This document shows positions 1-64,000 of a DNA stretch of 64,000 bases, piece after piece (position 1 is the stretch's first letter; each line of letters opens with the position of its first letter). The stretch comes from Antarcticibacterium sp. 1MA-6-2. GTDB taxonomy: Bacteria; Bacteroidota; Bacteroidia; Flavobacteriales; Flavobacteriaceae. A program made the translations under genes and the position numbers. The stretch is taken from assembly GCF_021535135.1 (NCBI RefSeq), contig NZ_CP091036.1, forward strand, positions 2,232,001-2,296,000. Reading direction: 5' to 3'. Under the pieces are notes generated by a model. That model made no database searches, was not told the origin of the DNA, and saw nothing but the letters and a program-made list of their open reading frames with translations.

Positions 1-8
1 CAAAAAAA

Positions 9-45
9 GAGGGCGTTCCCGTGAAAAGTTGCGCCCTCTCTTTCT
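9..45. terminator. Hairpin terminator at left edge
   Basis: GAGGGCG (9-15) pairs with CGCCCTC (32-38), with a T-rich tract after it and an A-run before it, so it could stop transcription in either direction. The gene it serves to the left is outside the window. Confidence 0.6.
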
Positions 46-65
46 AACATTTAATAAATGCCGTT

Positions 66-515
66 ATGAAAACCAAAGTTAATGAAATATCGATAAGTTA
101 CAGCGGAAACTTGAAAACTAAAGATCTGCCTAAAATTTCCTCGTCCCATGATGCATTTTCCCTCTTCTATGAAAATTGGGATTTAAAGAATATTGGGCTC
201 CACGAATCTTTTAAAATTCTCTTGTTAAACAACTCAAATAAGGTAAAGGGGATTTATACCCTTTCCTCCGGTGGAATAACAGGAACTTTAGTAGATGTGA
301 GAATATTGTTTGCAGTACTGCTGAAAAGTTTAACAACCGCTGTAATAATAGCACATAACCACCCTAGTGGAAACTTAAAACCCAGTGAAGCAGACAAGCA
401 ACTCACAAAAAAAATAACTCAAGGAGGCGAATATTTTGATATAAAGGTACTGGATCATTTAATAATTATTCCTGATGGGGATTATTTTAGTTTTGCCGAT
501 GAAGGACTCCTTTAA
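66..515 (+). CDS. RadC-like JAB/MPN domain protein
   Basis: A 149-residue RadC-family JAB (MPN) domain protein. The JAMM metal-binding motif is visible as HNHPSG followed by SEAD, giving H-x-H-x10-D. The N-terminal helix-hairpin-helix part of chromosomal RadC is missing, which is the usual form on Bacteroidota integrative elements and plasmids. Biochemical function of this short class is not established; a nuclease or peptidase role is only presumed. It stands alone, with a terminator hairpin directly after it, and is consistent with the accessory nature of the first 8 kb. Confidence 0.85.
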   Translation: MKTKVNEISISYSGNLKTKDLPKISSSHDAFSLFYENWDLKNIGLHESFKILLLNNSNKVKGIYTLSSGGITGTLVDVRILFAVLLKSLTTAVIIAHNHPSGNLKPSEADKQLTKKITQGGEYFDIKVLDHLIIIPDGDYFSFADEGLL

Positions 516-523
516 AGATTAGG

Positions 524-556
524 AACGGGTGGCAATTTAGCCGCCCGTTTTCTTTT
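524..556 (+). terminator. Terminator after radC-like gene
   Basis: AACGGGTGGC (524-533) and GCCGCCCGTT (540-549) form a 10-bp stem with one G-U pair, followed by a run of T. It lies 9 bases after the radC-like stop codon. Confidence 0.8.
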
Positions 557-681
557 TCTATTATTCCCAATAAGAACAAGATTCCACTAAGAATTTTCTC
601 AATTTTTAGAATATTTTCTCTTAAAATTTTCCTTGAAAGGAACGCATAACTTCTCCTTGAATACCTTCGGAAAGGTTGAAA

Positions 682-706
682 TTTTGTCCCGTCGTGCGGG
701 ACAAAA
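682..706. repeat. Perfect 10-bp palindrome, TTTTGTCCCG arms
   Basis: TTTTGTCCCG (682-691) and CGGGACAAAA (697-706) are perfect inverted repeats around a 5-base loop. It could be a terminator, but no gene ends nearby. Together with the hairpin at 722-743 it resembles the paired hairpins seen near relaxase nick sites; that is inference. Confidence 0.6.
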
Positions 707-721
707 AGGAATAGCAAGAGG

Positions 722-743
722 GTAACGGGCAGAGCCCAGTTAC
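722..743. repeat. Second hairpin, 16 bp after the palindrome
   Basis: GTAAC-GGGC (722-730) pairs with GCCC-A-GTTAC (734-743), a 9-bp stem with one bulged A. There is no T-run after it, so it is not an ordinary terminator. Confidence 0.5.
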
Positions 744-1070
744 GTTTTCATATTTCCCTGATTCACAATAATATAAGAATTTATTTACAATAATTTTTTA
801 TTAAATTTGCGTCAAAACCTTTGGAAACCCTTGTAAATAGGGAATTTTTTGCGTCAAAAGTCACTTAAAATGGAATTTAAGTTGGTCCTCACCACATTTC
901 CTTTCATTCAGCAAACGCTACATTTCAGGAAAAGAGGTTCGTCCAAAATCTTAAACACGAGTCAAAAAAGATCATGATTTTATATAGAAGAAATGTTTGA
1001 AGATCTTTTTTGTCTCAAGTCCCCTAGTTCGGAACCAAAAATAATATTCTCATTTTCAGAAGAAAGAAAC

Positions 1071-1140
1071 AGAATTTGAAATTAGCGGCCTGCATAAAGC
1101 CGCTTTGCTTTTTATAAGGCCTTTCCTAATTTCAAATTCT
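1071..1140. repeat. Nested inverted repeat around a small stem-loop
   Basis: A perfect 15-bp inverted repeat (1071-1085 and 1126-1140, arms beginning AGAATTTGAAA) encloses a second hairpin AGCGGC (1084-1089)/GCCGCT (1099-1104). The outer arms could fold as a long stem of about 70 nt. It may be a small structured RNA, a protein-binding site or a fossil element end. Confidence 0.55.
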
Positions 1141-1381
1141 AAAATGTAAGGCTACATCAAAAGGTAATGCATACAGCTCTGAAAGAAGTAAGTGGAAATG
1201 AAACAAAAAGAGATCCTTATTTTTCATCTCGGGGGATTGCTAAAAATTTCTTCTTGTAATAATCAAAGGAAAATGCACCAGATAAAAAAAGTAAATGGTT
1301 TAAGTAAGCGGAATTTTTTGAAAGCTCTAGCCCATTTATCTATTAACCACAAAACTTCATATTTGAATCTCATCCAGAATC

Positions 1382-1753
1382 TTAGGTAGTACTATTTTTT
1401 TCTTTTTGCTTTAAAAATGGTCTTATTTCATCCAGTAATTCTGCTTCGTCTACTGGGAGTAATTGCAAAATCAATTCCAGTACACCTTGGATATTAAGGG
1501 GTCGCTTTATGTAAGGAGACGCGCCTTCAGCATCATAACAAGCTTCTGTAATACACAGTTTCAGTAAATCAGAGATTGTAGAGATAAGCTCCACATAACT
1601 GGTAAATTCAATTTGGGCTCTGTACGATCTTTCTCTTTCTTCATCTTCTCTAAGGGTGCGAAATAAATTTGGCGCGAGCCTCCTTAATCTGGCGAGATCA
1701 TTTTTATCCTTTTTTTTCATTGTGTCCAAGTTTAGTAATTCTTGAAATGTCAT
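1382..1753 (-). CDS. Small conserved protein, paralogue of its upstream neighbour
   Basis: About 123 residues, function unknown. The N-terminus is highly basic and charged; the C-terminal half (ISDLLKLCI... GVLELILQLLP) aligns by eye with the C-terminal half of the protein encoded at 1704-2111 (ISALLEVCV... GLVLEMVIDLLP), so the two are tandem paralogues. An upstream TTG at 1798 would add 15 residues; I prefer the ATG at 1753 because it brings the two paralogues to similar length. An ATG at 1720 is also possible. It overlaps the upstream gene and is last in a three-gene operon with a HEPN-domain gene. Confidence 0.6.
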   Translation of the reverse strand: MTFQELLNLDTMKKKDKNDLARLRRLAPNLFRTLREDEERERSYRAQIEFTSYVELISTISDLLKLCITEACYDAEGASPYIKRPLNIQGVLELILQLLPVDEAELLDEIRPFLKQKEKNSTT

Positions 1754-2111
1754 TAGTTTTTTGGGTTTCCTGTTTCTCCTTATCGATAATTTCTTCAATA
1801 CGATCCATATAATTCATTTGATCATAAGGGAGCAGATCAATTACCATTTCCAATACAAGACCAATACTGGCTTCTCCTGTAATATGGGAGAGACTTTTTG
1901 AACTAAAACTACCCTGCCCGTCTAAAGCTATAACACATACTTCTAATAAGGCTGAGATTCGCATCATGTAATCCGCGTGATCTTCTACGGTAAGGCTGAC
2001 TTTCTTTAGGTTTTTCCTGCATTCAGGAATAGGCTGGAGCCCATCCTTACGATTCTCCAGTAAGGATATTATAGCCTTATACTTCTCCCTCTTCTTCAAT
2101 TTCTTTTTCAT
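1704..2111 (-). CDS. Small conserved protein in HEPN operon
   Basis: A 135-residue protein, unrecognised. It starts with a lysine-rich segment (MKKKLKKREKYK) and has a helical C-terminal half shared with the downstream paralogue. The ATG lies inside the last codons of the HEPN gene (35-bp overlap), and its own end overlaps the next gene, so translation of the three is probably coupled. The overlap and the paralogy suggest that the two small proteins work with the HEPN protein, for example as partners or antidotes; nothing in the sequence proves this. Confidence 0.65.
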   Translation of the reverse strand: MKKKLKKREKYKAIISLLENRKDGLQPIPECRKNLKKVSLTVEDHADYMMRISALLEVCVIALDGQGSFSSKSLSHITGEASIGLVLEMVIDLLPYDQMNYMDRIEEIIDKEKQETQKTNDISRITKLGHNEKKG

Positions 2112-2991
2112 CTGATTTAGATTTTAATTGTAATAATTGTTTCTGAAGTAGAGGTTCCACCTTCTTTTTAAAAGACAAGCAACAGTGATGTAAGTATTGT
2201 ACATCTTCCTTTGTGAAAATATCGGTACTACGAAACCGTAAATCACTGGCACTTGTTTTAAGTAATTCTTTTAGTCTTTGATCCTGGAATAATTCAATTG
2301 GCCAAGTAATTTCCTGATGATGGCAACAGCTTTGACATAGCTGTAGGAGATAAAAAATATGAAATTGGTTGGGGTGGTAATGAATAAAAGAATATAGAAT
2401 CGCTAAGGAAAGCTGTTCAATACTGTTACGAAGAAGAAAAGCAGCGGTTAGAGGCTGGTCCAGAAATTGAGTAGCATTGCTCAACAGGCTTTCGGAAATC
2501 ATCAATCGATTTTCGCAGTACCTGATGATGCCTTTATAATTAAGGTCAGGAAGGTTGTCTAACTTCAACTTAGCTATTTCGAAGGGTATGCCATAGATCA
2601 ACCAACCCGACCTAATTATTTTTTGGAAAAGATGCTGATGTTCATTATTAGAGAGAGCTATTTGTTTAGGACTGTAGCATAATAAACCCAGATTAATCTC
2701 TCCTTTAAATTGTTTAGAAACAATATCAGCGAGATTTGCTGTAGCGTTGGGAGGGAAATTGGTGCCAATAAGCAGAAGGCTTAATTGCCAATGTTGCTCT
2801 TTTTGTCCAGTTTTATCTATAAGTATATTGTGTTTCAAATTTTCTTCAGATTGAAAGCCAAAGCAGTAGGCAGCTTCTAATTCCAGGTGCTTTAATAGAA
2901 TTTGCACAACTTCGTTAAAAACTTGTTGAATAGTCTTTGCAGTGTTTGAAATTCTAGTAGAAGAAACTCTTATATTTGTTAATGCCTCCAT
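2077..2991 (-). CDS. HEPN domain protein
   Basis: A 304-residue protein. Residues about 155-285 look like a HEPN helical domain, with the characteristic segment AFLLRNSIEQLSLAIL near 184-199 and a later helix near 265-285. The N-terminal 130 residues have a mixed alpha/beta pattern that may be a degenerate nucleotidyltransferase fold, but no GSxxxD motif is visible. The classic R-x4-6-H RNase motif of active HEPN toxins is not evident, so a nucleotide-binding or regulatory role is as likely as RNase activity. It heads a three-gene operon divergent from an XRE regulator and lies in an integrated element. Confidence 0.7.
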   Translation of the reverse strand: MEALTNIRVSSTRISNTAKTIQQVFNEVVQILLKHLELEAAYCFGFQSEENLKHNILIDKTGQKEQHWQLSLLLIGTNFPPNATANLADIVSKQFKGEINLGLLCYSPKQIALSNNEHQHLFQKIIRSGWLIYGIPFEIAKLKLDNLPDLNYKGIIRYCENRLMISESLLSNATQFLDQPLTAAFLLRNSIEQLSLAILYSFIHYHPNQFHIFYLLQLCQSCCHHQEITWPIELFQDQRLKELLKTSASDLRFRSTDIFTKEDVQYLHHCCLSFKKKVEPLLQKQLLQLKSKSDEKEIEEEGEV

Positions 2992-3139
2992 GATGTTGAT
3001 TTTTAGTTCTTAATGAAGGTAAAAACAACCAGAGCCGTACCCTACCAATAGGCTTTGTATTATACTCATTCCATTGGTATTTTACCCATTAGGGTTATAT
3101 AAAAAAGTTTAGAAGAAGAAATCTATTATATTGTGAATT
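2992..3139. promoter_or_regulatory. Divergent promoter and candidate operator of HEPN operon/XRE gene
   Basis: The 148-bp gap between the divergent HEPN operon and the XRE gene contains ACCCTACCAAT (3039-3049) and, on the other strand, ATTGGTA (3073-3079) followed by AGGGTT (3091-3096). This forms an interrupted dyad. Such dyads between a regulator and its divergent target are typical binding sites for XRE repressors; the assignment is inference. Confidence 0.4.
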
Positions 3140-3556
3140 ATGACAACATCAACCAAAACAAACCACATCGGCCGTAAGATTGCGCGTATTCGTGAATTAC
3201 GCGGGATGAAACAAGAAACTCTTGCCGAAGAGTTAGGCCTTAGCCAGCAAAGTGTTTCCCACTTGGAACAAAGTGAAACTTTGGAAGAAGAAAAACTTGA
3301 AAAAGTAGCGAAGGTTTTAGGAGTTACTAAAGAGGCGATTGAAAACTTTTCCGAAGATCACGTGATAAATTACTTCAATAACTTTTATGATAACAGTGCC
3401 TCCCAAGGCAATAGCTTTAATCAAGGAATTTATCCAACTTTCAATCCTCTTGATAAACTGGTGGAAGCTTACGAAGAAAACAAAAAGCTTTATGAGCGCC
3501 TGGTTCAGGCTGAAAAGGATAAGGTGGCATATTTGGAGAAGTTGTTAAAAAAATAA
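3140..3556 (+). CDS. XRE-family helix-turn-helix regulator
   Basis: A 138-residue DNA-binding protein. An HTH_3 domain covers residues about 10-65 (IARIRELRGMKQETLAEELGLSQQSVSHLEQ), followed by a linker and a helical C-terminal tail (about 105-138) likely used for dimerisation. It is divergent from the HEPN operon and is followed by a strong terminator, so it is monocistronic. It most likely represses its own and the neighbouring promoter. Confidence 0.85.
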   Translation: MTTSTKTNHIGRKIARIRELRGMKQETLAEELGLSQQSVSHLEQSETLEEEKLEKVAKVLGVTKEAIENFSEDHVINYFNNFYDNSASQGNSFNQGIYPTFNPLDKLVEAYEENKKLYERLVQAEKDKVAYLEKLLKK

Positions 3557-3573
3557 TTAAATCTTTGGAATTA

Positions 3574-3601
3574 ATCCCGCCTTCCGAGCGGGATATTTTT
3601 T
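3574..3601 (+). terminator. Terminator after XRE gene
   Basis: ATCCCGC (3574-3580) and GCGGGAT (3588-3594) form a 7-bp stem followed by ATTTTTT. Confidence 0.85.
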
Positions 3602-3639
3602 ACATAAGAAATCTTCGAGGGAAATGAATTAATAATATC

Positions 3640-4692
3640 ATGAATAAAATAGAAAAATTAGAAAAAAAACTACAACAAACAAGAAATAGTCTCAATACTG
3701 ATCGACTTGATATGTCATTCGGTGAAATTATGAGTATGTATGAAAGGGATGAAATTATTATTGATCCAGACTTTCAGAGATTATTTCGATGGGATACATA
3801 TCAAAAAACAAGGTTTCTTGAGTCTATCTTAATTGGTATTCCTGTTCCTCCTATTTTTGTTGCAGAAGACGAAAATGGTAGATGGGAACTTGTAGACGGT
3901 CTTCAAAGGATTTCGACTGTCTTTTCTTTTTTCGGAATTCTAAAAAATACCCAGGACAAAAATAATTGGGTAATGTGTAAAGGTGATTTAACTGAAGAAC
4001 TAGAAAATCTTGCTTCAAAAGACCTGCCCTTAAAATTTCAGTTAAACATTAAACGAGCAACATGTCGAATTGAAATCATCAAATGGAATAGTGGTTTTGA
4101 CATGAGGTATGAATTGTTCAACAGATTAAATACGGGAGGTTCTGAGTTGACGGATCAAGAGATAAGGAACGCTATATTTAGAGGGGTATCAAAGGAGTTC
4201 AATATATTTCTCCGGAATTGTGCTGAGCATGATAAGTTTGTACAACTTATTCAGCCCACAGAGAGGCAACTTGAACAACTTTATATGGACGAATTAGTTT
4301 TGCGTTTTTGTGCTTTAACAGATGGACAAGATGAACTCTCAGAAAACATATCACAACACATGACTAATTATATGAAAAAAACAGTTGCAGATGCTGATAG
4401 GATTCCAAAGCTTAAGGAGAAATTTGAAAACATGGTAGCCTTACTTCATCCGGTCGGAAAGGAAGTATTTAGGGGTGCAAATAATGTTTTTTCAACAAGT
4501 TTATATGACTGTGTCGCCATTGGCATAACAAAATATTATGATAAGTACAAAGGAGTTAGAACTGATGAACTTATAGATAAAGTTAACCAATTAAAAGAAT
4601 CAGATTCCTTCAGAAAAGCTTCAGGATCTGCCTCTGCAAGTAAATCTAGAATCTTAAAAAGAATTGAAGTGGCGGACGAAATTTTCGGGTGA
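3640..4692 (+). CDS. DUF262 (ParB/GmrS-like) protein
   Basis: A 350-residue DUF262 protein. The family signatures are clear: DPDFQRLFRW (residues 42-51) and DGLQRISTVF (86-95), matching the DFQRxxxW and DGQQRxxTL motifs of the ParB-like NTPase/nuclease fold found in GmrS and BrxU-type defence proteins. The DUF1524 HNH domain that completes GmrSD type IV restriction enzymes is absent; the gene is followed instead, with a near-overlap, by a HEPN nuclease gene. It probably acts as the sensor or NTPase half of a two-component defence module. Codon use is AT-rich like the rest of the element. Confidence 0.85.
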   Translation: MNKIEKLEKKLQQTRNSLNTDRLDMSFGEIMSMYERDEIIIDPDFQRLFRWDTYQKTRFLESILIGIPVPPIFVAEDENGRWELVDGLQRISTVFSFFGILKNTQDKNNWVMCKGDLTEELENLASKDLPLKFQLNIKRATCRIEIIKWNSGFDMRYELFNRLNTGGSELTDQEIRNAIFRGVSKEFNIFLRNCAEHDKFVQLIQPTERQLEQLYMDELVLRFCALTDGQDELSENISQHMTNYMKKTVADADRIPKLKEKFENMVALLHPVGKEVFRGANNVFSTSLYDCVAIGITKYYDKYKGVRTDELIDKVNQLKESDSFRKASGSASASKSRILKRIEVADEIFG

Positions 4693-4703
4693 GGTACTGT
4701 TTC

Positions 4704-5324
4704 ATGAAAGGATTTATAAAAGAAATACTGGCAGATATTGATTGGAGAACCTCGGAATTGGCTACTCTTAAAACTATTCCTATAAGGTATAGCTTTAGCC
4801 CGGATCATAAAGATTTACATATTAAATATGCTATTCCAGCTATTTACTCAATATGGGAAGGTTTTGTAAAGAATTGTTTTACGATTTATTCCAACCATCT
4901 CAATACCCTCTCATTAAATCGATCTAATATTTCCTATGCGTTACTTACTCACCATATTGATTCGGAATGTGAATTCAATAATCCTAGGGTAAATTTTGAA
5001 AAAAAAGTGAAGCTTGTCCAATCATTAGACATTTTGTTTCAGGAGAATATTACACTAAAGCCTCAAATACCAACAGAATCAAATGTCAATCTGAAGGTTT
5101 TGAATCGAATATTAGAACGATATTGCATTTCAGAAGTTGACAATAAATATAATAATGGCTTAAATAAGCTTCTACTCTTCAGAAATAAAATAGCCCATGG
5201 TGAAAATTCCATTATAGTGAATATGACTCACCTAACAGAATTTGTCTCTCTAGTGGAAAATTTAATGCTGGATATTGTTATTGGAGTTGAATCATGTGAA
5301 AAAGAAGAAACTTACAAGAAGTGA
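4704..5324 (+). CDS. MAE_28990/MAE_18760-type HEPN nuclease
   Basis: About 206 residues. It matches the MAE_28990/MAE_18760 HEPN-like nuclease family: an early IPAIYSIWEGFVKN helix (residues 44-57) and an active-site motif RNKIAHGE, where R160 and H165 give the R-x4-H signature of catalytic HEPN RNases. A GTG at 4689 would overlap the DUF262 stop as GTGA; the ATG at 4704 has GAGG nine bases upstream, so I choose it. Either way it is translationally linked to the DUF262 gene. The predicted job is RNA cleavage, probably of tRNA or mRNA, controlled by its DUF262 partner. Confidence 0.85.
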   Translation: MKGFIKEILADIDWRTSELATLKTIPIRYSFSPDHKDLHIKYAIPAIYSIWEGFVKNCFTIYSNHLNTLSLNRSNISYALLTHHIDSECEFNNPRVNFEKKVKLVQSLDILFQENITLKPQIPTESNVNLKVLNRILERYCISEVDNKYNNGLNKLLLFRNKIAHGENSIIVNMTHLTEFVSLVENLMLDIVIGVESCEKEETYKK

Positions 5325-5442
5325 TTTTTTTCATTAGATTAATTTGCATTTATTAATAAACATTCAATAAAATAAATGGTTGTTCTAAAGATAGTTTATA
5401 AAATATATTTTGTATTTTAATAACACAAAATGTAAGCTTCCC

Positions 5443-6321
5443 CTAATTAGAACTGCTTGATTTTATAAAATTATTGTTTTTCGTTTTATCTGTGGTTTTT
5501 AGAAGGGAATTATATTTTGCATATTCTATAGGGGCCATTTTACCTAATGCATCATGAGGTCTTTGATTATTATAATCATCCATCCATACCTGGGTTTGTT
5601 CCCTTACCTGGTCCAGGTCTTCAAAAATGTATTTATTTAAGACTCCTCTCCTGTAGGTTCCATTGAATCGTTCAATAAAAGCATTCTGTGTAGGTTTTCC
5701 TGGCTGGATATATTGGAAGTCGATTCCGTGCATCTGGCTCCATTCTGAAGCTATGTTGGCTACAAACTCGGGACCATTATCCATTCTTATTTTCTGAGGT
5801 TTTTTTCTTCGGTTAATGAGGTGGTTTAACACCCAAATCACTCTATTGCTAGGCAAGGAGAAATCAACTTCTATGTGAAGAGCTTCCCGGTTATAATCAT
5901 CAATTATTGTAAAGGCTCTAAACCTTCTTTTGTTATCCAGAACATCTGTTACAAAATTCATGCTCCAGGTATGGTTGGGAGTTTCAGGCACTTCTAAGGG
6001 TTCTTTCACTCTTGCTGGTAATCTTTTCTTCTTTTTGCGTCTTAGGCTTAAACCAAGGTTCTTATATACACGATAAACTCTTTTATGATTCCATGGCTTC
6101 CTTTCCTTGCGCAGCCGATCATAAGCCATTCAAAAGCCTTCTTCACTATATTTTTCTGCCTTTTGCTTTAAGGTTTCTTCTATAGGTTTGTCATCTTTAG
6201 GAAGAGGTGAATAATAAAACACGCTCTTGCTCAAATTTAGGACACGGCACGCCCTTCTTATGCCGTAATGAGCAAGGTCTTTAGCTATGGTTCTCTTACG
6301 GCAAGGCTTAAGAGCTTTTTT
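5443..6321 (-). pseudogene. IS3-family transposase OrfB (DDE domain), interrupted
   Basis: The rve integrase core is readable: D in [10 protein letters not shown] in MDNGPEF, E in [10 protein letters not shown], giving the DDE triad, with a C-terminal QRPHDALG typical of the family. Upstream, the frame starting in the slippery sequence reads RDYRKKALKPCRKRTIAKD and continues to the helix before the catalytic core. There TGA (6130-6132) replaces the expected TGG tryptophan just before MAYDRL. That single nonsense change splits OrfB, so the transposase is probably inactive. Confidence 0.8.
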
Positions 6322-6576
6322 TCGATAATCTCTTTGGCCATCTCGTGATCCAGGGACAGAGTGGCATACATTTGCTTTAGTCGGTGATTTTCCTCCTCTA
6401 ATTCCTTGAGCCGCTTAAGTTCTTTACCGTTCATTCCGCTAAAGCGTTCTCGCCATTTATAAAAAGCAGCAGTACTTACACCATATTCACGGCTAATTTC
6501 AGGAGCAGTTTTACCATTATCAAACTCCTTAAGGATCTTAGCAATCTGCTGTGGGGAAAATTTACTTTTTTTTCAT
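6285..6576 (-). pseudogene. IS3-family OrfA (HTH), frameshifted
   Basis: OrfA encodes the HTH (KILKEFDNGKTAPEISREYG) and leucine-zipper (LKELEEENHRLKQMY) regions. The start ATG at 6576 is followed by eight A (6566-6573); seven would give the expected MKKSKFSPQQIAKIL, so one extra A puts a stop after four codons. At its end the heptamer A AAA AAG (6315-6321) is a canonical -1 frameshift site that would fuse OrfA to OrfB, as in IS150-type elements. Confidence 0.75.
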
Positions 6577-6746
6577 ACTGTTTAAATTTAAGAATTATTC
6601 TACTTTTAAACAGTTCGGCTTTAAGGGAAGCATACAAGATCTTATCCTTACCTCCCCACGAACTGTAATATGATGTTCCTATGAAATAAGCAGTAACCAT
6701 ACCAGCTCAAATAACTTCTTCATACTTAAATCATCTTTCTCTTTTA

Positions 6747-8009
6747 CTATTGATCAGGAAATTTTTTCACTCCCTTATTCTGTTCGAGAACAAGCTTCAA
6801 ATTATTCATATCCCTGCTCACTTTGTTTTCCAGGACACGGGCATATATTTGCGTTGTTGCAATTTTAGTATGACCTAAAAGCTTAGAAACAGTTTCTATA
6901 GGTACCCCGTTACTCAAAGTAATGGTTGTTGCAAATGTGTGTCTGGCCATATGATAGGTTAGATTCTTTTTTATACCGCAAAGTATCGCAACTTCCTTTA
7001 AATATACATTCAGCTTTTCGTTGGTAATGATCGGAAGGAGACTTCCACTAATTATTGTCATAGGATGCTGGCTGTATTTTTTTATTAGATCGAGTGCCGG
7101 ATCAAGTAAAGGTACTTTAATTGGAGTTTTTGTTTTCTGCCGTTTTGTTACTATCCAATTATTCCCGTCAATACCCATTAAAATATTATCTTCTGTCAAC
7201 TTCATTACGTCGACATAGCTAATTCCTGTGTAGCAGCTAAAGACGAAAAGATCTCGAACGCGATCTAATCTATCTAGTGGAAATTCATAGGTTTCAAGAT
7301 TTGAAAGTTCATTGGCCGATAAAAATTCACGTTCTTTCTTTTCAAAGGTGGTTTTCCAACGCCGGAACGGATCTTTATCTACCCATTCCATATTATAGGC
7401 AAGCCTAATCACCTTTCTCAAGCGCTGTATATGCTTCATAACTGTATTATGACTCATGGCTCTGGGGTGGCCATTAGGATAATAGGTACTAAGGAAATAT
7501 TCAAAATCACAGAGGAACTTGTAATCCAGATCTTTTAAATATACATCTGAAGTTTTCCTGTCCTTCTTTAAAAATTTTTGAACATAGCCTTCAGTGATCC
7601 CGAAGTTTCTAATGGTTCCGGAAGCCAAAGTGCTTGCTATTTTCCTGGAATGGTAGTCCAGCAAATTTTGCAGCGTTTTGGAAGTCTCATCATCTCCCAA
7701 ATATGCCGCCTTTATTACTTTGGCTGTAATTAATTTTCTTTTAAATAGTAGATCCTGGTAACATTGAAACAAGTTAGAATGGACAAGATCCAAATACTGG
7801 TTTACTTGCTTTGCTTCCGCAGAATTTCCTCTTGCCCTCTTTTTAGCAGAATCCCATAATTCCAGCGGAATTCTCCTTTTCAAACTAATGATGGCTCTCT
7901 GGCTGTTCACGGTAATCCTGGCAAAAATGATTACCTGATTACCTGATACTTTTTTTGGGTTTACCAAAAAAAGAATTGAAAATGTGTTAGACGTATTCAT
8001 AGTTGTCAT
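6747..8009 (-). CDS. Tyrosine recombinase (CTnDOT-type integrase)
   Basis: A 420-residue site-specific integrase. It has an N-terminal arm-binding domain (about 1-110), a SAM-like core-binding domain (about 115-220) and a catalytic domain. HMARH (H-x-x-R), LGHTKIATTQIYARV (second H and nucleophile Y) are present. At the position of the first catalytic arginine it reads CYTGISYVDV, with Ser instead of Arg, a substitution that I recall as typical of the CTnDOT integrase group. It sits about 220 bp from the 3' end of tRNA-Arg, which fits integration into that tRNA gene. Confidence 0.9.
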   Translation of the reverse strand: MTTMNTSNTFSILFLVNPKKVSGNQVIIFARITVNSQRAIISLKRRIPLELWDSAKKRARGNSAEAKQVNQYLDLVHSNLFQCYQDLLFKRKLITAKVIKAAYLGDDETSKTLQNLLDYHSRKIASTLASGTIRNFGITEGYVQKFLKKDRKTSDVYLKDLDYKFLCDFEYFLSTYYPNGHPRAMSHNTVMKHIQRLRKVIRLAYNMEWVDKDPFRRWKTTFEKKEREFLSANELSNLETYEFPLDRLDRVRDLFVFSCYTGISYVDVMKLTEDNILMGIDGNNWIVTKRQKTKTPIKVPLLDPALDLIKKYSQHPMTIISGSLLPIITNEKLNVYLKEVAILCGIKKNLTYHMARHTFATTITLSNGVPIETVSKLLGHTKIATTQIYARVLENKVSRDMNNLKLVLEQNKGVKKFPDQ

Positions 8010-8078
8010 CTTTTAATTAAACAATTAATAATTAGATGAAAGTCAAATCAACTATACAGTCCTTCTATAAAATTCTCT

Positions 8079-8120
8079 AAAAGACACCTAAGGTGCCTTT
8101 TAAAAATTAAGGTGTCTTTT
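8079..8120. repeat. Inverted repeat AAAAGACACCT/AGGTGTCTTTT
   Basis: Perfect 11-bp arms at 8079-8089 and 8110-8120, with two further related copies (AGGTGCC at 8091, AGGTGAC at 8121). These are candidate integrase arm-binding sites. Confidence 0.55.
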
Positions 8121-8173
8121 AGGTGACATTTTAATTCAAATTGTGTCAAATTAAATGTATTCCTAAAAACTTG

Positions 8174-8207
8174 AAAACCACGCTAATCCTAAGATTTGCG
8201 TGGTTTT
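8174..8207 (-). terminator. Terminator downstream of tRNA-Arg
   Basis: AAAACCACGC (8174-8183) and GCGTGGTTTT (8198-8207) form a perfect 10-bp stem 25 bases after the tRNA 3' end; on the minus strand it ends in a T-run. Confidence 0.7.
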
Positions 8208-8231
8208 GCAGCTAATTGTTATTAGCTTTGG

Positions 8232-8305
8232 TGACCCCGGAGGGATTCAAACCCCCAACCCTCAGAGCCGAAATCTGATGCGCTATTCAGTTGCGCCACG
8301 GGGCC
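8232..8305 (-). tRNA. tRNA-Arg (anticodon TCG)
   Basis: Read on the minus strand from 8305, the acceptor stem GGCCCCG pairs with CGGGGTC. The anticodon arm is TCAGA-TTTCGGC-TCTGA, giving anticodon TCG, and the T-loop TTTGAATC is present. The gene is followed by CCA, which Bacteroidota usually do not encode; here it may be chance or contributed by the integrated element. It is the likely integration target of the element to its left. Confidence 0.95.
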
Positions 8306-8313
8306 TTGTTTTC

Positions 8314-8346
8314 AGACCTCACAGGTTTTTAAAACCTGTGCGGTCT
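8314..8346. repeat. CCTCACAGGTTTT palindrome (copy 1)
   Basis: A palindrome of about 33 bp (8314-8346) with arms AGACCTCACAGGTTTT and AAAACCTGTGCGGTCT. It lies just past the end of the yqeY-like gene and can act as its terminator. A near-identical palindrome occurs at 14336-14368, so this is a dispersed intergenic repeat. Confidence 0.7.
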
Positions 8347-8355
8347 ATTCCATTA

Positions 8356-8806
8356 TTAACTCAATTTCTTCTTTACGATCATCGAAATGGTTTTGCCATC
8401 TGCCTTACTTAGCAAGGTCTGCAGATGCTTTACCCATCACTTTTCCCATATCCTTCATTCCTTCAGCACCTGTCTCTGCAATAATCTCATCTACTTTTGC
8501 CTCTATTTCCTCATCGGTTAACTGCTCAGGTAAAAACATGCTTATTACAGCTGCCTGGTCAATTTCGGGCTGGGCAAGATCTTCTCTTCCCTGTTCCCTG
8601 TAAATTGCGGCACTGTCTCTTCTTTGCTTAACAAGTTTCTGAAGCAATTTTAATTCTTCTTCCTCAGTTAAACCTTCTTTAGCAGAACTCTCTGTTTGAG
8701 ACAACAAAATCTGACTTTTAATAGCTCGTAGTGCCTCCAGTTTGTTAGCATCTTTGGCTCGCATAGCTGCTTTCATTTCGGTCATTACACGCTCTTGTAG
8801 ACTCAT
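8356..8806 (-). CDS. GatB/YqeY domain protein (apparent frameshift near the end)
   Basis: A YqeY-type protein of about 149 residues, related to the tRNA-binding tail of the GatB amidotransferase subunit; the exact role is unknown. As read, a stop falls after MGKASADLAK. Restoring one base at 8407-8413 (GCTAAGT read for expected GCCGGT) continues the frame as GKADGKTISMIVKKKLS, the normal ending of the family, with a stop at 8356. I therefore treat the gene as intact in the organism. It follows ftsZ with a terminator between, as is common in flavobacteria. Confidence 0.85.
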
Positions 8807-8841
8807 TTTCTTATTTAATTAAGGACTGCGAATATAAAAAG

Positions 8842-8875
8842 AAAACCTGAAATCCTATAAAGAATTTCAGGTTTT
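8842..8875 (-). terminator. Terminator after ftsZ
   Basis: AAAACCTGAAAT (8842-8853) and ATTTCAGGTTTT (8864-8875) form a perfect 12-bp stem between ftsZ and the yqeY-like gene. It marks the end of the dcw transcript. Confidence 0.8.
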
Positions 8876-8896
8876 ATAAAGTGTTCACTTAATAGG

Positions 8897-10873
8897 TTAA
8901 TCTACATTATCGTGCAAAAATGAATTATTACTCCTAAACCTCAATTCATCTTTATCGCCATTCCCCAGGCTTGTCCTGGAAAGTTTTTCTTCTCCATGTC
9001 TTGAGCTGTCAAGATCAATTCCCTGGCGCTTATAGGCTGGCTGTCTTTCTATTTCATCAATGTGAGCAGCATTACTCCTGAATTTATAATTAAATTCTTT
9101 CATTTTTGCTCTTCTGTCTGCAGCTCTTGCAATTAGGCTTTCAGAAATTGGATTATCAAAAGGATCATTCTCATCCCGTTGTGCGGGTTTTTCTGGTTGT
9201 GGCGCCACAGTTTTCTTTTCAAAAACTACTTCATCCTCTTCGGTTTTCTTTTGAGTAGGCCTGGATTTCTTCAGCATTTGCTCCACCTCCATATAATCAT
9301 CAAGGCTATAGCGTTTTATACCTGTCGCAGAACTTTCGGTCACCGGGATAATTTCAATAGGCTCATTCACCTCCATATCTCTGGTTTGCTCACTAAGATT
9401 GTGAACCACCTTTTTTGCTGCTGAATCTTCAGAAGACCTTTGAGTTTGCTGAATTTGGTTCTGAACCGGGGCTTTCTTTTCTTCTTTTTTATTATTGCTG
9501 ATAGGAAAATCAAAAGTAAACATGAATTGCTCTTCCGGTATTCCCGAAATTTCTTCAGCTTCATTAACTTCTAAATCCTTTGTTTCATCTGAAGTATCAG
9601 TAATAATAAAGTTTTCCTGAGCATATTTAACCTCCTCATAGATCACGTTCATATTTCGTACGCTTGGAGGAGTACTTAAATTATCTTTTATTCTAGGAGT
9701 GTTAACCTCCTCTACCTCTTCATCCAAAGAATGGAAAATTTTTGGGGATTCTGTTTCTGAATGTGGTTCATCAGAAATTTGTCTGCCATTGTCAAACTTT
9801 GCAGTTGTAAAATTGTGCTCAGCTCTTTGCTCATCTTCCAGAGTATGGATGATCTTTTTAGTTTCTGTATTTACAATCTCATTTTGTGTTTCCACATTAA
9901 AACTAGATCGCAATTATTGTAACTGCTATTGCATCGTCGAGTTTATCATCTTCCCCAACACCCATAATAATATTAGCACTGTGGCTAAGCCTCATTCTGG
10001 ATGTGATCGTTAATTTCTCCAATCTCATCAATTGTAATTTCTTCTGAACCGGAAACGATAAGCAGTAATACGTTCTTAGCTCCTTTGATCTTGTTATCAT
10101 TAAGCAATGGGGAATCGAGCGCTTTTGTAATCGCATCCTGAGCACGGTTTGCACCAGATGCAGTTGCAGATCCCATTATAGCTGTACCACTATTGCTCAA
10201 TACAGTTTTGGCATCACGTAAATCGATGTTTTGCGTATAGTGATGGGTAATAACCTCAGCAATACCCCTGGAAGCTGTTGCCAATACCTCATCTGCCTTG
10301 GAAAATCCTGCCTTAAAACCAAGATTTCCATAAACTTCTCTAAGCTTGTTATTATTTATTACAATAAGAGAATCCACATGGCTTCGAAGTTTCTCAACTC
10401 CAAGTTGTGCCTGCTCGTTTCTCATTTTTCCTTCAAATTGAAAAGGAATGGTAACTATACCTACGGTAAGTATATCCATTTCCTTAGCCTGCTTGGCAAT
10501 AATTGGCGCAGCCCCTGTACCTTTACCACCTCCCATTCCTGCAGTAATGAAAATCATTTTTGTGTTGGTATCAAGCATTCGCTTTATCTCCTCAAAACTC
10601 TCTACTGCTGCCTGTTCTCCAATTTGCGGATTCGCACCTAGCTCCTAATCCTTCTGTCAGGCTAACCCCTAGCTGAATTTTATTGGGTACCGTACTGTTT
10701 TCCAGGGCCTGCGAATCGGTGTTGCAAATAACAAAATCAACCCCTTTAATTCCTTGTTGAAACATATGGTTGATCGCATTGCTTCCTCCACCACCTACAC
10801 CAATAACCTTAATTACGTTCGATTGGTTTTTGGGTAAATCGAATGAAATGTTTTCGAAATCTGTACTGCTCAT
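8897..10873 (-). CDS. ftsZ: Cell division protein FtsZ (three apparent frameshifts)
   Basis: FtsZ, the tubulin-like GTPase that forms the division ring. GVGGGGSNAINHM is near the N-terminus and the tubulin signature GMGGGKGTGAAP follows; the GTPase core (about 320 residues) is followed by an unusually long acidic C-terminal tail of about 335 residues. The frame breaks at 10636-10642, 9984-9990 and 9902-9908. At each the family requires Ala-Gly or Thr-Gly (GAGANP, EAGHSANII, IATGFN), spelled RCCGGY, and the sequence shows CTAGG, CTTAG or TCTAG instead. FtsZ is essential, so real breaks are very unlikely. The tail carries three copies of a short motif (see findings). Last gene of the dcw cluster. 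Confidence 0.92.
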
Positions 10874-10899
10874 AAATCCTGTTTTACTGGTTCTCTACT

Positions 10900-12250
10900 C
10901 TATTCTGCGTTATCTAAAAAATCTTTAAACTTCTCTGCCCATTTGTCAAAGATGCTTTTCCTTGCTCTTTTTTCCGGGATGGGAGTATTATCTTCCTCTT
11001 CCCCTTCAAAATCGTTTTCCTGTATTTTCTCCTCAACCCTTGGTTGTTCCGGTTCTTTTAAGTTCACCTGCTCCTGGAATCGTGCATTTTTTTGCTCCAG
11101 GCTGTTTAATACTAATCCAACTGCCGTTGCGTAAAGCGGGCTGGTGGTTTCAGTATCACTATTCCCCGCCAGGTGCTCGTTGGGATAACCTATGCGGGTA
11201 TCCATTCCGGTGATATATTCAGCCAACTGCTTTAGATGCTTTAACTGGGCTCCACCACCTGTGATAACCATTCCTGCTATTAATTTCTTTTTCTGCTCTT
11301 CGTGTCCGTAATTTTTTATCTCCAGGTAAACCTGATCGATAATCTCCACAACACGTGCATGTATGATCTTGGAAAGATTTTTAAGAGTAATTTCTTTTGG
11401 TTCTCTCCCCCTTAATCCGGGAATGGAAACTATTTCGTTATCCTTGTTTTCACCCGGCCACGCCGATCCAAATTTTATTTTCAGTAGTTCGGCCTGCTTT
11501 TCAATGATCGAGCAACCTTCTTTTATATCTTCAGTAATTACGTTTCCACCAAATGGTATTACTGCGGTATGGCGGATGATTCCATCTTTAAAGATGGCAA
11601 GATCTGTAGTTCCACCTCCTATATCAATTAAGGCTACTCCCGCTTCTTTTTCTTCCTGACTTAAAACTGCATTTGCTGAAGCCAATGGTTCCAGAGTTAC
11701 TGCTGAAAGTTCCAATCCTGCACTTTTTACACAGCGGCCAATGTTCCTGATTGAGGAAACCTGTCCCACTACCACGTGAAAATTGGCTTCCAGTCTACCC
11801 CCGTACATACCAATAGGCTCTTTTATTTCTGCCTGACCATCTACCTTAAATTCCTGTGGAAGCACATGTATTATTTCTTCCCCTGGAAGCATCACAAGTT
11901 TATGAACCTGGTTGCACAGTGTATGTATATCATCATTATCAATTACTTCATCCGGGTTTGGCCTGGTAATATAATCGCTGTGTTGTAAACTTCTTATGTG
12001 CTGGCTTAGCGATCCCAACCACCACATCCTGTATTTTTAAACCTGAATCTGCTTCTGCTTCCTGTATTGCCAGTTGAATGGATTGTATAGTCTGGGTGAT
12101 GTTGTTCACCACTCCCCGGTGCACACCCATACTTTTTGACTTTCCTATCCCTATGATCTCCACCTTCCCGTATTCATTCTTGCGCCCGATCATGGCCACA
12201 ATCTTTGTGGTTCCAATATCAAGACCTACTGCAATGTCGTTCTCTTCCAT
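10900..12250 (-). CDS. ftsA: Cell division protein FtsA (one apparent frameshift)
   Basis: FtsA, the actin-like ATPase that tethers FtsZ to the membrane and recruits the divisome. The N-terminus VGLDIGTTKIVAMIGRK is the phosphate-1 motif; IDIGGGTTDLAIF (phosphate-2) and VITGGGAQLKHL (adenosine motif) follow. The last residues (ARKSIFDKWAEKFKDFLDN) form the amphipathic membrane-targeting helix. The frame breaks at 12004-12010, where GIAGQHIRS is expected and GCTAAGC is read in place of GCCGGC. It starts three bases after ftsQ and is followed closely by ftsZ. Confidence 0.93.
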
Positions 12251-12253
12251 AAC

Positions 12254-12970
12254 TTATTTTTTAGTGCATACAACCTGATTCCCAAATTGTAGATCCACCA
12301 TTTTGTAAGTATTTAATAATTCGTCTTTTAGTGCCTTTTTGTAAAAGGCTTTAAAATTGTTGAATTTAATATCTACGTTTTCAACTTTCCCAAAGAACAA
12401 ATTAAAATCCATTTGTCTTATTTCAAGCTCATAAAGTCCACCCCTCTTCCTTGTAATGGCTGTCACATGTTCCTGTAAAAACTGATCTTTACTTATATAG
12501 TCCAAAATTGGGTAAACTTCTTCTATACTTTTATCATCAACACCTGTCACAACAGGAACCCTGGCGGAATAATACGGCGAAAGGGGCATTCTATCCCCTA
12601 ATCTGTCCACGTAAAAAACATCTTCGGCAAGTACTCTTCCAATTGGACGACGCTGGCTGATTTGTGTTTTTAAAATGCCATCCAGGGTGACAAATACTTC
12701 AGCATTTTCAACCATTTCGTGATTATTCAAAACCGACTCCACCCTATTCAAATCTAAAGTTTCTTTACCTACACTCGCAGCAGTGACTTTATTTTGTATT
12801 AACAATTTATTAACCGCTTCTTCAGTAACATAAAGGTTTTCAGATTCAGTAAAATGTACTTCTATTTTAGATATTTTTCTGGTGCTATTTCTCTGCCCGG
12901 CAAAACCGTAAAGGAAGACCACTACAGCTACCACGAATACTGCCTTTATGTAATTGTAATTAATCTTCAT
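12254..12970 (-). CDS. ftsQ: Cell division protein FtsQ
   Basis: A 238-residue FtsQ/DivIB protein. A short cytoplasmic tail, one transmembrane helix (residues about 9-25, AVFVVAVVVFLYGFAG), then a periplasmic POTRA-like domain and beta domain. It links early and late divisome proteins. Intact. Its ATG overlaps the corrected end of murC by 11 bases. Confidence 0.9.
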   Translation of the reverse strand: MKINYNYIKAVFVVAVVVFLYGFAGQRNSTRKISKIEVHFTESENLYVTEEAVNKLLIQNKVTAASVGKETLDLNRVESVLNNHEMVENAEVFVTLDGILKTQISQRRPIGRVLAEDVFYVDRLGDRMPLSPYYSARVPVVTGVDDKSIEEVYPILDYISKDQFLQEHVTAITRKRGGLYELEIRQMDFNLFFGKVENVDIKFNNFKAFYKKALKDELLNTYKMVDLQFGNQVVCTKK

Positions 12971-14320
12971 TTCTTAATTCTTTTTCAAGCTGGCCCACCA
13001 TTTCACCAATATCACTTAGCTCCTAACATAATAATTACCTTGCAGCCGGAGTTCTTTACTTCATTCGCAATTTCCCCAGGCTGGATCAATTTTTTATTAC
13101 TGTTCTCAACCTTTTCCAGTAACCATTCTGAGGTTATTCCCTGCATAGGTTTTTCCCGCGCAGGATAAATGTCCAGCAATCTTACCTCATCAAACCCTGA
13201 AAGGCTTTTACCAAAATCATCAGCAAAATCCTTTGTACGGCTAAACAGGTGAGGCTGAAATATTACCATCACCTCCTGGCCTGGATGCATTTCTCTTACA
13301 GCCTGATGGGCCGCAGCAATCTCGGTAGGATGGTGAGCATAGTCATCAATTAAGACAAATTCCTCTGTCTTGATCCTGTAAGAAAACCTGCGTTTCACAC
13401 CTCGAAAATGCGATAGTGCCCTGACAAGCTTAAGGGGTGGGGCCCCATATTCCAGTGCCATTGCCAGGGCAGTTACAGCATTCTGCAAATTGTGTTTGCC
13501 GGGGAGATTACATTGTAAATCCTTTATTACTGTTGACGGAGTACGTAGATCAAAATGATACGACCCGTTTTCGACTTTAATATTTACTGCTGAATAATCT
13601 GCATCATCATTTGCGACGCCAATTGTGGTGCCAGGCATATCCAAACCTTTGCTCACAAAAAGTTTTCCTCCACGTGGAACAAGAGAAGCAAATTCCCTAA
13701 AGGATTCGATAAGTTTTCCGGCATCTCCATAGATGTCAAGATGATCTGCATCCATAGAGGTTATTGCCGCTATATTGGGTGATAATCTTAAAAAAGAACG
13801 ATCAAATTCATCAGCTTCTACTACCATAACTTCATTACCCTGAAGGATCAAATTGCTGTTGATATCTTCACTAATCCCTCCCAGAAAGGCAGTAACTTTA
13901 GCTCCGGAATGACTGAGTAAATGCCCCAAAATGGCAGTAGTGGTAGTCTTCCCATGAGTTCCTGCAACTGCAAGAGTAAAAATGTCTTTGGTTATCATTC
14001 CCAGCACCTCTGACCTTTTTTTAATAGAAAATCCTTTTTCCCTGAAATAGTTTAGTTGTTGATGATCTGCAGGAACTGCAGGTGTGTAAATTACCAGGGT
14101 AGTATTGATATTTCTGAAACTTTCAGGCAATAAATTCACCTCATCTTCATACACCACTTCTATCCCTTCAGCCTCCAGAGAACGGGAGAGACTTAGTCGC
14201 GGTTTTGTCGTAACCTGCAACTGATTTCTCCAGGGAATTAAAATATCGTGCCAGGGCGCTCATTCCTATTCCACCTATTCCGAGGAAATAAAGATTTTGT
14301 ATATTTTTAAAATCGTTCAA
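12960..14320 (-). CDS. murC: UDP-N-acetylmuramate--L-alanine ligase MurC (two apparent frameshifts)
   Basis: MurC adds L-alanine to UDP-MurNAc, the first amino acid of the peptidoglycan stem. YFLGIGGIGMSALARYF is the N-terminal nucleotide-binding loop, VAGTHGKTTTTAILGHLL the ATP P-loop, and DDYAHHPTEI the C-terminal domain motif. Lesions at 14191-14197 (ACTAAGT) and 13014-13020 (GCTAAGT for the invariant GAGD near the C-terminus) break the frame. The first methionine-like codon lies in a palindrome, so I take the TTG at 14320 as start; this is uncertain by a few codons. Confidence 0.9.
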
Positions 14321-14335
14321 GTTCGTTGTTGTTCT

Positions 14336-14368
14336 AAACCTCACAGGTCTCAAAGACCTGTGAGGTTT
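14336..14368. repeat. CCTCACAGGT palindrome (copy 2)
   Basis: AAACCTCACAGGTCT and AGACCTGTGAGGTTT form a perfect 15-bp stem with a 3-base loop, between murG and murC, touching the murG stop. It is related to the palindrome at 8314-8346. Inside an operon it might act as an RNA-stability hairpin rather than a terminator. Confidence 0.75.
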
Positions 14369-15468
14369 TTAGATTTTATTATTTAGTAATTTTTCAACTT
14401 CATCTACAATGGCTTCTGTCGCTTTGGGCAGTGCCATTTCTTTCATATTTTCTGAAAGCTCCTTCCGCAGTTCTTCTGAATTCAGCATTAAAAGAATTGT
14501 TTCCTCAAAATCCTGAGCCAGATTATCTTCTCTTATCATTTTTGCTGCATCTTTTTGTACCACTGCCATTGCATTTTTCATTTGGTGATCTTCTGCAACA
14601 TTTGGCGATGGAATAAACAGCACAGGTTTCCCTACTATACACAATTCTGAAACACTTCCTGCACCAGCCCTTGAAATAATAGTATCTGCTGCGGCATATG
14701 CAAGATCCATTCTCTTTAAAAAAGCGTGAGTTTGAATGGAATCACTATTATAGATTTTGTATTCGTCATAATATAAGGAGCCGGTTTGCCAGATCACCTG
14801 CACCTCATTTTCTTCAAAAAGATCCACATACGCTTCCATAAGTTGATTAATCCTTCTGGAGCCTAAACTGCCTCCCAAAACCAGCAGCGTCTTTTTCTCG
14901 CGATTCAGCTGAAAAAATTTCAAAGCTTCTTCCCGTTTAGCTGTAATGTTTTTGATATCCTGCCTTACGGGATTCCCGGTGATCCTGATCTTTTCTTCCG
15001 GAAAAAATCTTTCCAGATCTTCGTACGCAGTACAAATTACATTCGCCTCTTTTCCCAACATCCTGTTTGTTATCCCGGGATAAGAATTCTGTTCCTGAAT
15101 AAGGGTGGGGATCTTCTTCATATTTGCCATTTTCAGCAATGGTCCACTTGCGAATCCGCTTGTCCAATTACCACGTCTGGCTTGAACTTTTTTATGATTT
15201 GTGCTGCCCGATATAAACTGCTTGCCAGCTTAAAAGGAAACATCAAATTTTTTAAGGTGATTTTCCGTTCAACTCCTGTGATCCACAATCCTTCTATTTT
15301 GTAGCCTGCCTCCGGCACTTTTACCATCTCCATTCTGTCCTTTGCTCCCACGAACAAAAATTCCGCATCGGGATATCTCCTCTTAATTTCATCTGCAATA
15401 GAAATTGCGGGATAGATATGTCCTCCCGTTCCACCACCTGATATAATTATTTTCAGAGGTTTTTTCAT
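14369..15468 (-). CDS. murG: UDP-N-acetylglucosamine transferase MurG (one apparent frameshift)
   Basis: MurG converts lipid I to lipid II. The N-terminal loop [20 protein letters not shown] and the C-terminal donor-binding motif [22 protein letters not shown] are clear. The frame breaks at 15158-15163, where VVIGTGGFASGP is expected; ACAAGC is read for ACCGGC with a one-base loss. The gene contains the only intact RCCGGY site I found in the window (14780-14785, in IWQTGSL). The start overlaps the ftsW stop as ATGA. Confidence 0.9.
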
Positions 15469-16669
15469 ATTGCTTCACTTAAAATATCCAGCGGATTTTC
15501 CTCATCCAGATCCCTTTCTTCCGATTCTTTTATTTCTTCCCTTCTGGCACTAACACTTAATACAATTCCTAAAGCCAAACACGTCATCCAAATAGATGTT
15601 CCCCCGCTACTTACAAGCGGCAGAGTTTGTCCTGTGACCGGAAATAATTCCACTGCGACGGCCATATTTACCAGCGCCTGAAATATTATAGGCAATCCCA
15701 CTCCCATTACTACCAGCTTCCCAAAAATTGAATCGGCTTTTGTGGCCACAATCACTATTCTAAACAATAACATGAGATAGGCCAGCATAACTCCAATTCC
15801 CCCTACCAGTCCCATTTCCTCAACAATAATGGCATAAATAAAATCTGAAGAAGACTGTGGCAGGAAATTCCTTTGAACACTCTTCCCTATTCCTGCTCCC
15901 GCTATTCCTCCCCGGGCTATGGCTATTTTAGCTCTCTCGATTTGGTAATCGGCTTCTGTATCTTCATCATTGGCAAAATTTTCAATTCTGCTTGTCCAGG
16001 TGTCTACCCGATTTGGCAAGAATCCCGGAAAAGCTTTAGCCGTGAGAATAAAAAGGGTGAGCACAAGTAATCCCGCTCCCATAATTATTCCGATATATTT
16101 TAAAGGATATCCTCCTAAAAAAACCAGCACCATCACCATTGTAAAAATTATCGCTGTCGTGGAAAAGTTGGCAGGGAGGATCAGGGCCAGAACAACAAAA
16201 CTAGGTGTCCATAAAGGAAGAATAGTTTCCTTAAAAGTGACTGTTTTTTCTGAAATTCTTGTAAGATATCTCGCCACATAAACCAGCAATACCACTGCAG
16301 CCAAAGTCGATGACTGGAATGTCACTCCCACCACTAGGTATTTGGATCCACTTAGCTGGCATTTGATCCCCCAATCGTTGTTCCCTGAGTGATTGTATAG
16401 ATAAGCAGCACCACTACAATTGGAAGCAAAAGAATTGATAAGCCTTTAAAATAGTGATAAGGAATTTTATGAATTGCGTATAATAAGCAGAAGCCCAACA
16501 ACAGGTGAAAGAAGTGCATCACCAGATAATTAAAAGTACTACCATCTCCATACAAATAAGCAATATTGCTACTTGCGCTATACACAGGTAAAAACGAAAA
16601 CAACGCTAATAACCCGGCTGTAGCCCAAATAACCTTATCTCCTTTTATATTTGAAAAGATGTTACTCAT
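15465..16669 (-). CDS. ftsW: Lipid II polymerase FtsW (two apparent frameshifts)
   Basis: FtsW, a SEDS-family glycosyltransferase that polymerises lipid II at the septum with FtsI. It is a multi-pass membrane protein of about 400 residues. [19 protein letters not shown] is the conserved C-terminal segment. Two lesions lie only five codons apart, 16350-16356 (GCTAAGT where SNASRW is expected) and 16333-16339 (CCTAGT where IPVVGVTFQ is expected). Both match RCCGGY. Order and overlaps with murG and murD are normal for the cluster. Confidence 0.9.
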
Positions 16670-16674
16670 TTAAT

Positions 16675-16795
16675 GTTTTTGGTTATAAGTTATTGGTTAT
16701 AGGTTATAGGTTCTTTTCTCTAGTTCAAATCCTTTTTCTCTTTTCTCTTCTCTCTTCTCTCTTCTCTCTTGATTCTTGATTCTTGATTCTCCTTA
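16675..16795. repeat. Heptameric tandem repeats between ftsW and murD
   Basis: Short 7-bp units in tandem on the plus strand: TATAGGT copies, then TTCTCTC copies (16745-16769), then TTGATTC copies (16769-16790). The whole block is strongly strand-biased (pyrimidine-rich on plus). A sister block occurs at 18145-18300. Confidence 0.75.
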
Positions 16796-18137
16796 AAGGT
16801 TTCTCACTGCATCTTTAAATTGCCTGCCGCGGTCTTCGTAATTTTCGAAGAGATCAAAGCTGGCGCAGGCGGGAGAAAGTAAAACTGCATTCCCTTTGTC
16901 TGCCAGTTTATAAGCCATTTGTACAGCTTCTGCCATAGACTGGGTTTCGGTCATTAATTCTACACAATTGCCAAAAGCTTCAAAGATTTTAGAATTATCA
17001 ACACCAAGACAGATAATTGCCTTAACCTTCTCATTAACAAGCGGAAGCAATTCAGTATAATCATTCCCTTTGTCTACTCCTCCAACTATCCATACGGTCT
17101 CAGTATCCATACTGTCCAAAGCATAATAGGTAGCATTAATATTTGTTGCCTTGGAGTCATTGATGTACATCACATTATTGATCTTAAGAACTTTTTCCAG
17201 GCGATGTTCCACCCCCTGAAAACTTTCCATACTGGCTCGTATGGTCTCTTTTCGTATTCTTAATAACTGGGCCACGGTTGAGGCAGCCATTGCGTTTTTC
17301 GTGTTGTGTTGACCCTCAAGTGCTAGAGACGATTTCGGCATAATAAATTGGGTGTTTTGTGTAATTATTTTAATGTTGTTATCTTCTAAATAAGCTCCGT
17401 TTTCTAACTTTTTAACTACGGAAAATGGTAACTCCTGCGCCTTTACATGATGCCCCTTTAACCACTTTGCAATGATCTCGTCATCCCCATCATAGATCAG
17501 GTAATCTTCTTCGGTTTGATTTTTTGTTATTCTGAATTTTGATGCCACGTACTCATCCAGATTATAATTGTATCGATCTAAATGATCGGGAGTTATATTT
17601 GTTATAACCGCTATATGGGGTTTAAAATCTATTATTCCGTCAAGCTGAAAGCTACTCAGCTCCAAAACATACCAGTCCACATTTGTCTGGGCCACCTGTA
17701 AAGCAAAACTATCTCCTACGTTCCCCGCCATTCCAACAGACAATCCTGCACTCTTAAGAAGATCGTATACCCACTTAGTTGTGGTGGTTTTCCCATTGCT
17801 GCCTGTAATTCCTATTATTTTGGCAGAAGTATAGGCAGATGCAAACTCTATTTCAGAAATGACAGGAACCTTTTTCTCCAAAAGCTTCACCACAAGCGGA
17901 GCTTTTTCCGGAATTCCGGGACTTTTCATCACAAGGTCTGCATCCAGAATTTTCTTTTCGGAGTGTTTCTCTTCTTCCCAATCCACACCTAACTCCTGCA
18001 GTTGCTTTTTATATTTCTCCTTAACCTTTCCCCTATCTGAAACAAAAACTGAAAATCCCTGCTTTAGAGCAAGCACAGCAGTCCCCACCCCGCTCTCGCT
18101 TAGCTCCCAGAATTGCTATTTTTCGTTGTGATTCCAT
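16793..18137 (-). CDS. murD: UDP-N-acetylmuramoylalanine--D-glutamate ligase MurD (one apparent frameshift)
   Basis: MurD adds D-glutamate to UDP-MurNAc-L-Ala. GITGSNGKTTTTKWVYDLL is the ATP-binding loop, NITPDHLDRY and YINDSKATN are Mur-ligase signatures, and LLSPACASFDLFENYEDRG is the C-terminal signature. The true ATG is at 18137 (MESQRKIAILGA); eleven codons in, GCTAAGC (18098-18104) replaces the GCCGGC expected for the GAGESGVG nucleotide loop. About 444 residues when corrected, normal for MurD. Confidence 0.92.
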
Positions 18138-18144
18138 TTAGTAG

Positions 18145-18300
18145 TTATTGGTTATAGGTTGTCAGTTATAGGTTGTAGGTTTTCAGTTCTCTGTTCTCTG
18201 TTCTCGGTTCTTAATTCGTAATTTCTTGATTCTTGATTCTTGATTCTTGATTCTTAATTCGTAATTTCTTGCATCTTGCTTCTTGCTTCTTATTCCCCCT
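18145..18300. repeat. Heptameric tandem repeats between murD and mraY
   Basis: Tandem or near-tandem 7-bp units: TTATAGG-like copies, GTTCTCT copies (18186-18206), TTGATTC copies (18227-18254) and CTTGCTT copies (18275-18288), with a GTAATTTCTTG segment occurring twice. It is the same repeat vocabulary as the ftsW-murD gap, and has no coding potential. Confidence 0.75.
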
Positions 18301-18318
18301 TAGGGGATCAGGGGGCTC

Positions 18319-19560
18319 CTATCTCACCTTCAGTGTAACTATGGTAACAATGGCGAGAAAAATTCCTACTACCCAAAACCTTACAACAATCTTACTCTCG
18401 TGAATTCCTCGTTTCTGGTAATGGTGATGCAGGGGCGACATTAAAAATATCCTTCGGCCTTCACCATAGCGTCTTTTTGTAATTTTAAACCAGCTTACCT
18501 GCATTACTACCGACAAATTTTCAATGAGGAAAATTCCGCAGAGAATGGGGATCAGTAATTCCTTTCTTGTGGCAATAGCCAGTACCGCTATAATTCCGCC
18601 TATTGTTAAACTGCCTGTATCTCCCATAAAAACCTGGGCAGGATAAGTATTGTACCAAAGGAATCCCACTAAGGCTCCCGCGAATGCCGAAATATAAATG
18701 GTCATCTCTCCAGACCTCGGGATGTACATTATATTGAGATAATCTGAAAATATGATGTTACCCGAGACCCAGGCGAAAACACCCAGGGTTAAAACTATTA
18801 TCGCAGAGGAGCCCGCTGCCAGCCCGTCGATACCATCAGTTAAATTTGCTCCATTGGAAACAGCTGTTACTATGAAAATAACTATAGGAATAAAGATTAA
18901 CCAGGCATAACTTTCCCACGCAGGATTTATCCAGGTTATTAAGCTTGCATAATCAAATTCATTATCCTTGACAAAAGGAATTGTAGTCGTTGTACTCTTT
19001 TCTCCCGGCCCTACTGCTTCTGATGCCATTTCTGCCTGCTCGACAAATTCAGTATCTGTAAGCACAGGAACATTCGGTTTTTCCTTCACTGTAATCCCGG
19101 GATGGAAGTACATGGTACAACCTATGATTAAACCAAGGCCTACCTGTCCAACTACTTTGAACAGACCTTTGAGGCCTTCTTTATTTTTTCTGAATATTTT
19201 GATATAATCATCTAAAAATCCTATTGCACCCATCCAGAGGGTGGTTACTATAAGCAGGAGCACATAAATATTATCAAGCTTAGCGAAGAGCAGTACAGGA
19301 ATAAGGGTAGCAATTATAATTATTAATCCTCCCATTGTTGGAGTTCCTGCTTTTTCGCTTTGCCCCTTTAGACCAAGATCTCTTACACTTTCTCCTACCT
19401 GCTTACGTAAGAGGAAGTTGATTATCTTTTTACCGTAAATGGTTGAAATCAAGAGAGAAAGAATAATAGCCATAGCCGAGCGGAATGAAATAAATTCAAA
19501 CAATCCCGCCCCGGGGATTTCATAACGCTGGTCTAAAAAATTGAATAAATAGTATAGCAT
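18319..19560 (-). CDS. mraY: Phospho-MurNAc-pentapeptide transferase MraY
   Basis: A 413-residue integral membrane enzyme that transfers phospho-MurNAc-pentapeptide to undecaprenyl phosphate to form lipid I. Conserved motifs are [19 protein letters not shown] (catalytic Asp pair), [15 protein letters not shown] and [11 protein letters not shown], followed by [10 protein letters not shown]. An extra periplasmic loop of about 45 residues (around 155-200) is usual in Bacteroidota MraY. Intact. Confidence 0.95.
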
Positions 19561-19593
19561 ATTCTCTACTCCGTTCCTTAATTCTTAAGGAAG

Positions 19594-21057
19594 TTATTTC
19601 TCCATTTCGGTTAAAAATTCACTCACGATCTTGAAATCATCAAAATCTGTCCTCTTACCATTTATCTCCTGATAAGTCTCATGCCCTTTCCCTGCAATGA
19701 GAATTATATCATTAGGTTGCGCCAGCTGGCAGGCAGTTTTAATAGCCTGTCTTCTGTTGACAATGGACATTGTTTTCTTGAAATTTTGGGGTTCGACACC
19801 TTTTTCTACTTCTTCAAGTATTTTTTCGGGATCTTCTGTCCTGGGATTGTCACTCGTAAAAACCACACGCGTGCTTAATGTTGAAGCAATATTTCCCATT
19901 ACAGGTCGCTTGGTTCTGTCTCGGTCTCCACCACAACCAACAACAGTAATAAGTTCCTCGTTCTTGGTTCTTATAGAGTTGATGGTTTCCAGCACATTTT
20001 TTAAGGCATCAGGTGTATGGGCATAATCTACTATTGCAGTAACCTTCTGCGGGGTAATAACATATTGAAACCTTCCGCTTACTGACTGTAGTTCGCTGAT
20101 TATCCTAAGGTTTTCCTGTGTTTCCAGGCCCAGTAATTCAGCTGCAGCGTATATGGCCAGAATATTATAAGCATTGAAATTTCCGATTAGTTTCGACCAG
20201 AGTTCATGTCCATTTACTTTCAGCAGTAATCCGCTGAACTGGTTTTCCAGAATCTGTGCATTATAATCAGCATAAGATTTAAGGGCGTATGTATATTTCT
20301 TTGCTCTTGTATTCTGAAGCATTACCGGACCGTTTTTATCATCGGCGTTAGTCAGTGCAAAGGCTGAAACAGGTAATTCATCGAAAAATACCTTCTTCAC
20401 ATCCCGGTATTCAGAAAAAGAATTGTGATAATCCAGATGGTCATGAGATAGGTTGGTAAAAATTCCACCCGCAAAATGAAGGGCAGCCGTTCTCTTTTGC
20501 GCAATCCCATGTGAGCTTACTTCCATAAAACAGTACTCCACACCTTCTTCACTCATTTTATAGAGATATTCATTGATGGTCAGAGAATCGGGAGTGGTGT
20601 GGGTAGCTTTATATTCCTTGTCAGCCACCATAATTTTTACGGTAGATAATAATCCAACTTTAAATCCGGCCTTTGTAAAGAGATTGTATAAAAGAGTGGC
20701 TACTGTAGTTTTTCCGTTTGTACCCGTCACTCCAACTAATTTCAAATTTTCAGAAGGATTGTCGTAATAGTTGGCAGCCATGAAGGCAAGTGCGGTTTGA
20801 GAATTTTGAACCTGTACGTAAGTCACACCATTAATAATATTCTCAGGAATTTCCTCACAAATAACAGCCAGGGCACCTTGTTTTATTGCAGTTGAAATAT
20901 ACTCATGCCCATCTACTACTGTCCCCCGTACGGCTACAAAGGCATCATTAAGCTGTACCTTCCTGGAATCAAAATGAATATCATTTATGATCACCGCAGT
21001 ACTACCTGCGACAGCCTCCATAGGAACTTTGTACAATATGTCTTTTAAACTTTTCAA
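19594..21057 (-). CDS. murE: UDP-MurNAc-tripeptide ligase MurE
   Basis: A 487-residue Mur ligase that adds the third residue of the stem peptide. GVTGTNGKTTVATLLYNLF is the P-loop and NLSHDHLDYH the carbamylated-lysine region. DNPRTEDP matches the DNPR motif that selects meso-diaminopimelate. The start is TTG at 21057, overlapping the ftsI stop as TTGA, so the two are translationally coupled. Intact. Confidence 0.94.
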   Translation of the reverse strand: MKSLKDILYKVPMEAVAGSTAVIINDIHFDSRKVQLNDAFVAVRGTVVDGHEYISTAIKQGALAVICEEIPENIINGVTYVQVQNSQTALAFMAANYYDNPSENLKLVGVTGTNGKTTVATLLYNLFTKAGFKVGLLSTVKIMVADKEYKATHTTPDSLTINEYLYKMSEEGVEYCFMEVSSHGIAQKRTAALHFAGGIFTNLSHDHLDYHNSFSEYRDVKKVFFDELPVSAFALTNADDKNGPVMLQNTRAKKYTYALKSYADYNAQILENQFSGLLLKVNGHELWSKLIGNFNAYNILAIYAAAELLGLETQENLRIISELQSVSGRFQYVITPQKVTAIVDYAHTPDALKNVLETINSIRTKNEELITVVGCGGDRDRTKRPVMGNIASTLSTRVVFTSDNPRTEDPEKILEEVEKGVEPQNFKKTMSIVNRRQAIKTACQLAQPNDIILIAGKGHETYQEINGKRTDFDDFKIVSEFLTEMEK

Positions 21058-23062
21058 CTCAGGTTTAATGCTACTTGTTGGTTTTTCTTTATTTTTTGCC
21101 CCGGCTCGACTGACTGCTCTCTGACATATCCTTTGCCCTGCACCTGCACTTTCAACCCCAGGTTCTCCAGTAAAGACATCGCATCCATTACGGGCATTCC
21201 CTTCACATTAGGCATCACTTCTTTTATATCCCGGGACGCTGCATAATACTTTTCAAAATCCTTGGAAATTTTATTATTCTCTATCTCCAGGGACTCGATC
21301 TCGTCTTCAATAGGCGTATCAGTATATATTTTCTGCGCAATACGTTTAAACACAGGCCCACTTACATCTGCTCCATAGTATCCGGTACTTACCTTAGGTT
21401 TGTGAATTATTACAATACTGGTATACTTGGGATCTTCAGCGGGAAAATATCCCACGAAAGAGGAGATATATTGGGGGTTAGACGCCCATCCTTCTTTCCA
21501 GTATTCGGTTTGAGCCGTTCCTGTTTTTCCGGCCATAGAGAAATTGGGCGAGTAAAGGTTTTTTCCTGTACCCTTTTCCACAACATTCTTCAACATTTCC
21601 TGAACCTTGGAAATCGTTTCTTTTGAACAAATTGAAGGATTAATCACAGTGAGTTCATTCTTCACTATTGTTTTATCCCACTCCTTTATTTCCTTAATAA
21701 ACCTTGGTTTCACCATTATTCCATTATTGGCTATGGCATTATAAAATGTAAGGGTTTGTAAAGGCGTAATTTGAATACTCCCATACCCGTAAGCCATCCA
21801 TGGAAGTGAAAGACCGCTCCACTTTTTGTCACCGGGATAAGGAATATAAGGTGCTCCCTCTCCTTTAATAGAAATCCCCAAAGGTTCATTCAAATTCATT
21901 CTATTAAGACCATCTACAAATTTTTTGGGATTGTCTTTGTAATTTTCATAGATGAGCTTTACTATTCCAACGTTTGATGATACTTCAAAAGCACGGGCAG
22001 CCGAAATTTTTCCATACCCACCGCGTTTTGAATCGCGCACGTGATTGCGACGAATCGTCATTATACCATTTTCGGTATCTACCACAGTACTGGTATCGAT
22101 CACTTTATCTTCCAAAGCCACGACCATAGCCATAAGCTTAAAGGTCGATCCCGGTTCGTGCGCTTCCCCAACAGCATAATTCAATTTTTCATAGTAGGAA
22201 CCTTTGGCGGTGCGACCAAGGTTTGAAATGGCTTTTATCTCACCTAGGTTTCTGTTTCCATAACCACCACCGTTCCGTGATCGGCTTCATATTTTTCAAG
22301 CTGGGCCAACAGCGCGTGGTGAGCTATATCCTGAATATTGACATCAATTGTAGAAACCACATCATAACCATCTTTTGGCTCCACTTCATTATTATCGCTA
22401 ATAGGCTTCCACTGCCCCTTTGCAATCTTTTGTTTTAGCCTGTGCCCGTCCTTACCTTCCAGAAATGGGGCAAAAGCACCTTCCAGACCAACACGGGTAT
22501 AATAACCCTGATCATCCTGGCGCTCATATCCCACCGTTCTGGCTGCCATCGCCCCAAGAGGATGCTCTCTTACAGTACGCTGTTCTACGATCATTCCTCC
22601 TTTATAAGCACCCAAATTGAACATGGGAAAGCTTTTCACTTTTAAATATTCCGAATACCCCAAATTTCTGGCGACAAGCAGATACTTGTGTTTATTTACT
22701 CTTGCTGTTCTTAAAGTATGCGCCCATTGGGAGGAACTTTTTCCGAACATTTTTGAAAGTTCCTGAGAGAGTCCGGTTATGTTTTTTTCGAAATTTTTAT
22801 CGGAAACCGTAACAGCATCAAACCTAATGTCATACTTAGGAACCGATGTAGCTAAAAGATTTCCATTTGTATCATAAAGATTCCCGCGATTTGCCGGAAT
22901 AGTAAAATTTCGATAAGTGCGCTCCTCTGCCAGCTGATTGTATTTTTCACCCTCAACTATCTGTATATTGAGCAACTGCACAGCTACCGCAACAGCAAAG
23001 ACAAACATAAGTCCTGCAATGAAGTACAAACGGTTTAATATGTGCTTATCGGTGGTTGCCAC
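21054..23062 (-). CDS. ftsI: Penicillin-binding protein FtsI/PBP3 with PASTA domain (one apparent frameshift)
   Basis: Septal transpeptidase. N-terminal transmembrane helix (FIAGLMFVFAVAVAVQLLNI), PBP dimerisation domain, transpeptidase domain with SxxK in PGSTFKLMAM, SxN in EVSSNVGIV and KTG in AGKTGTAQTE. A C-terminal PASTA repeat (about the last 60 residues, MPNVKGMPVMDAMSLLENLG) is typical of Bacteroidota FtsI. The frame breaks at 22242-22249, where METETGEIKAI is expected; ACCTAGGT is read for ACCGGT, a two-base gain. Confidence 0.92.
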
Positions 23063-23065
23063 AGC

Positions 23066-23383
23066 TTAATCGGTTATTTTAATTTTTATTTTATTTGGAG
23101 GAGTTTCTGAAGGTTTTATTCCCCTTCCTGCCATTTTGCTTGTAAGGGTGGATTCCATCTTTAGCTTCATCAGGGAAGATCTTACATCTAGAAACTCGCT
23201 TCTTAGTTCCAGTACCTGGTGATTTAATGCAGCTATTTTGTGCACTTTCCTTTCAGCACTATGGGAACATGCAATCATTATTATTGCCAGGAGGGTACAA
23301 AAAACTATAAAGCGCCAATTCTTAACAGCATCACTGCTAATAAGGAAATTTGCTTTTAAGATGTTGTAAAATCCGCTGTTCAT
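23066..23383 (-). CDS. ftsL: FtsL-like cell division protein
   Basis: A 105-residue single-pass protein with a transmembrane helix at about 24-40 (WRFIVFCTLLAIIMIACSH) and a following coiled-coil segment (KIAALNHQVLELRSEFLDVRSSLMKLK). Position between rsmH and ftsI and topology identify it as the FtsL-like divisome component. Sequence identity within this family is always low. Confidence 0.8.
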   Translation of the reverse strand: MNSGFYNILKANFLISSDAVKNWRFIVFCTLLAIIMIACSHSAERKVHKIAALNHQVLELRSEFLDVRSSLMKLKMESTLTSKMAGRGIKPSETPPNKIKIKITD

Positions 23384-23414
23384 TCTTTCTGTTTTCTTCT
23401 GAAGGATCTATAAT

Positions 23415-24760
<1,346 letters not shown>

Positions 24761-24768
<8 letters not shown>

Positions 24769-24829
24769 CCTGCTCTTTATAGATTCAAATATATCGAAAT
24801 ATTTACCACAATTTACCACTTTTTACCAC
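24761..24829 (-). promoter_or_regulatory. mraZ promoter and MraZ-type operator boxes
   Basis: On the minus strand GTGGTAAA occurs three times with an exact 10-bp period (24802-24809, 24812-24819, 24822-24829) and once more over the start codon (24761-24768). A Bacteroidota -7 box TATATTTG lies at 24786-24793, just downstream of the three boxes, which therefore cover the -33 region. Direct repeats with about 10-bp spacing are the known binding mode of MraZ in other phyla, so autorepression is likely. Confidence 0.8.
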
Positions 24830-24993
24830 TTTGTTGAAAAGTTTTTCCACCTATTATCCTGAAAGACTATCGAATATGGCTACTTAGGTGAGATTCAGAG
24901 GCTTGCTTTGAAAGGTGAATTTTTCTGAAATTTTTACAGCTTTTGATAAGAATTTAATACTAAAAGCTTTACCAAAATCGAGGTCGTATTTCT

Positions 24994-25031
24994 TAAATTT
25001 GCTTATACTTGTAGTGAAATCGCTATATTTG
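24994..25031 (+). promoter_or_regulatory. Promoter boxes of the alpha/beta hydrolase gene
   Basis: Two sequences fitting the Bacteroidota -7 consensus TAnnTTTG occur upstream of the ATG at 25057: TAAATTTG (24994-25001) and TATATTTG (25024-25031). The second, 25 bases before the ATG, is the better placed. Confidence 0.5.
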
Positions 25032-25056
25032 CGATTGCTAACCGCAAAGGCCATAA

Positions 25057-25821
25057 ATGAAGAATAGTTTACAGCAAGAAGGACAATTTACCTATTTAGA
25101 AAAAGGTGAAGGAACTCCAATAGTTATCTTACATGGACTCATGGGTGGGTTAAGTAATTTTGACGGTGTTGTAAATTATTTTCCTGAAAAAGGTTACAAA
25201 ATATTAATTCCTGAGTTGCCGCTCTATACCATGTCAATTCTTAAGACCAGCGTGCAAACTTTTGCAAAATACCTTAAGGACTTTGTAGATTTTAAAGGAT
25301 ACGACAGGGTCATTTTACTGGGAAATTCTTTAGGAGGACACATTGCACTCCTGGCAACCAAAATGTATCCTGAAATTGTAAAAGGCCTGGTAATTACAGG
25401 CAGCTCCGGCCTATATGAAAACGCGATGGGAGAAAGTTACCCCCGCCGAGGAGACTATGAATTTATTAAGAAGAAGGCCCAGAACGTTTTTTACGATCCC
25501 GAAGTTGCAACAAAGGAAATTGTAGACGAAGTCTACCACACCGTAAGTGATAGAAATAAATTGGTAAAAACCCTCGCCATTGCTAAAAGTGCAATAAGGC
25601 ATAATATGGCAAAGGATCTTCCCAATATGAGTACTCCTACCTGTATAATTTGGGGAAGAAATGATAATGTCACTCCTCCCGAAGTTGCCGAAGATTTTGA
25701 TAGACTACTACCAGACTCTGATTTATACTGGATTGATAAATGCGGCCATGCCGCAATGATGGAGCATCCTGACCGTTTTAATGAAGTTCTTTTCTCCTGG
25801 CTCCAGAAGAGAAATTTTTAA
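25057..25821 (+). CDS. Alpha/beta hydrolase
   Basis: A 254-residue alpha/beta hydrolase with HGLMGG oxyanion motif (residues about 25-30), nucleophile elbow GNSLGG, acid GRND and histidine in KCGHAAMMEHP. No signal peptide, so cytoplasmic. The substrate cannot be inferred; it is conserved beside engB and the dcw cluster in flavobacteria and is followed within 10 bases by engB, so co-transcribed. Confidence 0.9.
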   Translation: MKNSLQQEGQFTYLEKGEGTPIVILHGLMGGLSNFDGVVNYFPEKGYKILIPELPLYTMSILKTSVQTFAKYLKDFVDFKGYDRVILLGNSLGGHIALLATKMYPEIVKGLVITGSSGLYENAMGESYPRRGDYEFIKKKAQNVFYDPEVATKEIVDEVYHTVSDRNKLVKTLAIAKSAIRHNMAKDLPNMSTPTCIIWGRNDNVTPPEVAEDFDRLLPDSDLYWIDKCGHAAMMEHPDRFNEVLFSWLQKRNF

Positions 25822-25830
25822 GAAATAGAA

Positions 25831-26436
25831 ATGAAGATTAAAACTGCAGAATTCGTTGTGAGTAACAGCGATGTTGAAAAGTGTCCTGAGAGTTCGCTTC
25901 CGGAATATGCTTTTATTGGCAGAAGTAACGTAGGTAAATCTTCCCTTATCAATATGCTTACCGCCCGCAAAAGCCTGGCTAAAACTTCAGGACGCCCGGG
26001 AAAAACCCAGTTAATTAATCACTTCCTTATTAACAATACCTGGCACCTGGTAGACTTACCTGGCTACGGTTATGCGAGGGTTTCAAAATCTACCAAAAAG
26101 ACATTTCAAAAATTTATTACCCAATATTTTGAAAAGCGCAGGCAAATGCTTTGTGCTTTTGTTCTCATCGACAGTCGACATGAACCTCAGGCTATAGACA
26201 TGGAATTTATGGAGTGGATGGCAGAGCATCAAATTCCATTTTGTATAATTTTTACGAAGGCCGATAAATTAAAGCCAAAGGCTTTGGTAAGAAATATTGA
26301 GCACTACAAAGACAGGATGCTTGAAACCTGGGAAGATATTCCGAGATATTTTATTACATCAGCCACTAGTGGCTTAGGCCAGGAAGAAGTACTGGAATAT
26401 ATAGAAGATATTAATTCCCACTTCCAGGGACAATAG
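25831..26436 (+). CDS. engB: Ribosome biogenesis GTPase EngB (YihA/YsxC)
   Basis: A 201-residue circularly normal TRAFAC GTPase that assists large-subunit assembly. G1 is GRSNVGKSSL, G3 is DLPGYG, G4 is TKADK, and G5 lies near ITSATSGLG. Length and motif order are typical. Intact. Confidence 0.95.
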   Translation: MKIKTAEFVVSNSDVEKCPESSLPEYAFIGRSNVGKSSLINMLTARKSLAKTSGRPGKTQLINHFLINNTWHLVDLPGYGYARVSKSTKKTFQKFITQYFEKRRQMLCAFVLIDSRHEPQAIDMEFMEWMAEHQIPFCIIFTKADKLKPKALVRNIEHYKDRMLETWEDIPRYFITSATSGLGQEEVLEYIEDINSHFQGQ

Positions 26437-26502
26437 AATAAACAGCAATAAAAGGGTAAAGATAATTTTCCAAACTCTCCCATCATCTACAATTTACTAC
26501 AA

Positions 26503-26540
26503 TAAAAAAACTGTTGAAAACATAGGTCTCCAACAGTTCC
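26503..26540. terminator. Bidirectional terminator between engB and rpsT
   Basis: AACTGTTG (26509-26516) and CAACAGTT (26531-26538) form an 8-bp stem between two convergent genes, with an A-run on the left serving as T-run for the minus strand. Confidence 0.7.
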
Positions 26541-26565
26541 TGTATAAATTGAACACTGTCTTCTC

Positions 26566-26814
26566 TTAAAGTGCAGCTACGTGCTTAGCTAGCTTTGACT
26601 TTAAGTTTGAGGCTTTGTTATCGTGAATGATATTTTTCTTAGCCAGTTTATCTATCATAGAAACTACAGATGGAAATAAAGTCTCCGCTTCCTTCTTATC
26701 TGCATCACGCAATTTCTTAATCGCGTTCCTTGTAGTTTTATGTTGGTAGCGATTTCTTAGACGCTTAGTCTCATTGCTACGAATTCTCTTTAACGATGAC
26801 TTGTGATTTGCCAT
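26566..26814 (-). CDS. rpsT: 30S ribosomal protein S20
   Basis: An 82-residue basic protein, [27 protein letters not shown], a typical S20 N-terminus that binds 16S rRNA. Intact, and followed by a terminator. Confidence 0.97.
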
Positions 26815-26842
26815 TACAAATACTGTTTAATTATTTTTAAAG

Positions 26843-26914
26843 TAGTCCGTAGGGGAATCGAACCCCTGTTACCAGGATGAAAACCTGGCGTCCTAACCCC
26901 TAGACGAACGGACC
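26843..26914 (-). tRNA. tRNA-Glu (anticodon TTC), copy 1
   Basis: The minus strand reads GGTCCGT acceptor, anticodon loop TTTTCAT (anticodon TTC), T-loop GGTTCGAATCC, and closing ACGGACT. No encoded CCA. Identical to the copy at 26993-27064. Confidence 0.95.
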
Positions 26915-26992
26915 ATTATCATTTCAAAAAGGAGCCTGCTAAGTGGGCAGACATTCCCGCCTAAGCAGGAATTTAAAGCAACTTGTGCTTCG

Positions 26993-27064
26993 TAGTCCGT
27001 AGGGGAATCGAACCCCTGTTACCAGGATGAAAACCTGGCGTCCTAACCCCTAGACGAACGGACC
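26993..27064 (-). tRNA. tRNA-Glu (anticodon TTC), copy 2
   Basis: Identical in sequence to the tRNA-Glu at 26843-26914 and transcribed just upstream of it; a tandem duplication. The 78-bp spacer contains GCTAAGT (26938-26944) and CCTAAGC (26960-26966), strings like those seen at the RCCGGY lesions in genes, so it may hide two more. Confidence 0.95.
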
Positions 27065-27262
27065 ATTTTTTGTTTAAATGCGGATGCAAAAATACAACTA
27101 TTTTTGAATGCCACAAATGTTGAACTGAAATTTTCCAATTTTTTTGAAAATTTAAATCTTCCAGTTCCCCGATCACTAATATTACTCAATAATCTCCTGA
27201 GCTTAGCCTTTAAAAATCCCGAAATTAAAAGGTATTTCTATAGATAAAAGTTCCGGCTTCTT

Positions 27263-28743
27263 CTAATAAGCCTTTGCAAATAAAACCCGTTGTGAAGAAG
27301 GTTTTCCAGTGAAAACACATTTGCCTACTTCCTTATTTCCTGCCATAGGAATACATCGTATTGTAGCTTTGGTTTTGTCTTTTATAGCTTTTTCAGTCTC
27401 CGGTGTTCCATCCCAGTGTGCCGAGAGAAATCCTCCTTTAGTTTTTAGAACTTCTTTAAATTCTTCAAAACTTTCGACCTCTGTTATATGGCCATCCCTA
27501 AAGTCCTTTGCTCTCTGGTATAAATTCTCCTGCATAGTAGTCATAAGAGCTTTAATTTTCTCCACAACCTCCTCCTGAGGAACAATTTCTTTCGTAAGCG
27601 TATCCCTTCTTGCAAGTTCTACATTCCCATTTTCAAGATCTTTTGGTCCAATAGCGATTCTTACAGGTACACCCTGTAACTCATATTGCGCAAATTTCCA
27701 GCCGGGCTTTTGTGTATCCCTGTCGTCATATTTAACCGAAATCCCTTTTGCTTTGAGTTGAGCCGCAAGCTCGTTTGCCACTTTTGAAATTGCCTGAAGC
27801 TGCTCATCTCCTTTATAAATAGGAACAATAACTACCTGGATTGGAGCAAGATTTGGCGGCAGTACCAGACCCTGATCGTCGCTATGGGTCATTATAAGCG
27901 CTCCCATTAATCTGGTGGAAACACCCCAGGATGTAGCCCATACGTGTTCCAGACTTCCTTCTTTTGACGCAAACTTTACATCAAAGGCTTTGGCAAAATT
28001 CTGGCCAAGGAAGTGCGATGTCCCTGCCTGTAACGCCTTTCCGTCCTGCATCAATGCCTCTATACAATACGTTTCAACAGCACCTAAGCAAAACGCTCAT
28101 TTTCACTCTTGGTTCCCTTAATAACAGGAATAGCCATAAAATTTTCTGCAAATTCAGCATAAACATCGTTCATCTGTTCGGCTTCTGCAATAGCTTCTGC
28201 TTTGGTAGCATGAGCTGTATGACCTTCCTGCCACAAAAATTCAGCAGTTCTTAAAAACAATCTTGTACGCATTTCCCACCTTACAACATTTGCCCATTGA
28301 TTGATGAGAATTGGAAGATCCCGGTAGGATTGGATCCAACCTTTGTAAGTGTTCCAAATGATTGCTTCACTGGTAGGCCTCACTATAAGTTCCTCTTCCA
28401 GCTTAGCTTCTGGATCAACTATTAGTTTAGCACTATTTTCGGGATCGGTTTTTAATCTGTAATGAGTTACCACTGCACATTCTTTGGCAAATCCTTCAGC
28501 ATTTTTTTCTTCAGCTTCAAAAAGACTCTTAGGCACGAAAAGTGGAAAATAAGCATTTTCATGTCCTGTTTCTTTAAACATTCTGTCTAATTCAGCCTGC
28601 ATTTTTTCCCATATTGCATAGCCGTATGGCTTAATCACCATGCAACCTCTTACTGCTGAATTTTCAGCCAGATCTGCACTGACTACCAACTCATTATACC
28701 ATTTCGAATAGTCTTCTTTACGCGTAGTTAATTTCTTACCCAT
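27263..28743 (-). CDS. proS: Prolyl-tRNA synthetase (one apparent frameshift)
   Basis: ProS of the short, YbaK-less eukaryote/archaeal-like type, about 492 residues, charging tRNA-Pro. Class II motifs 1 and 2 ([39 protein letters not shown]) and the C-terminal anticodon domain and zinc-like tail (IRCIPM... [10 protein letters not shown]) are clear. The frame breaks at 28082-28089, where [20 protein letters not shown] is expected: GCTTAGGT is read for GCCGGT, a two-base gain. Confidence 0.94.
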
Positions 28744-28806
28744 TTCTTAATTTTGGCACAAATGTTGTATTTTATCACCTGTTGTGTCTATGTTAAAGGT
28801 ACAACT

Positions 28807-28832
28807 AGTTAGCGCAAAACTAACTATTTTTG
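28807..28832 (+). promoter_or_regulatory. Promoter with overlapping dyad upstream of Gly/Tyr-rich lipoprotein
   Basis: TATTTTTG (28825-28832) fits the Bacteroidota -7 box 28 bases before the ATG. A dyad AGTTAG (28807-28812)/CTAACT (28820-28825) touches it and could be an operator; which protein would bind is unknown. Confidence 0.45.
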
Positions 28833-28860
28833 TAATGTTCAACAATAAAATACACGGCTA

Positions 28861-29946
28861 ATGAAACTTATTAATATCAGCTCAAAAAACATTTTATTTT
28901 TCATAGCTCCTGTGTCTTTTCTTTTGTTGGCATCTTGTAGCTCTTATCAGTATTCCGGATATGAAGATGGAATTTACGGAGAGACCAATCGTCCCTACGA
29001 TAGGCAGAACCAAAATGCGACCCAAGATAGTGACAGAAGTTATTATAAAAACTTGTTTGCAGAAGAAGCGGCACTATATGGCGAAGTCCTTGCTGAAGAC
29101 GCAATTTTTACTGATGTAGAATCTTATTCTTCTACAGGTGAATATAATCCTAATGACCAACAGCAGGGTTATGTAGGAGGAAATGCACCCTGGGGAGAAG
29201 ATCCTGATTCCTATCAAATCAACATTTACAATAACGGTTTCTATGGTGGATTCTATAACCCCTATTGGGCAGGTGGAATGTATGCCTTTGATCCTTATTG
29301 GGGTCCTTATTCATACTGGGGTCCTGGTTATTACGGACCGTATAATCCATGGCGCCACGGCTATTACGGAGGACACTGGGGGAATTCATGGTCTATTGGC
29401 TTTGGTGGATTCCATGGAGGCTTCTATGGTTACGGCGGGCATCCTTTCTACGGAGGTGGATGGTACAACCCTTACAATTACTACGGAAACAGATATAACA
29501 GCTTCCGTCATTCGGTAGCTTATAATACAGGAAGAAGAGACGCTGCTTCGTATTATAATAATAGAAGCAACACCAATAGTGTTAGAAATGCAGCTTCCTT
29601 AGATTCCCGCGGCAGAAACTCCAGTTATTCCAGAAGCATAAGAAATCTTAGAAATTCTAACGATGACTATGGTGTGACCAGAAGAACAGTTTCCAGGGAA
29701 TATCAAACCAGAAGCAATACTGATTATAACTCAAATACCAGGTCACGAGTATACGATGCAGGAGCTAACAGGCGTAGCAATACTTATTCGGCACCCACTC
29801 GTAGTAACAGTAGCACAGTGAGAAGTAATTCATCTTCAACCAGAAGTTCAGGTACTGTAAGAAGTAGTTCTCCTGCTCCCCGAAGTTCGGGAACTGTTCG
29901 TAGCTCCGGCGGTGGAAGATCATCATCTGGTGGTCGCGGTAATTAA
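28861..29946 (+). CDS. Gly/Tyr-rich lipoprotein of unknown function
   Basis: A 361-residue lipoprotein: signal peptide with lipobox LLLASCSS (Cys at about residue 26). The middle (about 110-215) is very rich in Gly, Tyr, Trp, Asn and Pro (repeats such as YGGHPFYGGGWYNPYN), and the C-terminal third is a Ser/Arg/Thr-rich low-complexity tail of RSSGTVRSS-like units. The family is conserved in flavobacteria, often next to the OmpP1-like gene as here, but its role is unknown. It probably sits on the outer membrane. Confidence 0.85.
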   Translation: MKLINISSKNILFFIAPVSFLLLASCSSYQYSGYEDGIYGETNRPYDRQNQNATQDSDRSYYKNLFAEEAALYGEVLAEDAIFTDVESYSSTGEYNPNDQQQGYVGGNAPWGEDPDSYQINIYNNGFYGGFYNPYWAGGMYAFDPYWGPYSYWGPGYYGPYNPWRHGYYGGHWGNSWSIGFGGFHGGFYGYGGHPFYGGGWYNPYNYYGNRYNSFRHSVAYNTGRRDAASYYNNRSNTNSVRNAASLDSRGRNSSYSRSIRNLRNSNDDYGVTRRTVSREYQTRSNTDYNSNTRSRVYDAGANRRSNTYSAPTRSNSSTVRSNSSSTRSSGTVRSSSPAPRSSGTVRSSGGGRSSSGGRGN

Positions 29947-29967
29947 TATTTTTCCAATAAAATTTTT

Positions 29968-31481
29968 ATGAAAAAAGTATATATAACGGTCATAGCCTTA
30001 CTGGCTATGACCTTTTCACAAGCACAAGACATAACCGATGCGGTTAGATATTCTACAGAAGGATTATCAGGAACAGCAAGATTTAGAGCTATGAGTGGTG
30101 CCTTTGGTGCCCTGGGAGGAGACCTTTCTGCTATGACCGTAAATCCGGCAGGTTCAGCGGTTTTTCTTAACAGCTATTCTACAGTTAGCCTTAGTTACGA
30201 TCGACGGAAAAATACTACCTGGCTACTTTAACTCATTTACTTCAGATAAAAATTCTGATGTCAACTTTGACCAGGCTGGGGCAGTTTTAGTTTTTAATAG
30301 TTTGGATGAAGAAAATGCCTTTAATAAATTTACTCTGGGGGTGAATTATTCTCAAACTCAGAATTTTAATGATAATTTTATAGCAAAGGGAACAGGTACA
30401 TCATCAATAGACAATTATTTTCTAGGTTATGCCGATGGTATTCCCTTAGAACTTCTTGAAACTGTAGAGAACGAGACAGTTGGTGACCTCTACTCATATC
30501 TTGGTGAAAATGAAGGTTTTGGAGCACAACAGGCTTTTCTTGGCTATCAGGGTTATATTTTAAATCCTAATTCAAACGATCCTGCCAATACGCAGTATAC
30601 TTCAACTATTGCACCCGGCAGTTTTAACCAGAATTACTCTTATTTAGCCACAGGCCTCAATGGAAAATTCTCATTTAACTTTGCTTCAGAATTCAACAAC
30701 TTCTTATACCTTGGAGCAAATTTAAATGCTCATTTCCTCAATTATGATCGAATAACAAATCTTTTTGAAACCAATACTAACGCTGGTAGCGAGACCAACG
30801 AGGTCGTGTTCTCTAATAATTTGAGCACTGCCGGGAATGGCTTTTCACTGCAGGTTGGAACTATTGCAAAGGTTAGTGAAAACTTCCGTGTGGGAGTCTC
30901 ATACGAGACCCCTACCTGGTTTACTATTTCTGAAAAAACTACTCAACGTCTTGAAACATACAGTACTGAACTTGACGATTTGGTTTTAGTGGAACCTAAC
31001 ATTGTCAATTTATATCCTGATTACAAACTTAAGACACCCGGAAAAATAACAGGTAGTGTTGCTATCCTTTTTGGAACAACAGGATTATTAAGCTTCGATT
31101 ATTCTCATAAAGATTACAGCAGTACAGAATTGCGTCCTGCAGGAGATCCTGAATTTATGTATCAAAATAACCTCATTTCGCAGAACCTAAAGGCCGCATC
31201 TACTTATAAAGTAGGTGGAGAATATCGAATAAGCCGTTTAAGTTTACGAGGAGGTTATAGATTTGAGGAGAGCCCTTATAAAAATGAAATGACTATTGGC
31301 AATCTGGAAGGATATTCTGCTGAGTTTGGGATATAACTTTGGTAATATAAAACTGGATTTGGCGTATAATAATGCCACAAGAACAGATAATCCTCAACTT
31401 TACTCAGTTGGTTTAACCAATACGGCGGAAATAGAAAGAGATTTCTCCAATGTGGTTCTTTCCCTGAGCTTTGGAATATAA
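29968..31481 (+). CDS. OmpP1/FadL-like outer-membrane protein (two apparent frameshifts)
   Basis: About 504 residues. Signal peptide (MKKVYITVIALLAMTFSQA), then DAVRYSTEGLSGTARFRAMSGAFGALGGDLSAMTVNPAG, a conserved plug-like start of the OmpP1/FadL/TodX barrel family, and alternating beta strands to a terminal aromatic-hydrophobic strand (VVLSLSFGI). Frame breaks at 30217-30223 (ACCTGGC for ACCGGC) and 31319-31325 (GCTGAGT for GCCGGT, AGLGYNFGN expected). The likely role is uptake of hydrophobic compounds across the outer membrane; the substrate is unknown. Confidence 0.85.
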
Positions 31482-31503
31482 ATACGCTTAACCTACTTTT
31501 TAG

Positions 31504-31541
31504 ATCCGGAATTTTTTCAAGACTTGAGAAAAATTCCGGAT
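31504..31541. terminator. Bidirectional terminator between OmpP1-like and T9SS genes
   Basis: ATCCGGAATTTTT and AAAAATTCCGGAT (31504-31541) form a 13-bp stem between convergent genes. Confidence 0.8.
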
Positions 31542-33386
31542 TTATCTTTTTAAGGAAAAATGTCCCTTAAAATCTTTTGCAACTCCTGAATTTTTATCCC
31601 TGTACTCCACTACAAACCAATAATCATCGGCAGGCATGAGTGCATCATTGTAGGTTCCATCCCATCCCGAAGAAGAAGGCTGAATTTCTTTAAGCAATTT
31701 TCCATACCTGTCAAAAATTAAAATTTTGGTTACAAAACCTGTTCCATCGTTTATTATGTTCCATTTATCATTATAACCGTCATTGTTAGGAGTGAAAAAT
31801 CTTGGGTATCCTAATAATCGAAAGGGTGCAGAAGAAGTACTCCCGCAGCCATTAATCTCCCTTGCAGTAATAGTATGAGTGCCTCCACTTACGCCCTGAA
31901 ATATATTGTCCATCTGCCACGGCCCATTATCCAGTCTGTATTCATAAGAAGTTTCATCTCCCATAGATCGGGAAGCTGTCGCAGTAAGTCTATATCCCCC
32001 TTCAAAATCACTACCTTCTATTTCTACCGTCACTGCTGCCGGAGGCGAGAAGACAACAACCTCTGTTGAAAATGTTCGTTGGCAACTCGATTCTCTATGT
32101 TCAAGGGTCAAACTAATTACATTTTGAGGCGGAAAGCTTTCCAGGTTTAAAACAGCATTCTCTACCCCGTCTCCATCGGGATCATTAGGTACGTTCCAGG
32201 AGTAAACATAACCAGAACCTAAATTTTCCCCAATGGACACATTCCCAACCACATCTCCGTTGCTGTCTACACAAAAAGCTATAACTGGAGGAAACTCTAT
32301 TTCAGGAAAAGAAAAAGCTTCCAGCCTAATGGCCACAGGATTAGATCGACATCCAGATTCTTCATCTACAATTACTCCCAGTATGCTTTGCCCTTCAACC
32401 CCAATGAAGTTTGTTGGATTTGGGATACGATTCGACCTTTCATAATCGTCCTGTGTCAAAAAGAACATTGATGAATATGATCCCGGGTTCCCTCCCACCA
32501 TATCTGATGTAGCATTTGTAAGATTATAAGTGACAGTTTCCCCTTCTGCACATCCAATGACCGGAGAAGGTACAGATGCTACGGGATTATCGAAAAATTC
32601 TATAAGGACCTGGTCGCTGTCTTCAGCATTTAGAACATCACTTGTAACAGTTACCTGATATTCACCACTCGTATTCACAGTTAATGTTGGCCCTGTTTCA
32701 CCCGGTATAACTTCAAACTGATTAGACCTTTCATTTAAAACAAACCACTCATAAGCAGTCGCCTGAACGTTTTCGGCATTAAGAGTAACTTCCTCCACCC
32801 CACATAGACGTTGATCTGGCCCAAGTGCGCTACCCACAATAGAACAATCTGTAGAGCCTCCGCTACCAGTGTTCACCTGTTGCAGGCTAATATACCCGGG
32901 TAGTGCAGAAAAATTTGTAATAAGAACAACATACACCTGGTTTGCCCTGGCACTAGGAATTCGAACGTTTTCTACGGGAGAAGGATCATAACTACAATCA
33001 ATGGTATTTTGAGCATTAAGTTTAGAGGCGCTGCAGTATTCCTCTCCTGGATCAAACGGCCCCCACACAATAAAATCCACATCATACAACATTCCTGAAC
33101 CATCGGGATTCTGGCTCTGGCGTAAATTAAACTCCAGATTCCCGCCTTCTCTTACCTGTAAGTAAAACCATGCGGGATAAGGTTGAGTAACCAGGCAACC
33201 ATAATCTGGCCCTCTTTCTGCCACTGTTTGACTATTATTGGCTGAACTGGAATTTTCAAATATTAAGAGTTCATCCCCTGCACAAAAAGGCTGAATGGTA
33301 GAACACCTGTCCCCTTGCGCAAACAAAGCACCAGATCCCAATGCAAAAAATGCAATGAACAAAAAATATATAGCTCCGGGCTTCAT
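31542..33386 (-). CDS. T9SS type B sorting domain-containing surface protein
   Basis: About 614 residues. Signal peptide MKPGAIYFLFIAFFALGSGALFAQ; a preceding TTG at 33395 is less likely than this ATG. The body holds Ig-like and PKD-like beta domains with paired cysteines. The C-terminus has the gliding-motility-associated (type B) sorting signal: FFTPNNDGYNDKWNI, then IFDRYGKLLKEI, and final YRDKNSGVAKDFKGHFSLKR. It is predicted to be secreted by the type IX system and held at the cell surface. Binding target unknown. Confidence 0.92.
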   Translation of the reverse strand: MKPGAIYFLFIAFFALGSGALFAQGDRCSTIQPFCAGDELLIFENSSSANNSQTVAERGPDYGCLVTQPYPAWFYLQVREGGNLEFNLRQSQNPDGSGMLYDVDFIVWGPFDPGEEYCSASKLNAQNTIDCSYDPSPVENVRIPSARANQVYVVLITNFSALPGYISLQQVNTGSGGSTDCSIVGSALGPDQRLCGVEEVTLNAENVQATAYEWFVLNERSNQFEVIPGETGPTLTVNTSGEYQVTVTSDVLNAEDSDQVLIEFFDNPVASVPSPVIGCAEGETVTYNLTNATSDMVGGNPGSYSSMFFLTQDDYERSNRIPNPTNFIGVEGQSILGVIVDEESGCRSNPVAIRLEAFSFPEIEFPPVIAFCVDSNGDVVGNVSIGENLGSGYVYSWNVPNDPDGDGVENAVLNLESFPPQNVISLTLEHRESSCQRTFSTEVVVFSPPAAVTVEIEGSDFEGGYRLTATASRSMGDETSYEYRLDNGPWQMDNIFQGVSGGTHTITAREINGCGSTSSAPFRLLGYPRFFTPNNDGYNDKWNIINDGTGFVTKILIFDRYGKLLKEIQPSSSGWDGTYNDALMPADDYWFVVEYRDKNSGVAKDFKGHFSLKR

Positions 33387-33482
33387 ATTTGGCAATAGTA
33401 AAAGTGATGCAAATTAAGAAAATTACTTTAACATTAAACGAGGGGAAATCTGAAACATTGCAAGAAACACTGTGAAAATATG

Positions 33483-33490
33483 TATCTTTG
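33483..33490 (+). promoter_or_regulatory. -7 box of folE
   Basis: TATCTTTG matches TAnnTTTG, with TTG about 22 bases upstream. It overlaps an in-frame ATG at 33480, which argues that folE starts at the downstream ATG (33534). Confidence 0.6.
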
Positions 33491-33533
33491 CAAGCCTATT
33501 ACAAAGAATCCGACTACAATAGAAAATAGTGTT

Positions 33534-34211
33534 ATGAAGATTGACCATATTGAGAACGAAATAGACGAACTTGGTGACGCTCACGCTTCCAGCAGTGCAG
33601 AAAACCCATTAAGAGAAGATGCTTTTAACCTTAGTGATACTGAAAAAATTGCTTTAATTACCGAGGACGTAAAACATATACTTGACACGCTGGGAATGGA
33701 CCTTACAGATGACAGCATTAAAGGTACTCCTTTACGGGTAGCGAAAATGTTTGTAAAGGAAATATTTTCAGGTCTTGACCCTCAAAGAAAACCCAAAGCT
33801 TCCACCTTTGAAAATAAATATAAATATGGTGAGATGCTGGTTGAGAAAAATATTACAATTTACTCCACCTGTGAACATCACCTTCTACCAATAGTAGGTA
33901 AAGCCCACGTCGCTTACATTTCAAAAGGCTCTGTAATAGGACTTTCCAAAATGAACCGAATTGTTGATTACTATGCTAAAAGACCGCAGGTCCAGGAAAG
34001 AATGACCATGCAAATTGTGCAGGAACTTCAAAAAGCACTGGGAACTCCAGATGTTGCCTGTGTTATTGATGCAAAACATCTTTGTGTAAATAGCCGGGGA
34101 ATTAGAGATATTGAAAGCAGTACCGTGACTAGCGAGTTTGGAGGTGCTTTTAAAGATGCAGGAGTGAAGAGAGAATTCCTGGACTATATCAAGCTGGACA
34201 CAACTTTTTAA
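33534..34211 (+). CDS. folE: GTP cyclohydrolase I
   Basis: FolE converts GTP to dihydroneopterin triphosphate, the first step of tetrahydrofolate (and related pterin) synthesis. About 225 residues. The zinc-binding CEHH motif ([13 protein letters not shown]) and the later [16 protein letters not shown] with the second zinc cysteine are present. An ATG 54 bp further upstream (33480) lies inside the likely -7 promoter box, so I use 33534. In flavobacteria cysS commonly follows, as here (26-bp gap). Confidence 0.95.
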
Positions 34212-34237
34212 TTTTTAATCTTACCAGAAAGAAATAT

Positions 34238-35723
34238 ATGGCGCAGTATCATGAACAAAGCCTGAAAATATATAATTCAATGACAGGGGAAAAAGAAGTT
34301 TTTACCCCGCTCACAAAAGGAAATGTTGGAATGTATGTTTGTGGACCTACAGTTTACAGCAATGTTCATTTAGGTAACTGCCGTACTTTTATTTCTTTCG
34401 ATCTTGTATTTCGTTACCTGAAACACCTGGGATATAAAGTAAGATACGTTCGCAATATTACAGATGCTTAGTCATTTAGAAAATGATGCTGAAACAGGTG
34501 AGGACAGGATTGCAAAAAAAGCGAGACTGGAACAGATAGAACCTATGGAAGTCGTACAGCGATACACCATTGATTTTCATAACATCCTGCAAAAATTCAA
34601 CAATTTACCTCCCAGTATTGAACCTACTGCAACAGGACATATCGTTGAGCAGATAGAAACCATCAAGACAATAATGGAAAAAGGTCTTGCTTACGAAGCA
34701 AACGGTTCTGTTTATTTTGATGTTATTAAATTTAATAAAGATCATAACTATGGAAGGTTGAGTGGCCGTGCCATAGAAGATATGATAGCCAATACGAGAG
34801 AATTAGCTGCTCAAAGCGACAAGAAAAATCCACAGGATTTCGCTTTATGGAAAAAAGCTGAACCACAACACATTATGAGATGGCCTTCACCCTGGAGTGA
34901 CGGTTTTCCAGGCTGGCATCTTGAATGTACAGTAATGAGTTCTAAATACCTGGGCGAACAGTTTGATATCCATGGTGGCGGAATGGATTTAAAATTTCCA
35001 CACCACGAGTGCGAAATCGCTCAGGGTGAAGCTGCTACAGGGAAAAATCCGGTTAATTACTGGATGCACGCCAATATGCTCACTCTCAACGGAAAAAAGA
35101 TGGCCAAGAGTACAGGAAATAATATTCTCCCAACTGAAATTTTTACCGGAAATAATGATGTTTTAAGTAAAGCATATAATCCCTCAGTTGCACGGTTTTT
35201 TATGCTACAGGCTCACTACCGCAGTATTCTTGATTTTTCTGATGAAGCTCTGGCAGCCAGCGAAAAAGGTTTTAATAGATTAATGGAATCATTTAGAACC
35301 ATTGATCAGCTACCCGTTTCCTCCAATTCTACCTTTTCCATAGAGAAATGGACACAGCGGTGTTATGATGCCCTGAATGACGATTTTAATAGCCCAATTC
35401 TAATAGCCACTTTGTTTGAAGCTGTAAAATTCATTAACGCCGTAAAAGAAGGAGAAGAGAGGATTTCCCTAGGAGACAAAGAAGGTTTAAAAGCACAGAT
35501 GTCAGCTTTTATTTTTGATGTTTTGGGCTTACTTGATGCTACCTCGCAACATGAAGAAAGTACTGAAAAACTTTCCGGTGCGATTGATCTATTAATAAGG
35601 CTAAGGGCAGAGGCACGAAATAATAAAGATTTTGCCACAAGTGACCAAATAAGGGATCAACTTCTGGCTTTGGGTATTCAATTAAAAGATGGAAAGGAAG
35701 GCACTACCTTTTCAATAGACTAG
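34238..35723 (+). CDS. cysS: Cysteinyl-tRNA synthetase (one apparent frameshift)
   Basis: CysS charges tRNA-Cys. [17 protein letters not shown] carries the zinc cysteine and HIGH motif; [18 protein letters not shown] and KMAKSTGN (KMSKS) follow. The frame breaks at 34466-34472, where VRNITDAGHLEND is expected: GCTTAGT is read for GCCGGT. About 494 residues when joined, the usual length. Confidence 0.94.
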
Positions 35724-35740
35724 TCTTTAAACTAAATTTT

Positions 35741-35965
35741 ATGTTGAAGTCATGGCTGGCTTACCCTTTTATTCTCCTGGTAAAATTTTATCAGAAGGTA
35801 ATCTCGCCATTAACCCCTGCAGTTTGCCGATATTCTCCCACCTGCTCTCAATACACCCTTGTAGCTTTACAACGTTACGGCCTGTTTAAAGGCGGCTGGT
35901 TGGGTATCAAACGTATTGCAAGCTGTCATCCCTGGGGAGGCAAAGGTTTTGATCCTGTACCATAA
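35741..35965 (+). CDS. yidD: Membrane protein insertion efficiency factor YidD
   Basis: A 74-residue protein with the YidD signature [19 protein letters not shown] and an N-terminal amphipathic helix. It supports YidC-dependent membrane insertion. It starts 17 bases after cysS and is followed by lgt. Confidence 0.93.
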
Positions 35966-36012
35966 GTTTATTATATTAAACGCGGTATCTATTGCAAAAC
36001 CACGCAAATATG

Positions 36013-36020
36013 TATCTTTA
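36013..36020 (+). promoter_or_regulatory. Probable -7 box of lgt
   Basis: TATCTTTA, one mismatch to TAnnTTTG, 25 bases before the lgt ATG, in the context ATATGTATCTTT that also occurs at the folE promoter. Confidence 0.4.
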
Positions 36021-36044
36021 CTTCAACAAACTAAATTCTCTTAG

Positions 36045-36867
36045 ATGTTTTTTAATGCCATTGTCTGGGATCCTTCGGAAGGATTAGATTTGGGTTTCTT
36101 TACCCTTCACTACTACAGTTTAATGTTCTTGATAGCCTTTGGCCTTGGCTGGTATATTATGAAGAGCATATATGCAAAAGAAGGAATTCCGGAAGAAAAG
36201 CTTGATCCTTTATTCATATATATGGTTCTGGCCACTCTTATTGGAGCACGATTGGGCCATGTCATCTTTTACGATTGGGATTACTTTCAACATCACTTAC
36301 TTGAGATATTTCTGCTTAGTTAGATTTGAACCTGAATTTGAGTTTACGGGATTTAGAGGATTAGCGAGTCACGGTGCTGCTATCGGGATAATTATAGCGA
36401 TGTACCTGTACCGGAAAAATGTTCTTGACAAACCAACATTATGGATACTTGACAGAATTGTAATTCCCGTAGCCAGTGGTGGTGTTTTCATCAGAATTGG
36501 AAATTTCCTGAATTCAGAAATAATTGGTAAACCTACAAACAGTGACTACGGAGTTATTTTTGCAAAACTGGGTGAGAATTTCCCAAGACATCCGGCGCAG
36601 TTGTACGAGTCTTTTTGTTATATTCTTGTCTTCCTCACCTTATGGTTTGTATATTGGAAGACAGACAAAAAATACAAACTAGGTTACATTTTTGGTTTAT
36701 TTCTGGTCCTGTTATGGACAGTAAGATTCTTTATAGAATTTTTAAAAGAGCCGCAAAGTGAAGGTGAGATTGTAATGTCTCTAAATACAGGACAATGGTT
36801 AAGTATTCCCTTTATTATCGCTGGAATTTATTTTATGTACAGGCCAACTAAAAATACTACCGTATGA
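36045..36867 (+). CDS. lgt: Prolipoprotein diacylglyceryl transferase Lgt (one apparent frameshift)
   Basis: Lgt attaches diacylglycerol to lipobox cysteines. A multi-pass membrane protein with the conserved RGLASHGAAIGI (catalytic-region His) and RIGNFLNSEIIGKPT segments. The frame breaks at 36314-36320: GCTTAGT is read for GCCGGT (LPVRFEPEFEF expected). About 274 residues when corrected. The next gene encodes a lipoprotein and overlaps its end. Confidence 0.93.
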
Positions 36868-37352
36868 AATTGATATTTCCTCGCGCCATATTGCCTGGGC
36901 TGATATCCCTGGCAGCACTCTCCTGTGCCGATGAACCCAAAGAAACTTCTATACCCACTGAGGAAATTACTTTTACAAAGGAAGGAGAATTAGATCTTTT
37001 AAAAAATGGAGAGATAACTCATTCTCTTAATATTGAAATTGCCGATACTCCTTATGAATGGGAAACAGGTCTCATGTACCGCGAAGCTTTAGGTGAGGAT
37101 CAGGGTATGTTGTTCATATATACAAACGAAGCCCCCAGGAGCTTCTATATGAAAAATACACTAATCCCGCTGGACCTTATTTTTTACGACAAAGACAGCA
37201 GTGTAGTAAGCTTTCATGAAAATGCAGTACCGCTTGACCTTACATCAATTCCTTCAGCGAAACCCGCTCAATTTATTTTGGAAGTAAATGCAGGGAAGGT
37301 GGACGAATGGAATATTGAAACCGGAGATAAGATGAAGTTTACCCGGGATTAA
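36864..37352 (+). CDS. DUF192 lipoprotein
   Basis: 162 residues; lipobox LAALSCADE near residue 20, then a DUF192 domain (TGLMYREALGEDQGMLFIY, FYMKNTLIPLDLIF). DUF192 proteins are small beta-rich envelope proteins of unknown function. Overlaps the lgt stop (ATGA), so co-translated with it. Confidence 0.88.
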   Translation: MKLIFPRAILPGLISLAALSCADEPKETSIPTEEITFTKEGELDLLKNGEITHSLNIEIADTPYEWETGLMYREALGEDQGMLFIYTNEAPRSFYMKNTLIPLDLIFYDKDSSVVSFHENAVPLDLTSIPSAKPAQFILEVNAGKVDEWNIETGDKMKFTRD

Positions 37353-37848
37353 ACGGAGCATACCACCCCACTTAATCCATTCCTTTTCTCCAAAACATTC
37401 TACTCAATAATATTCCAGCCCTGGACCTGGTTTAATTACAACCCGGATCTTCAGGCGGCAAATCCAATTCCTGCGGAACAGATTCTCAACTTATCCTTCA
37501 CCCCATAATAGAACTGATCCTTGACCATTTCCATCTCAGAGGAAATTCTCTGGGAAAACTACAGCATTTCCGAGGAAATCATTTTCAGTCCTTAATCAGT
37601 TAATAACCTGACAAGTCTCGGTTATTTTTCTCATTTACAAAATTCCTCCAGGATGACCACAGGTAGTTTAGAGGAATACCTTTTTAATTCCTTATATACT
37701 GACGAATTAAAAAAGCCTGGGGGTATTAATTCTCTTATAATAAATTATTTCCGGGAGAGCCTACGAAGGATTTCACAGGAATACGGTTTCTAGACTATAA
37801 ACATTTACTAAAGAGGCAAGCCTTGAGGTATTTACCCTCCAGAATAAA
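37353..37848. other. 496-bp gap without recognisable genes
   Basis: Convergent intergenic region between the DUF192 gene and secDF. No frame longer than about 30 codons shows a domain. The composition resembles a decayed gene rather than a regulatory region, but I could not identify any ancestor. Confidence 0.4.
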
Positions 37849-37872
37849 AACGGCCGCCAATTGGCAGCCGTT
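37842..37872 (-). terminator. secDF terminator
   Basis: AACGGCCGCCAA (37849-37860) and TTGGCAGCCGTT (37861-37872) form a 12-bp stem with one G-U pair; the plus-strand A-run before it is a T-run on the minus strand. Confidence 0.8.
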
Positions 37873-37894
37873 GTTATGGTTGAAGATGAATAAC

Positions 37895-40800
37895 CTATGA
37901 GGTTACAACTTCTTCTTTCTTTTTGCTTTCTATTTTTGCTTTATCCGTAACGCTATCTACCATTATTGGAGTTGCGATGAAAAGGGAGGAATATGTACCT
38001 ACTATAATACCTATAATCATTGCAAACATAAAGCCCCTCAGGCTTTCACCTCCAAAGATGAAGATCGCCAGTAATACAATAATAGTTGTTAAAGAGGTAT
38101 TTACAGTCCTGCTCATCGTGCTATTTAACGCGCTGTTTACAGTCTTTCCTAAAGGCCACGTAGAGTGTTCATTTACAAACTCTCTAATCCTGTCAAAGAT
38201 TACCACGGTATCGTTAAGAGAGTAACCAATTACAGTAAGAATAGCTGCAATAAAAGCCTGATCAATTTCCATACTAAATGGCATCACGTTATAGAAAAGC
38301 GAGAATATACCCAATACAATAATAACGTCATGAGCTACAGCCGCAACTGCACCTAAACTAAATTGCCACTTTCTAAATCTTAATAAGATGTAAAGGAATA
38401 CTACAATAAGTGAACCTAGGATAGCCCAAAATGAATCGTTTTTAATATCATCGGCAATAGTAGGTCCTACTTTCATAGATTGCATAATCCCTACAGATCT
38501 TTCTCCTGAACCAACAGTAAAGTCCTCAAAAGTTACATCCTGCGGAAGGTATGGTTGAAGTGCATCAAACATCATTCTCTGGATCTCCTGATCTACTGCT
38601 TCACCATCATCCTCTACTTTATATTTTGTCGTAATCTTTAACTGATTATTAGCTCCAAAAGTCTTTGCCTCTGCGCTTCCAAAAACCGCTGAAAGATCAG
38701 CCTGAACATCAGTTGAGTTTACGTTTTCTGCAAATCGTACGGTATAAGTCCTCCCGCCTAAAAAGTCAACTCCCTGGTTAAGGCCATTTGTCAAAAATGA
38801 CCCAATACTAATAATAATTAAAATACCAGAAATAACATAGGCGATCTTTCTTTTTCCAAGGAAATCAATATTCAAATTCTGGAACAGGTTCTTTGTTGCA
38901 GATGTACTAAAAGCGAGGGATTTACCATTTTTACCATATCCATCAATAAACAATCTGGTAATGAAGATTGCTGTAAATAATGAAGTAGCAATACCTATTA
39001 ACAACGTTGTTGCGAAACCTTTAATGGGCCCTGTACCAAGAATTAACAGGATTAGACCTGTAAGTCCTGTTGTAATATTCGCATCAAGAATAGAAGAAAG
39101 TGCATTGTTAAAACCATCCTTAATGGCATCCTTTTGCGCTTTTCCTTTGGCCAGCTCCTCTTTTATTCTTTCAAAAATAAGCACGTTAGCATCAACAGAC
39201 ATACCTATGGTTAACACGATACCTGCAATTCCAGGAAGAGTAAGAACTGCTCCCAGACCAGCAAGAATTCCAAAAATGAATAAAATGTTTACAGCTAAGG
39301 CAACATCGGCAAAAAGGCCTGCTTTTCCATAGTAGAAAACCATCCAGATCAAAACAAAAATAAGGGCAATAACAAAGGATGTTATACCGCTATTAATTGC
39401 TTCCTGACCTAAGGAAGGTCCAACAATTTCACTCTGAATAATATCTGCAGAAGCAGGAAGTTTACCCGCCCTTAGAACGTTTGCTAAATCCTGTCCTTCT
39501 GTAATATCAAAATCTCCAGAAATTTGACTTCTACCTCCACTAATAGGACCAGTGGAAACAGTTGGTGCTGAATATACGACGTTATCAAGTACAATAGCTA
39601 TATTACCTTGCTCCTGATATGCCCGACCAGTCATTTCCTCCCAAATCTTGGCTCCTTTACCATTCATTTGCATGGTAACATCAACTCTACCAAGTTGGTC
39701 ATAAGATTGCTGTGCATCTGTAATAACATCTCCTGTAAGCGGAGGAGTATTATCCCTGTTTCCTCTAAGAGCATAAAGCTCAACTATATTATTTTTAGGA
39801 ACTCCCCAGGCAAATTCTGCATAACGTAAATCTGCAGGCAGTAAAGATCTTACCTGTGGCATTTCAAGATACTGTCTTACCCTGGAAGTATCAGCTGCCT
39901 GAAATGTTGCAAGAACAGGTCCTCCCTGGAAACCCGGAGAAACTACTAATTCCAGTAAAGGATTGTTGGAGTTTTGTTGTGCCTGTGCAGTATCTTCTGC
40001 ACTTGCCAAAAGTGCTTCTATTTCTGCTTCTTCGTCTGAAGTGTTTGTAGTATCAGTTGATGTTTCTGCTTAATGTAATTTCTTTTTGTCCCTGAAGAGA
40101 TTCAGCTATAACGCTATTAGCGTTCAGAAGAAAATTGCCAAATTCATTGTTTTTATGTACAAACCAAAATTCTAATTGAGCTGTACTTTGAAGAAGAGAT
40201 TTAACTCGGGTAATATCCTTTGCCCCTGGCAACTCAACTAAAATTCTACCCGAATTTCCAAGCCTTTGAATATTGGGCTGTGTAACACCAAATTTATCAA
40301 TACGCTTACGAAGAACTTCAAAAGCTGAAGTTATAGATTCGTTTACTCTTTCTCTTATAATAGGTTCTACTTCAGAATTAGCCATCTCGAAGTTTACCTG
40401 ATCACTCAAAGTTTTATTTGCAAAAATATCAGGAGATGCAAGTTTGGCGTTTGGTATATTATTAAAAGCTGCAAAGAAAAGGTCAATATAATCATCCTGG
40501 CTATCTTTCTGAGCCGCATCGGCTTCAGCAATCGCCTGATTAAATGCAGGATTTTGGCTATTATTAGCTAACCCCTTAAGTATATCCTTAACCGAAATTT
40601 GAAGGATCACGTTGATTCCTCCTTTAAGGTCAAGCCCCTTATTTAGTTCTTTTTCCTTTGCTGAATTGTAAGTAATTCCGGCAATGATTTCGTTGTTCCC
40701 TACCGAGTCCAGGTAGCGACCTTCTACCTGCTCTCTCACCACAGGATAATCTTCAACATCTGTGCTAATTTGTCTCTCGGCATAAGCTTCAGCATCACCC

Positions 40801-40895
40801 TCTACACTGCTTGCAATAAATGTAAATGATAACTGGTAGATACATACCAGACCAAATAAAATAGCAAAAATCTTTATCAGTCCTTTATTCTGCAT
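37895..40895 (-). CDS. secDF: Protein translocase SecDF fusion (one apparent frameshift)
   Basis: A fused SecD-SecF of about 1000 residues, the proton-driven partner of SecYEG. It has an N-terminal anchor, a long periplasmic P1 domain (DLKGGINVILQI is the SecD start), a first set of six membrane helices with GMSVDANVLIFERIKEE, and a second set with GYSLNDTVVIFDRIREF. Fusion is normal in Bacteroidota. The frame breaks at 40068-40074: ATTAAGC is read where ACCGGC fits. Confidence 0.93.
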
Positions 40896-41002
40896 TATTC
40901 CTTAATATTTAGGTATTTTTTTAAAACGGACAAATATAGGGTTTCATTAGTCAAATCCCAATTATTTTTTTTTAGAATATTTTAACTTTTAAACAACAAA
41001 AA

Positions 41003-41022
41003 GACCACCTTAGAGGTGGCCT
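41003..41022 (-). terminator. mdh terminator
   Basis: GACCACCT and AGGTGGCC (41003-41022) form a short stem just past the mdh stop on the minus strand, with an A-run on the plus strand. Confidence 0.65.
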
Positions 41023-41052
41023 TTCATTATTGATTATCAGTTCCTTCTATAA

Positions 41053-41979
41053 TTATATTTCCAGAAGATCATTTGTTTTCTTAACCCCCTCTGCACTCTC
41101 TTTCATTTTTGCTTTTTCAGCATCATTCAATTCAATTTCAACGATCTTTTCTAAACCGTCTCTTCCTAATATTGCAGGTACACCTATACAAAGATCTTCC
41201 AGCCCGTATTCCCCTTCCAGAAGAGCTGAGCACGGAAACATTTTCTTTTGATCACAGGCAATGGCTTGCACAAGAGCAGACACTGCGGCACCAGGCGCAT
41301 ACCAGGCACTTGTTCCTAAAAGCTTTGTTAATGTAGCCCCACCAACTTTAGTATCTTCACTAACCTGGTCTAATCTCTCTTCAGACAAAAATGCTGTAAC
41401 AGGAACAGAATTTCTCGTGGCAAGTCTCGTTAGTGGAACCATTCCTGTATCACTGTGGCCTCCAATAACCATCCCATCAACATCAGATGGTGGACATTCT
41501 AAAGCTTCACTAAGACGGTATTTAAAGCGTGCGCTGTCTAAAGCTCCACCCATACCTATTATTCTGTTTTTTGGCAAATTAGTTGTCTTATGAACAAGGT
41601 AGGTCATAGTGTCCATAGGATTACTTACTACTATCACTACAGTATCGGGAGAATGCTTAATTAAATTAGAAGAGACCTCCTTTACAATATTTGCATTTAT
41701 ACCTATTAACTCTTCCCTTGTCATTCCAGGCTTTCGGGGAATACCACTAGTAATCACTACGACATCACTTCCTGCGGTTCGGGAATAGTCATTGGTAACT
41801 CCTGTAATTTTAGTATCGAAACCGTTAAGTGTGGCAGTTTGCATAAGGTCCATTGCTTTTCCTTCTGCAAACCCCTCTTTTATATCTAACAGAACAACTT
41901 CAGAAGCGAAATCCTTAATGGCAATATATTCTGCACAACTGGCTCCAACGGCCCCTGCACCTACGATAGTAACTTTCAT
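41053..41979 (-). CDS. mdh: Malate dehydrogenase
   Basis: A 308-residue NAD-dependent malate dehydrogenase of the LDH-like type, oxidising malate to oxaloacetate in the TCA cycle. NAD loop GAGAVGASCAEYIA at the N-terminus, SNPMDTMTYL, and the catalytic histidine in GGHSDTGMVPL. Intact and monocistronic. Confidence 0.95.
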   Translation of the reverse strand: MKVTIVGAGAVGASCAEYIAIKDFASEVVLLDIKEGFAEGKAMDLMQTATLNGFDTKITGVTNDYSRTAGSDVVVITSGIPRKPGMTREELIGINANIVKEVSSNLIKHSPDTVVIVVSNPMDTMTYLVHKTTNLPKNRIIGMGGALDSARFKYRLSEALECPPSDVDGMVIGGHSDTGMVPLTRLATRNSVPVTAFLSEERLDQVSEDTKVGGATLTKLLGTSAWYAPGAAVSALVQAIACDQKKMFPCSALLEGEYGLEDLCIGVPAILGRDGLEKIVEIELNDAEKAKMKESAEGVKKTNDLLEI

Positions 41980-42069
41980 AATTTGTATGGTTTTATATAA
42001 TTTTTTACGTTTTAGCGAAAATACAAATTATGCTGCAAAAAAGTAACAATGAATGGTTAAAGTAGGACA

Positions 42070-43033
42070 TTAAAAACGGTAATGTACCCCGAGATTAGCA
42101 TTAAAGAAATTGCTGGCGGTAAACATGGTGCTGATTTTAAAATTATCGAAGTAATAATTAAATCCCAGGTCTCCTTTAAACTTGGTGCCGCTCCCACTTA
42201 TTCCGGTTAAAGCAGTGTTTAGTTGAGATAGGTATTCACCACTCCCACCCATTTCGTAATCAAAACTTGAGGCCGTGACACCCAGGGCTCCAAATACTTC
42301 AAAATTCCCATAAAGTCTTGAACCAAGGGCCTGGAAAAGCCAAAGATCGGCACTAACATCTATTCGGTTAAGGTCCAGTAAAAGAGGAATAGTAATTTGA
42401 TTGAAAGCATAATCAGCATTAAAATTACTATATGTTATCACACCTGAAAATTGGAAATCCTCAGCATTGTATCTTCTCTCATAATATTGGGTAAAATTGT
42501 GCTTAATTCCAATTCCATAAGTACTAAAACCCACATCGTTTACCGTTATGGAAGGAAGAAACCTTATTGTCACTTCACTGGAGTATGGTAATCCAATAGT
42601 GACCTGAGGGTATGGATGCATAATCATGCTTTTGTCTAATCCATTAATTGCATCAAAAGAAAAGCTTTGATTAAAAATTTCTCCTTCAAAAACAGCATCT
42701 GTTTCACCTCCAAATACCGTAGGCAGTACCGCATTTTCACTACCCCTGAATTTCAGAATTGAAAAATCTCTGTTTGATGATAATTTTTGTTGTTTCCCAT
42801 CAGGAATAAATACAGCGTTCCCGTGTACTGATACTTCAAATTTCCATTTGTCAAGAGTTCTTCCCGAGGTAAACCAACTAAGCACTGGATTGCAAAGCAG
42901 CAGCTTCAGCTCCCGGGGTAGCAAAGTTGTTGGCCACCTTTAGCATATCGTTTATTAAATTGTCTACTTGGTCCTGAGCGTTTGCTGTGTAGGTCACCAG
43001 CAACAAAAGCATAAGCTGAAATATTTTTTTCAA
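42070..43033 (-). CDS. DUF6588-like secreted beta-barrel protein (one apparent frameshift)
   Basis: About 320 residues. Reading upstream past the break at 42877-42883 (GCTTAGT for GCCGGT; SSAGWFTSGRTLDKW expected) reaches a clear signal peptide starting at a TTG at 43033: MKKIFQLMLLLLVTYTANAQ. The rest is rich in beta strands and ends NFFNANLGVHYRF, with a terminal aromatic typical of outer-membrane barrels. I recognise it as the flavobacterial DUF6588-type family; function unknown. Confidence 0.75.
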
Positions 43034-43108
43034 GGTATAGATTTTAGAGTTGGGGTAAAAATAATAAAAATACTTACTTACAGAAGAAATTTAGAGGTAA
43101 GGAAGAAA

Positions 43109-43148
43109 ATAAAAAATGCCCCAGAACACTTCGTGTTTTGGGGCATTA
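43109..43148 (-). terminator. gyrB terminator
   Basis: AATGCCCCAGAACAC and GTGTTTTGGGGCATT (about 43115-43147) form a long stem with a TTCG-like loop, with a T-run on the minus strand. Confidence 0.85.
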
Positions 43149-43169
43149 TATCTTTAAAAGCTTTTTTAA

Positions 43170-45728
<2,559 letters not shown>

Positions 45729-46289
45729 ATGAAAAAATTAATGTTATTGGCGATTGCAATTTTTGCCTTGCAAACTAATTCAATTGCACAGGAAACTAAA
45801 CAGGAAGGGCCTAACTTTCCAAAGATCGATGCCAGCCCAATGGATTTAGTTATTTATCGAAATGCCGATGATAAGGCAATAGCCCGGGTTATTTATAGCC
45901 GTCCACAAAAACGGAATCGTGAAGTATTTGGCAAACTTGTACCTTTTGGTGAAGTTTGGAGAACTTATGCAAATGAGGCGACAGAGCTTACTTTATACCA
46001 GGACATGAAAGTGGCAGATGAAACTGTGAAAGCAGGCACTTATACAATTTATACAATTCCTAATGAAAAGGAGTGGACTATTATTTTAAATAACCGAATT
46101 CACACCTGGGGTGCTTACGAATATACAGATAAAGAAGACCTTGTAAGAATAAAAGTACTTATTAGGAATTCACCAACTTCTATAGAGTCCTTTTCGATGG
46201 CTTTTGAACCAAATGAGAATGGAGCAAACCTTCTTATGGGTTGGGATGACAAATATGTCTCTGTACCTTTTAAGGCAACTGGTAAGTAA
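45729..46289 (+). CDS. DUF2911 secreted protein
   Basis: 186 residues. Signal peptide MKKLMLLAIAIFALQTNSIAQ, then a DUF2911 domain (ARVIYSRPQKRNREVFGKLVPFGEVWRTYANEATELTLYQDM). The family is common in Bacteroidota, is periplasmic, and has no known function. Monocistronic with a strong downstream terminator. Confidence 0.88.
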   Translation: MKKLMLLAIAIFALQTNSIAQETKQEGPNFPKIDASPMDLVIYRNADDKAIARVIYSRPQKRNREVFGKLVPFGEVWRTYANEATELTLYQDMKVADETVKAGTYTIYTIPNEKEWTIILNNRIHTWGAYEYTDKEDLVRIKVLIRNSPTSIESFSMAFEPNENGANLLMGWDDKYVSVPFKATGK

Positions 46290-46308
46290 CAAAGTATAAC
46301 ATAAAGAT

Positions 46309-46346
46309 AGGGGTGGTTAAACAAGTTTTAATCACCCCTCTTTTTT
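46309..46346. terminator. Bidirectional terminator between DUF2911 gene and queE
   Basis: AGGGGTGGTTAAA and TTTAATCACCCCT form a 13-bp stem with one mismatch, followed by a T-run, between convergent genes. Confidence 0.85.
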
Positions 46347-46987
46347 ATGGGATGTTTAAATATTTATGAGTTTGTAAAGACACCTTCCATTGTGGATTTT
46401 TCATCACGTAATCAACAATTAAAGGAATCATTTTATCTCTCTTACTCCATTCGGGTTGTAAATAGAGAATGCAGTTATCATTTACTTTTGCAGCTTGTTC
46501 TTCAGCAAATATAAAATCATGCGAGTTAAAAACGATAACCTTTAGTTCATTGGCAACTGCATAAACTTCCTCTGTGGGAAGCTTTATCTTTTTAGGCGAT
46601 AAGCAAACCCAATCCCAGGTGCTTAGTTAATTTATACGCTCCCGAGGTTTCTATATGAACCTTGCAACCCCTGCTTTTTAATCTTGACGTAAGCGGGCCC
46701 ATATCCCAGGTTAATGGTTCACCGCCCGTAATAACTATTGTACTGCTATGAGCCGCGGCATCCGCCACCATCTCATCTATTCCAGTAGGAGGATGTAATT
46801 GTGCATTCCAGCTTTCCTTGACATCACACCAATGACAGCCTACATCACAGCCTCCTACCCTAATGAAATAAGCAGCAGTCCCTTTATGGAAGCCTTCTCC
46901 CTGTATTGTGTAAAATGCTTCCATCAATGGCAGCATAAGTCCCTCATCTACCAGCTCTTGTATATCCTGTGTAACCATAGCGTGCAA
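46345..46987 (-). CDS. queE: 7-carboxy-7-deazaguanine synthase QueE (one apparent frameshift)
   Basis: A radical-SAM enzyme of queuosine/7-deazaguanine synthesis, making CDG from carboxytetrahydropterin. GGCDVGCHWCDVKESW holds the CxxxCxxC iron-sulfur motif and TGGEPLTWD the SAM motif. The frame breaks at 46621-46627 (ACTAAGC for ACCGGC); the rest then reads TWDWVCLSPKKIKLP and ends HKYLNIP at 46345. About 214 residues, the normal size. Confidence 0.9.
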
Positions 46988-47127
46988 AGATAATGAATAT
47001 CCTAAAGCTTAACGGGAAATCTTCCTTTCAATGAGGTGTTCATTTTTATTAAACCATTTAAAGAAATTTAGTAAGATTTTAAAATAGAAATTCGAAGAAT
47101 AAGCTTAAACTGCCACAAAACTGCCCC

Positions 47128-48444
47128 ATGATAAAGAACCAACTTCAAATATTATTTGTTGCCAACCTTTTATTTTACCTCTTTTTACCCAATATTTCAA
47201 ATGCCCAATCTCCAGATTCACATTTTGAAAACGCTGAAGCTTTCCAACAGGGATTTTCAGGCCTTGTTGTAAAAGACCTGGAAACTGATGAAATAGTTTA
47301 TGAGCGATTAGGAGATAAATATTTTACTCCTGCTTCTAATGTAAAGTTATTGACCTTCTACGCCGGACTCAAAATTTTAGAAGATTCTGTTCCAGGTCTC
47401 AAGTACTGGACAAATAATGATTCTCTTATTTTCACCGGGACAGGGGATCCTTCTTTTCTCAATCCTGAATTACCACAATCTGATATCCTTGCATTCCTGA
47501 AGAACAGAAAAGAAAAGCTGTTTTACCTTCCAGCTTCAAAAATTGAAAAACATTACGGTCCCGGCTGGGCCTGGGATGATTATAACTCCTCCTACTCTCC
47601 TGAACGATCTGATTTTCCTATATATGGTAATCTTGTAAGTTTTGGTGCAGTTTCTTCACGGAGGGTTCCCGTGGTTTATCCCCGGGTTTTTCAGGATTCA
47701 ATCGTCCTTAAAAATTTTTATGGTCAGCGGTCCGGAATTGAAAGAGATTTATATAAGAACTACTTCACCTACTATTATGTTCCTGTCCTTCCCAGGCAGT
47801 CGGCATCCAGGCTGCCATTTCGGTATTCTCCCGAACTTCTGGTAAAATTATTAAGTGATGTAGTTGAGAAAGAAATAAAGATCCTGAACACTTTACCTCC
47901 CAAGGCCGGAGAACCCCAGATAAAAATGAGCGTTCCTACGGACAGCCTTTATAAAAGAATGCTACAGGACAGTGATAATTTTATTGCTGAGCAAATTCTC
48001 TTGTTAAGCTCAAATAAACTTAAAAACACCTTTGATGCAGACATTGCCATAGATCATATCCTAAAAAAAACTTTAAAGGATCTACCAGATAAAATTTATT
48101 GGGTTGACGGTTCAGGATTGTCCCGATACAATTTAATGACTCCCCGTTCCATGGTCGCTTTACTGGATAAAATTGCCGATGAAGTGGAAACAGAAAGGCT
48201 TTTTCACCTGCTGGCCACCTATGGGAAAACAGGAACTATAAGAAATTATTACCACGCCCGGCAGCCTTACATTTTTGCCAAAACCGGGACTTTATTGCAC
48301 AACCACAGCATGAGTGGATATTTAAAAAGTAAAAGCGGGAAAATTCTGGCCTTCAGTTTTATGAACAGTAATTTTGTAGTTCCCACCAGAGAAATTAAAA
48401 GAGAAATGGAAAAAATCCTCAGGGATATCTATAACAGATATTAA
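47128..48444 (+). CDS. dacB: PBP4-type D-Ala-D-Ala carboxypeptidase (S13), copy 1
   Basis: 438 residues, signal peptide ending NAQ. S13 motifs: SxxK in PASNVKLLTFY, SxN in [12 protein letters not shown] in FAKTGTLLHNHSMSGY. It trims or hydrolyses peptidoglycan cross-links in the periplasm. Here the KTG codons are AAAACCGGG, so no RCCGGY occurs and the gene is intact, unlike its paralogue at 50838-52161. About 3.7 kb separates the two starts. Confidence 0.92.
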   Translation: MIKNQLQILFVANLLFYLFLPNISNAQSPDSHFENAEAFQQGFSGLVVKDLETDEIVYERLGDKYFTPASNVKLLTFYAGLKILEDSVPGLKYWTNNDSLIFTGTGDPSFLNPELPQSDILAFLKNRKEKLFYLPASKIEKHYGPGWAWDDYNSSYSPERSDFPIYGNLVSFGAVSSRRVPVVYPRVFQDSIVLKNFYGQRSGIERDLYKNYFTYYYVPVLPRQSASRLPFRYSPELLVKLLSDVVEKEIKILNTLPPKAGEPQIKMSVPTDSLYKRMLQDSDNFIAEQILLLSSNKLKNTFDADIAIDHILKKTLKDLPDKIYWVDGSGLSRYNLMTPRSMVALLDKIADEVETERLFHLLATYGKTGTIRNYYHARQPYIFAKTGTLLHNHSMSGYLKSKSGKILAFSFMNSNFVVPTREIKREMEKILRDIYNRY

Positions 48445-48500
48445 TTTGAAACTACATCCTGAAATTTGCCTTTTGATGGAATTATAAATATTTATGAATT

Positions 48501-49944
48501 TTACTTTCTGATTAGAGCGTTTTTAATCTTTAGCTCCTTATCCTTCAGATTTATAAGAAAGCCATTGATTATGGCATATTCCAAATTTCCAGCCTTTGAG
48601 AGAAAAAAATTGGAGGTTATTCCTTTAGGAGATTTAAAATTCCCGCTTACTAAATTAACAGGATAATGAATATACTTTTCTGCAGGCAGGTTCTTAACTT
48701 TTATAAATGCGTAACCGCTCTTCAGGAAAGAATGAAAATCTAAACTTTTTAGATCTTCCATAGAATATGAGACAGGAGAAACCTTTGGCAGGACAAACTC
48801 ATAACCTGAAGCATCCAGGTTTTCATACCCAAAGCTGGTTCTAAGATCACCACGGTCTACAATTTCACCACTATAATAGAAACTGTTCTTTGCCGGATCT
48901 TCAAGTTCTATTTGATTTATTCCAAGATCGAGTATATATTTTTTGCCCATTAAATTATACGTTAGTCCGGTAATTTTCAGGTCCATAAGCATCCTTTCAT
49001 TCTCCGGAATACTGTCATAGAATCCAAGGTTATTATCATTATATGACATATTTGAAATAGAAAATAATGAAGCGAGAATAATGGTGTAGTTAAGTTTTCT
49101 AATTTCCTGCTTTTCAGTGTCATTTTTTAAACCTCCAGATTCTATTAAGATTGTACTGGTACCCCATTTTTGAATATTATCACCAAACGCCCGGACTTCA
49201 AAATCATCTGCATATTTACCAACCTGTCCCGGAATATACTCCTGCAGTAGACCATTCATTTCCACTATTAATTTTATCGCATTTCCCCTAACCTCATTAA
49301 TTGATTTTTCGTAGTCGTAAGGAGGAGCGAGAAAAGAGATTGTTGCAGGCTTACCTAGTTAACCCAACATTGTAATATTTACTCTGGTCATGAAGATTAA
49401 AACCAAATTCAGGCTTAATACTGTCTCTTACTCTTTTCAAAGTTTGACTTTCCGGCGACTGGAGACGCAAGGCATCGCGGTTTAGATCTATATTAAGTGT
49501 GTTTCTACGTTCAAACCTTTCAGCTCCATCGGGATTTACCATTGGAAGAAAATGCAGGCGAACATTTTTTAATAATTCCTGTTTTTCCTCCTCGAATCCT
49601 TCACTTCTTAAAAAATTAAAAATATCAAAGAGAGCCATTGTAGCTGTAGACTCATCTCCATGCATTTGTGACCATAAAAAGATGTTAGTCTTCCCGGTGC
49701 CTGTACTTAGTAAATAAAGCTCTCTTCCTTCGATAGATCTCCCCACTTCTTGCAGGCTAAAAGCAGGGTCCTTTGCAACTTCTTTCAGCTGTTCTTTCAC
49801 CTTGGGATGTTCAAATCTTCTGGTTTTAAATTCGTCAATTTTATACTCCGGATAGGTTTTATAGATTTCTCTGTAAAGATCCTGGACTTGCGAATAACTA
49901 ACATCATTGCAAAGCAATAATAGAAATATAAAAACCTTTTTCAT
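48501..49944 (-). CDS. M14-family zinc carboxypeptidase (one apparent frameshift)
   Basis: About 480 residues. Signal peptide MKKVFIFLLLLCNDVSYSQ; zinc site HxxE in WSQMHGDESTATMALFD and a later His in GFNLHDQSKYYN. The frame breaks at 49353-49359: ACTAGGT is read for ACCGGT (LTGKPATISFLAPP expected). The C-terminal part has a beta-rich domain. In this neighbourhood a role in peptidoglycan-peptide or general peptide degradation is plausible. Confidence 0.85.
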
Positions 49945-49951
49945 CGATTTT

Positions 49952-50614
49952 CTAGTTGCCCGGAAGTGGCCTTAAATTTAAATTTTTCGTCTCCCGCCTT
50001 AACTCTTCCATAAATTTCAAACCGGGATCTACTTTTTTAGTGCGGTAGGAATTATCTTTTTCCAGCCAAAAAGGATGATCTATAAACAACGTATATTCAT
50101 AATGCCCAATGACATATTCCACAGGATGCTTTTTACTGAGGTACTTCACCAAAAAAACATTTGATTTAAGCTGAGCATCGGTTAGTGGGGTTTCAACTGT
50201 TCCTCCCACATTTTCAATACCAATGGCCAGATGGTTAAGCCCTATAACGTGTCTGGCCATTAATGTTTCCGGCATCAGTCGGTAAATCGTTCCATCTCTG
50301 TCTACCAAATAGTGAGCAGAAACATTTAATTTCCCGGCTGACTGAATATCATTTCTTTTTTCTGAAAGATGAACTGGTTTAAAGGTATCAAAAGACTCCT
50401 GCAAAGTCTTTATTTCTGTCCAGTGAATAACAATCATCTTAGGCTCAATTTCCGGAACATCTTTTTTAATTCCGTAATGCTCATCCAGGTATTTTAAACT
50501 CAACTCCTTTCGTTCATCATTAAACTCAATAGGTTTTGAAACCATCTTCGGCAAAACTCTCCCGCTGGAACAGGAAATAAAAATTAAGCAAAATAAGAGT
50601 TTAAGAATTTTCAC
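49952..50614 (-). CDS. N-acetylmuramoyl-L-alanine amidase (Amidase_2) lipoprotein
   Basis: About 220 residues. I choose the GTG near 50614 because it gives a clean lipoprotein signal (KILKLLFCLIFISCSSG); longer frames start from a TTG at 50710 without that logic. The amidase_2 zinc fold is visible: MIVIHWTE, SAHYLVDRDGTIYRL, ARHVIG, IGIENVGG and VIGHYEY. It cleaves the MurNAc-L-Ala bond in peptidoglycan. It ends 7 bases before the M14 gene, so they are co-transcribed. Confidence 0.87.
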   Translation of the reverse strand: MKILKLLFCLIFISCSSGRVLPKMVSKPIEFNDERKELSLKYLDEHYGIKKDVPEIEPKMIVIHWTEIKTLQESFDTFKPVHLSEKRNDIQSAGKLNVSAHYLVDRDGTIYRLMPETLMARHVIGLNHLAIGIENVGGTVETPLTDAQLKSNVFLVKYLSKKHPVEYVIGHYEYTLFIDHPFWLEKDNSYRTKKVDPGLKFMEELRRETKNLNLRPLPGN

Positions 50615-50837
50615 CAGTTCATTATTTTCTGCAGAGAAATTACTACTACCTATAAAACACCCACATAACAAAACATTTAAAATTAAGGCTTTCCAGATCT
50701 TCCTGAACAATTTTATTAAAAATTTTTAATTGTAATATACAATCATCTTATTCTAAAAGTCTGAGAAAAAAATTAAGATGAGGCTATCTATTAATTTATA
50801 AAAAGTAATTTTAAAAGATGTTTTACCATTCACTAAT

Positions 50838-52161
50838 ATGAAACCGAAATTTATCCACAACATACCCATTGTTTTCTTGTTAATTCTCTTCGGATTACTT
50901 TTTTCTTCCTGCTCAACTTCCCGACAAATTGATAAGAAATTTAAAAAGGAGAAGACATTTGAAAAAGGTTTTTCAGGACTTGCAGTTTATGACCTGGAAA
51001 GAGATAAAATGATCTATGAGAGAAACTCAGGTAAATACTTCACCCCGGCTTCAAACACCAAACTTTTTACTTTTTATACCGGGCTTAAGGTTTTAGGAGA
51101 TTCAGTCCCCGGATTAAAATACTTCATTAAAAATGATAGCCTATTCTTCACAGGCACCGGAGATCCTTCGTTATTAAACCCCGATCTACCTGAATCACCT
51201 GTTTTAAATTTTTTAAAAAAACACGAAGAAACGCTCGTTTATGTTGCTCCGCTTTTTGAAGAAGAATATTTTGGTCCTGGTTGGGCCTGGGACGATTATA
51301 ATTCATATTATTCAGTGGAACGAACTGCTTTTCCAATTTATGGGAACAGGGTTCATTTTCAATTTCCTTCAGATAAAAAGAAGCCTAAAGTACTTCCCGG
51401 GATTTTTACAGATTCAGTTTTTGCTGAAGATCTTTCAGAAGAAAATTCCCGCATTACCAGAGAATTAAGCCGTAACAGATTTAGTTATTCTGAAAAGAGA
51501 CCGATTAAAGCTGCTGAACAAAATGTTCCTTTTAAATATTCTTCTTCTTTAATCGTGAAAATGTTAAGTGATACTCTTCAAAAAAAGGTGGGCTTTGTCC
51601 AGGCAATACCTGAAGGTTTTGGGAATGCCCGCACGTTGTATAGTATTCCCGTAGACAGTATGTACAAGACTATGCTGCAGGTGAGCGACAATTTTATTGC
51701 AGAGCAGCTTCTATTACTTTCTGCCGGGAAACTTTCAGATACTTTAAAAGCAGATATTGCTATAAAATATATGCAAAAAAATCACCTTAAAACTCTTCCA
51801 GATGAGATTAAATGGGTGGATGGCTCAGGCCTTTCAAGATACAATTTGTTTACACCAGCATCTGTAGTTGAACTATTAAAGCTAATTTATGAAGAAGTAC
51901 CGCAGGAAAGATTGTTTGATCTATTAGCGGTTGGAGGTGTCTCTGGCACTATTAAAAATAATTACGCTTGAGGTTCTCCACCTTATATATTTGCCAAGAC
52001 TGAGTACTCTCTCCAATAACCACAGTCTTAGCGGATTTTTAAGAGCTAAGTCTGGAAAAATCCTTGCCTTCAGCTTTATGAATAGTAATTATGTAGTTCC
52101 AACTGCGGAAATTAAAAATCAAATGGAGAAGATTCTACGTGAGATCTATGAGGAGAATTAG
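50838..52161 (+). CDS. dacB: PBP4-type D-Ala-D-Ala carboxypeptidase (S13), copy 2 (two apparent lesions)
   Basis: Close paralogue of the protein at 47128-48444, but with a lipoprotein signal (LLFSSCSTS). SxxK is in [11 protein letters not shown] and SxN in VSDNFIAEQ. Near the end there is an in-frame TGA at 51966-51974 (GCTTGAGGT for GCCGGT, a three-base gain) and a frameshift at 51999-52005 (ACTGAGT for ACCGGT) exactly in the KTG motif. Correcting both gives [25 protein letters not shown], matching the paralogue. About 440 residues. Confidence 0.87.
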
Positions 52162-52235
52162 ACCCGGTAGAAAACGAGAAATTCACTATTTCTCTTAATT
52201 TAGCAAATATTGAAGGCTCTAAATAAATTTTAAAA

Positions 52236-53286
52236 ATGCAAAGAAGAAATTTTCTCCAAAACCTGGGAGCGGGCGGCCTCGCAGTTTCCTTTTCATCCTT
52301 TATTGCCCCTTATCAATTCATGGGAAATTCGCAGGACGAGTTACTGCCTAAGAAATTGGAAAAGGGAGACACTATTGGTATTGTTAGCCCTTCAAGTGCC
52401 ATTTTTGAAACAGAAGCTTACGAAATTGCTGTTGAGAATTTTGAGGCGATGGGGTTAAAGGTGAAACTGGGTGAGTTTGTAAAGAATCGGTATGGACATC
52501 TTGCAGGAACTGATGACGAGAGGGCTAACGAATTAAATACTATGTTTCGAGACCCTGATGTAGATGCTGTTATAGCCCTAAGAGGAGGATCTGGTGCAGC
52601 AAGAATATTGGATAAAATAGATTATCAGGCTATAAAGGAAAATCCTAAAATATTCGTTGGCTATAGTGATATTACAGCGATTCATCTTGCAATTTATTCT
52701 AAAACGGGACTGGTAACCTTTCATGCCCCTCTTGCCGTCTCCACCTGGAACAGCTTTAGTTATTCTAGTTTTAGAAAAATTCTTTTTGATGCTGAAGCTG
52801 CTATTTTTGAAAACCCAAAAGAAAAAGGAGATAATCTCACCATCACAAAAAATCGAATTAGAACCATTACTCCGGGTGTGGCCAGGGGAAAATTATTAGG
52901 TGGCAATCTTTCTGTATTAACAGGAATTATGGGTTCACCCTATTTTCCCTCAAACTGGGAAAACAAAATTTTATATCTCGAAGATGTAGGGGAACAAATC
53001 TACGCCGTAGACAGGATGATGTCCCAGTTGCAGCTTGGCGGAGTGTTTGTAAAGATCTCCGGATTTGTATTTGGGAAATGTAGCGATTGCAAGCCCGGCA
53101 GTGGGTATGGTTCCCTTACCTTGGAGGAAGTTATAGATCATTACATCAAGCCGCTAAACATACCTGCATATACAGGAGCAATGATAGGCCATATAGATGA
53201 TAATTCAACAATTCCAAATGGGATTGAAGCCGAAATAAATTCCACCAAAGGAACAATTCAATTGCTACAGCTAAGCGGTGAAATAA
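52236..53286 (+). CDS. LD-carboxypeptidase (S66) (one apparent frameshift at the end)
   Basis: About 350 residues. It starts with a Tat-like signal (MQRRNFLQNLGAGGLAVSF). S66 features: DAVIALRGGSGAARILDKIDY and nucleophile GYSDITAIHLA. It removes the terminal D-Ala from murein tetrapeptides. As read the frame runs to 53360 and overlaps the next gene by 47 bases; restoring GCCGGC at 53270-53276 gives the normal ending IQLLQPAVK and a stop at 53286, removing the overlap. That is independent support for the correction. Confidence 0.88.
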
Positions 53287-53313
53287 CTTGGGCTAATCTT
53301 TTAAGAGCAGAAA

Positions 53314-54840
53314 ATGGAAGAAAAAGAAAAGTTTATCCGGCATATTCGGGAAGGTTATGAATTTAAAGGAGATCATATTTACCTTGGAGCAGCAATGTAT
53401 AAAGGGGAACCTCAGCCAGAAGCACGTGTTAAAATTCCGGTTAAGACGTTGAACAGGCACGGCCTAATTGCCGGAGCTACAGGAACAGGAAAAACAAAAA
53501 CCCTGCAGATACTTGCTGAAAATTTATCAGATATAGGAATCCCCGTACTTTTAATGGATGTAAAAGGTGATCTAAGCGGCATCGCAAAACCTGCTGAAGA
53601 AAATAAGAAGCTAATTGAAAGACACTAGCTTTTAAATTTTGAATTGACCAGCAAGGGATCTCCGGTAGAGATCCTAAGCCTTTCTGAACAACCCGGAGTA
53701 AAGCTGAAAGCGACGGTAAGTGAATTTGGCCCAGTGTTATTAGGAAGGATCCTCGACCTCACTGACACCCAAACCAGCATTCTGGGAATTATCTTCCAGT
53801 ACTGCGACGATACTCACCTACCTCTGCTGGATCTTAAAGACCTTAAAAAAATCCTTGCTTTTGCTACAGAAGAAGGAAAAGAAGAATTTGAAAAAGATTA
53901 CGGAAGGATCTCAAAAGCCTCAACAGGTACTATTCTGCGAAAAATTGTGGCATTAGAGCAGCAGGGAGGTAATCAACTTTTTGGAGAACCCTCCTTTGAA
54001 GTAATGGATCTTGTAAGGAAAACTTCGGAAGGAAAAGGATATGTAAATATTATACGTCTTGATGATATTCAGGATAAACCGAAGATTTTCTCAACCTTTA
54101 TGACCAGCCTGCTGGCTGAAATCTATTCAGAATTTCCGGAAAAAGGAGATGTTGACAAACCTGAACTTGTTCTATTTATTGATGAAGCTCATCTTATCTT
54201 TAAAGAAGCTTCCGGCGCATTAATGGATCAAATGGAAAGTATTATTAAACTAATACGGTCAAAGGGGATTGGAATCTACTTTATTACCCAAAATCCTACG
54301 GACGTTCCTGCAGCAATTCTTAGCCAATTGGGGCTGAAAATTCAACACTCGCTAAGGGCCTTTACCGCAAATGACAGGAAAGCTATAAAATTAACAGCAG
54401 AAAATTATCCACTTTCAGAATATTACGATACCAAAGAAGTACTTGGCTCGTTAGGAATAGGAGAAGCTATAATTTCTGCCCTTGATGAAAAAGGAAGACC
54501 AACACCCCTTGCGGCAACAATGTTACGCGCTCCTATGAGCAGGATGGATATACTTTCACCAGATGAGATAAGCGATATAATTTCCAAATCCCGGCTCGTA
54601 GAAAAATATAACCGGGCAGTAGACAGGGAAAGTGCCTATGAATTATTAAATGCTAAACTCTCACGTGCAGAGCTGGATGAAGCCAAAGAAAAAGCCAGGG
54701 AAGAAAGAAAAGTAGTGACCCGTTCCTCCAAGCCTTCAGGAAGCAGATCTTCCACCCGCCAAAATCCTATTCTTAAAGTACTTACAAGTGCCACTTTTAT
54801 ACGGGGAGTAATGAGCATATTAAACAAAACTTTAAAATAA
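53314..54840 (+). CDS. HerA/DUF853-like ATPase (one in-frame stop as read)
   Basis: 508 residues, helicase HerA-like DUF853 family. Walker [11 protein letters not shown] (about residues 54-63), Walker [13 protein letters not shown], and a sensor region [16 protein letters not shown] lies in frame at 53626-53628 (CACTAGC); replacing ACTAGC (53624-53629) with ACCGGC gives ERHRLLNFEL with no length change, so this lesion is a pure substitution. The C-terminal helix is highly charged. Role unclear; possibly DNA processing. Confidence 0.87.
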
Positions 54841-54853
54841 ATATTAGAAACAC

Positions 54854-55406
54854 ATGTTTAAAAAAATTAGTCTTGCCGCATTAGTTTTATCAATTGCAGT
54901 CGCCTGTGGAGATCATTCAGATCCATACCTGATAGAAGCTACACGAGTAGGACCCTTAACTAAGGAGATAAAGATCAATCAACTGGACTCAATTTTTTCC
55001 AATGATTCTATTGTACGTCATACCTCCGGCAATAAGTTATTGAGTGCCACAAATGATATAGAAATTTATGATAAAGATGGTTCTCCTCTTCTTATTATTG
55101 AGCTAAGTACAACAATTTGATTCTACAAGCACAGTAGGATATATACAAATACTTGATCCACGATTCGAAACAGCCAAAGGCTTAAATACTTCCAGCACGT
55201 TTGGGGATGTGGTTAAAAACTACAGCATTTCCCGCATTGAGAATACTTTAAACTCTGCAGTGGTATTTATTGACGAGTTAAATATTTACCTCACAATTGA
55301 TAAGAAAGAATTACCATCCAGCCTAAGGTTTGATACCGATACCAGAATAACTCCAAATCAAATTCCCGACAATGCCCCAATTAAACATTTTATGATAAGT
55401 TGGTAA
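54854..55406 (+). CDS. Lipoprotein of unknown function (one apparent frameshift)
   Basis: About 184 residues. Lipobox SIAVACGDHS at about residue 18. The frame breaks at 55102-55108 (GCTAAGT for GCCGGT); joined it reads LLIIEPVQQFDSTSTVGYIQILD and continues to IKHFMISW. No domain recognised. It follows the HerA-like gene by 13 bases. Confidence 0.78.
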
Positions 55407-55508
55407 TTATATTATAAACCTGCAGGATCAAGTCTTTAGGAAATGTTAATAGAGTTCCCATTTTGAATACTTTGTCTAACTTTATCATTTAACCAATACA
55501 TTAAACCT

Positions 55509-55715
55509 ATGATTAAGATCTTAGCAGTTATTATGTTAATTGGCGGTGCAATCGCACTAGTAATGGGCGTTCTGGGAATATTTGGAAGTATTGCCTTAAT
55601 GTTCAGCCCCTGGGCTCTGGCCATTTTAGGATTTATCTTTTTTATTGCAGGTATTTCAATGCTCAAATACCGGAAAGATACAGATGAAGTGGCAGCCGAA
55701 CACCAAAACAGATAA
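55509..55715 (+). CDS. Small two-helix membrane protein
   Basis: 68 residues with two hydrophobic helices (about 3-32 and 37-53, ILAVIMLIGGAIALVMGVLGIFGSIALMF and WALAILGFIFFIAGISML) and a charged tail. No family recognised. The hydrophobic pattern and plausible start support a real gene. Confidence 0.6.
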   Translation: MIKILAVIMLIGGAIALVMGVLGIFGSIALMFSPWALAILGFIFFIAGISMLKYRKDTDEVAAEHQNR

Positions 55716-55801
55716 AGCAGAATTAAGGCTATAGAGTAAGATAACACAGGTTAAACCTGATTTTAATCTTATCTTTGTAGCCTTAATTTTTTTCTTCTCT
55801 T

Positions 55802-56626
55802 ATGCAACTCACCCGAATAAACAAATACCTTAGTGAAGCCGGATACTGTTCCCGAAGGGAAGCAGACAAACTAATTGAGCAGGGGAGAGTGACAATCAAT
55901 GGAAAAGTTCCCGAAATGGGGACTAAGGTGGCTCCCGGAGATGTAATTGCTGTGAACGGCAAACAGGTTAAAAATAATAAGGAGGAACAGGTATATCTTG
56001 CCTTCAACAAACCTGTAGGAATTGTATGTACTACCGACACTGGTGTGGAAAAGGACAATATTATTGATTATATTAATTTTCCCACCCGTATTTTTCCAAT
56101 AGGAAGGTTAGACAAAGCTAGTGAAGGGCTAATTTTTCTAACCAACGACGGCGATATCGTAAATAAGATCCTACGAGCACGGAATAATCATGAAAAGGAA
56201 TACATAGTGACTGTAGACAGGCCTGTCACCTCAAATTTTATTGAGCGTATGGCCGCAGGAATTCCTATTCTGGATACCGTGACTAAAAAATGTGAGGTTG
56301 AGAAGCTGGGGAAATTTGATTTCAGAATAGTGTTAACTCAGGGGTTAAACAGGCAGATCAGGAGAATGTGCGAATACCTGGGCTATGAAGTTACAGCGTT
56401 AAAACGTATTCGAATTATGAATGTCCAGCTGGATGTGCTTAGAGGGGAATGGCGAAACTTAACAGAAGGTGAATTAGCGACTATTAACTCTCTGATTTCA
56501 ACTTCAGAAAAAACTGCACCTCAACCAGAATCTTCTTCTAACGAGAATTCTTCCGGAAAGGCACGAAATCAGTCTGGAGAAAAAATCGAGAAATCTTCCG
56601 CCAGGAATTTCAGAAAAAAAACTTAA
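55802..56626 (+). CDS. rluF: RluF/RsuA-type rRNA pseudouridine synthase
   Basis: 274 residues. An N-terminal S4 RNA-binding domain ([33 protein letters not shown]), then the catalytic [18 protein letters not shown] with the essential Asp, and [14 protein letters not shown]. The sequence most resembles RluF (23S rRNA U2604). A Ser/Lys-rich tail follows. Intact. Confidence 0.88.
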
Positions 56627-56749
56627 CAGAGAATTAGCGGAAACATCAGCAGCTTTCCACCAGATCTTTATATTTTTAATGTGGGAATGTACTATTGCTA
56701 ACAGGAAATTTCCACATTACAAAATTCTAAACACGTTATCCAAAAATAT

Positions 56750-57175
56750 ATGAATAGAATTCAACCCTTTCACCTCGCTATACCCGTGAGGAATCTAGAA
56801 GAAAACAGAACTTTTTACAGAGAAACTTTAGGATGTACAGAAGGAAGAAGTAGCGACCATTGGGTAGATTTTGATTTTTTTGGTCATCAACTGGTAATCC
56901 ATGTACAGGAAACTCTTGTTGAGACTGCAGGAAAAGGAAACCCCGTAGATGGAAAAGATGTTCCAATTCCTCATTTTGGAGTTGTTTTGGACTGGGATGT
57001 GTTTGAACAATTTGCGGAACAACTGAAACAAAAAAATATTGAGTTTGTTATCGAGCCTTACACTAGATTTAAGGGAAAGACAGGAGAACAGGCAACTATG
57101 TTTTTTAAGGATCCATCTGGTAACGCATTAGAATTTAAGGCTTTTAAGGATATGAGTCAACTCTTCGCCAAATAG
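56750..57175 (+). CDS. VOC-family glyoxalase/dioxygenase-like protein
   Basis: 141 residues in two beta-alpha-beta-beta-beta halves: FHLAIPVRNLEENRTFYRETLGC and HFGVVLDWDVFEQFAEQL, ending FKDPSGNALEFKAF. Metal-ligand-like His and Glu positions are present. The substrate is unknown. Confidence 0.85.
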   Translation: MNRIQPFHLAIPVRNLEENRTFYRETLGCTEGRSSDHWVDFDFFGHQLVIHVQETLVETAGKGNPVDGKDVPIPHFGVVLDWDVFEQFAEQLKQKNIEFVIEPYTRFKGKTGEQATMFFKDPSGNALEFKAFKDMSQLFAK

Positions 57176-57181
57176 TCCAAA

Positions 57182-58202
57182 ATGAACAGATTAAAACCCT
57201 CATTGGTTCGGCAAATTTTTGTTCTTTTTGTCATTGCATTCCTGGGTTTTTTAATTTTCAAGGAAATTGTTCCTTTTTTATCGGGTATTTTAGGTGCTAT
57301 CACTTTATACGTGATACTTAAAAAGTGGATGAGCAATTTAGTAGCCAGGGGTTGGAAGAAAACCTGGGCAGCAGTGTTGCTTATGGTGGCCTCTTTTATA
57401 GGAATTTTAGTACTTAGTAGTACTTATTGTTATTATGCTTTCTTCCAAAATTGGACAGGCCATTGCCAATTCTGAAAAGGTAATTGCTGCTGTGAAGGAG
57501 CAGGCAAATCACCTGGAAGAGTACCTGGAATTTGATGTAAGCAATTCTATTGACACGTCTTCAATTACCGCCTGGCTCACAGCAAATCTTCAAAGTCTTG
57601 CAGGAGGAACCTTTTCGGCCTTTATTGCAATTGGGATCATGTACTTCCTGCTTTACTACATGCTCATCAACAGAGATCTTTTGCATGAGGGTATAAAAAG
57701 TTACATTCCTCTCAATTCTGAAAATATCAGACTAATTGAAAAAGAAAGTGATCTCTCTGTAAAATCCAATGCCTTAGGCATCCCTTTAGTTGCAATTATA
57801 CAGGGAGTCATTGCTCTTATAGGATTTCTCATCTTTGGTGTGCCCGATCCTTTGTTTTGGTTCACCATTACAGCTGTAGGATCTATGGTTCCTTTTGTAG
57901 GCTCTGCTTTAGGAATAATTCCCGTTACCTTACTATTGCTCTCTCAGGGACAAAACTGGCAGGCCATAGCCATTTTAATTTACGGATTGGTCGTAGTTGG
58001 AGCTACAGATAATTTCGTTAGGCTGTATATCCTGGAAAGGCTCTCAAGCGTTCATCCTCTAATTACATTATTTGGTGTAGTTGTAGGAGTCCCTCTGTTC
58101 GGCTTTATAGGTTTAATATTCGGGCCGCTGCTAATTTCCTTATTTTTGCTTATATTAAAGATCTACAAAAAAGAATACGGTGACGAAAATGACAATTTGT
58201 AA
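57182..58202 (+). CDS. AI-2E-family transporter permease (one apparent frameshift)
   Basis: About 340 residues, multi-pass. Early helices, a periplasmic helical region (KVIAAVKEQANHLEEYLEFD), then helices with GVPLFGFIGLIFGPLLISL typical of the AI-2E/TqsA family. The frame breaks at 57412-57418: ACTTAGT is read for ACCGGT (LVPVVLIVIMLSSK expected). The substrate is unknown; the family name is historical. Confidence 0.85.
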
Positions 58203-58220
58203 AATTTAAAAAAGAAATAT

Positions 58221-58637
58221 ATGTTTAATAAAAAGACACAGTCAATAGACGAGGATTACGTAAAAGGTGAGATTGCCGAAGTTAAAGGTGAAGACGTAGA
58301 TGTAGTAATGGACAATCAGGAAGAAATTGCGGATAAGATCCAGAGTTCCAATGTACTCAAGAAATATACTGAACTTGGAAAAGTGATGATTGGAATGCTG
58401 AAGGATTACCGTAACGGAATATATTCCAATGTCCCATGGTTTACTATAGCTGCAATTGCTTTTGGACTCCTGTACATCCTGAACCCTTTTGATCTTATTC
58501 CTGATTTTATCCCCGGAATAGGATATGTTGATGATTTTGCAGTCCTAACCTTCAGTCTTAGATTTATTGAAACTGACATTCACAATTACCTTGACTGGAA
58601 ACTGGATGAAGGAAATAAAGAAGAAGTGGAAGTTTAA
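58221..58637 (+). CDS. YkvA-family (DUF1232) membrane protein
   Basis: 138 residues with a DUF1232 domain: WFTIAAIAFGLLYILNPFDLIPDFIPGIGYVDDFAVL. One or two membrane helices. Function unknown. It follows the permease by 18 bases. Confidence 0.87.
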   Translation: MFNKKTQSIDEDYVKGEIAEVKGEDVDVVMDNQEEIADKIQSSNVLKKYTELGKVMIGMLKDYRNGIYSNVPWFTIAAIAFGLLYILNPFDLIPDFIPGIGYVDDFAVLTFSLRFIETDIHNYLDWKLDEGNKEEVEV

Positions 58638-58656
58638 ATCAGCAGAAAAGTAATAG

Positions 58657-58685
58657 AAAAAGGACCTTTTAGAGGTCCTTTTTCT
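58657..58685. terminator. Bidirectional terminator between ykvA-like gene and folD
   Basis: AAAAAGGACC and GGTCCTTTTT form a 10-bp stem between convergent genes. Confidence 0.85.
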
Positions 58686-58704
58686 ATATATAAAATTATA
58701 ACTT

Positions 58705-59598
58705 CTACTTTACAAGAGTTTTACTTCTATGATTTTCCCTGGCCAGCAAGGTATTCTTTAATAGCATGGAAACCGTCATTGGCCCTACTCCACCGGGAAC
58801 AGGCGTTATATATGATGCTCGTTTACTAACATTTTCAAAATCGACATCTCCTTTTAACACATAACCTCTTTCAGCATTTTCATCAGGCACTCTGGTAATA
58901 CCTACATCTATAACCACAGCATCGTCTTTAATCATTTCAACTTTCAAAAAGTCAGGAATTCCAACAGCGATAATCACTATATCTGCCTGGGAAATGATCT
59001 GGGTAATATTTTTAGTGAATTCATGGGTGAGAGTTACTGTGGAGTTCCCGGGGAAGCCACTTCTCCCCATTAATATACTCATAGGCCTTCCTACAATATG
59101 GCTTCTTCCAATAACTACAGTATGCTTTCCTTTAGTGGGAATATCGTATCTCTCAAGTAATTCTAAAATTCCAAACGGCGTAGCAGGAATAAAAGAAGAC
59201 ATATCTAATGACATCTTACCAAAGTTAGTGGGATGAAAACCATCAACATCTTTCTCAGGATCTACAGCCAAAATCACTTTTTGAGTGTCAATTTGAGGAG
59301 GGAGAGGTAGTTGCACTATGAAACCATCGATGTCATCATTCTCATTAAGTTCCTGGATTTTTGCCAGTAACTCCACTTCGCTAACCGTAGATGATAATCT
59401 ATAGAGTGAAGATTCAAAACCTACATTTTTACAGGCCTGTACTTTGCTGTTTACATAAGTCATACTTGCCCCGTCACTCCCAACAATGATTGCTGCCAGG
59501 TGAGGTACTTTTTCCCCACGCTGTTTCATTTTTAATACTTCTGCAGCAATTTCATCTCTAATATCACTGCTGGTCTTTTTTCCGTCGAGAATTGTCAT
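58705..59598 (-). CDS. folD: Methylenetetrahydrofolate dehydrogenase/cyclohydrolase
   Basis: 297-residue bifunctional FolD, interconverting 5,10-methylene- and 10-formyl-THF. Motifs MTYVNSKVQACKNVGF (active-site Tyr and Lys), QLPLPPQID and the Rossmann IGRSHIVGRPMSILM, ending with PGGVGPMTVSMLLKNTL. Intact. Confidence 0.96.
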   Translation of the reverse strand: MTILDGKKTSSDIRDEIAAEVLKMKQRGEKVPHLAAIIVGSDGASMTYVNSKVQACKNVGFESSLYRLSSTVSEVELLAKIQELNENDDIDGFIVQLPLPPQIDTQKVILAVDPEKDVDGFHPTNFGKMSLDMSSFIPATPFGILELLERYDIPTKGKHTVVIGRSHIVGRPMSILMGRSGFPGNSTVTLTHEFTKNITQIISQADIVIIAVGIPDFLKVEMIKDDAVVIDVGITRVPDENAERGYVLKGDVDFENVSKRASYITPVPGGVGPMTVSMLLKNTLLARENHRSKTLVK

Positions 59599-59713
59599 AT
59601 TTTATAGTGGTCAGTATTTTTTTGGAAGCTCCTTCCTTCCCAAAGGGAAGAGTTAAATCACGAAAAACGCGACATTAAAATTATTTTTAAAATTCACCTT
59701 TCGGGGCAGGGGC

Positions 59714-61041
59714 TTATTTCATCCCGTTCATCATCTGCATCATTTTTCTACCGCCACCACCTTGCATCATCTTCATCATTTTGCCCATTTGGTTGAACTG
59801 CTTTAGTAATTGGTTAACCTGTTGTACTGATGTACCTGAACCTTTAGCAATTCGTTTTTTCCTGTTAGCATTAATAACGGCCGGAGTACTTCTCTCTTCA
59901 GGAGTCATTGAATAAATTATCGCCTCTACGTGTTTAAAGGCATCGTCGTCTATATCAACATCTTTAAGCATTTTACTGCACCCGGAATCATAGCCATAAG
60001 ATCTTTCATAGATCCCATCTTCTTTATTTGGTGAAGTTGATTCAGGAAATCGTCAAAACCAAACTGGTTCTTTGCAATCTTCTTCTGAAGTTTTCTTGCT
60101 TCCTCTTCATCGTATTGTTCCTGCGCTCTTTCAACAAGTGAAACCACATCTCCCATCCCCAGGATCCTGTCTGCCATTCGGGAAGGATAGAAAACATCAA
60201 TGGCTTCCATTTTCTCTCCAGTACCAATAAACTTAATTGGTTTATTAACTACAGATTTTATAGATATCGCAGCACCACCACGAGTATCACCATCTAACTT
60301 TGTAAGGATTACACCGTCGAAATTAAGCCTCTCATTGAAAGCTTTAGCTGTGTTCACAGCATCCTGGCCCGTCATAGAATCTACAACAAAAAGAGTTTCC
60401 TGAGGCTGGATAGCAGTGCGTATATTGGCAATCTCGGTCATCATCGCTTCATCTACAGCTAAACGACCAGCGGTATCTATGATTACTACAGTATGACCAT
60501 TCTGCTTCGCGTGAGCTATTGCAGATTTTGCTATACTAACGGGATCTTGGTTTCCTTCTTCACTATAAACCTCAACTCCAACCTGGTCTCCTACTACGTG
60601 CAGCTGATTTATTGCTGCAGGACGGTATACATCACAGGCAACTAATAAAGGTTTTTTGGACTTTTTGTTCTTTAAATAATTTGCAAGTTTTCCCGAAAAG
60701 GTAGTTTTACCACTACCCTGCAAACCCGACATTAATATAATCGAAGGATTTCCGGAAAGATTTATACCTTCTGCCTCACCACCCATTAATTGAGTAAGCT
60801 CATCTTTTACAAGCTTCACCATTAACTGTCCAGGCTTTAATGCAGTCAATACATTTTGCCCCATTGCTTTTTCCTTTACTGTACCAGTAAATTCCTTGGC
60901 AATTTTATAGTTAACGTCGGCATCAACCAATGCTCTTCTTACTTCCTTTAAAGTTTCGGCAACGTTTACTTCGGTTATCTGGCCGTGTCCTTTAAGAACA
61001 TGTAAAGCATTATCTAACTTATCACTTAAATTATCGAACAT
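59714..61041 (-). CDS. ffh: Signal recognition particle protein Ffh (one apparent frameshift)
   Basis: Ffh/SRP54, about 443 residues. N domain, GTPase with [21 protein letters not shown] and TKLDGD, and a methionine-rich M domain ending [21 protein letters not shown]. The frame breaks at 59975-59979: GCAGT is read for GCCGGT (MIPGAGKMLKDVD expected), here a one-base loss. Essential for membrane targeting. Confidence 0.94.
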
Positions 61042-61142
61042 ATTTCCTGTTGTTTTATACTGCTTTATCTAAAAAGCGAGGAGCAAATTTAATCATTTTA
61101 AAGCCCATTGAAAAAAGTTTCTTTGCAGCTGAAATAAATTAT

Positions 61143-61610
61143 TTAATCAAGTACCTGAAGTGGAAAATAAACTCTTATAGCACCAGTTGAAGGCAATTGT
61201 TCAAAATCATATTCAGGTATATCGAAATCGGTAATATAGGGGTTATTACATTCTCCTGTAGATAAGGCTGTAGTGTATTGAATATCCATAATTACTTCAC
61301 TGTTCAACTTTAAGCTAATAGTATTTTCACCCACAGTCTCTCCCAGGGCAATTCTTAGATACTCCCTGCCGTCAACATTAAGGAAATTGTGATTCACTGG
61401 CTGGTTATTATTACTTACCACAGTAAATTGCGATTTATCAAAGGTCCCGTTAGAAAAGAGATTTTCATTAGAACCTTCCTCCACAAGATCTATTAATATT
61501 AATACAGGACCTATTACACACTCAGAACCATCATCTGAAATATCACAGGAGGATACTCCTAAGAAAGTAATTAATAGACCAAATAACATTATCTTTTTCA
61601 TATTTTTCAA
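61143..61610 (-). CDS. Lipoprotein of unknown function
   Basis: 155 residues; lipobox LGVSSCDIS at about residue 22; the mature part is beta-rich (NTISLKLNSEVIMDIQYTT). No domain recognised. Intact, between ffh and argS. Confidence 0.75.
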   Translation of the reverse strand: MKNMKKIMLFGLLITFLGVSSCDISDDGSECVIGPVLILIDLVEEGSNENLFSNGTFDKSQFTVVSNNNQPVNHNFLNVDGREYLRIALGETVGENTISLKLNSEVIMDIQYTTALSTGECNNPYITDFDIPEYDFEQLPSTGAIRVYFPLQVLD

Positions 61611-61638
61611 TTTAGATTTTAGATGGAATAGCTATACT

Positions 61639-63421
61639 TTACATCCTTTCCGGAACCTGAATCCCCAGTAATTCAAAAGCAGATTTTATAACATCTCCCA
61701 CGATTTTCGCTAATTGCACCCGAAACACTTTTTCAGATCTTTCTGTTGTACCCAGGATAGTGACGTTTTGGTAAAAAGAATTAAATTCCTTCACAAGATC
61801 ATAGGTATAATTAGCTATTAAAGCAGGGCTATGATTTTCAGCAGCCTGTTGTATGGTCTCTGGATATAACTGAAGTTGTTTAATCAACTCCTTCTCCTTC
61901 TCATGAAGTTTATACTCCGCAGGAACATCAATTTTAGCCTCAATATCAAAATCGGCTTTTCTTAAAATTGACTGGATCCTGGCGTAGGTATATTGAATAA
62001 ATGGACCAGTATTTCCCTGAAAATCAACTGACTCTTCAGGGTTAAACAAGATACGTTTTTTAGGGTCAACTTTCAAAATGTAATATTTCAAAGCTCCTAA
62101 ACCAATAATTCTGTAAAGTTCAGCCTTTTCATTTTCTGAATATTCATCAAGTTTCCCCAGCTCTTCAGATATAGCTTTTGCCGTAAGCGTCATTTGTTCC
62201 ATAAGATCATCGGCATCTACAACAGTACCTTCCCGGCTCTTCATTTTTCCTGATGGAAGATCGACCATACCGTAACTTAAATGGTACAGGTAATTCGCCC
62301 ACTCAAAACCCAATTTTTTCAGAATTAAAAACAGCACCTTAAAATGATAATCCTGCTCATTACCAACAGTGTAAACCATCCCGTCTATTTCAAAGTCTTT
62401 AACCCTTTGTATTGCGGTCCCAATATCCTGGGTCATATAAACTGCAGTGCCGTCACTTCGAAGAACTATTTTCTCATCAAGCCCCTCCCCTGTAAGATCG
62501 ATCCAGACGCTGCCATCTTCTTTTCTATAAAAAACACCTTTTTCCAGCCCCTCGTTCACAACATCTTTTCCTAAAAGGTAGGTTTGACTTTCATAATAAT
62601 TTTTATCAAAATCAACTCCAAGTGCCTCATAAGTTTTTTCAAAACCACTGTACACCCAGCTGTTCATTTTTTCCCAGAGAGCCACAATGTGAGGATCGCT
62701 AGCTTCCCACTTTCGCAGCATCTCTTTAGCCTCATTAAGAATAGGAGCTTCAGCTTTTGCTTCTTCTTCATTAACTCCCCTTTCTAGTAATTCCTGAACC
62801 TCTTTTTTATACTCCTGGTCAAATTTCACATAATAATTACCCACCAGTTTATCTCCCTTTAACCCGGAAGATTCAGGAGTTTCACCATTACCAAATCTTT
62901 CCCAGGCGAGCATTGATTTACATATGTGAATACCCCGGTCATTGATGATCTGGGTTTTGTGCACCCTATTAAGCAGCTTTAAGAATTTCAGAAACCGAAT
63001 ATCCCAAAAGATTATTCCTGATATGCCCAAGATGTAAAGGCTTATTGGTATTTGGCGAAGAATACTCAACCATTATGGATTTCGGGTCCTCTCCGGGTAA
63101 ACTTTTTCCATATTGAGGATCATTCCTTATTTCAGAAAATTGAGATTTATAATAGCTGTCACTAAGCACAATATTCACAAATCCCTGAACTACGTTCACG
63201 CGATCTACTTCAGAAACATTTTCCACTAAAAAATCGCCCACGGTTTTACCCAATTGTACCGGGTTTGTCCTCACCAGCTTAAGCATTGGAAAAGTAACCA
63301 GGGTGAGATCTCCTTCAAAATCTTTTCGTGTGGGCTGAAACTCTACCTGTTCCAATTCCACTCCATAAGAATTTGCTACTGCTGCTTTTACCTGTTGCTC
63401 GATTTTATCCTGGATCTTCAT
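61639..63421 (-). CDS. argS: Arginyl-tRNA synthetase (one apparent frameshift)
   Basis: ArgS, about 594 residues. N-terminal Add-1 domain, HIGH motif in SPNTNKPLHLGHIRNN, KMSK-like KMKSREGTVV, and the anticodon-binding C-terminal domain. The frame breaks at 62968-62974: GCTTAAT is read for GCCGGT (EILKAAGRVHKTQIIND expected). Upstream ATG at 63421. Essential. Confidence 0.94.
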
Positions 63422-63529
63422 TTATTTAGCGCGTATTTTCTGTTTTTTCTGAAGCCGCAAAGATAATAGAAAATAGAAGTAAGCCCCAGTGCTTTAACCT
63501 CAAATCCTTATCTTTAAAGAAAATGCCAG

Positions 63530-63964
63530 ATGCTACTGAATATCAGTTACAACCAACCAAAAATTAAGGAGAAGATTATTGATGAAGTGGGTAAAACTTT
63601 TACGTTGGTGGAACGATTCAAATTAAATGGCATTGGCTCTCCCAAACTGCAAATAACCACTGCAAGTATTGATATTCACAATCTCCTCGTATTGGACAAT
63701 AATACCAATGTGTGCAATATAGAGATGAGGCCCAGGGGCATTATTGTTATGTTCCGCTCGCTTCTGGAAACTTATGCACTTGTTATTCCTTATTACAAAT
63801 TGAAGTTATACAAAGGAAAATCTGAAGAATATTCAATTTACCGGGATCACTATTTTATTAAAGTAAAAGCAGAAAATCCTGCGGTTCACAAATATATGAT
63901 GAAGATACTGGATTATAAGACTAAGTACAGCACCCACCAGAGTAGAAGATCTTCTATAAAATAG
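63530..63964 (+). CDS. Conserved hypothetical protein
   Basis: 144 residues, mixed alpha/beta, no signal peptide or transmembrane helix. It resembles small conserved cytoplasmic proteins of flavobacteria (IEMRPRGIIVMFRSLLETYALVIPYYKL). Unrecognised. Divergent from argS. Confidence 0.7.
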   Translation: MLLNISYNQPKIKEKIIDEVGKTFTLVERFKLNGIGSPKLQITTASIDIHNLLVLDNNTNVCNIEMRPRGIIVMFRSLLETYALVIPYYKLKLYKGKSEEYSIYRDHYFIKVKAENPAVHKYMMKILDYKTKYSTHQSRRSSIK

Positions 63965-64000
63965 TTTAGCGCCTATTAAAAGCCATACCTGCTACAATAG

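Follow-up and report, generated by a model that had tools for sequence, protein, structure and literature searches.

The window, a 64,000-nucleotide stretch of the Antarcticibacterium sp. 1MA-6-2 genome, holds 23 genes that together carry 30 frame breaks or in-frame stops. They were called by aligning the full-length proteins of five genomes of the same genus (Gillisia) to the window in a frame-aware manner, and a lesion was kept if at least three of the five relatives saw it, a rule that retained 30 of 75 lesion clusters and discarded 45. The affected genes correspond to 24 reference proteins, two of which are proS by position. By kind, 24 lesions are net +1 (three of them mixed between relatives), two net +2, two net -1, one net -2, and one is an in-frame stop. 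The sequence-only reading had counted about 32 breaks in about 25 core genes, which holds in its main part, except that the breaks it placed in the M14, dacB2, and ldcA genes fall short of the three-relative rule; a break at 49353 was likewise seen by only two relatives. When the same procedure took each relative as subject, the lesions on which three or more of the four others agreed numbered 1, 0, 3, 0, and 2, versus 21 for the window with four relatives. Thus, the breaks are specific to the 1MA-6-2 assembly and rare in its relatives.

Table 1. Frame lesions and the remaining RCCGGY site in the window. Relatives, number in which the lesion is seen; fit, number with an RCCGGY-compatible peptide.
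Feature	Position	Strand	Relatives	Fit	Remarks
yqeY break, net +1	8401..8413	-	5/5	5	
ftsZ break, net +1	9899..9911	-	5/5	5	
ftsZ break, net +1	9978..9990	-	5/5	5	RCCGGY in 2 relatives
ftsZ break, net +1	10630..10642	-	5/5	5	
ftsA break, net +1	11998..12010	-	5/5	5	RCCGGY in 3 relatives
murC break, net +1	13008..13020	-	5/5	5	
murC break, net +1 in 4 alignments, -2 in 1	14185..14204	-	5/5	0	
Sole RCCGGY remaining in window	14780..14785	+			motif count
murG break, net -1	15155..15167	-	5/5	5	
ftsW-type gene break, net +1	16326..16338	-	5/5	5	best name below its cut-off
Same ftsW-type gene, second break, net +1	16345..16357	-	5/5	5	RCCGGY in 1 relative
murD break, net +1	18092..18104	-	5/5	4	RCCGGY aligned in 4 relatives
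Penicillin-binding protein gene (ftsI position) break, net +2	22236..22248	-	5/5	5	family names below cut-offs
rsmH break, net +1	24168..24180	-	5/5	2	motif misfit
mraZ break, net +1	24482..24494	-	5/5	5	
mraZ break, net +1	24711..24723	-	5/5	5	RCCGGY aligned in 3 relatives
proS break, net +2	28076..28088	-	5/5	5	
proS start, doubtful break, mixed kinds	28741..28753	-	4/5	1	
OmpP1/FadL-like gene break, net +1	30217..30229	+	5/5	0	
Same OmpP1/FadL-like gene, second break, net +1	31319..31331	+	5/5	4	
cysS break, net +1	34466..34478	+	5/5	5	RCCGGY in 1 relative
lgt break, net +1	36312..36324	+	5/5	5	RCCGGY in 1 relative
secDF break, mixed kinds	40061..40073	-	5/5	2	variable stretch
DUF6588 gene break, net +1	42871..42883	-	5/5	5	
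queE-type gene break, net +1	46615..46627	-	5/5	4	RCCGGY in 2 relatives; best name below its cut-off
HerA-like ATPase gene, in-frame stop	53622..53634	+	5/5	1	
Unnamed gene (182 aa in relative G001) break, net +1	55103..55115	+	5/5	3	RCCGGY in 2 relatives
AI-2E-family transporter gene break, net +1	57410..57422	+	5/5	3	RCCGGY in 1 relative
ffh break, net -1	59969..59981	-	5/5	5	
argS break, net -2	62965..62977	-	5/5	2	
Unnamed gene (142 aa in relative G001) break, net +1	63920..63932	+	5/5	2	outside range of sequence-only reading

The breaks centre on one short motif, RCCGGY. A peptide that RCCGGY could encode stands at the lesion in 113 of 149 lesion-by-relative cells (76%), versus 12.3% for random residues, and at 22 of the 30 breaks half or more of the relatives have such a peptide. 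The rule failed at the other eight: 14191 (murC), 24174 (rsmH), 28747 (proS start, perhaps an alignment-end effect), 30223 (OmpP1-like), 40067 (secDF), 53628 (HerA-like), 62971 (argS), and 63926. The earlier claim that almost all breaks spell RCCGGY was therefore somewhat strong, while its singling out of rsmH as a weak fit was borne out, and the comparison with relatives that it proposed as a check returned RCCGGY or compatible peptides at most breaks. An earlier local pass over 23 lesions gave a majority peptide fit in 16, and in eight some relative carries a true RCCGGY at the lesion spot, against 1.27 expected; RCCGGY ranked first among 32 degenerate palindromes for presence at breaks.

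RCCGGY is also nearly lost from the assembly. Only one copy remains in the window, versus 17.6 expected from shuffles, and only 62 in the 4.38-Mb genome, 42 of them ACCGGT, versus 1352 to 4326 in the five relatives; GCCGGC occurs once in this genome versus 81 to 739 times in 15 other genomes of the genus. At 221 aligned positions where relatives carry RCCGGY, the window keeps the motif at one (none letter for letter), and 26 are net +1. The strings found in its place include GCTTAGC, GCTAAGC, and GCTTAGT, so that seven-base strings of the CTWAG kind occupy some of these positions, and many other lost sites are ordinary one-base neighbours of the motif. The same pattern was replicated in 200 kb outside the window, where none of 81 relatives' sites is kept and eight are net +1, compared with zero or one net +1 for each of seven control motifs. 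Twelve control motifs compared between the window and the relatives' aligned DNA are retained at 7.6 to 29%, and YCCGGR at 21 to 24% in the window and in the 200 kb outside it. Low retention is also found elsewhere (RCGCGY, 0/34; YCGCGR, 1/66; 31 of 547 GC-rich 6-mers below 2%), depletion of ATCCAA equals that of ACCGGC by simple counts, and RCTAGY changes length at 8 of 50 sites, a share similar to that of RCCGGY. A second modified motif, suggested by depletion of ATCCAA/TATCCA and enrichment of AGTACT, was dropped, since TATCCA is kept at 2 of 12 positions on which at least four relatives agree and its substitutions are scattered. This four-relative test carries little information on RCCGGY, because it included only two conserved RCCGGY positions (neither kept).

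The genome was searched with profiles for three methylase and endonuclease families, PF00145, PF01555, and PF07832. It encodes a single C5-cytosine methyltransferase matching PF00145 (also TIGR00675 and PADLOC MTase_II), with no match to PF01555, and the sequence of this protein retains the catalytic motifs intact. A restriction-enzyme-type gene overlaps the end of the methylase gene (PADLOC REase_II, E 6.9e-132; precomputed family assignment PF27126), and a gene for a Vsr-type mismatch nuclease lies beside it (TIGR00632, E 2.7e-46). The methylase is predicted to mark RCCGGY because its recognition region resembles those of methylases adjoining Cfr10I-type (RCCGGY) endonucleases, with 53% identity to both that were examined; a 65% identical protein carries the source label NmeDIP methylase. 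A Cfr10I/Bse634I endonuclease was rejected as its partner, since PF07832 has no match in this genome. Solved structures are available for 44 distinct sequences that match the methylase, and for none that matches the endonuclease. The open frames of these restriction-modification genes are no evidence either way, because the surrounding 20 kb that was fetched holds no RCCGGY. A restriction-modification system of likely RCCGGY specificity was not known to the sequence-only reading.

Taken together, we consider it likely, with a probability of about 0.88, that the breaks are consensus misreads of RCCGGY sites on which the organism's own type II restriction-modification system is predicted to place m5C, probably in an uncorrected assembly built from nanopore reads only; both the methylation and the sequencing platform are what we infer. 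The methylase of this system would place m5C at RCCGGY, the mark would shift the pore signal, and the basecaller would then write a wrong, often longer string, of which the consensus would retain one strand's version or the other's, breaking the reading frame wherever a miscalled site falls inside a gene. The real genes in the cell are presumably intact. That RCCGGY is modified and miscalled had been proposed from the sequence, and the proposal is supported by the loss of the site genome-wide and in the 200 kb outside the window, together with the encoded system, whose m5C product is predicted.

Plain m5C usually disturbs basecalling less than the loss seen here, which counts against this explanation. 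So do the eight breaks that fail the peptide rule, the 62 surviving sites, and the low retention, depletion, or length change seen for some other motifs. Near-total loss with gained bases, beyond the usual effect of m5C, would suit an alternative in which RCCGGY is modified and miscalled through a mark other than m5C, or one made by an enzyme other than the methylase found. The profile search, which covered three families, also leaves room for such an enzyme, for example of type I; however, the only C5-methylase found has a recognition region resembling those of RCCGGY systems and an adjoining Vsr gene, and we regard this alternative as improbable. Ordinary assembly or homopolymer errors, independent of motif, would account for the few breaks off the motif, such as that in rsmH, but not for the first rank of RCCGGY among palindromes at breaks or for the retention of YCCGGR at 21 to 24% of its sites, and they deserve little credence, slightly less even than the removal of sites by selection.

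Such removal, by a restriction system or another selective force, with the breaks as true mutations or pseudogenes, is very improbable. It would be expected to leave RCCGGY nearly absent genome-wide, as it is, and the one-base neighbours at many lost sites agree with it, but it does not require frame breaks, and joint breakage of ftsZ, ftsA, murC, murD, proS, ffh, and argS would not be viable. Moreover, the genomes G207 and G739, each with a homologous endonuclease and methylase, keep RCCGGY at normal numbers (1269 and 1821). Programmed frameshifting, or recoding, at strings of the CTWAG type, which the recurrence of similar strings at many breaks might suggest, is the least credible reading, close to negligible: net changes vary (+1, +2, -1, -2, and a stop), the genes are intact in relatives, and CTWAG is not enriched in the window (92 versus 139 expected). 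CTWAG was also rejected as a signal in its own right, given this lack of enrichment and the modest excess of GCTAAGC, which on both strands occurs 357 times genome-wide versus 74 to 240 in 15 relatives of the genus (only about 1.5 to 5 times).

Misreads at RCCGGY sites modified by the cell's own system would belong to a kind of artefact that is already known, while the motif is new; our literature search found no report of RCCGGY as a sequencing-error site, which is not proof of absence. In the Listeria study (PMC10687267), modification-mediated nanopore errors are likewise strain specific, motif centred, and tied to the strain's modification system, and amplification abolished them; in contrast, the motifs there are GCAGC and GCTGG and the errors mostly mismatches rather than indels, whereas here nearly every RCCGGY is affected, mostly by one added base. 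Neisseria nanopore assemblies (R10) had 77 of 103 erroneous indels at or adjoining methylated bases, nearly all methylation errors there being m5C, but far fewer errors per genome than here, and the text of that paper names no motif (PMC12506013). Among enzyme systems, NmeDI is an RCCGGY system that also combines an m5C methylase, an endonuclease, and Vsr (PMC7973814, PMC4081073), the RCCGGY site here being the predicted one. NmeDI cuts on both sides of its site (12/7); the comparison with it here was through the protein labelled NmeDIP. Cfr10I/Bse634I systems share a methylase 53 to 54% identical with the same predicted site, but their PF07832 endonuclease is replaced here by a partner of another family (PF27126, precomputed). 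VchM likewise places m5C at RCCGGY genome-wide, as predicted here, but it is an orphan, whereas an endonuclease and Vsr accompany the methylase here; BsrFI cleavage is blocked where RCCGGY is methylated (PMC4654547).

If the main reading is true, well over a thousand sites would be wrong in this reference genome, its core genes would falsely look broken, and gene-content, pseudogene, and typing studies using it would be misled. More speculatively, and in our view unlikely, a finished assembly alone could betray a methylome, the missing motif naming the modified site and leading to the enzyme; the near-total loss with gained bases would here point to a mark at RCCGGY other than plain m5C, a cytosine modification that is bulkier or otherwise unusual and illegible to basecallers. 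The finding suggests a read-free check of assemblies, in which a motif absent from one genome and common in its relatives, together with a matching methylase, would flag the error and name the likely methylated site.

Proteins of five relatives of the same genus (G001, G002, G003, G005 and G011) were aligned to the window by a frameshift-tolerant method, and a lesion was accepted when at least three of the five showed it. A local pass gave 23 such lesions. Full-length alignment yielded 75 clusters; 45 were discarded and 30, distributed over 23 genes, were accepted. Three breaks lie in ftsZ and two each in murC, mraZ, the OmpP1-like gene, an ftsW-type gene and proS, where one, at the extreme gene start, is doubtful; single breaks lie in yqeY, ftsA, murG, murD, rsmH, cysS, lgt, secDF, ffh, argS, a penicillin-binding protein gene, a queE-type gene, the DUF6588, HerA-like and AI-2E-family genes and two unnamed genes (the ftsW, penicillin-binding protein and queE names are best matches below curated cut-offs). 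When every relative in turn took the place of the window and was compared with the remaining four, with at least three of four required, the relatives showed 1, 0, 3, 0 and 2 lesions versus 21 in the window, likewise set against four relatives. The observation of the sequence-only reading, that core genes are interrupted in this sequence, is upheld. The best named matches of a 487-aa window protein, presumably of Mur-ligase type, whose counterpart in G011, the nearest genome, is 88% identical, are from Gillisia, and the relatives are thus Gillisia, family Flavobacteriaceae.

Peptides compatible with RCCGGY occur in 113 of 149 lesion-by-relative cells (12.3% for random residues), and the motif fits in at least half of the relatives at 22 of the 30 lesions. 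That reading had almost all breaks spelling RCCGGY, which is borne out for these 22 and fails for the other eight, the clearest misfit being rsmH, whose weak fit it had itself pointed out and whose break we read as coming from another error source. In the local set, some relative has a genuine RCCGGY at 8 of 23 lesions (1.27 expected), and RCCGGY ranks first among 32 degenerate palindromes.

The motif is nearly missing from this assembly. The window holds one RCCGGY where 17.6 are expected, together with 59 YCCGGR, and the matching 78.5 kb of the relatives hold 37 to 104 RCCGGY. The whole genome has 62, spread unevenly over the four variants (ACCGGT 42, ACCGGC 14, GCCGGT 5, GCCGGC 1), versus 1352, 1731, 2538, 3447 and 4326 in the five relatives; GCCGGC numbers 81 to 739 in each of 15 other genomes of the genus and is absent from just two of 99 genomes searched, sized 0.3 and 0.6 Mb. 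Among 221 RCCGGY sites in the relatives' aligned DNA, one is retained in the window and none letter for letter; length changes at 41, by a net +1 at 26 of these, with GCTTAGC, GCTAAGC and GCTTAGT among the replacement strings. Twelve control motifs are retained at 7.6 to 29% and change length at 4.9 to 11%, RCTAGY excepted (16%, 8/50). Many lost sites are simple one-base neighbours such as ACAGGT and ACCTGT, as expected between relatives about 75% alike. The 200 kb around the window contain two RCCGGY and 200 kb of G011 contain 185; none of 81 aligned G011 sites is retained and eight show net +1, a change seen at zero or one site for each of seven control motifs.

Coordinates of features in the window, the fetched stretch with predicted restriction-modification genes (L141, G000:C1:3935001-3955000) and a second genome
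Feature	Location	Strand	Remark
Window	2232001-2296000		on single contig of 4,383,004 bases
Surviving RCCGGY	window 14780-14785		one site
rsmH break	window 24168-24180		shown by 5/5 relatives; RCCGGY misfit
PF00145 match	G000 3945020-3946102	minus	single match in genome
Restriction-modification genes and Vsr	L141 5885-12493		beside tyrosine-recombinase-type, near serine-recombinase-type gene
Partner endonuclease	L141 8900-9979		359 aa
G013 C5-methylase	L129, G013:C171:11078-12106		38% identity in recognition region

A profile search of the genome for methylases, covering PF00145 and PF01555, found PF00145 once and PF01555 not at all. The PF00145 gene encodes 394 aa with C5-methylase motifs, and its end is overlapped by a gene with a match to a model of type II restriction enzymes (E 6.9e-132). 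Upstream there is a Vsr gene adjoining the tyrosine-recombinase-type gene, and the serine-recombinase-type gene is some kilobases away, as if the predicted system sat on a mobile island. A protein search with the endonuclease returned 2132 relatives, those listed carrying precomputed PF27126, and a comparison with solved structures gave no match. The best two of 20 plasmid relatives listed for the methylase, from Nostoc and Moraxella, both adjoin endonucleases annotated Cfr10I or Cfr10I/Bse634I, and each is 53% identical to it across the recognition region (residues 205-325, boundaries of our choosing); Cfr10I is given as recognising RCCGGY (PMC4081073). Three of eight other Gillisia C5-methylases found were compared over this region: two are 13-14% identical, and the third, from G013, may, judging by its sequence, read a related site. 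Among 120 homologues listed, one 65% identical bears the source label NmeDIP methylase; NmeDI is described as recognising RCCGGY and accompanied by Vsr, and a system related to it is listed as m5C (PMC7973814, PMC4081073). The PF00145-matching methylase is thus likely the enzyme responsible at RCCGGY.

Other motifs are also skewed. In the window ATCCAA occurs 23 times versus 63 expected from the relatives, a raw-count depletion equal to that of ACCGGC (1 versus 26), AGTACT is enriched (25 versus 9), and retention is low for RCGCGY (0/34), YCGCGR (1/66) and 31 of 547 GC-rich 6-mers. No frame breaks tied to these motifs were seen, and we therefore take the skews for lineage drift, although a second motif may instead underlie those of ATCCAA and AGTACT. 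Restriction-modification could itself be thought to clear RCCGGY from a genome, and the endonuclease was sought in 397 genomes of the family and 395 of the class. Besides G000, it is present in G207 (76% identical) and G739 (68%), with adjacent homologous methylases (63% and 62%); if RCCGGY is their site, as we infer, such a system alone need not clear it, since these genomes retain 1269 and 1821 copies. Nor could a living cell credibly have ftsZ, ftsA, murC, murD, proS, ffh and argS broken at once.

A miscall at modified sites very probably accounts for the breaks. The loss of the motif, the strings that replace it, the breaks and the genes of the system are shown. Beyond these, RCCGGY would carry m5C, the genome would have been sequenced by nanopore without short-read correction, and the modified strand would be miscalled, the consensus retaining one version or the other. 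The two strands carry GCTAAGC about equally often (184 and 173), which agrees with this prediction, though the relatives are balanced too. Errors of this kind are reported for Listeria assemblies, where they centred on GCAGC or GCTGG and were repaired by amplification (PMC10687267), and for Neisseria assemblies, where methylated bases coincided with or adjoined 77 of 103 erroneous indels (PMC12506013); compared with these, near-total site loss and a gained base are unusual. The sequence-only inference that RCCGGY is modified in the cell and miscalled by the sequencer is very probably right. The breaks would then belong to a known class of artefact, here at a new motif and with a probable enzyme, and the biology of the cell calls for no new mechanism.
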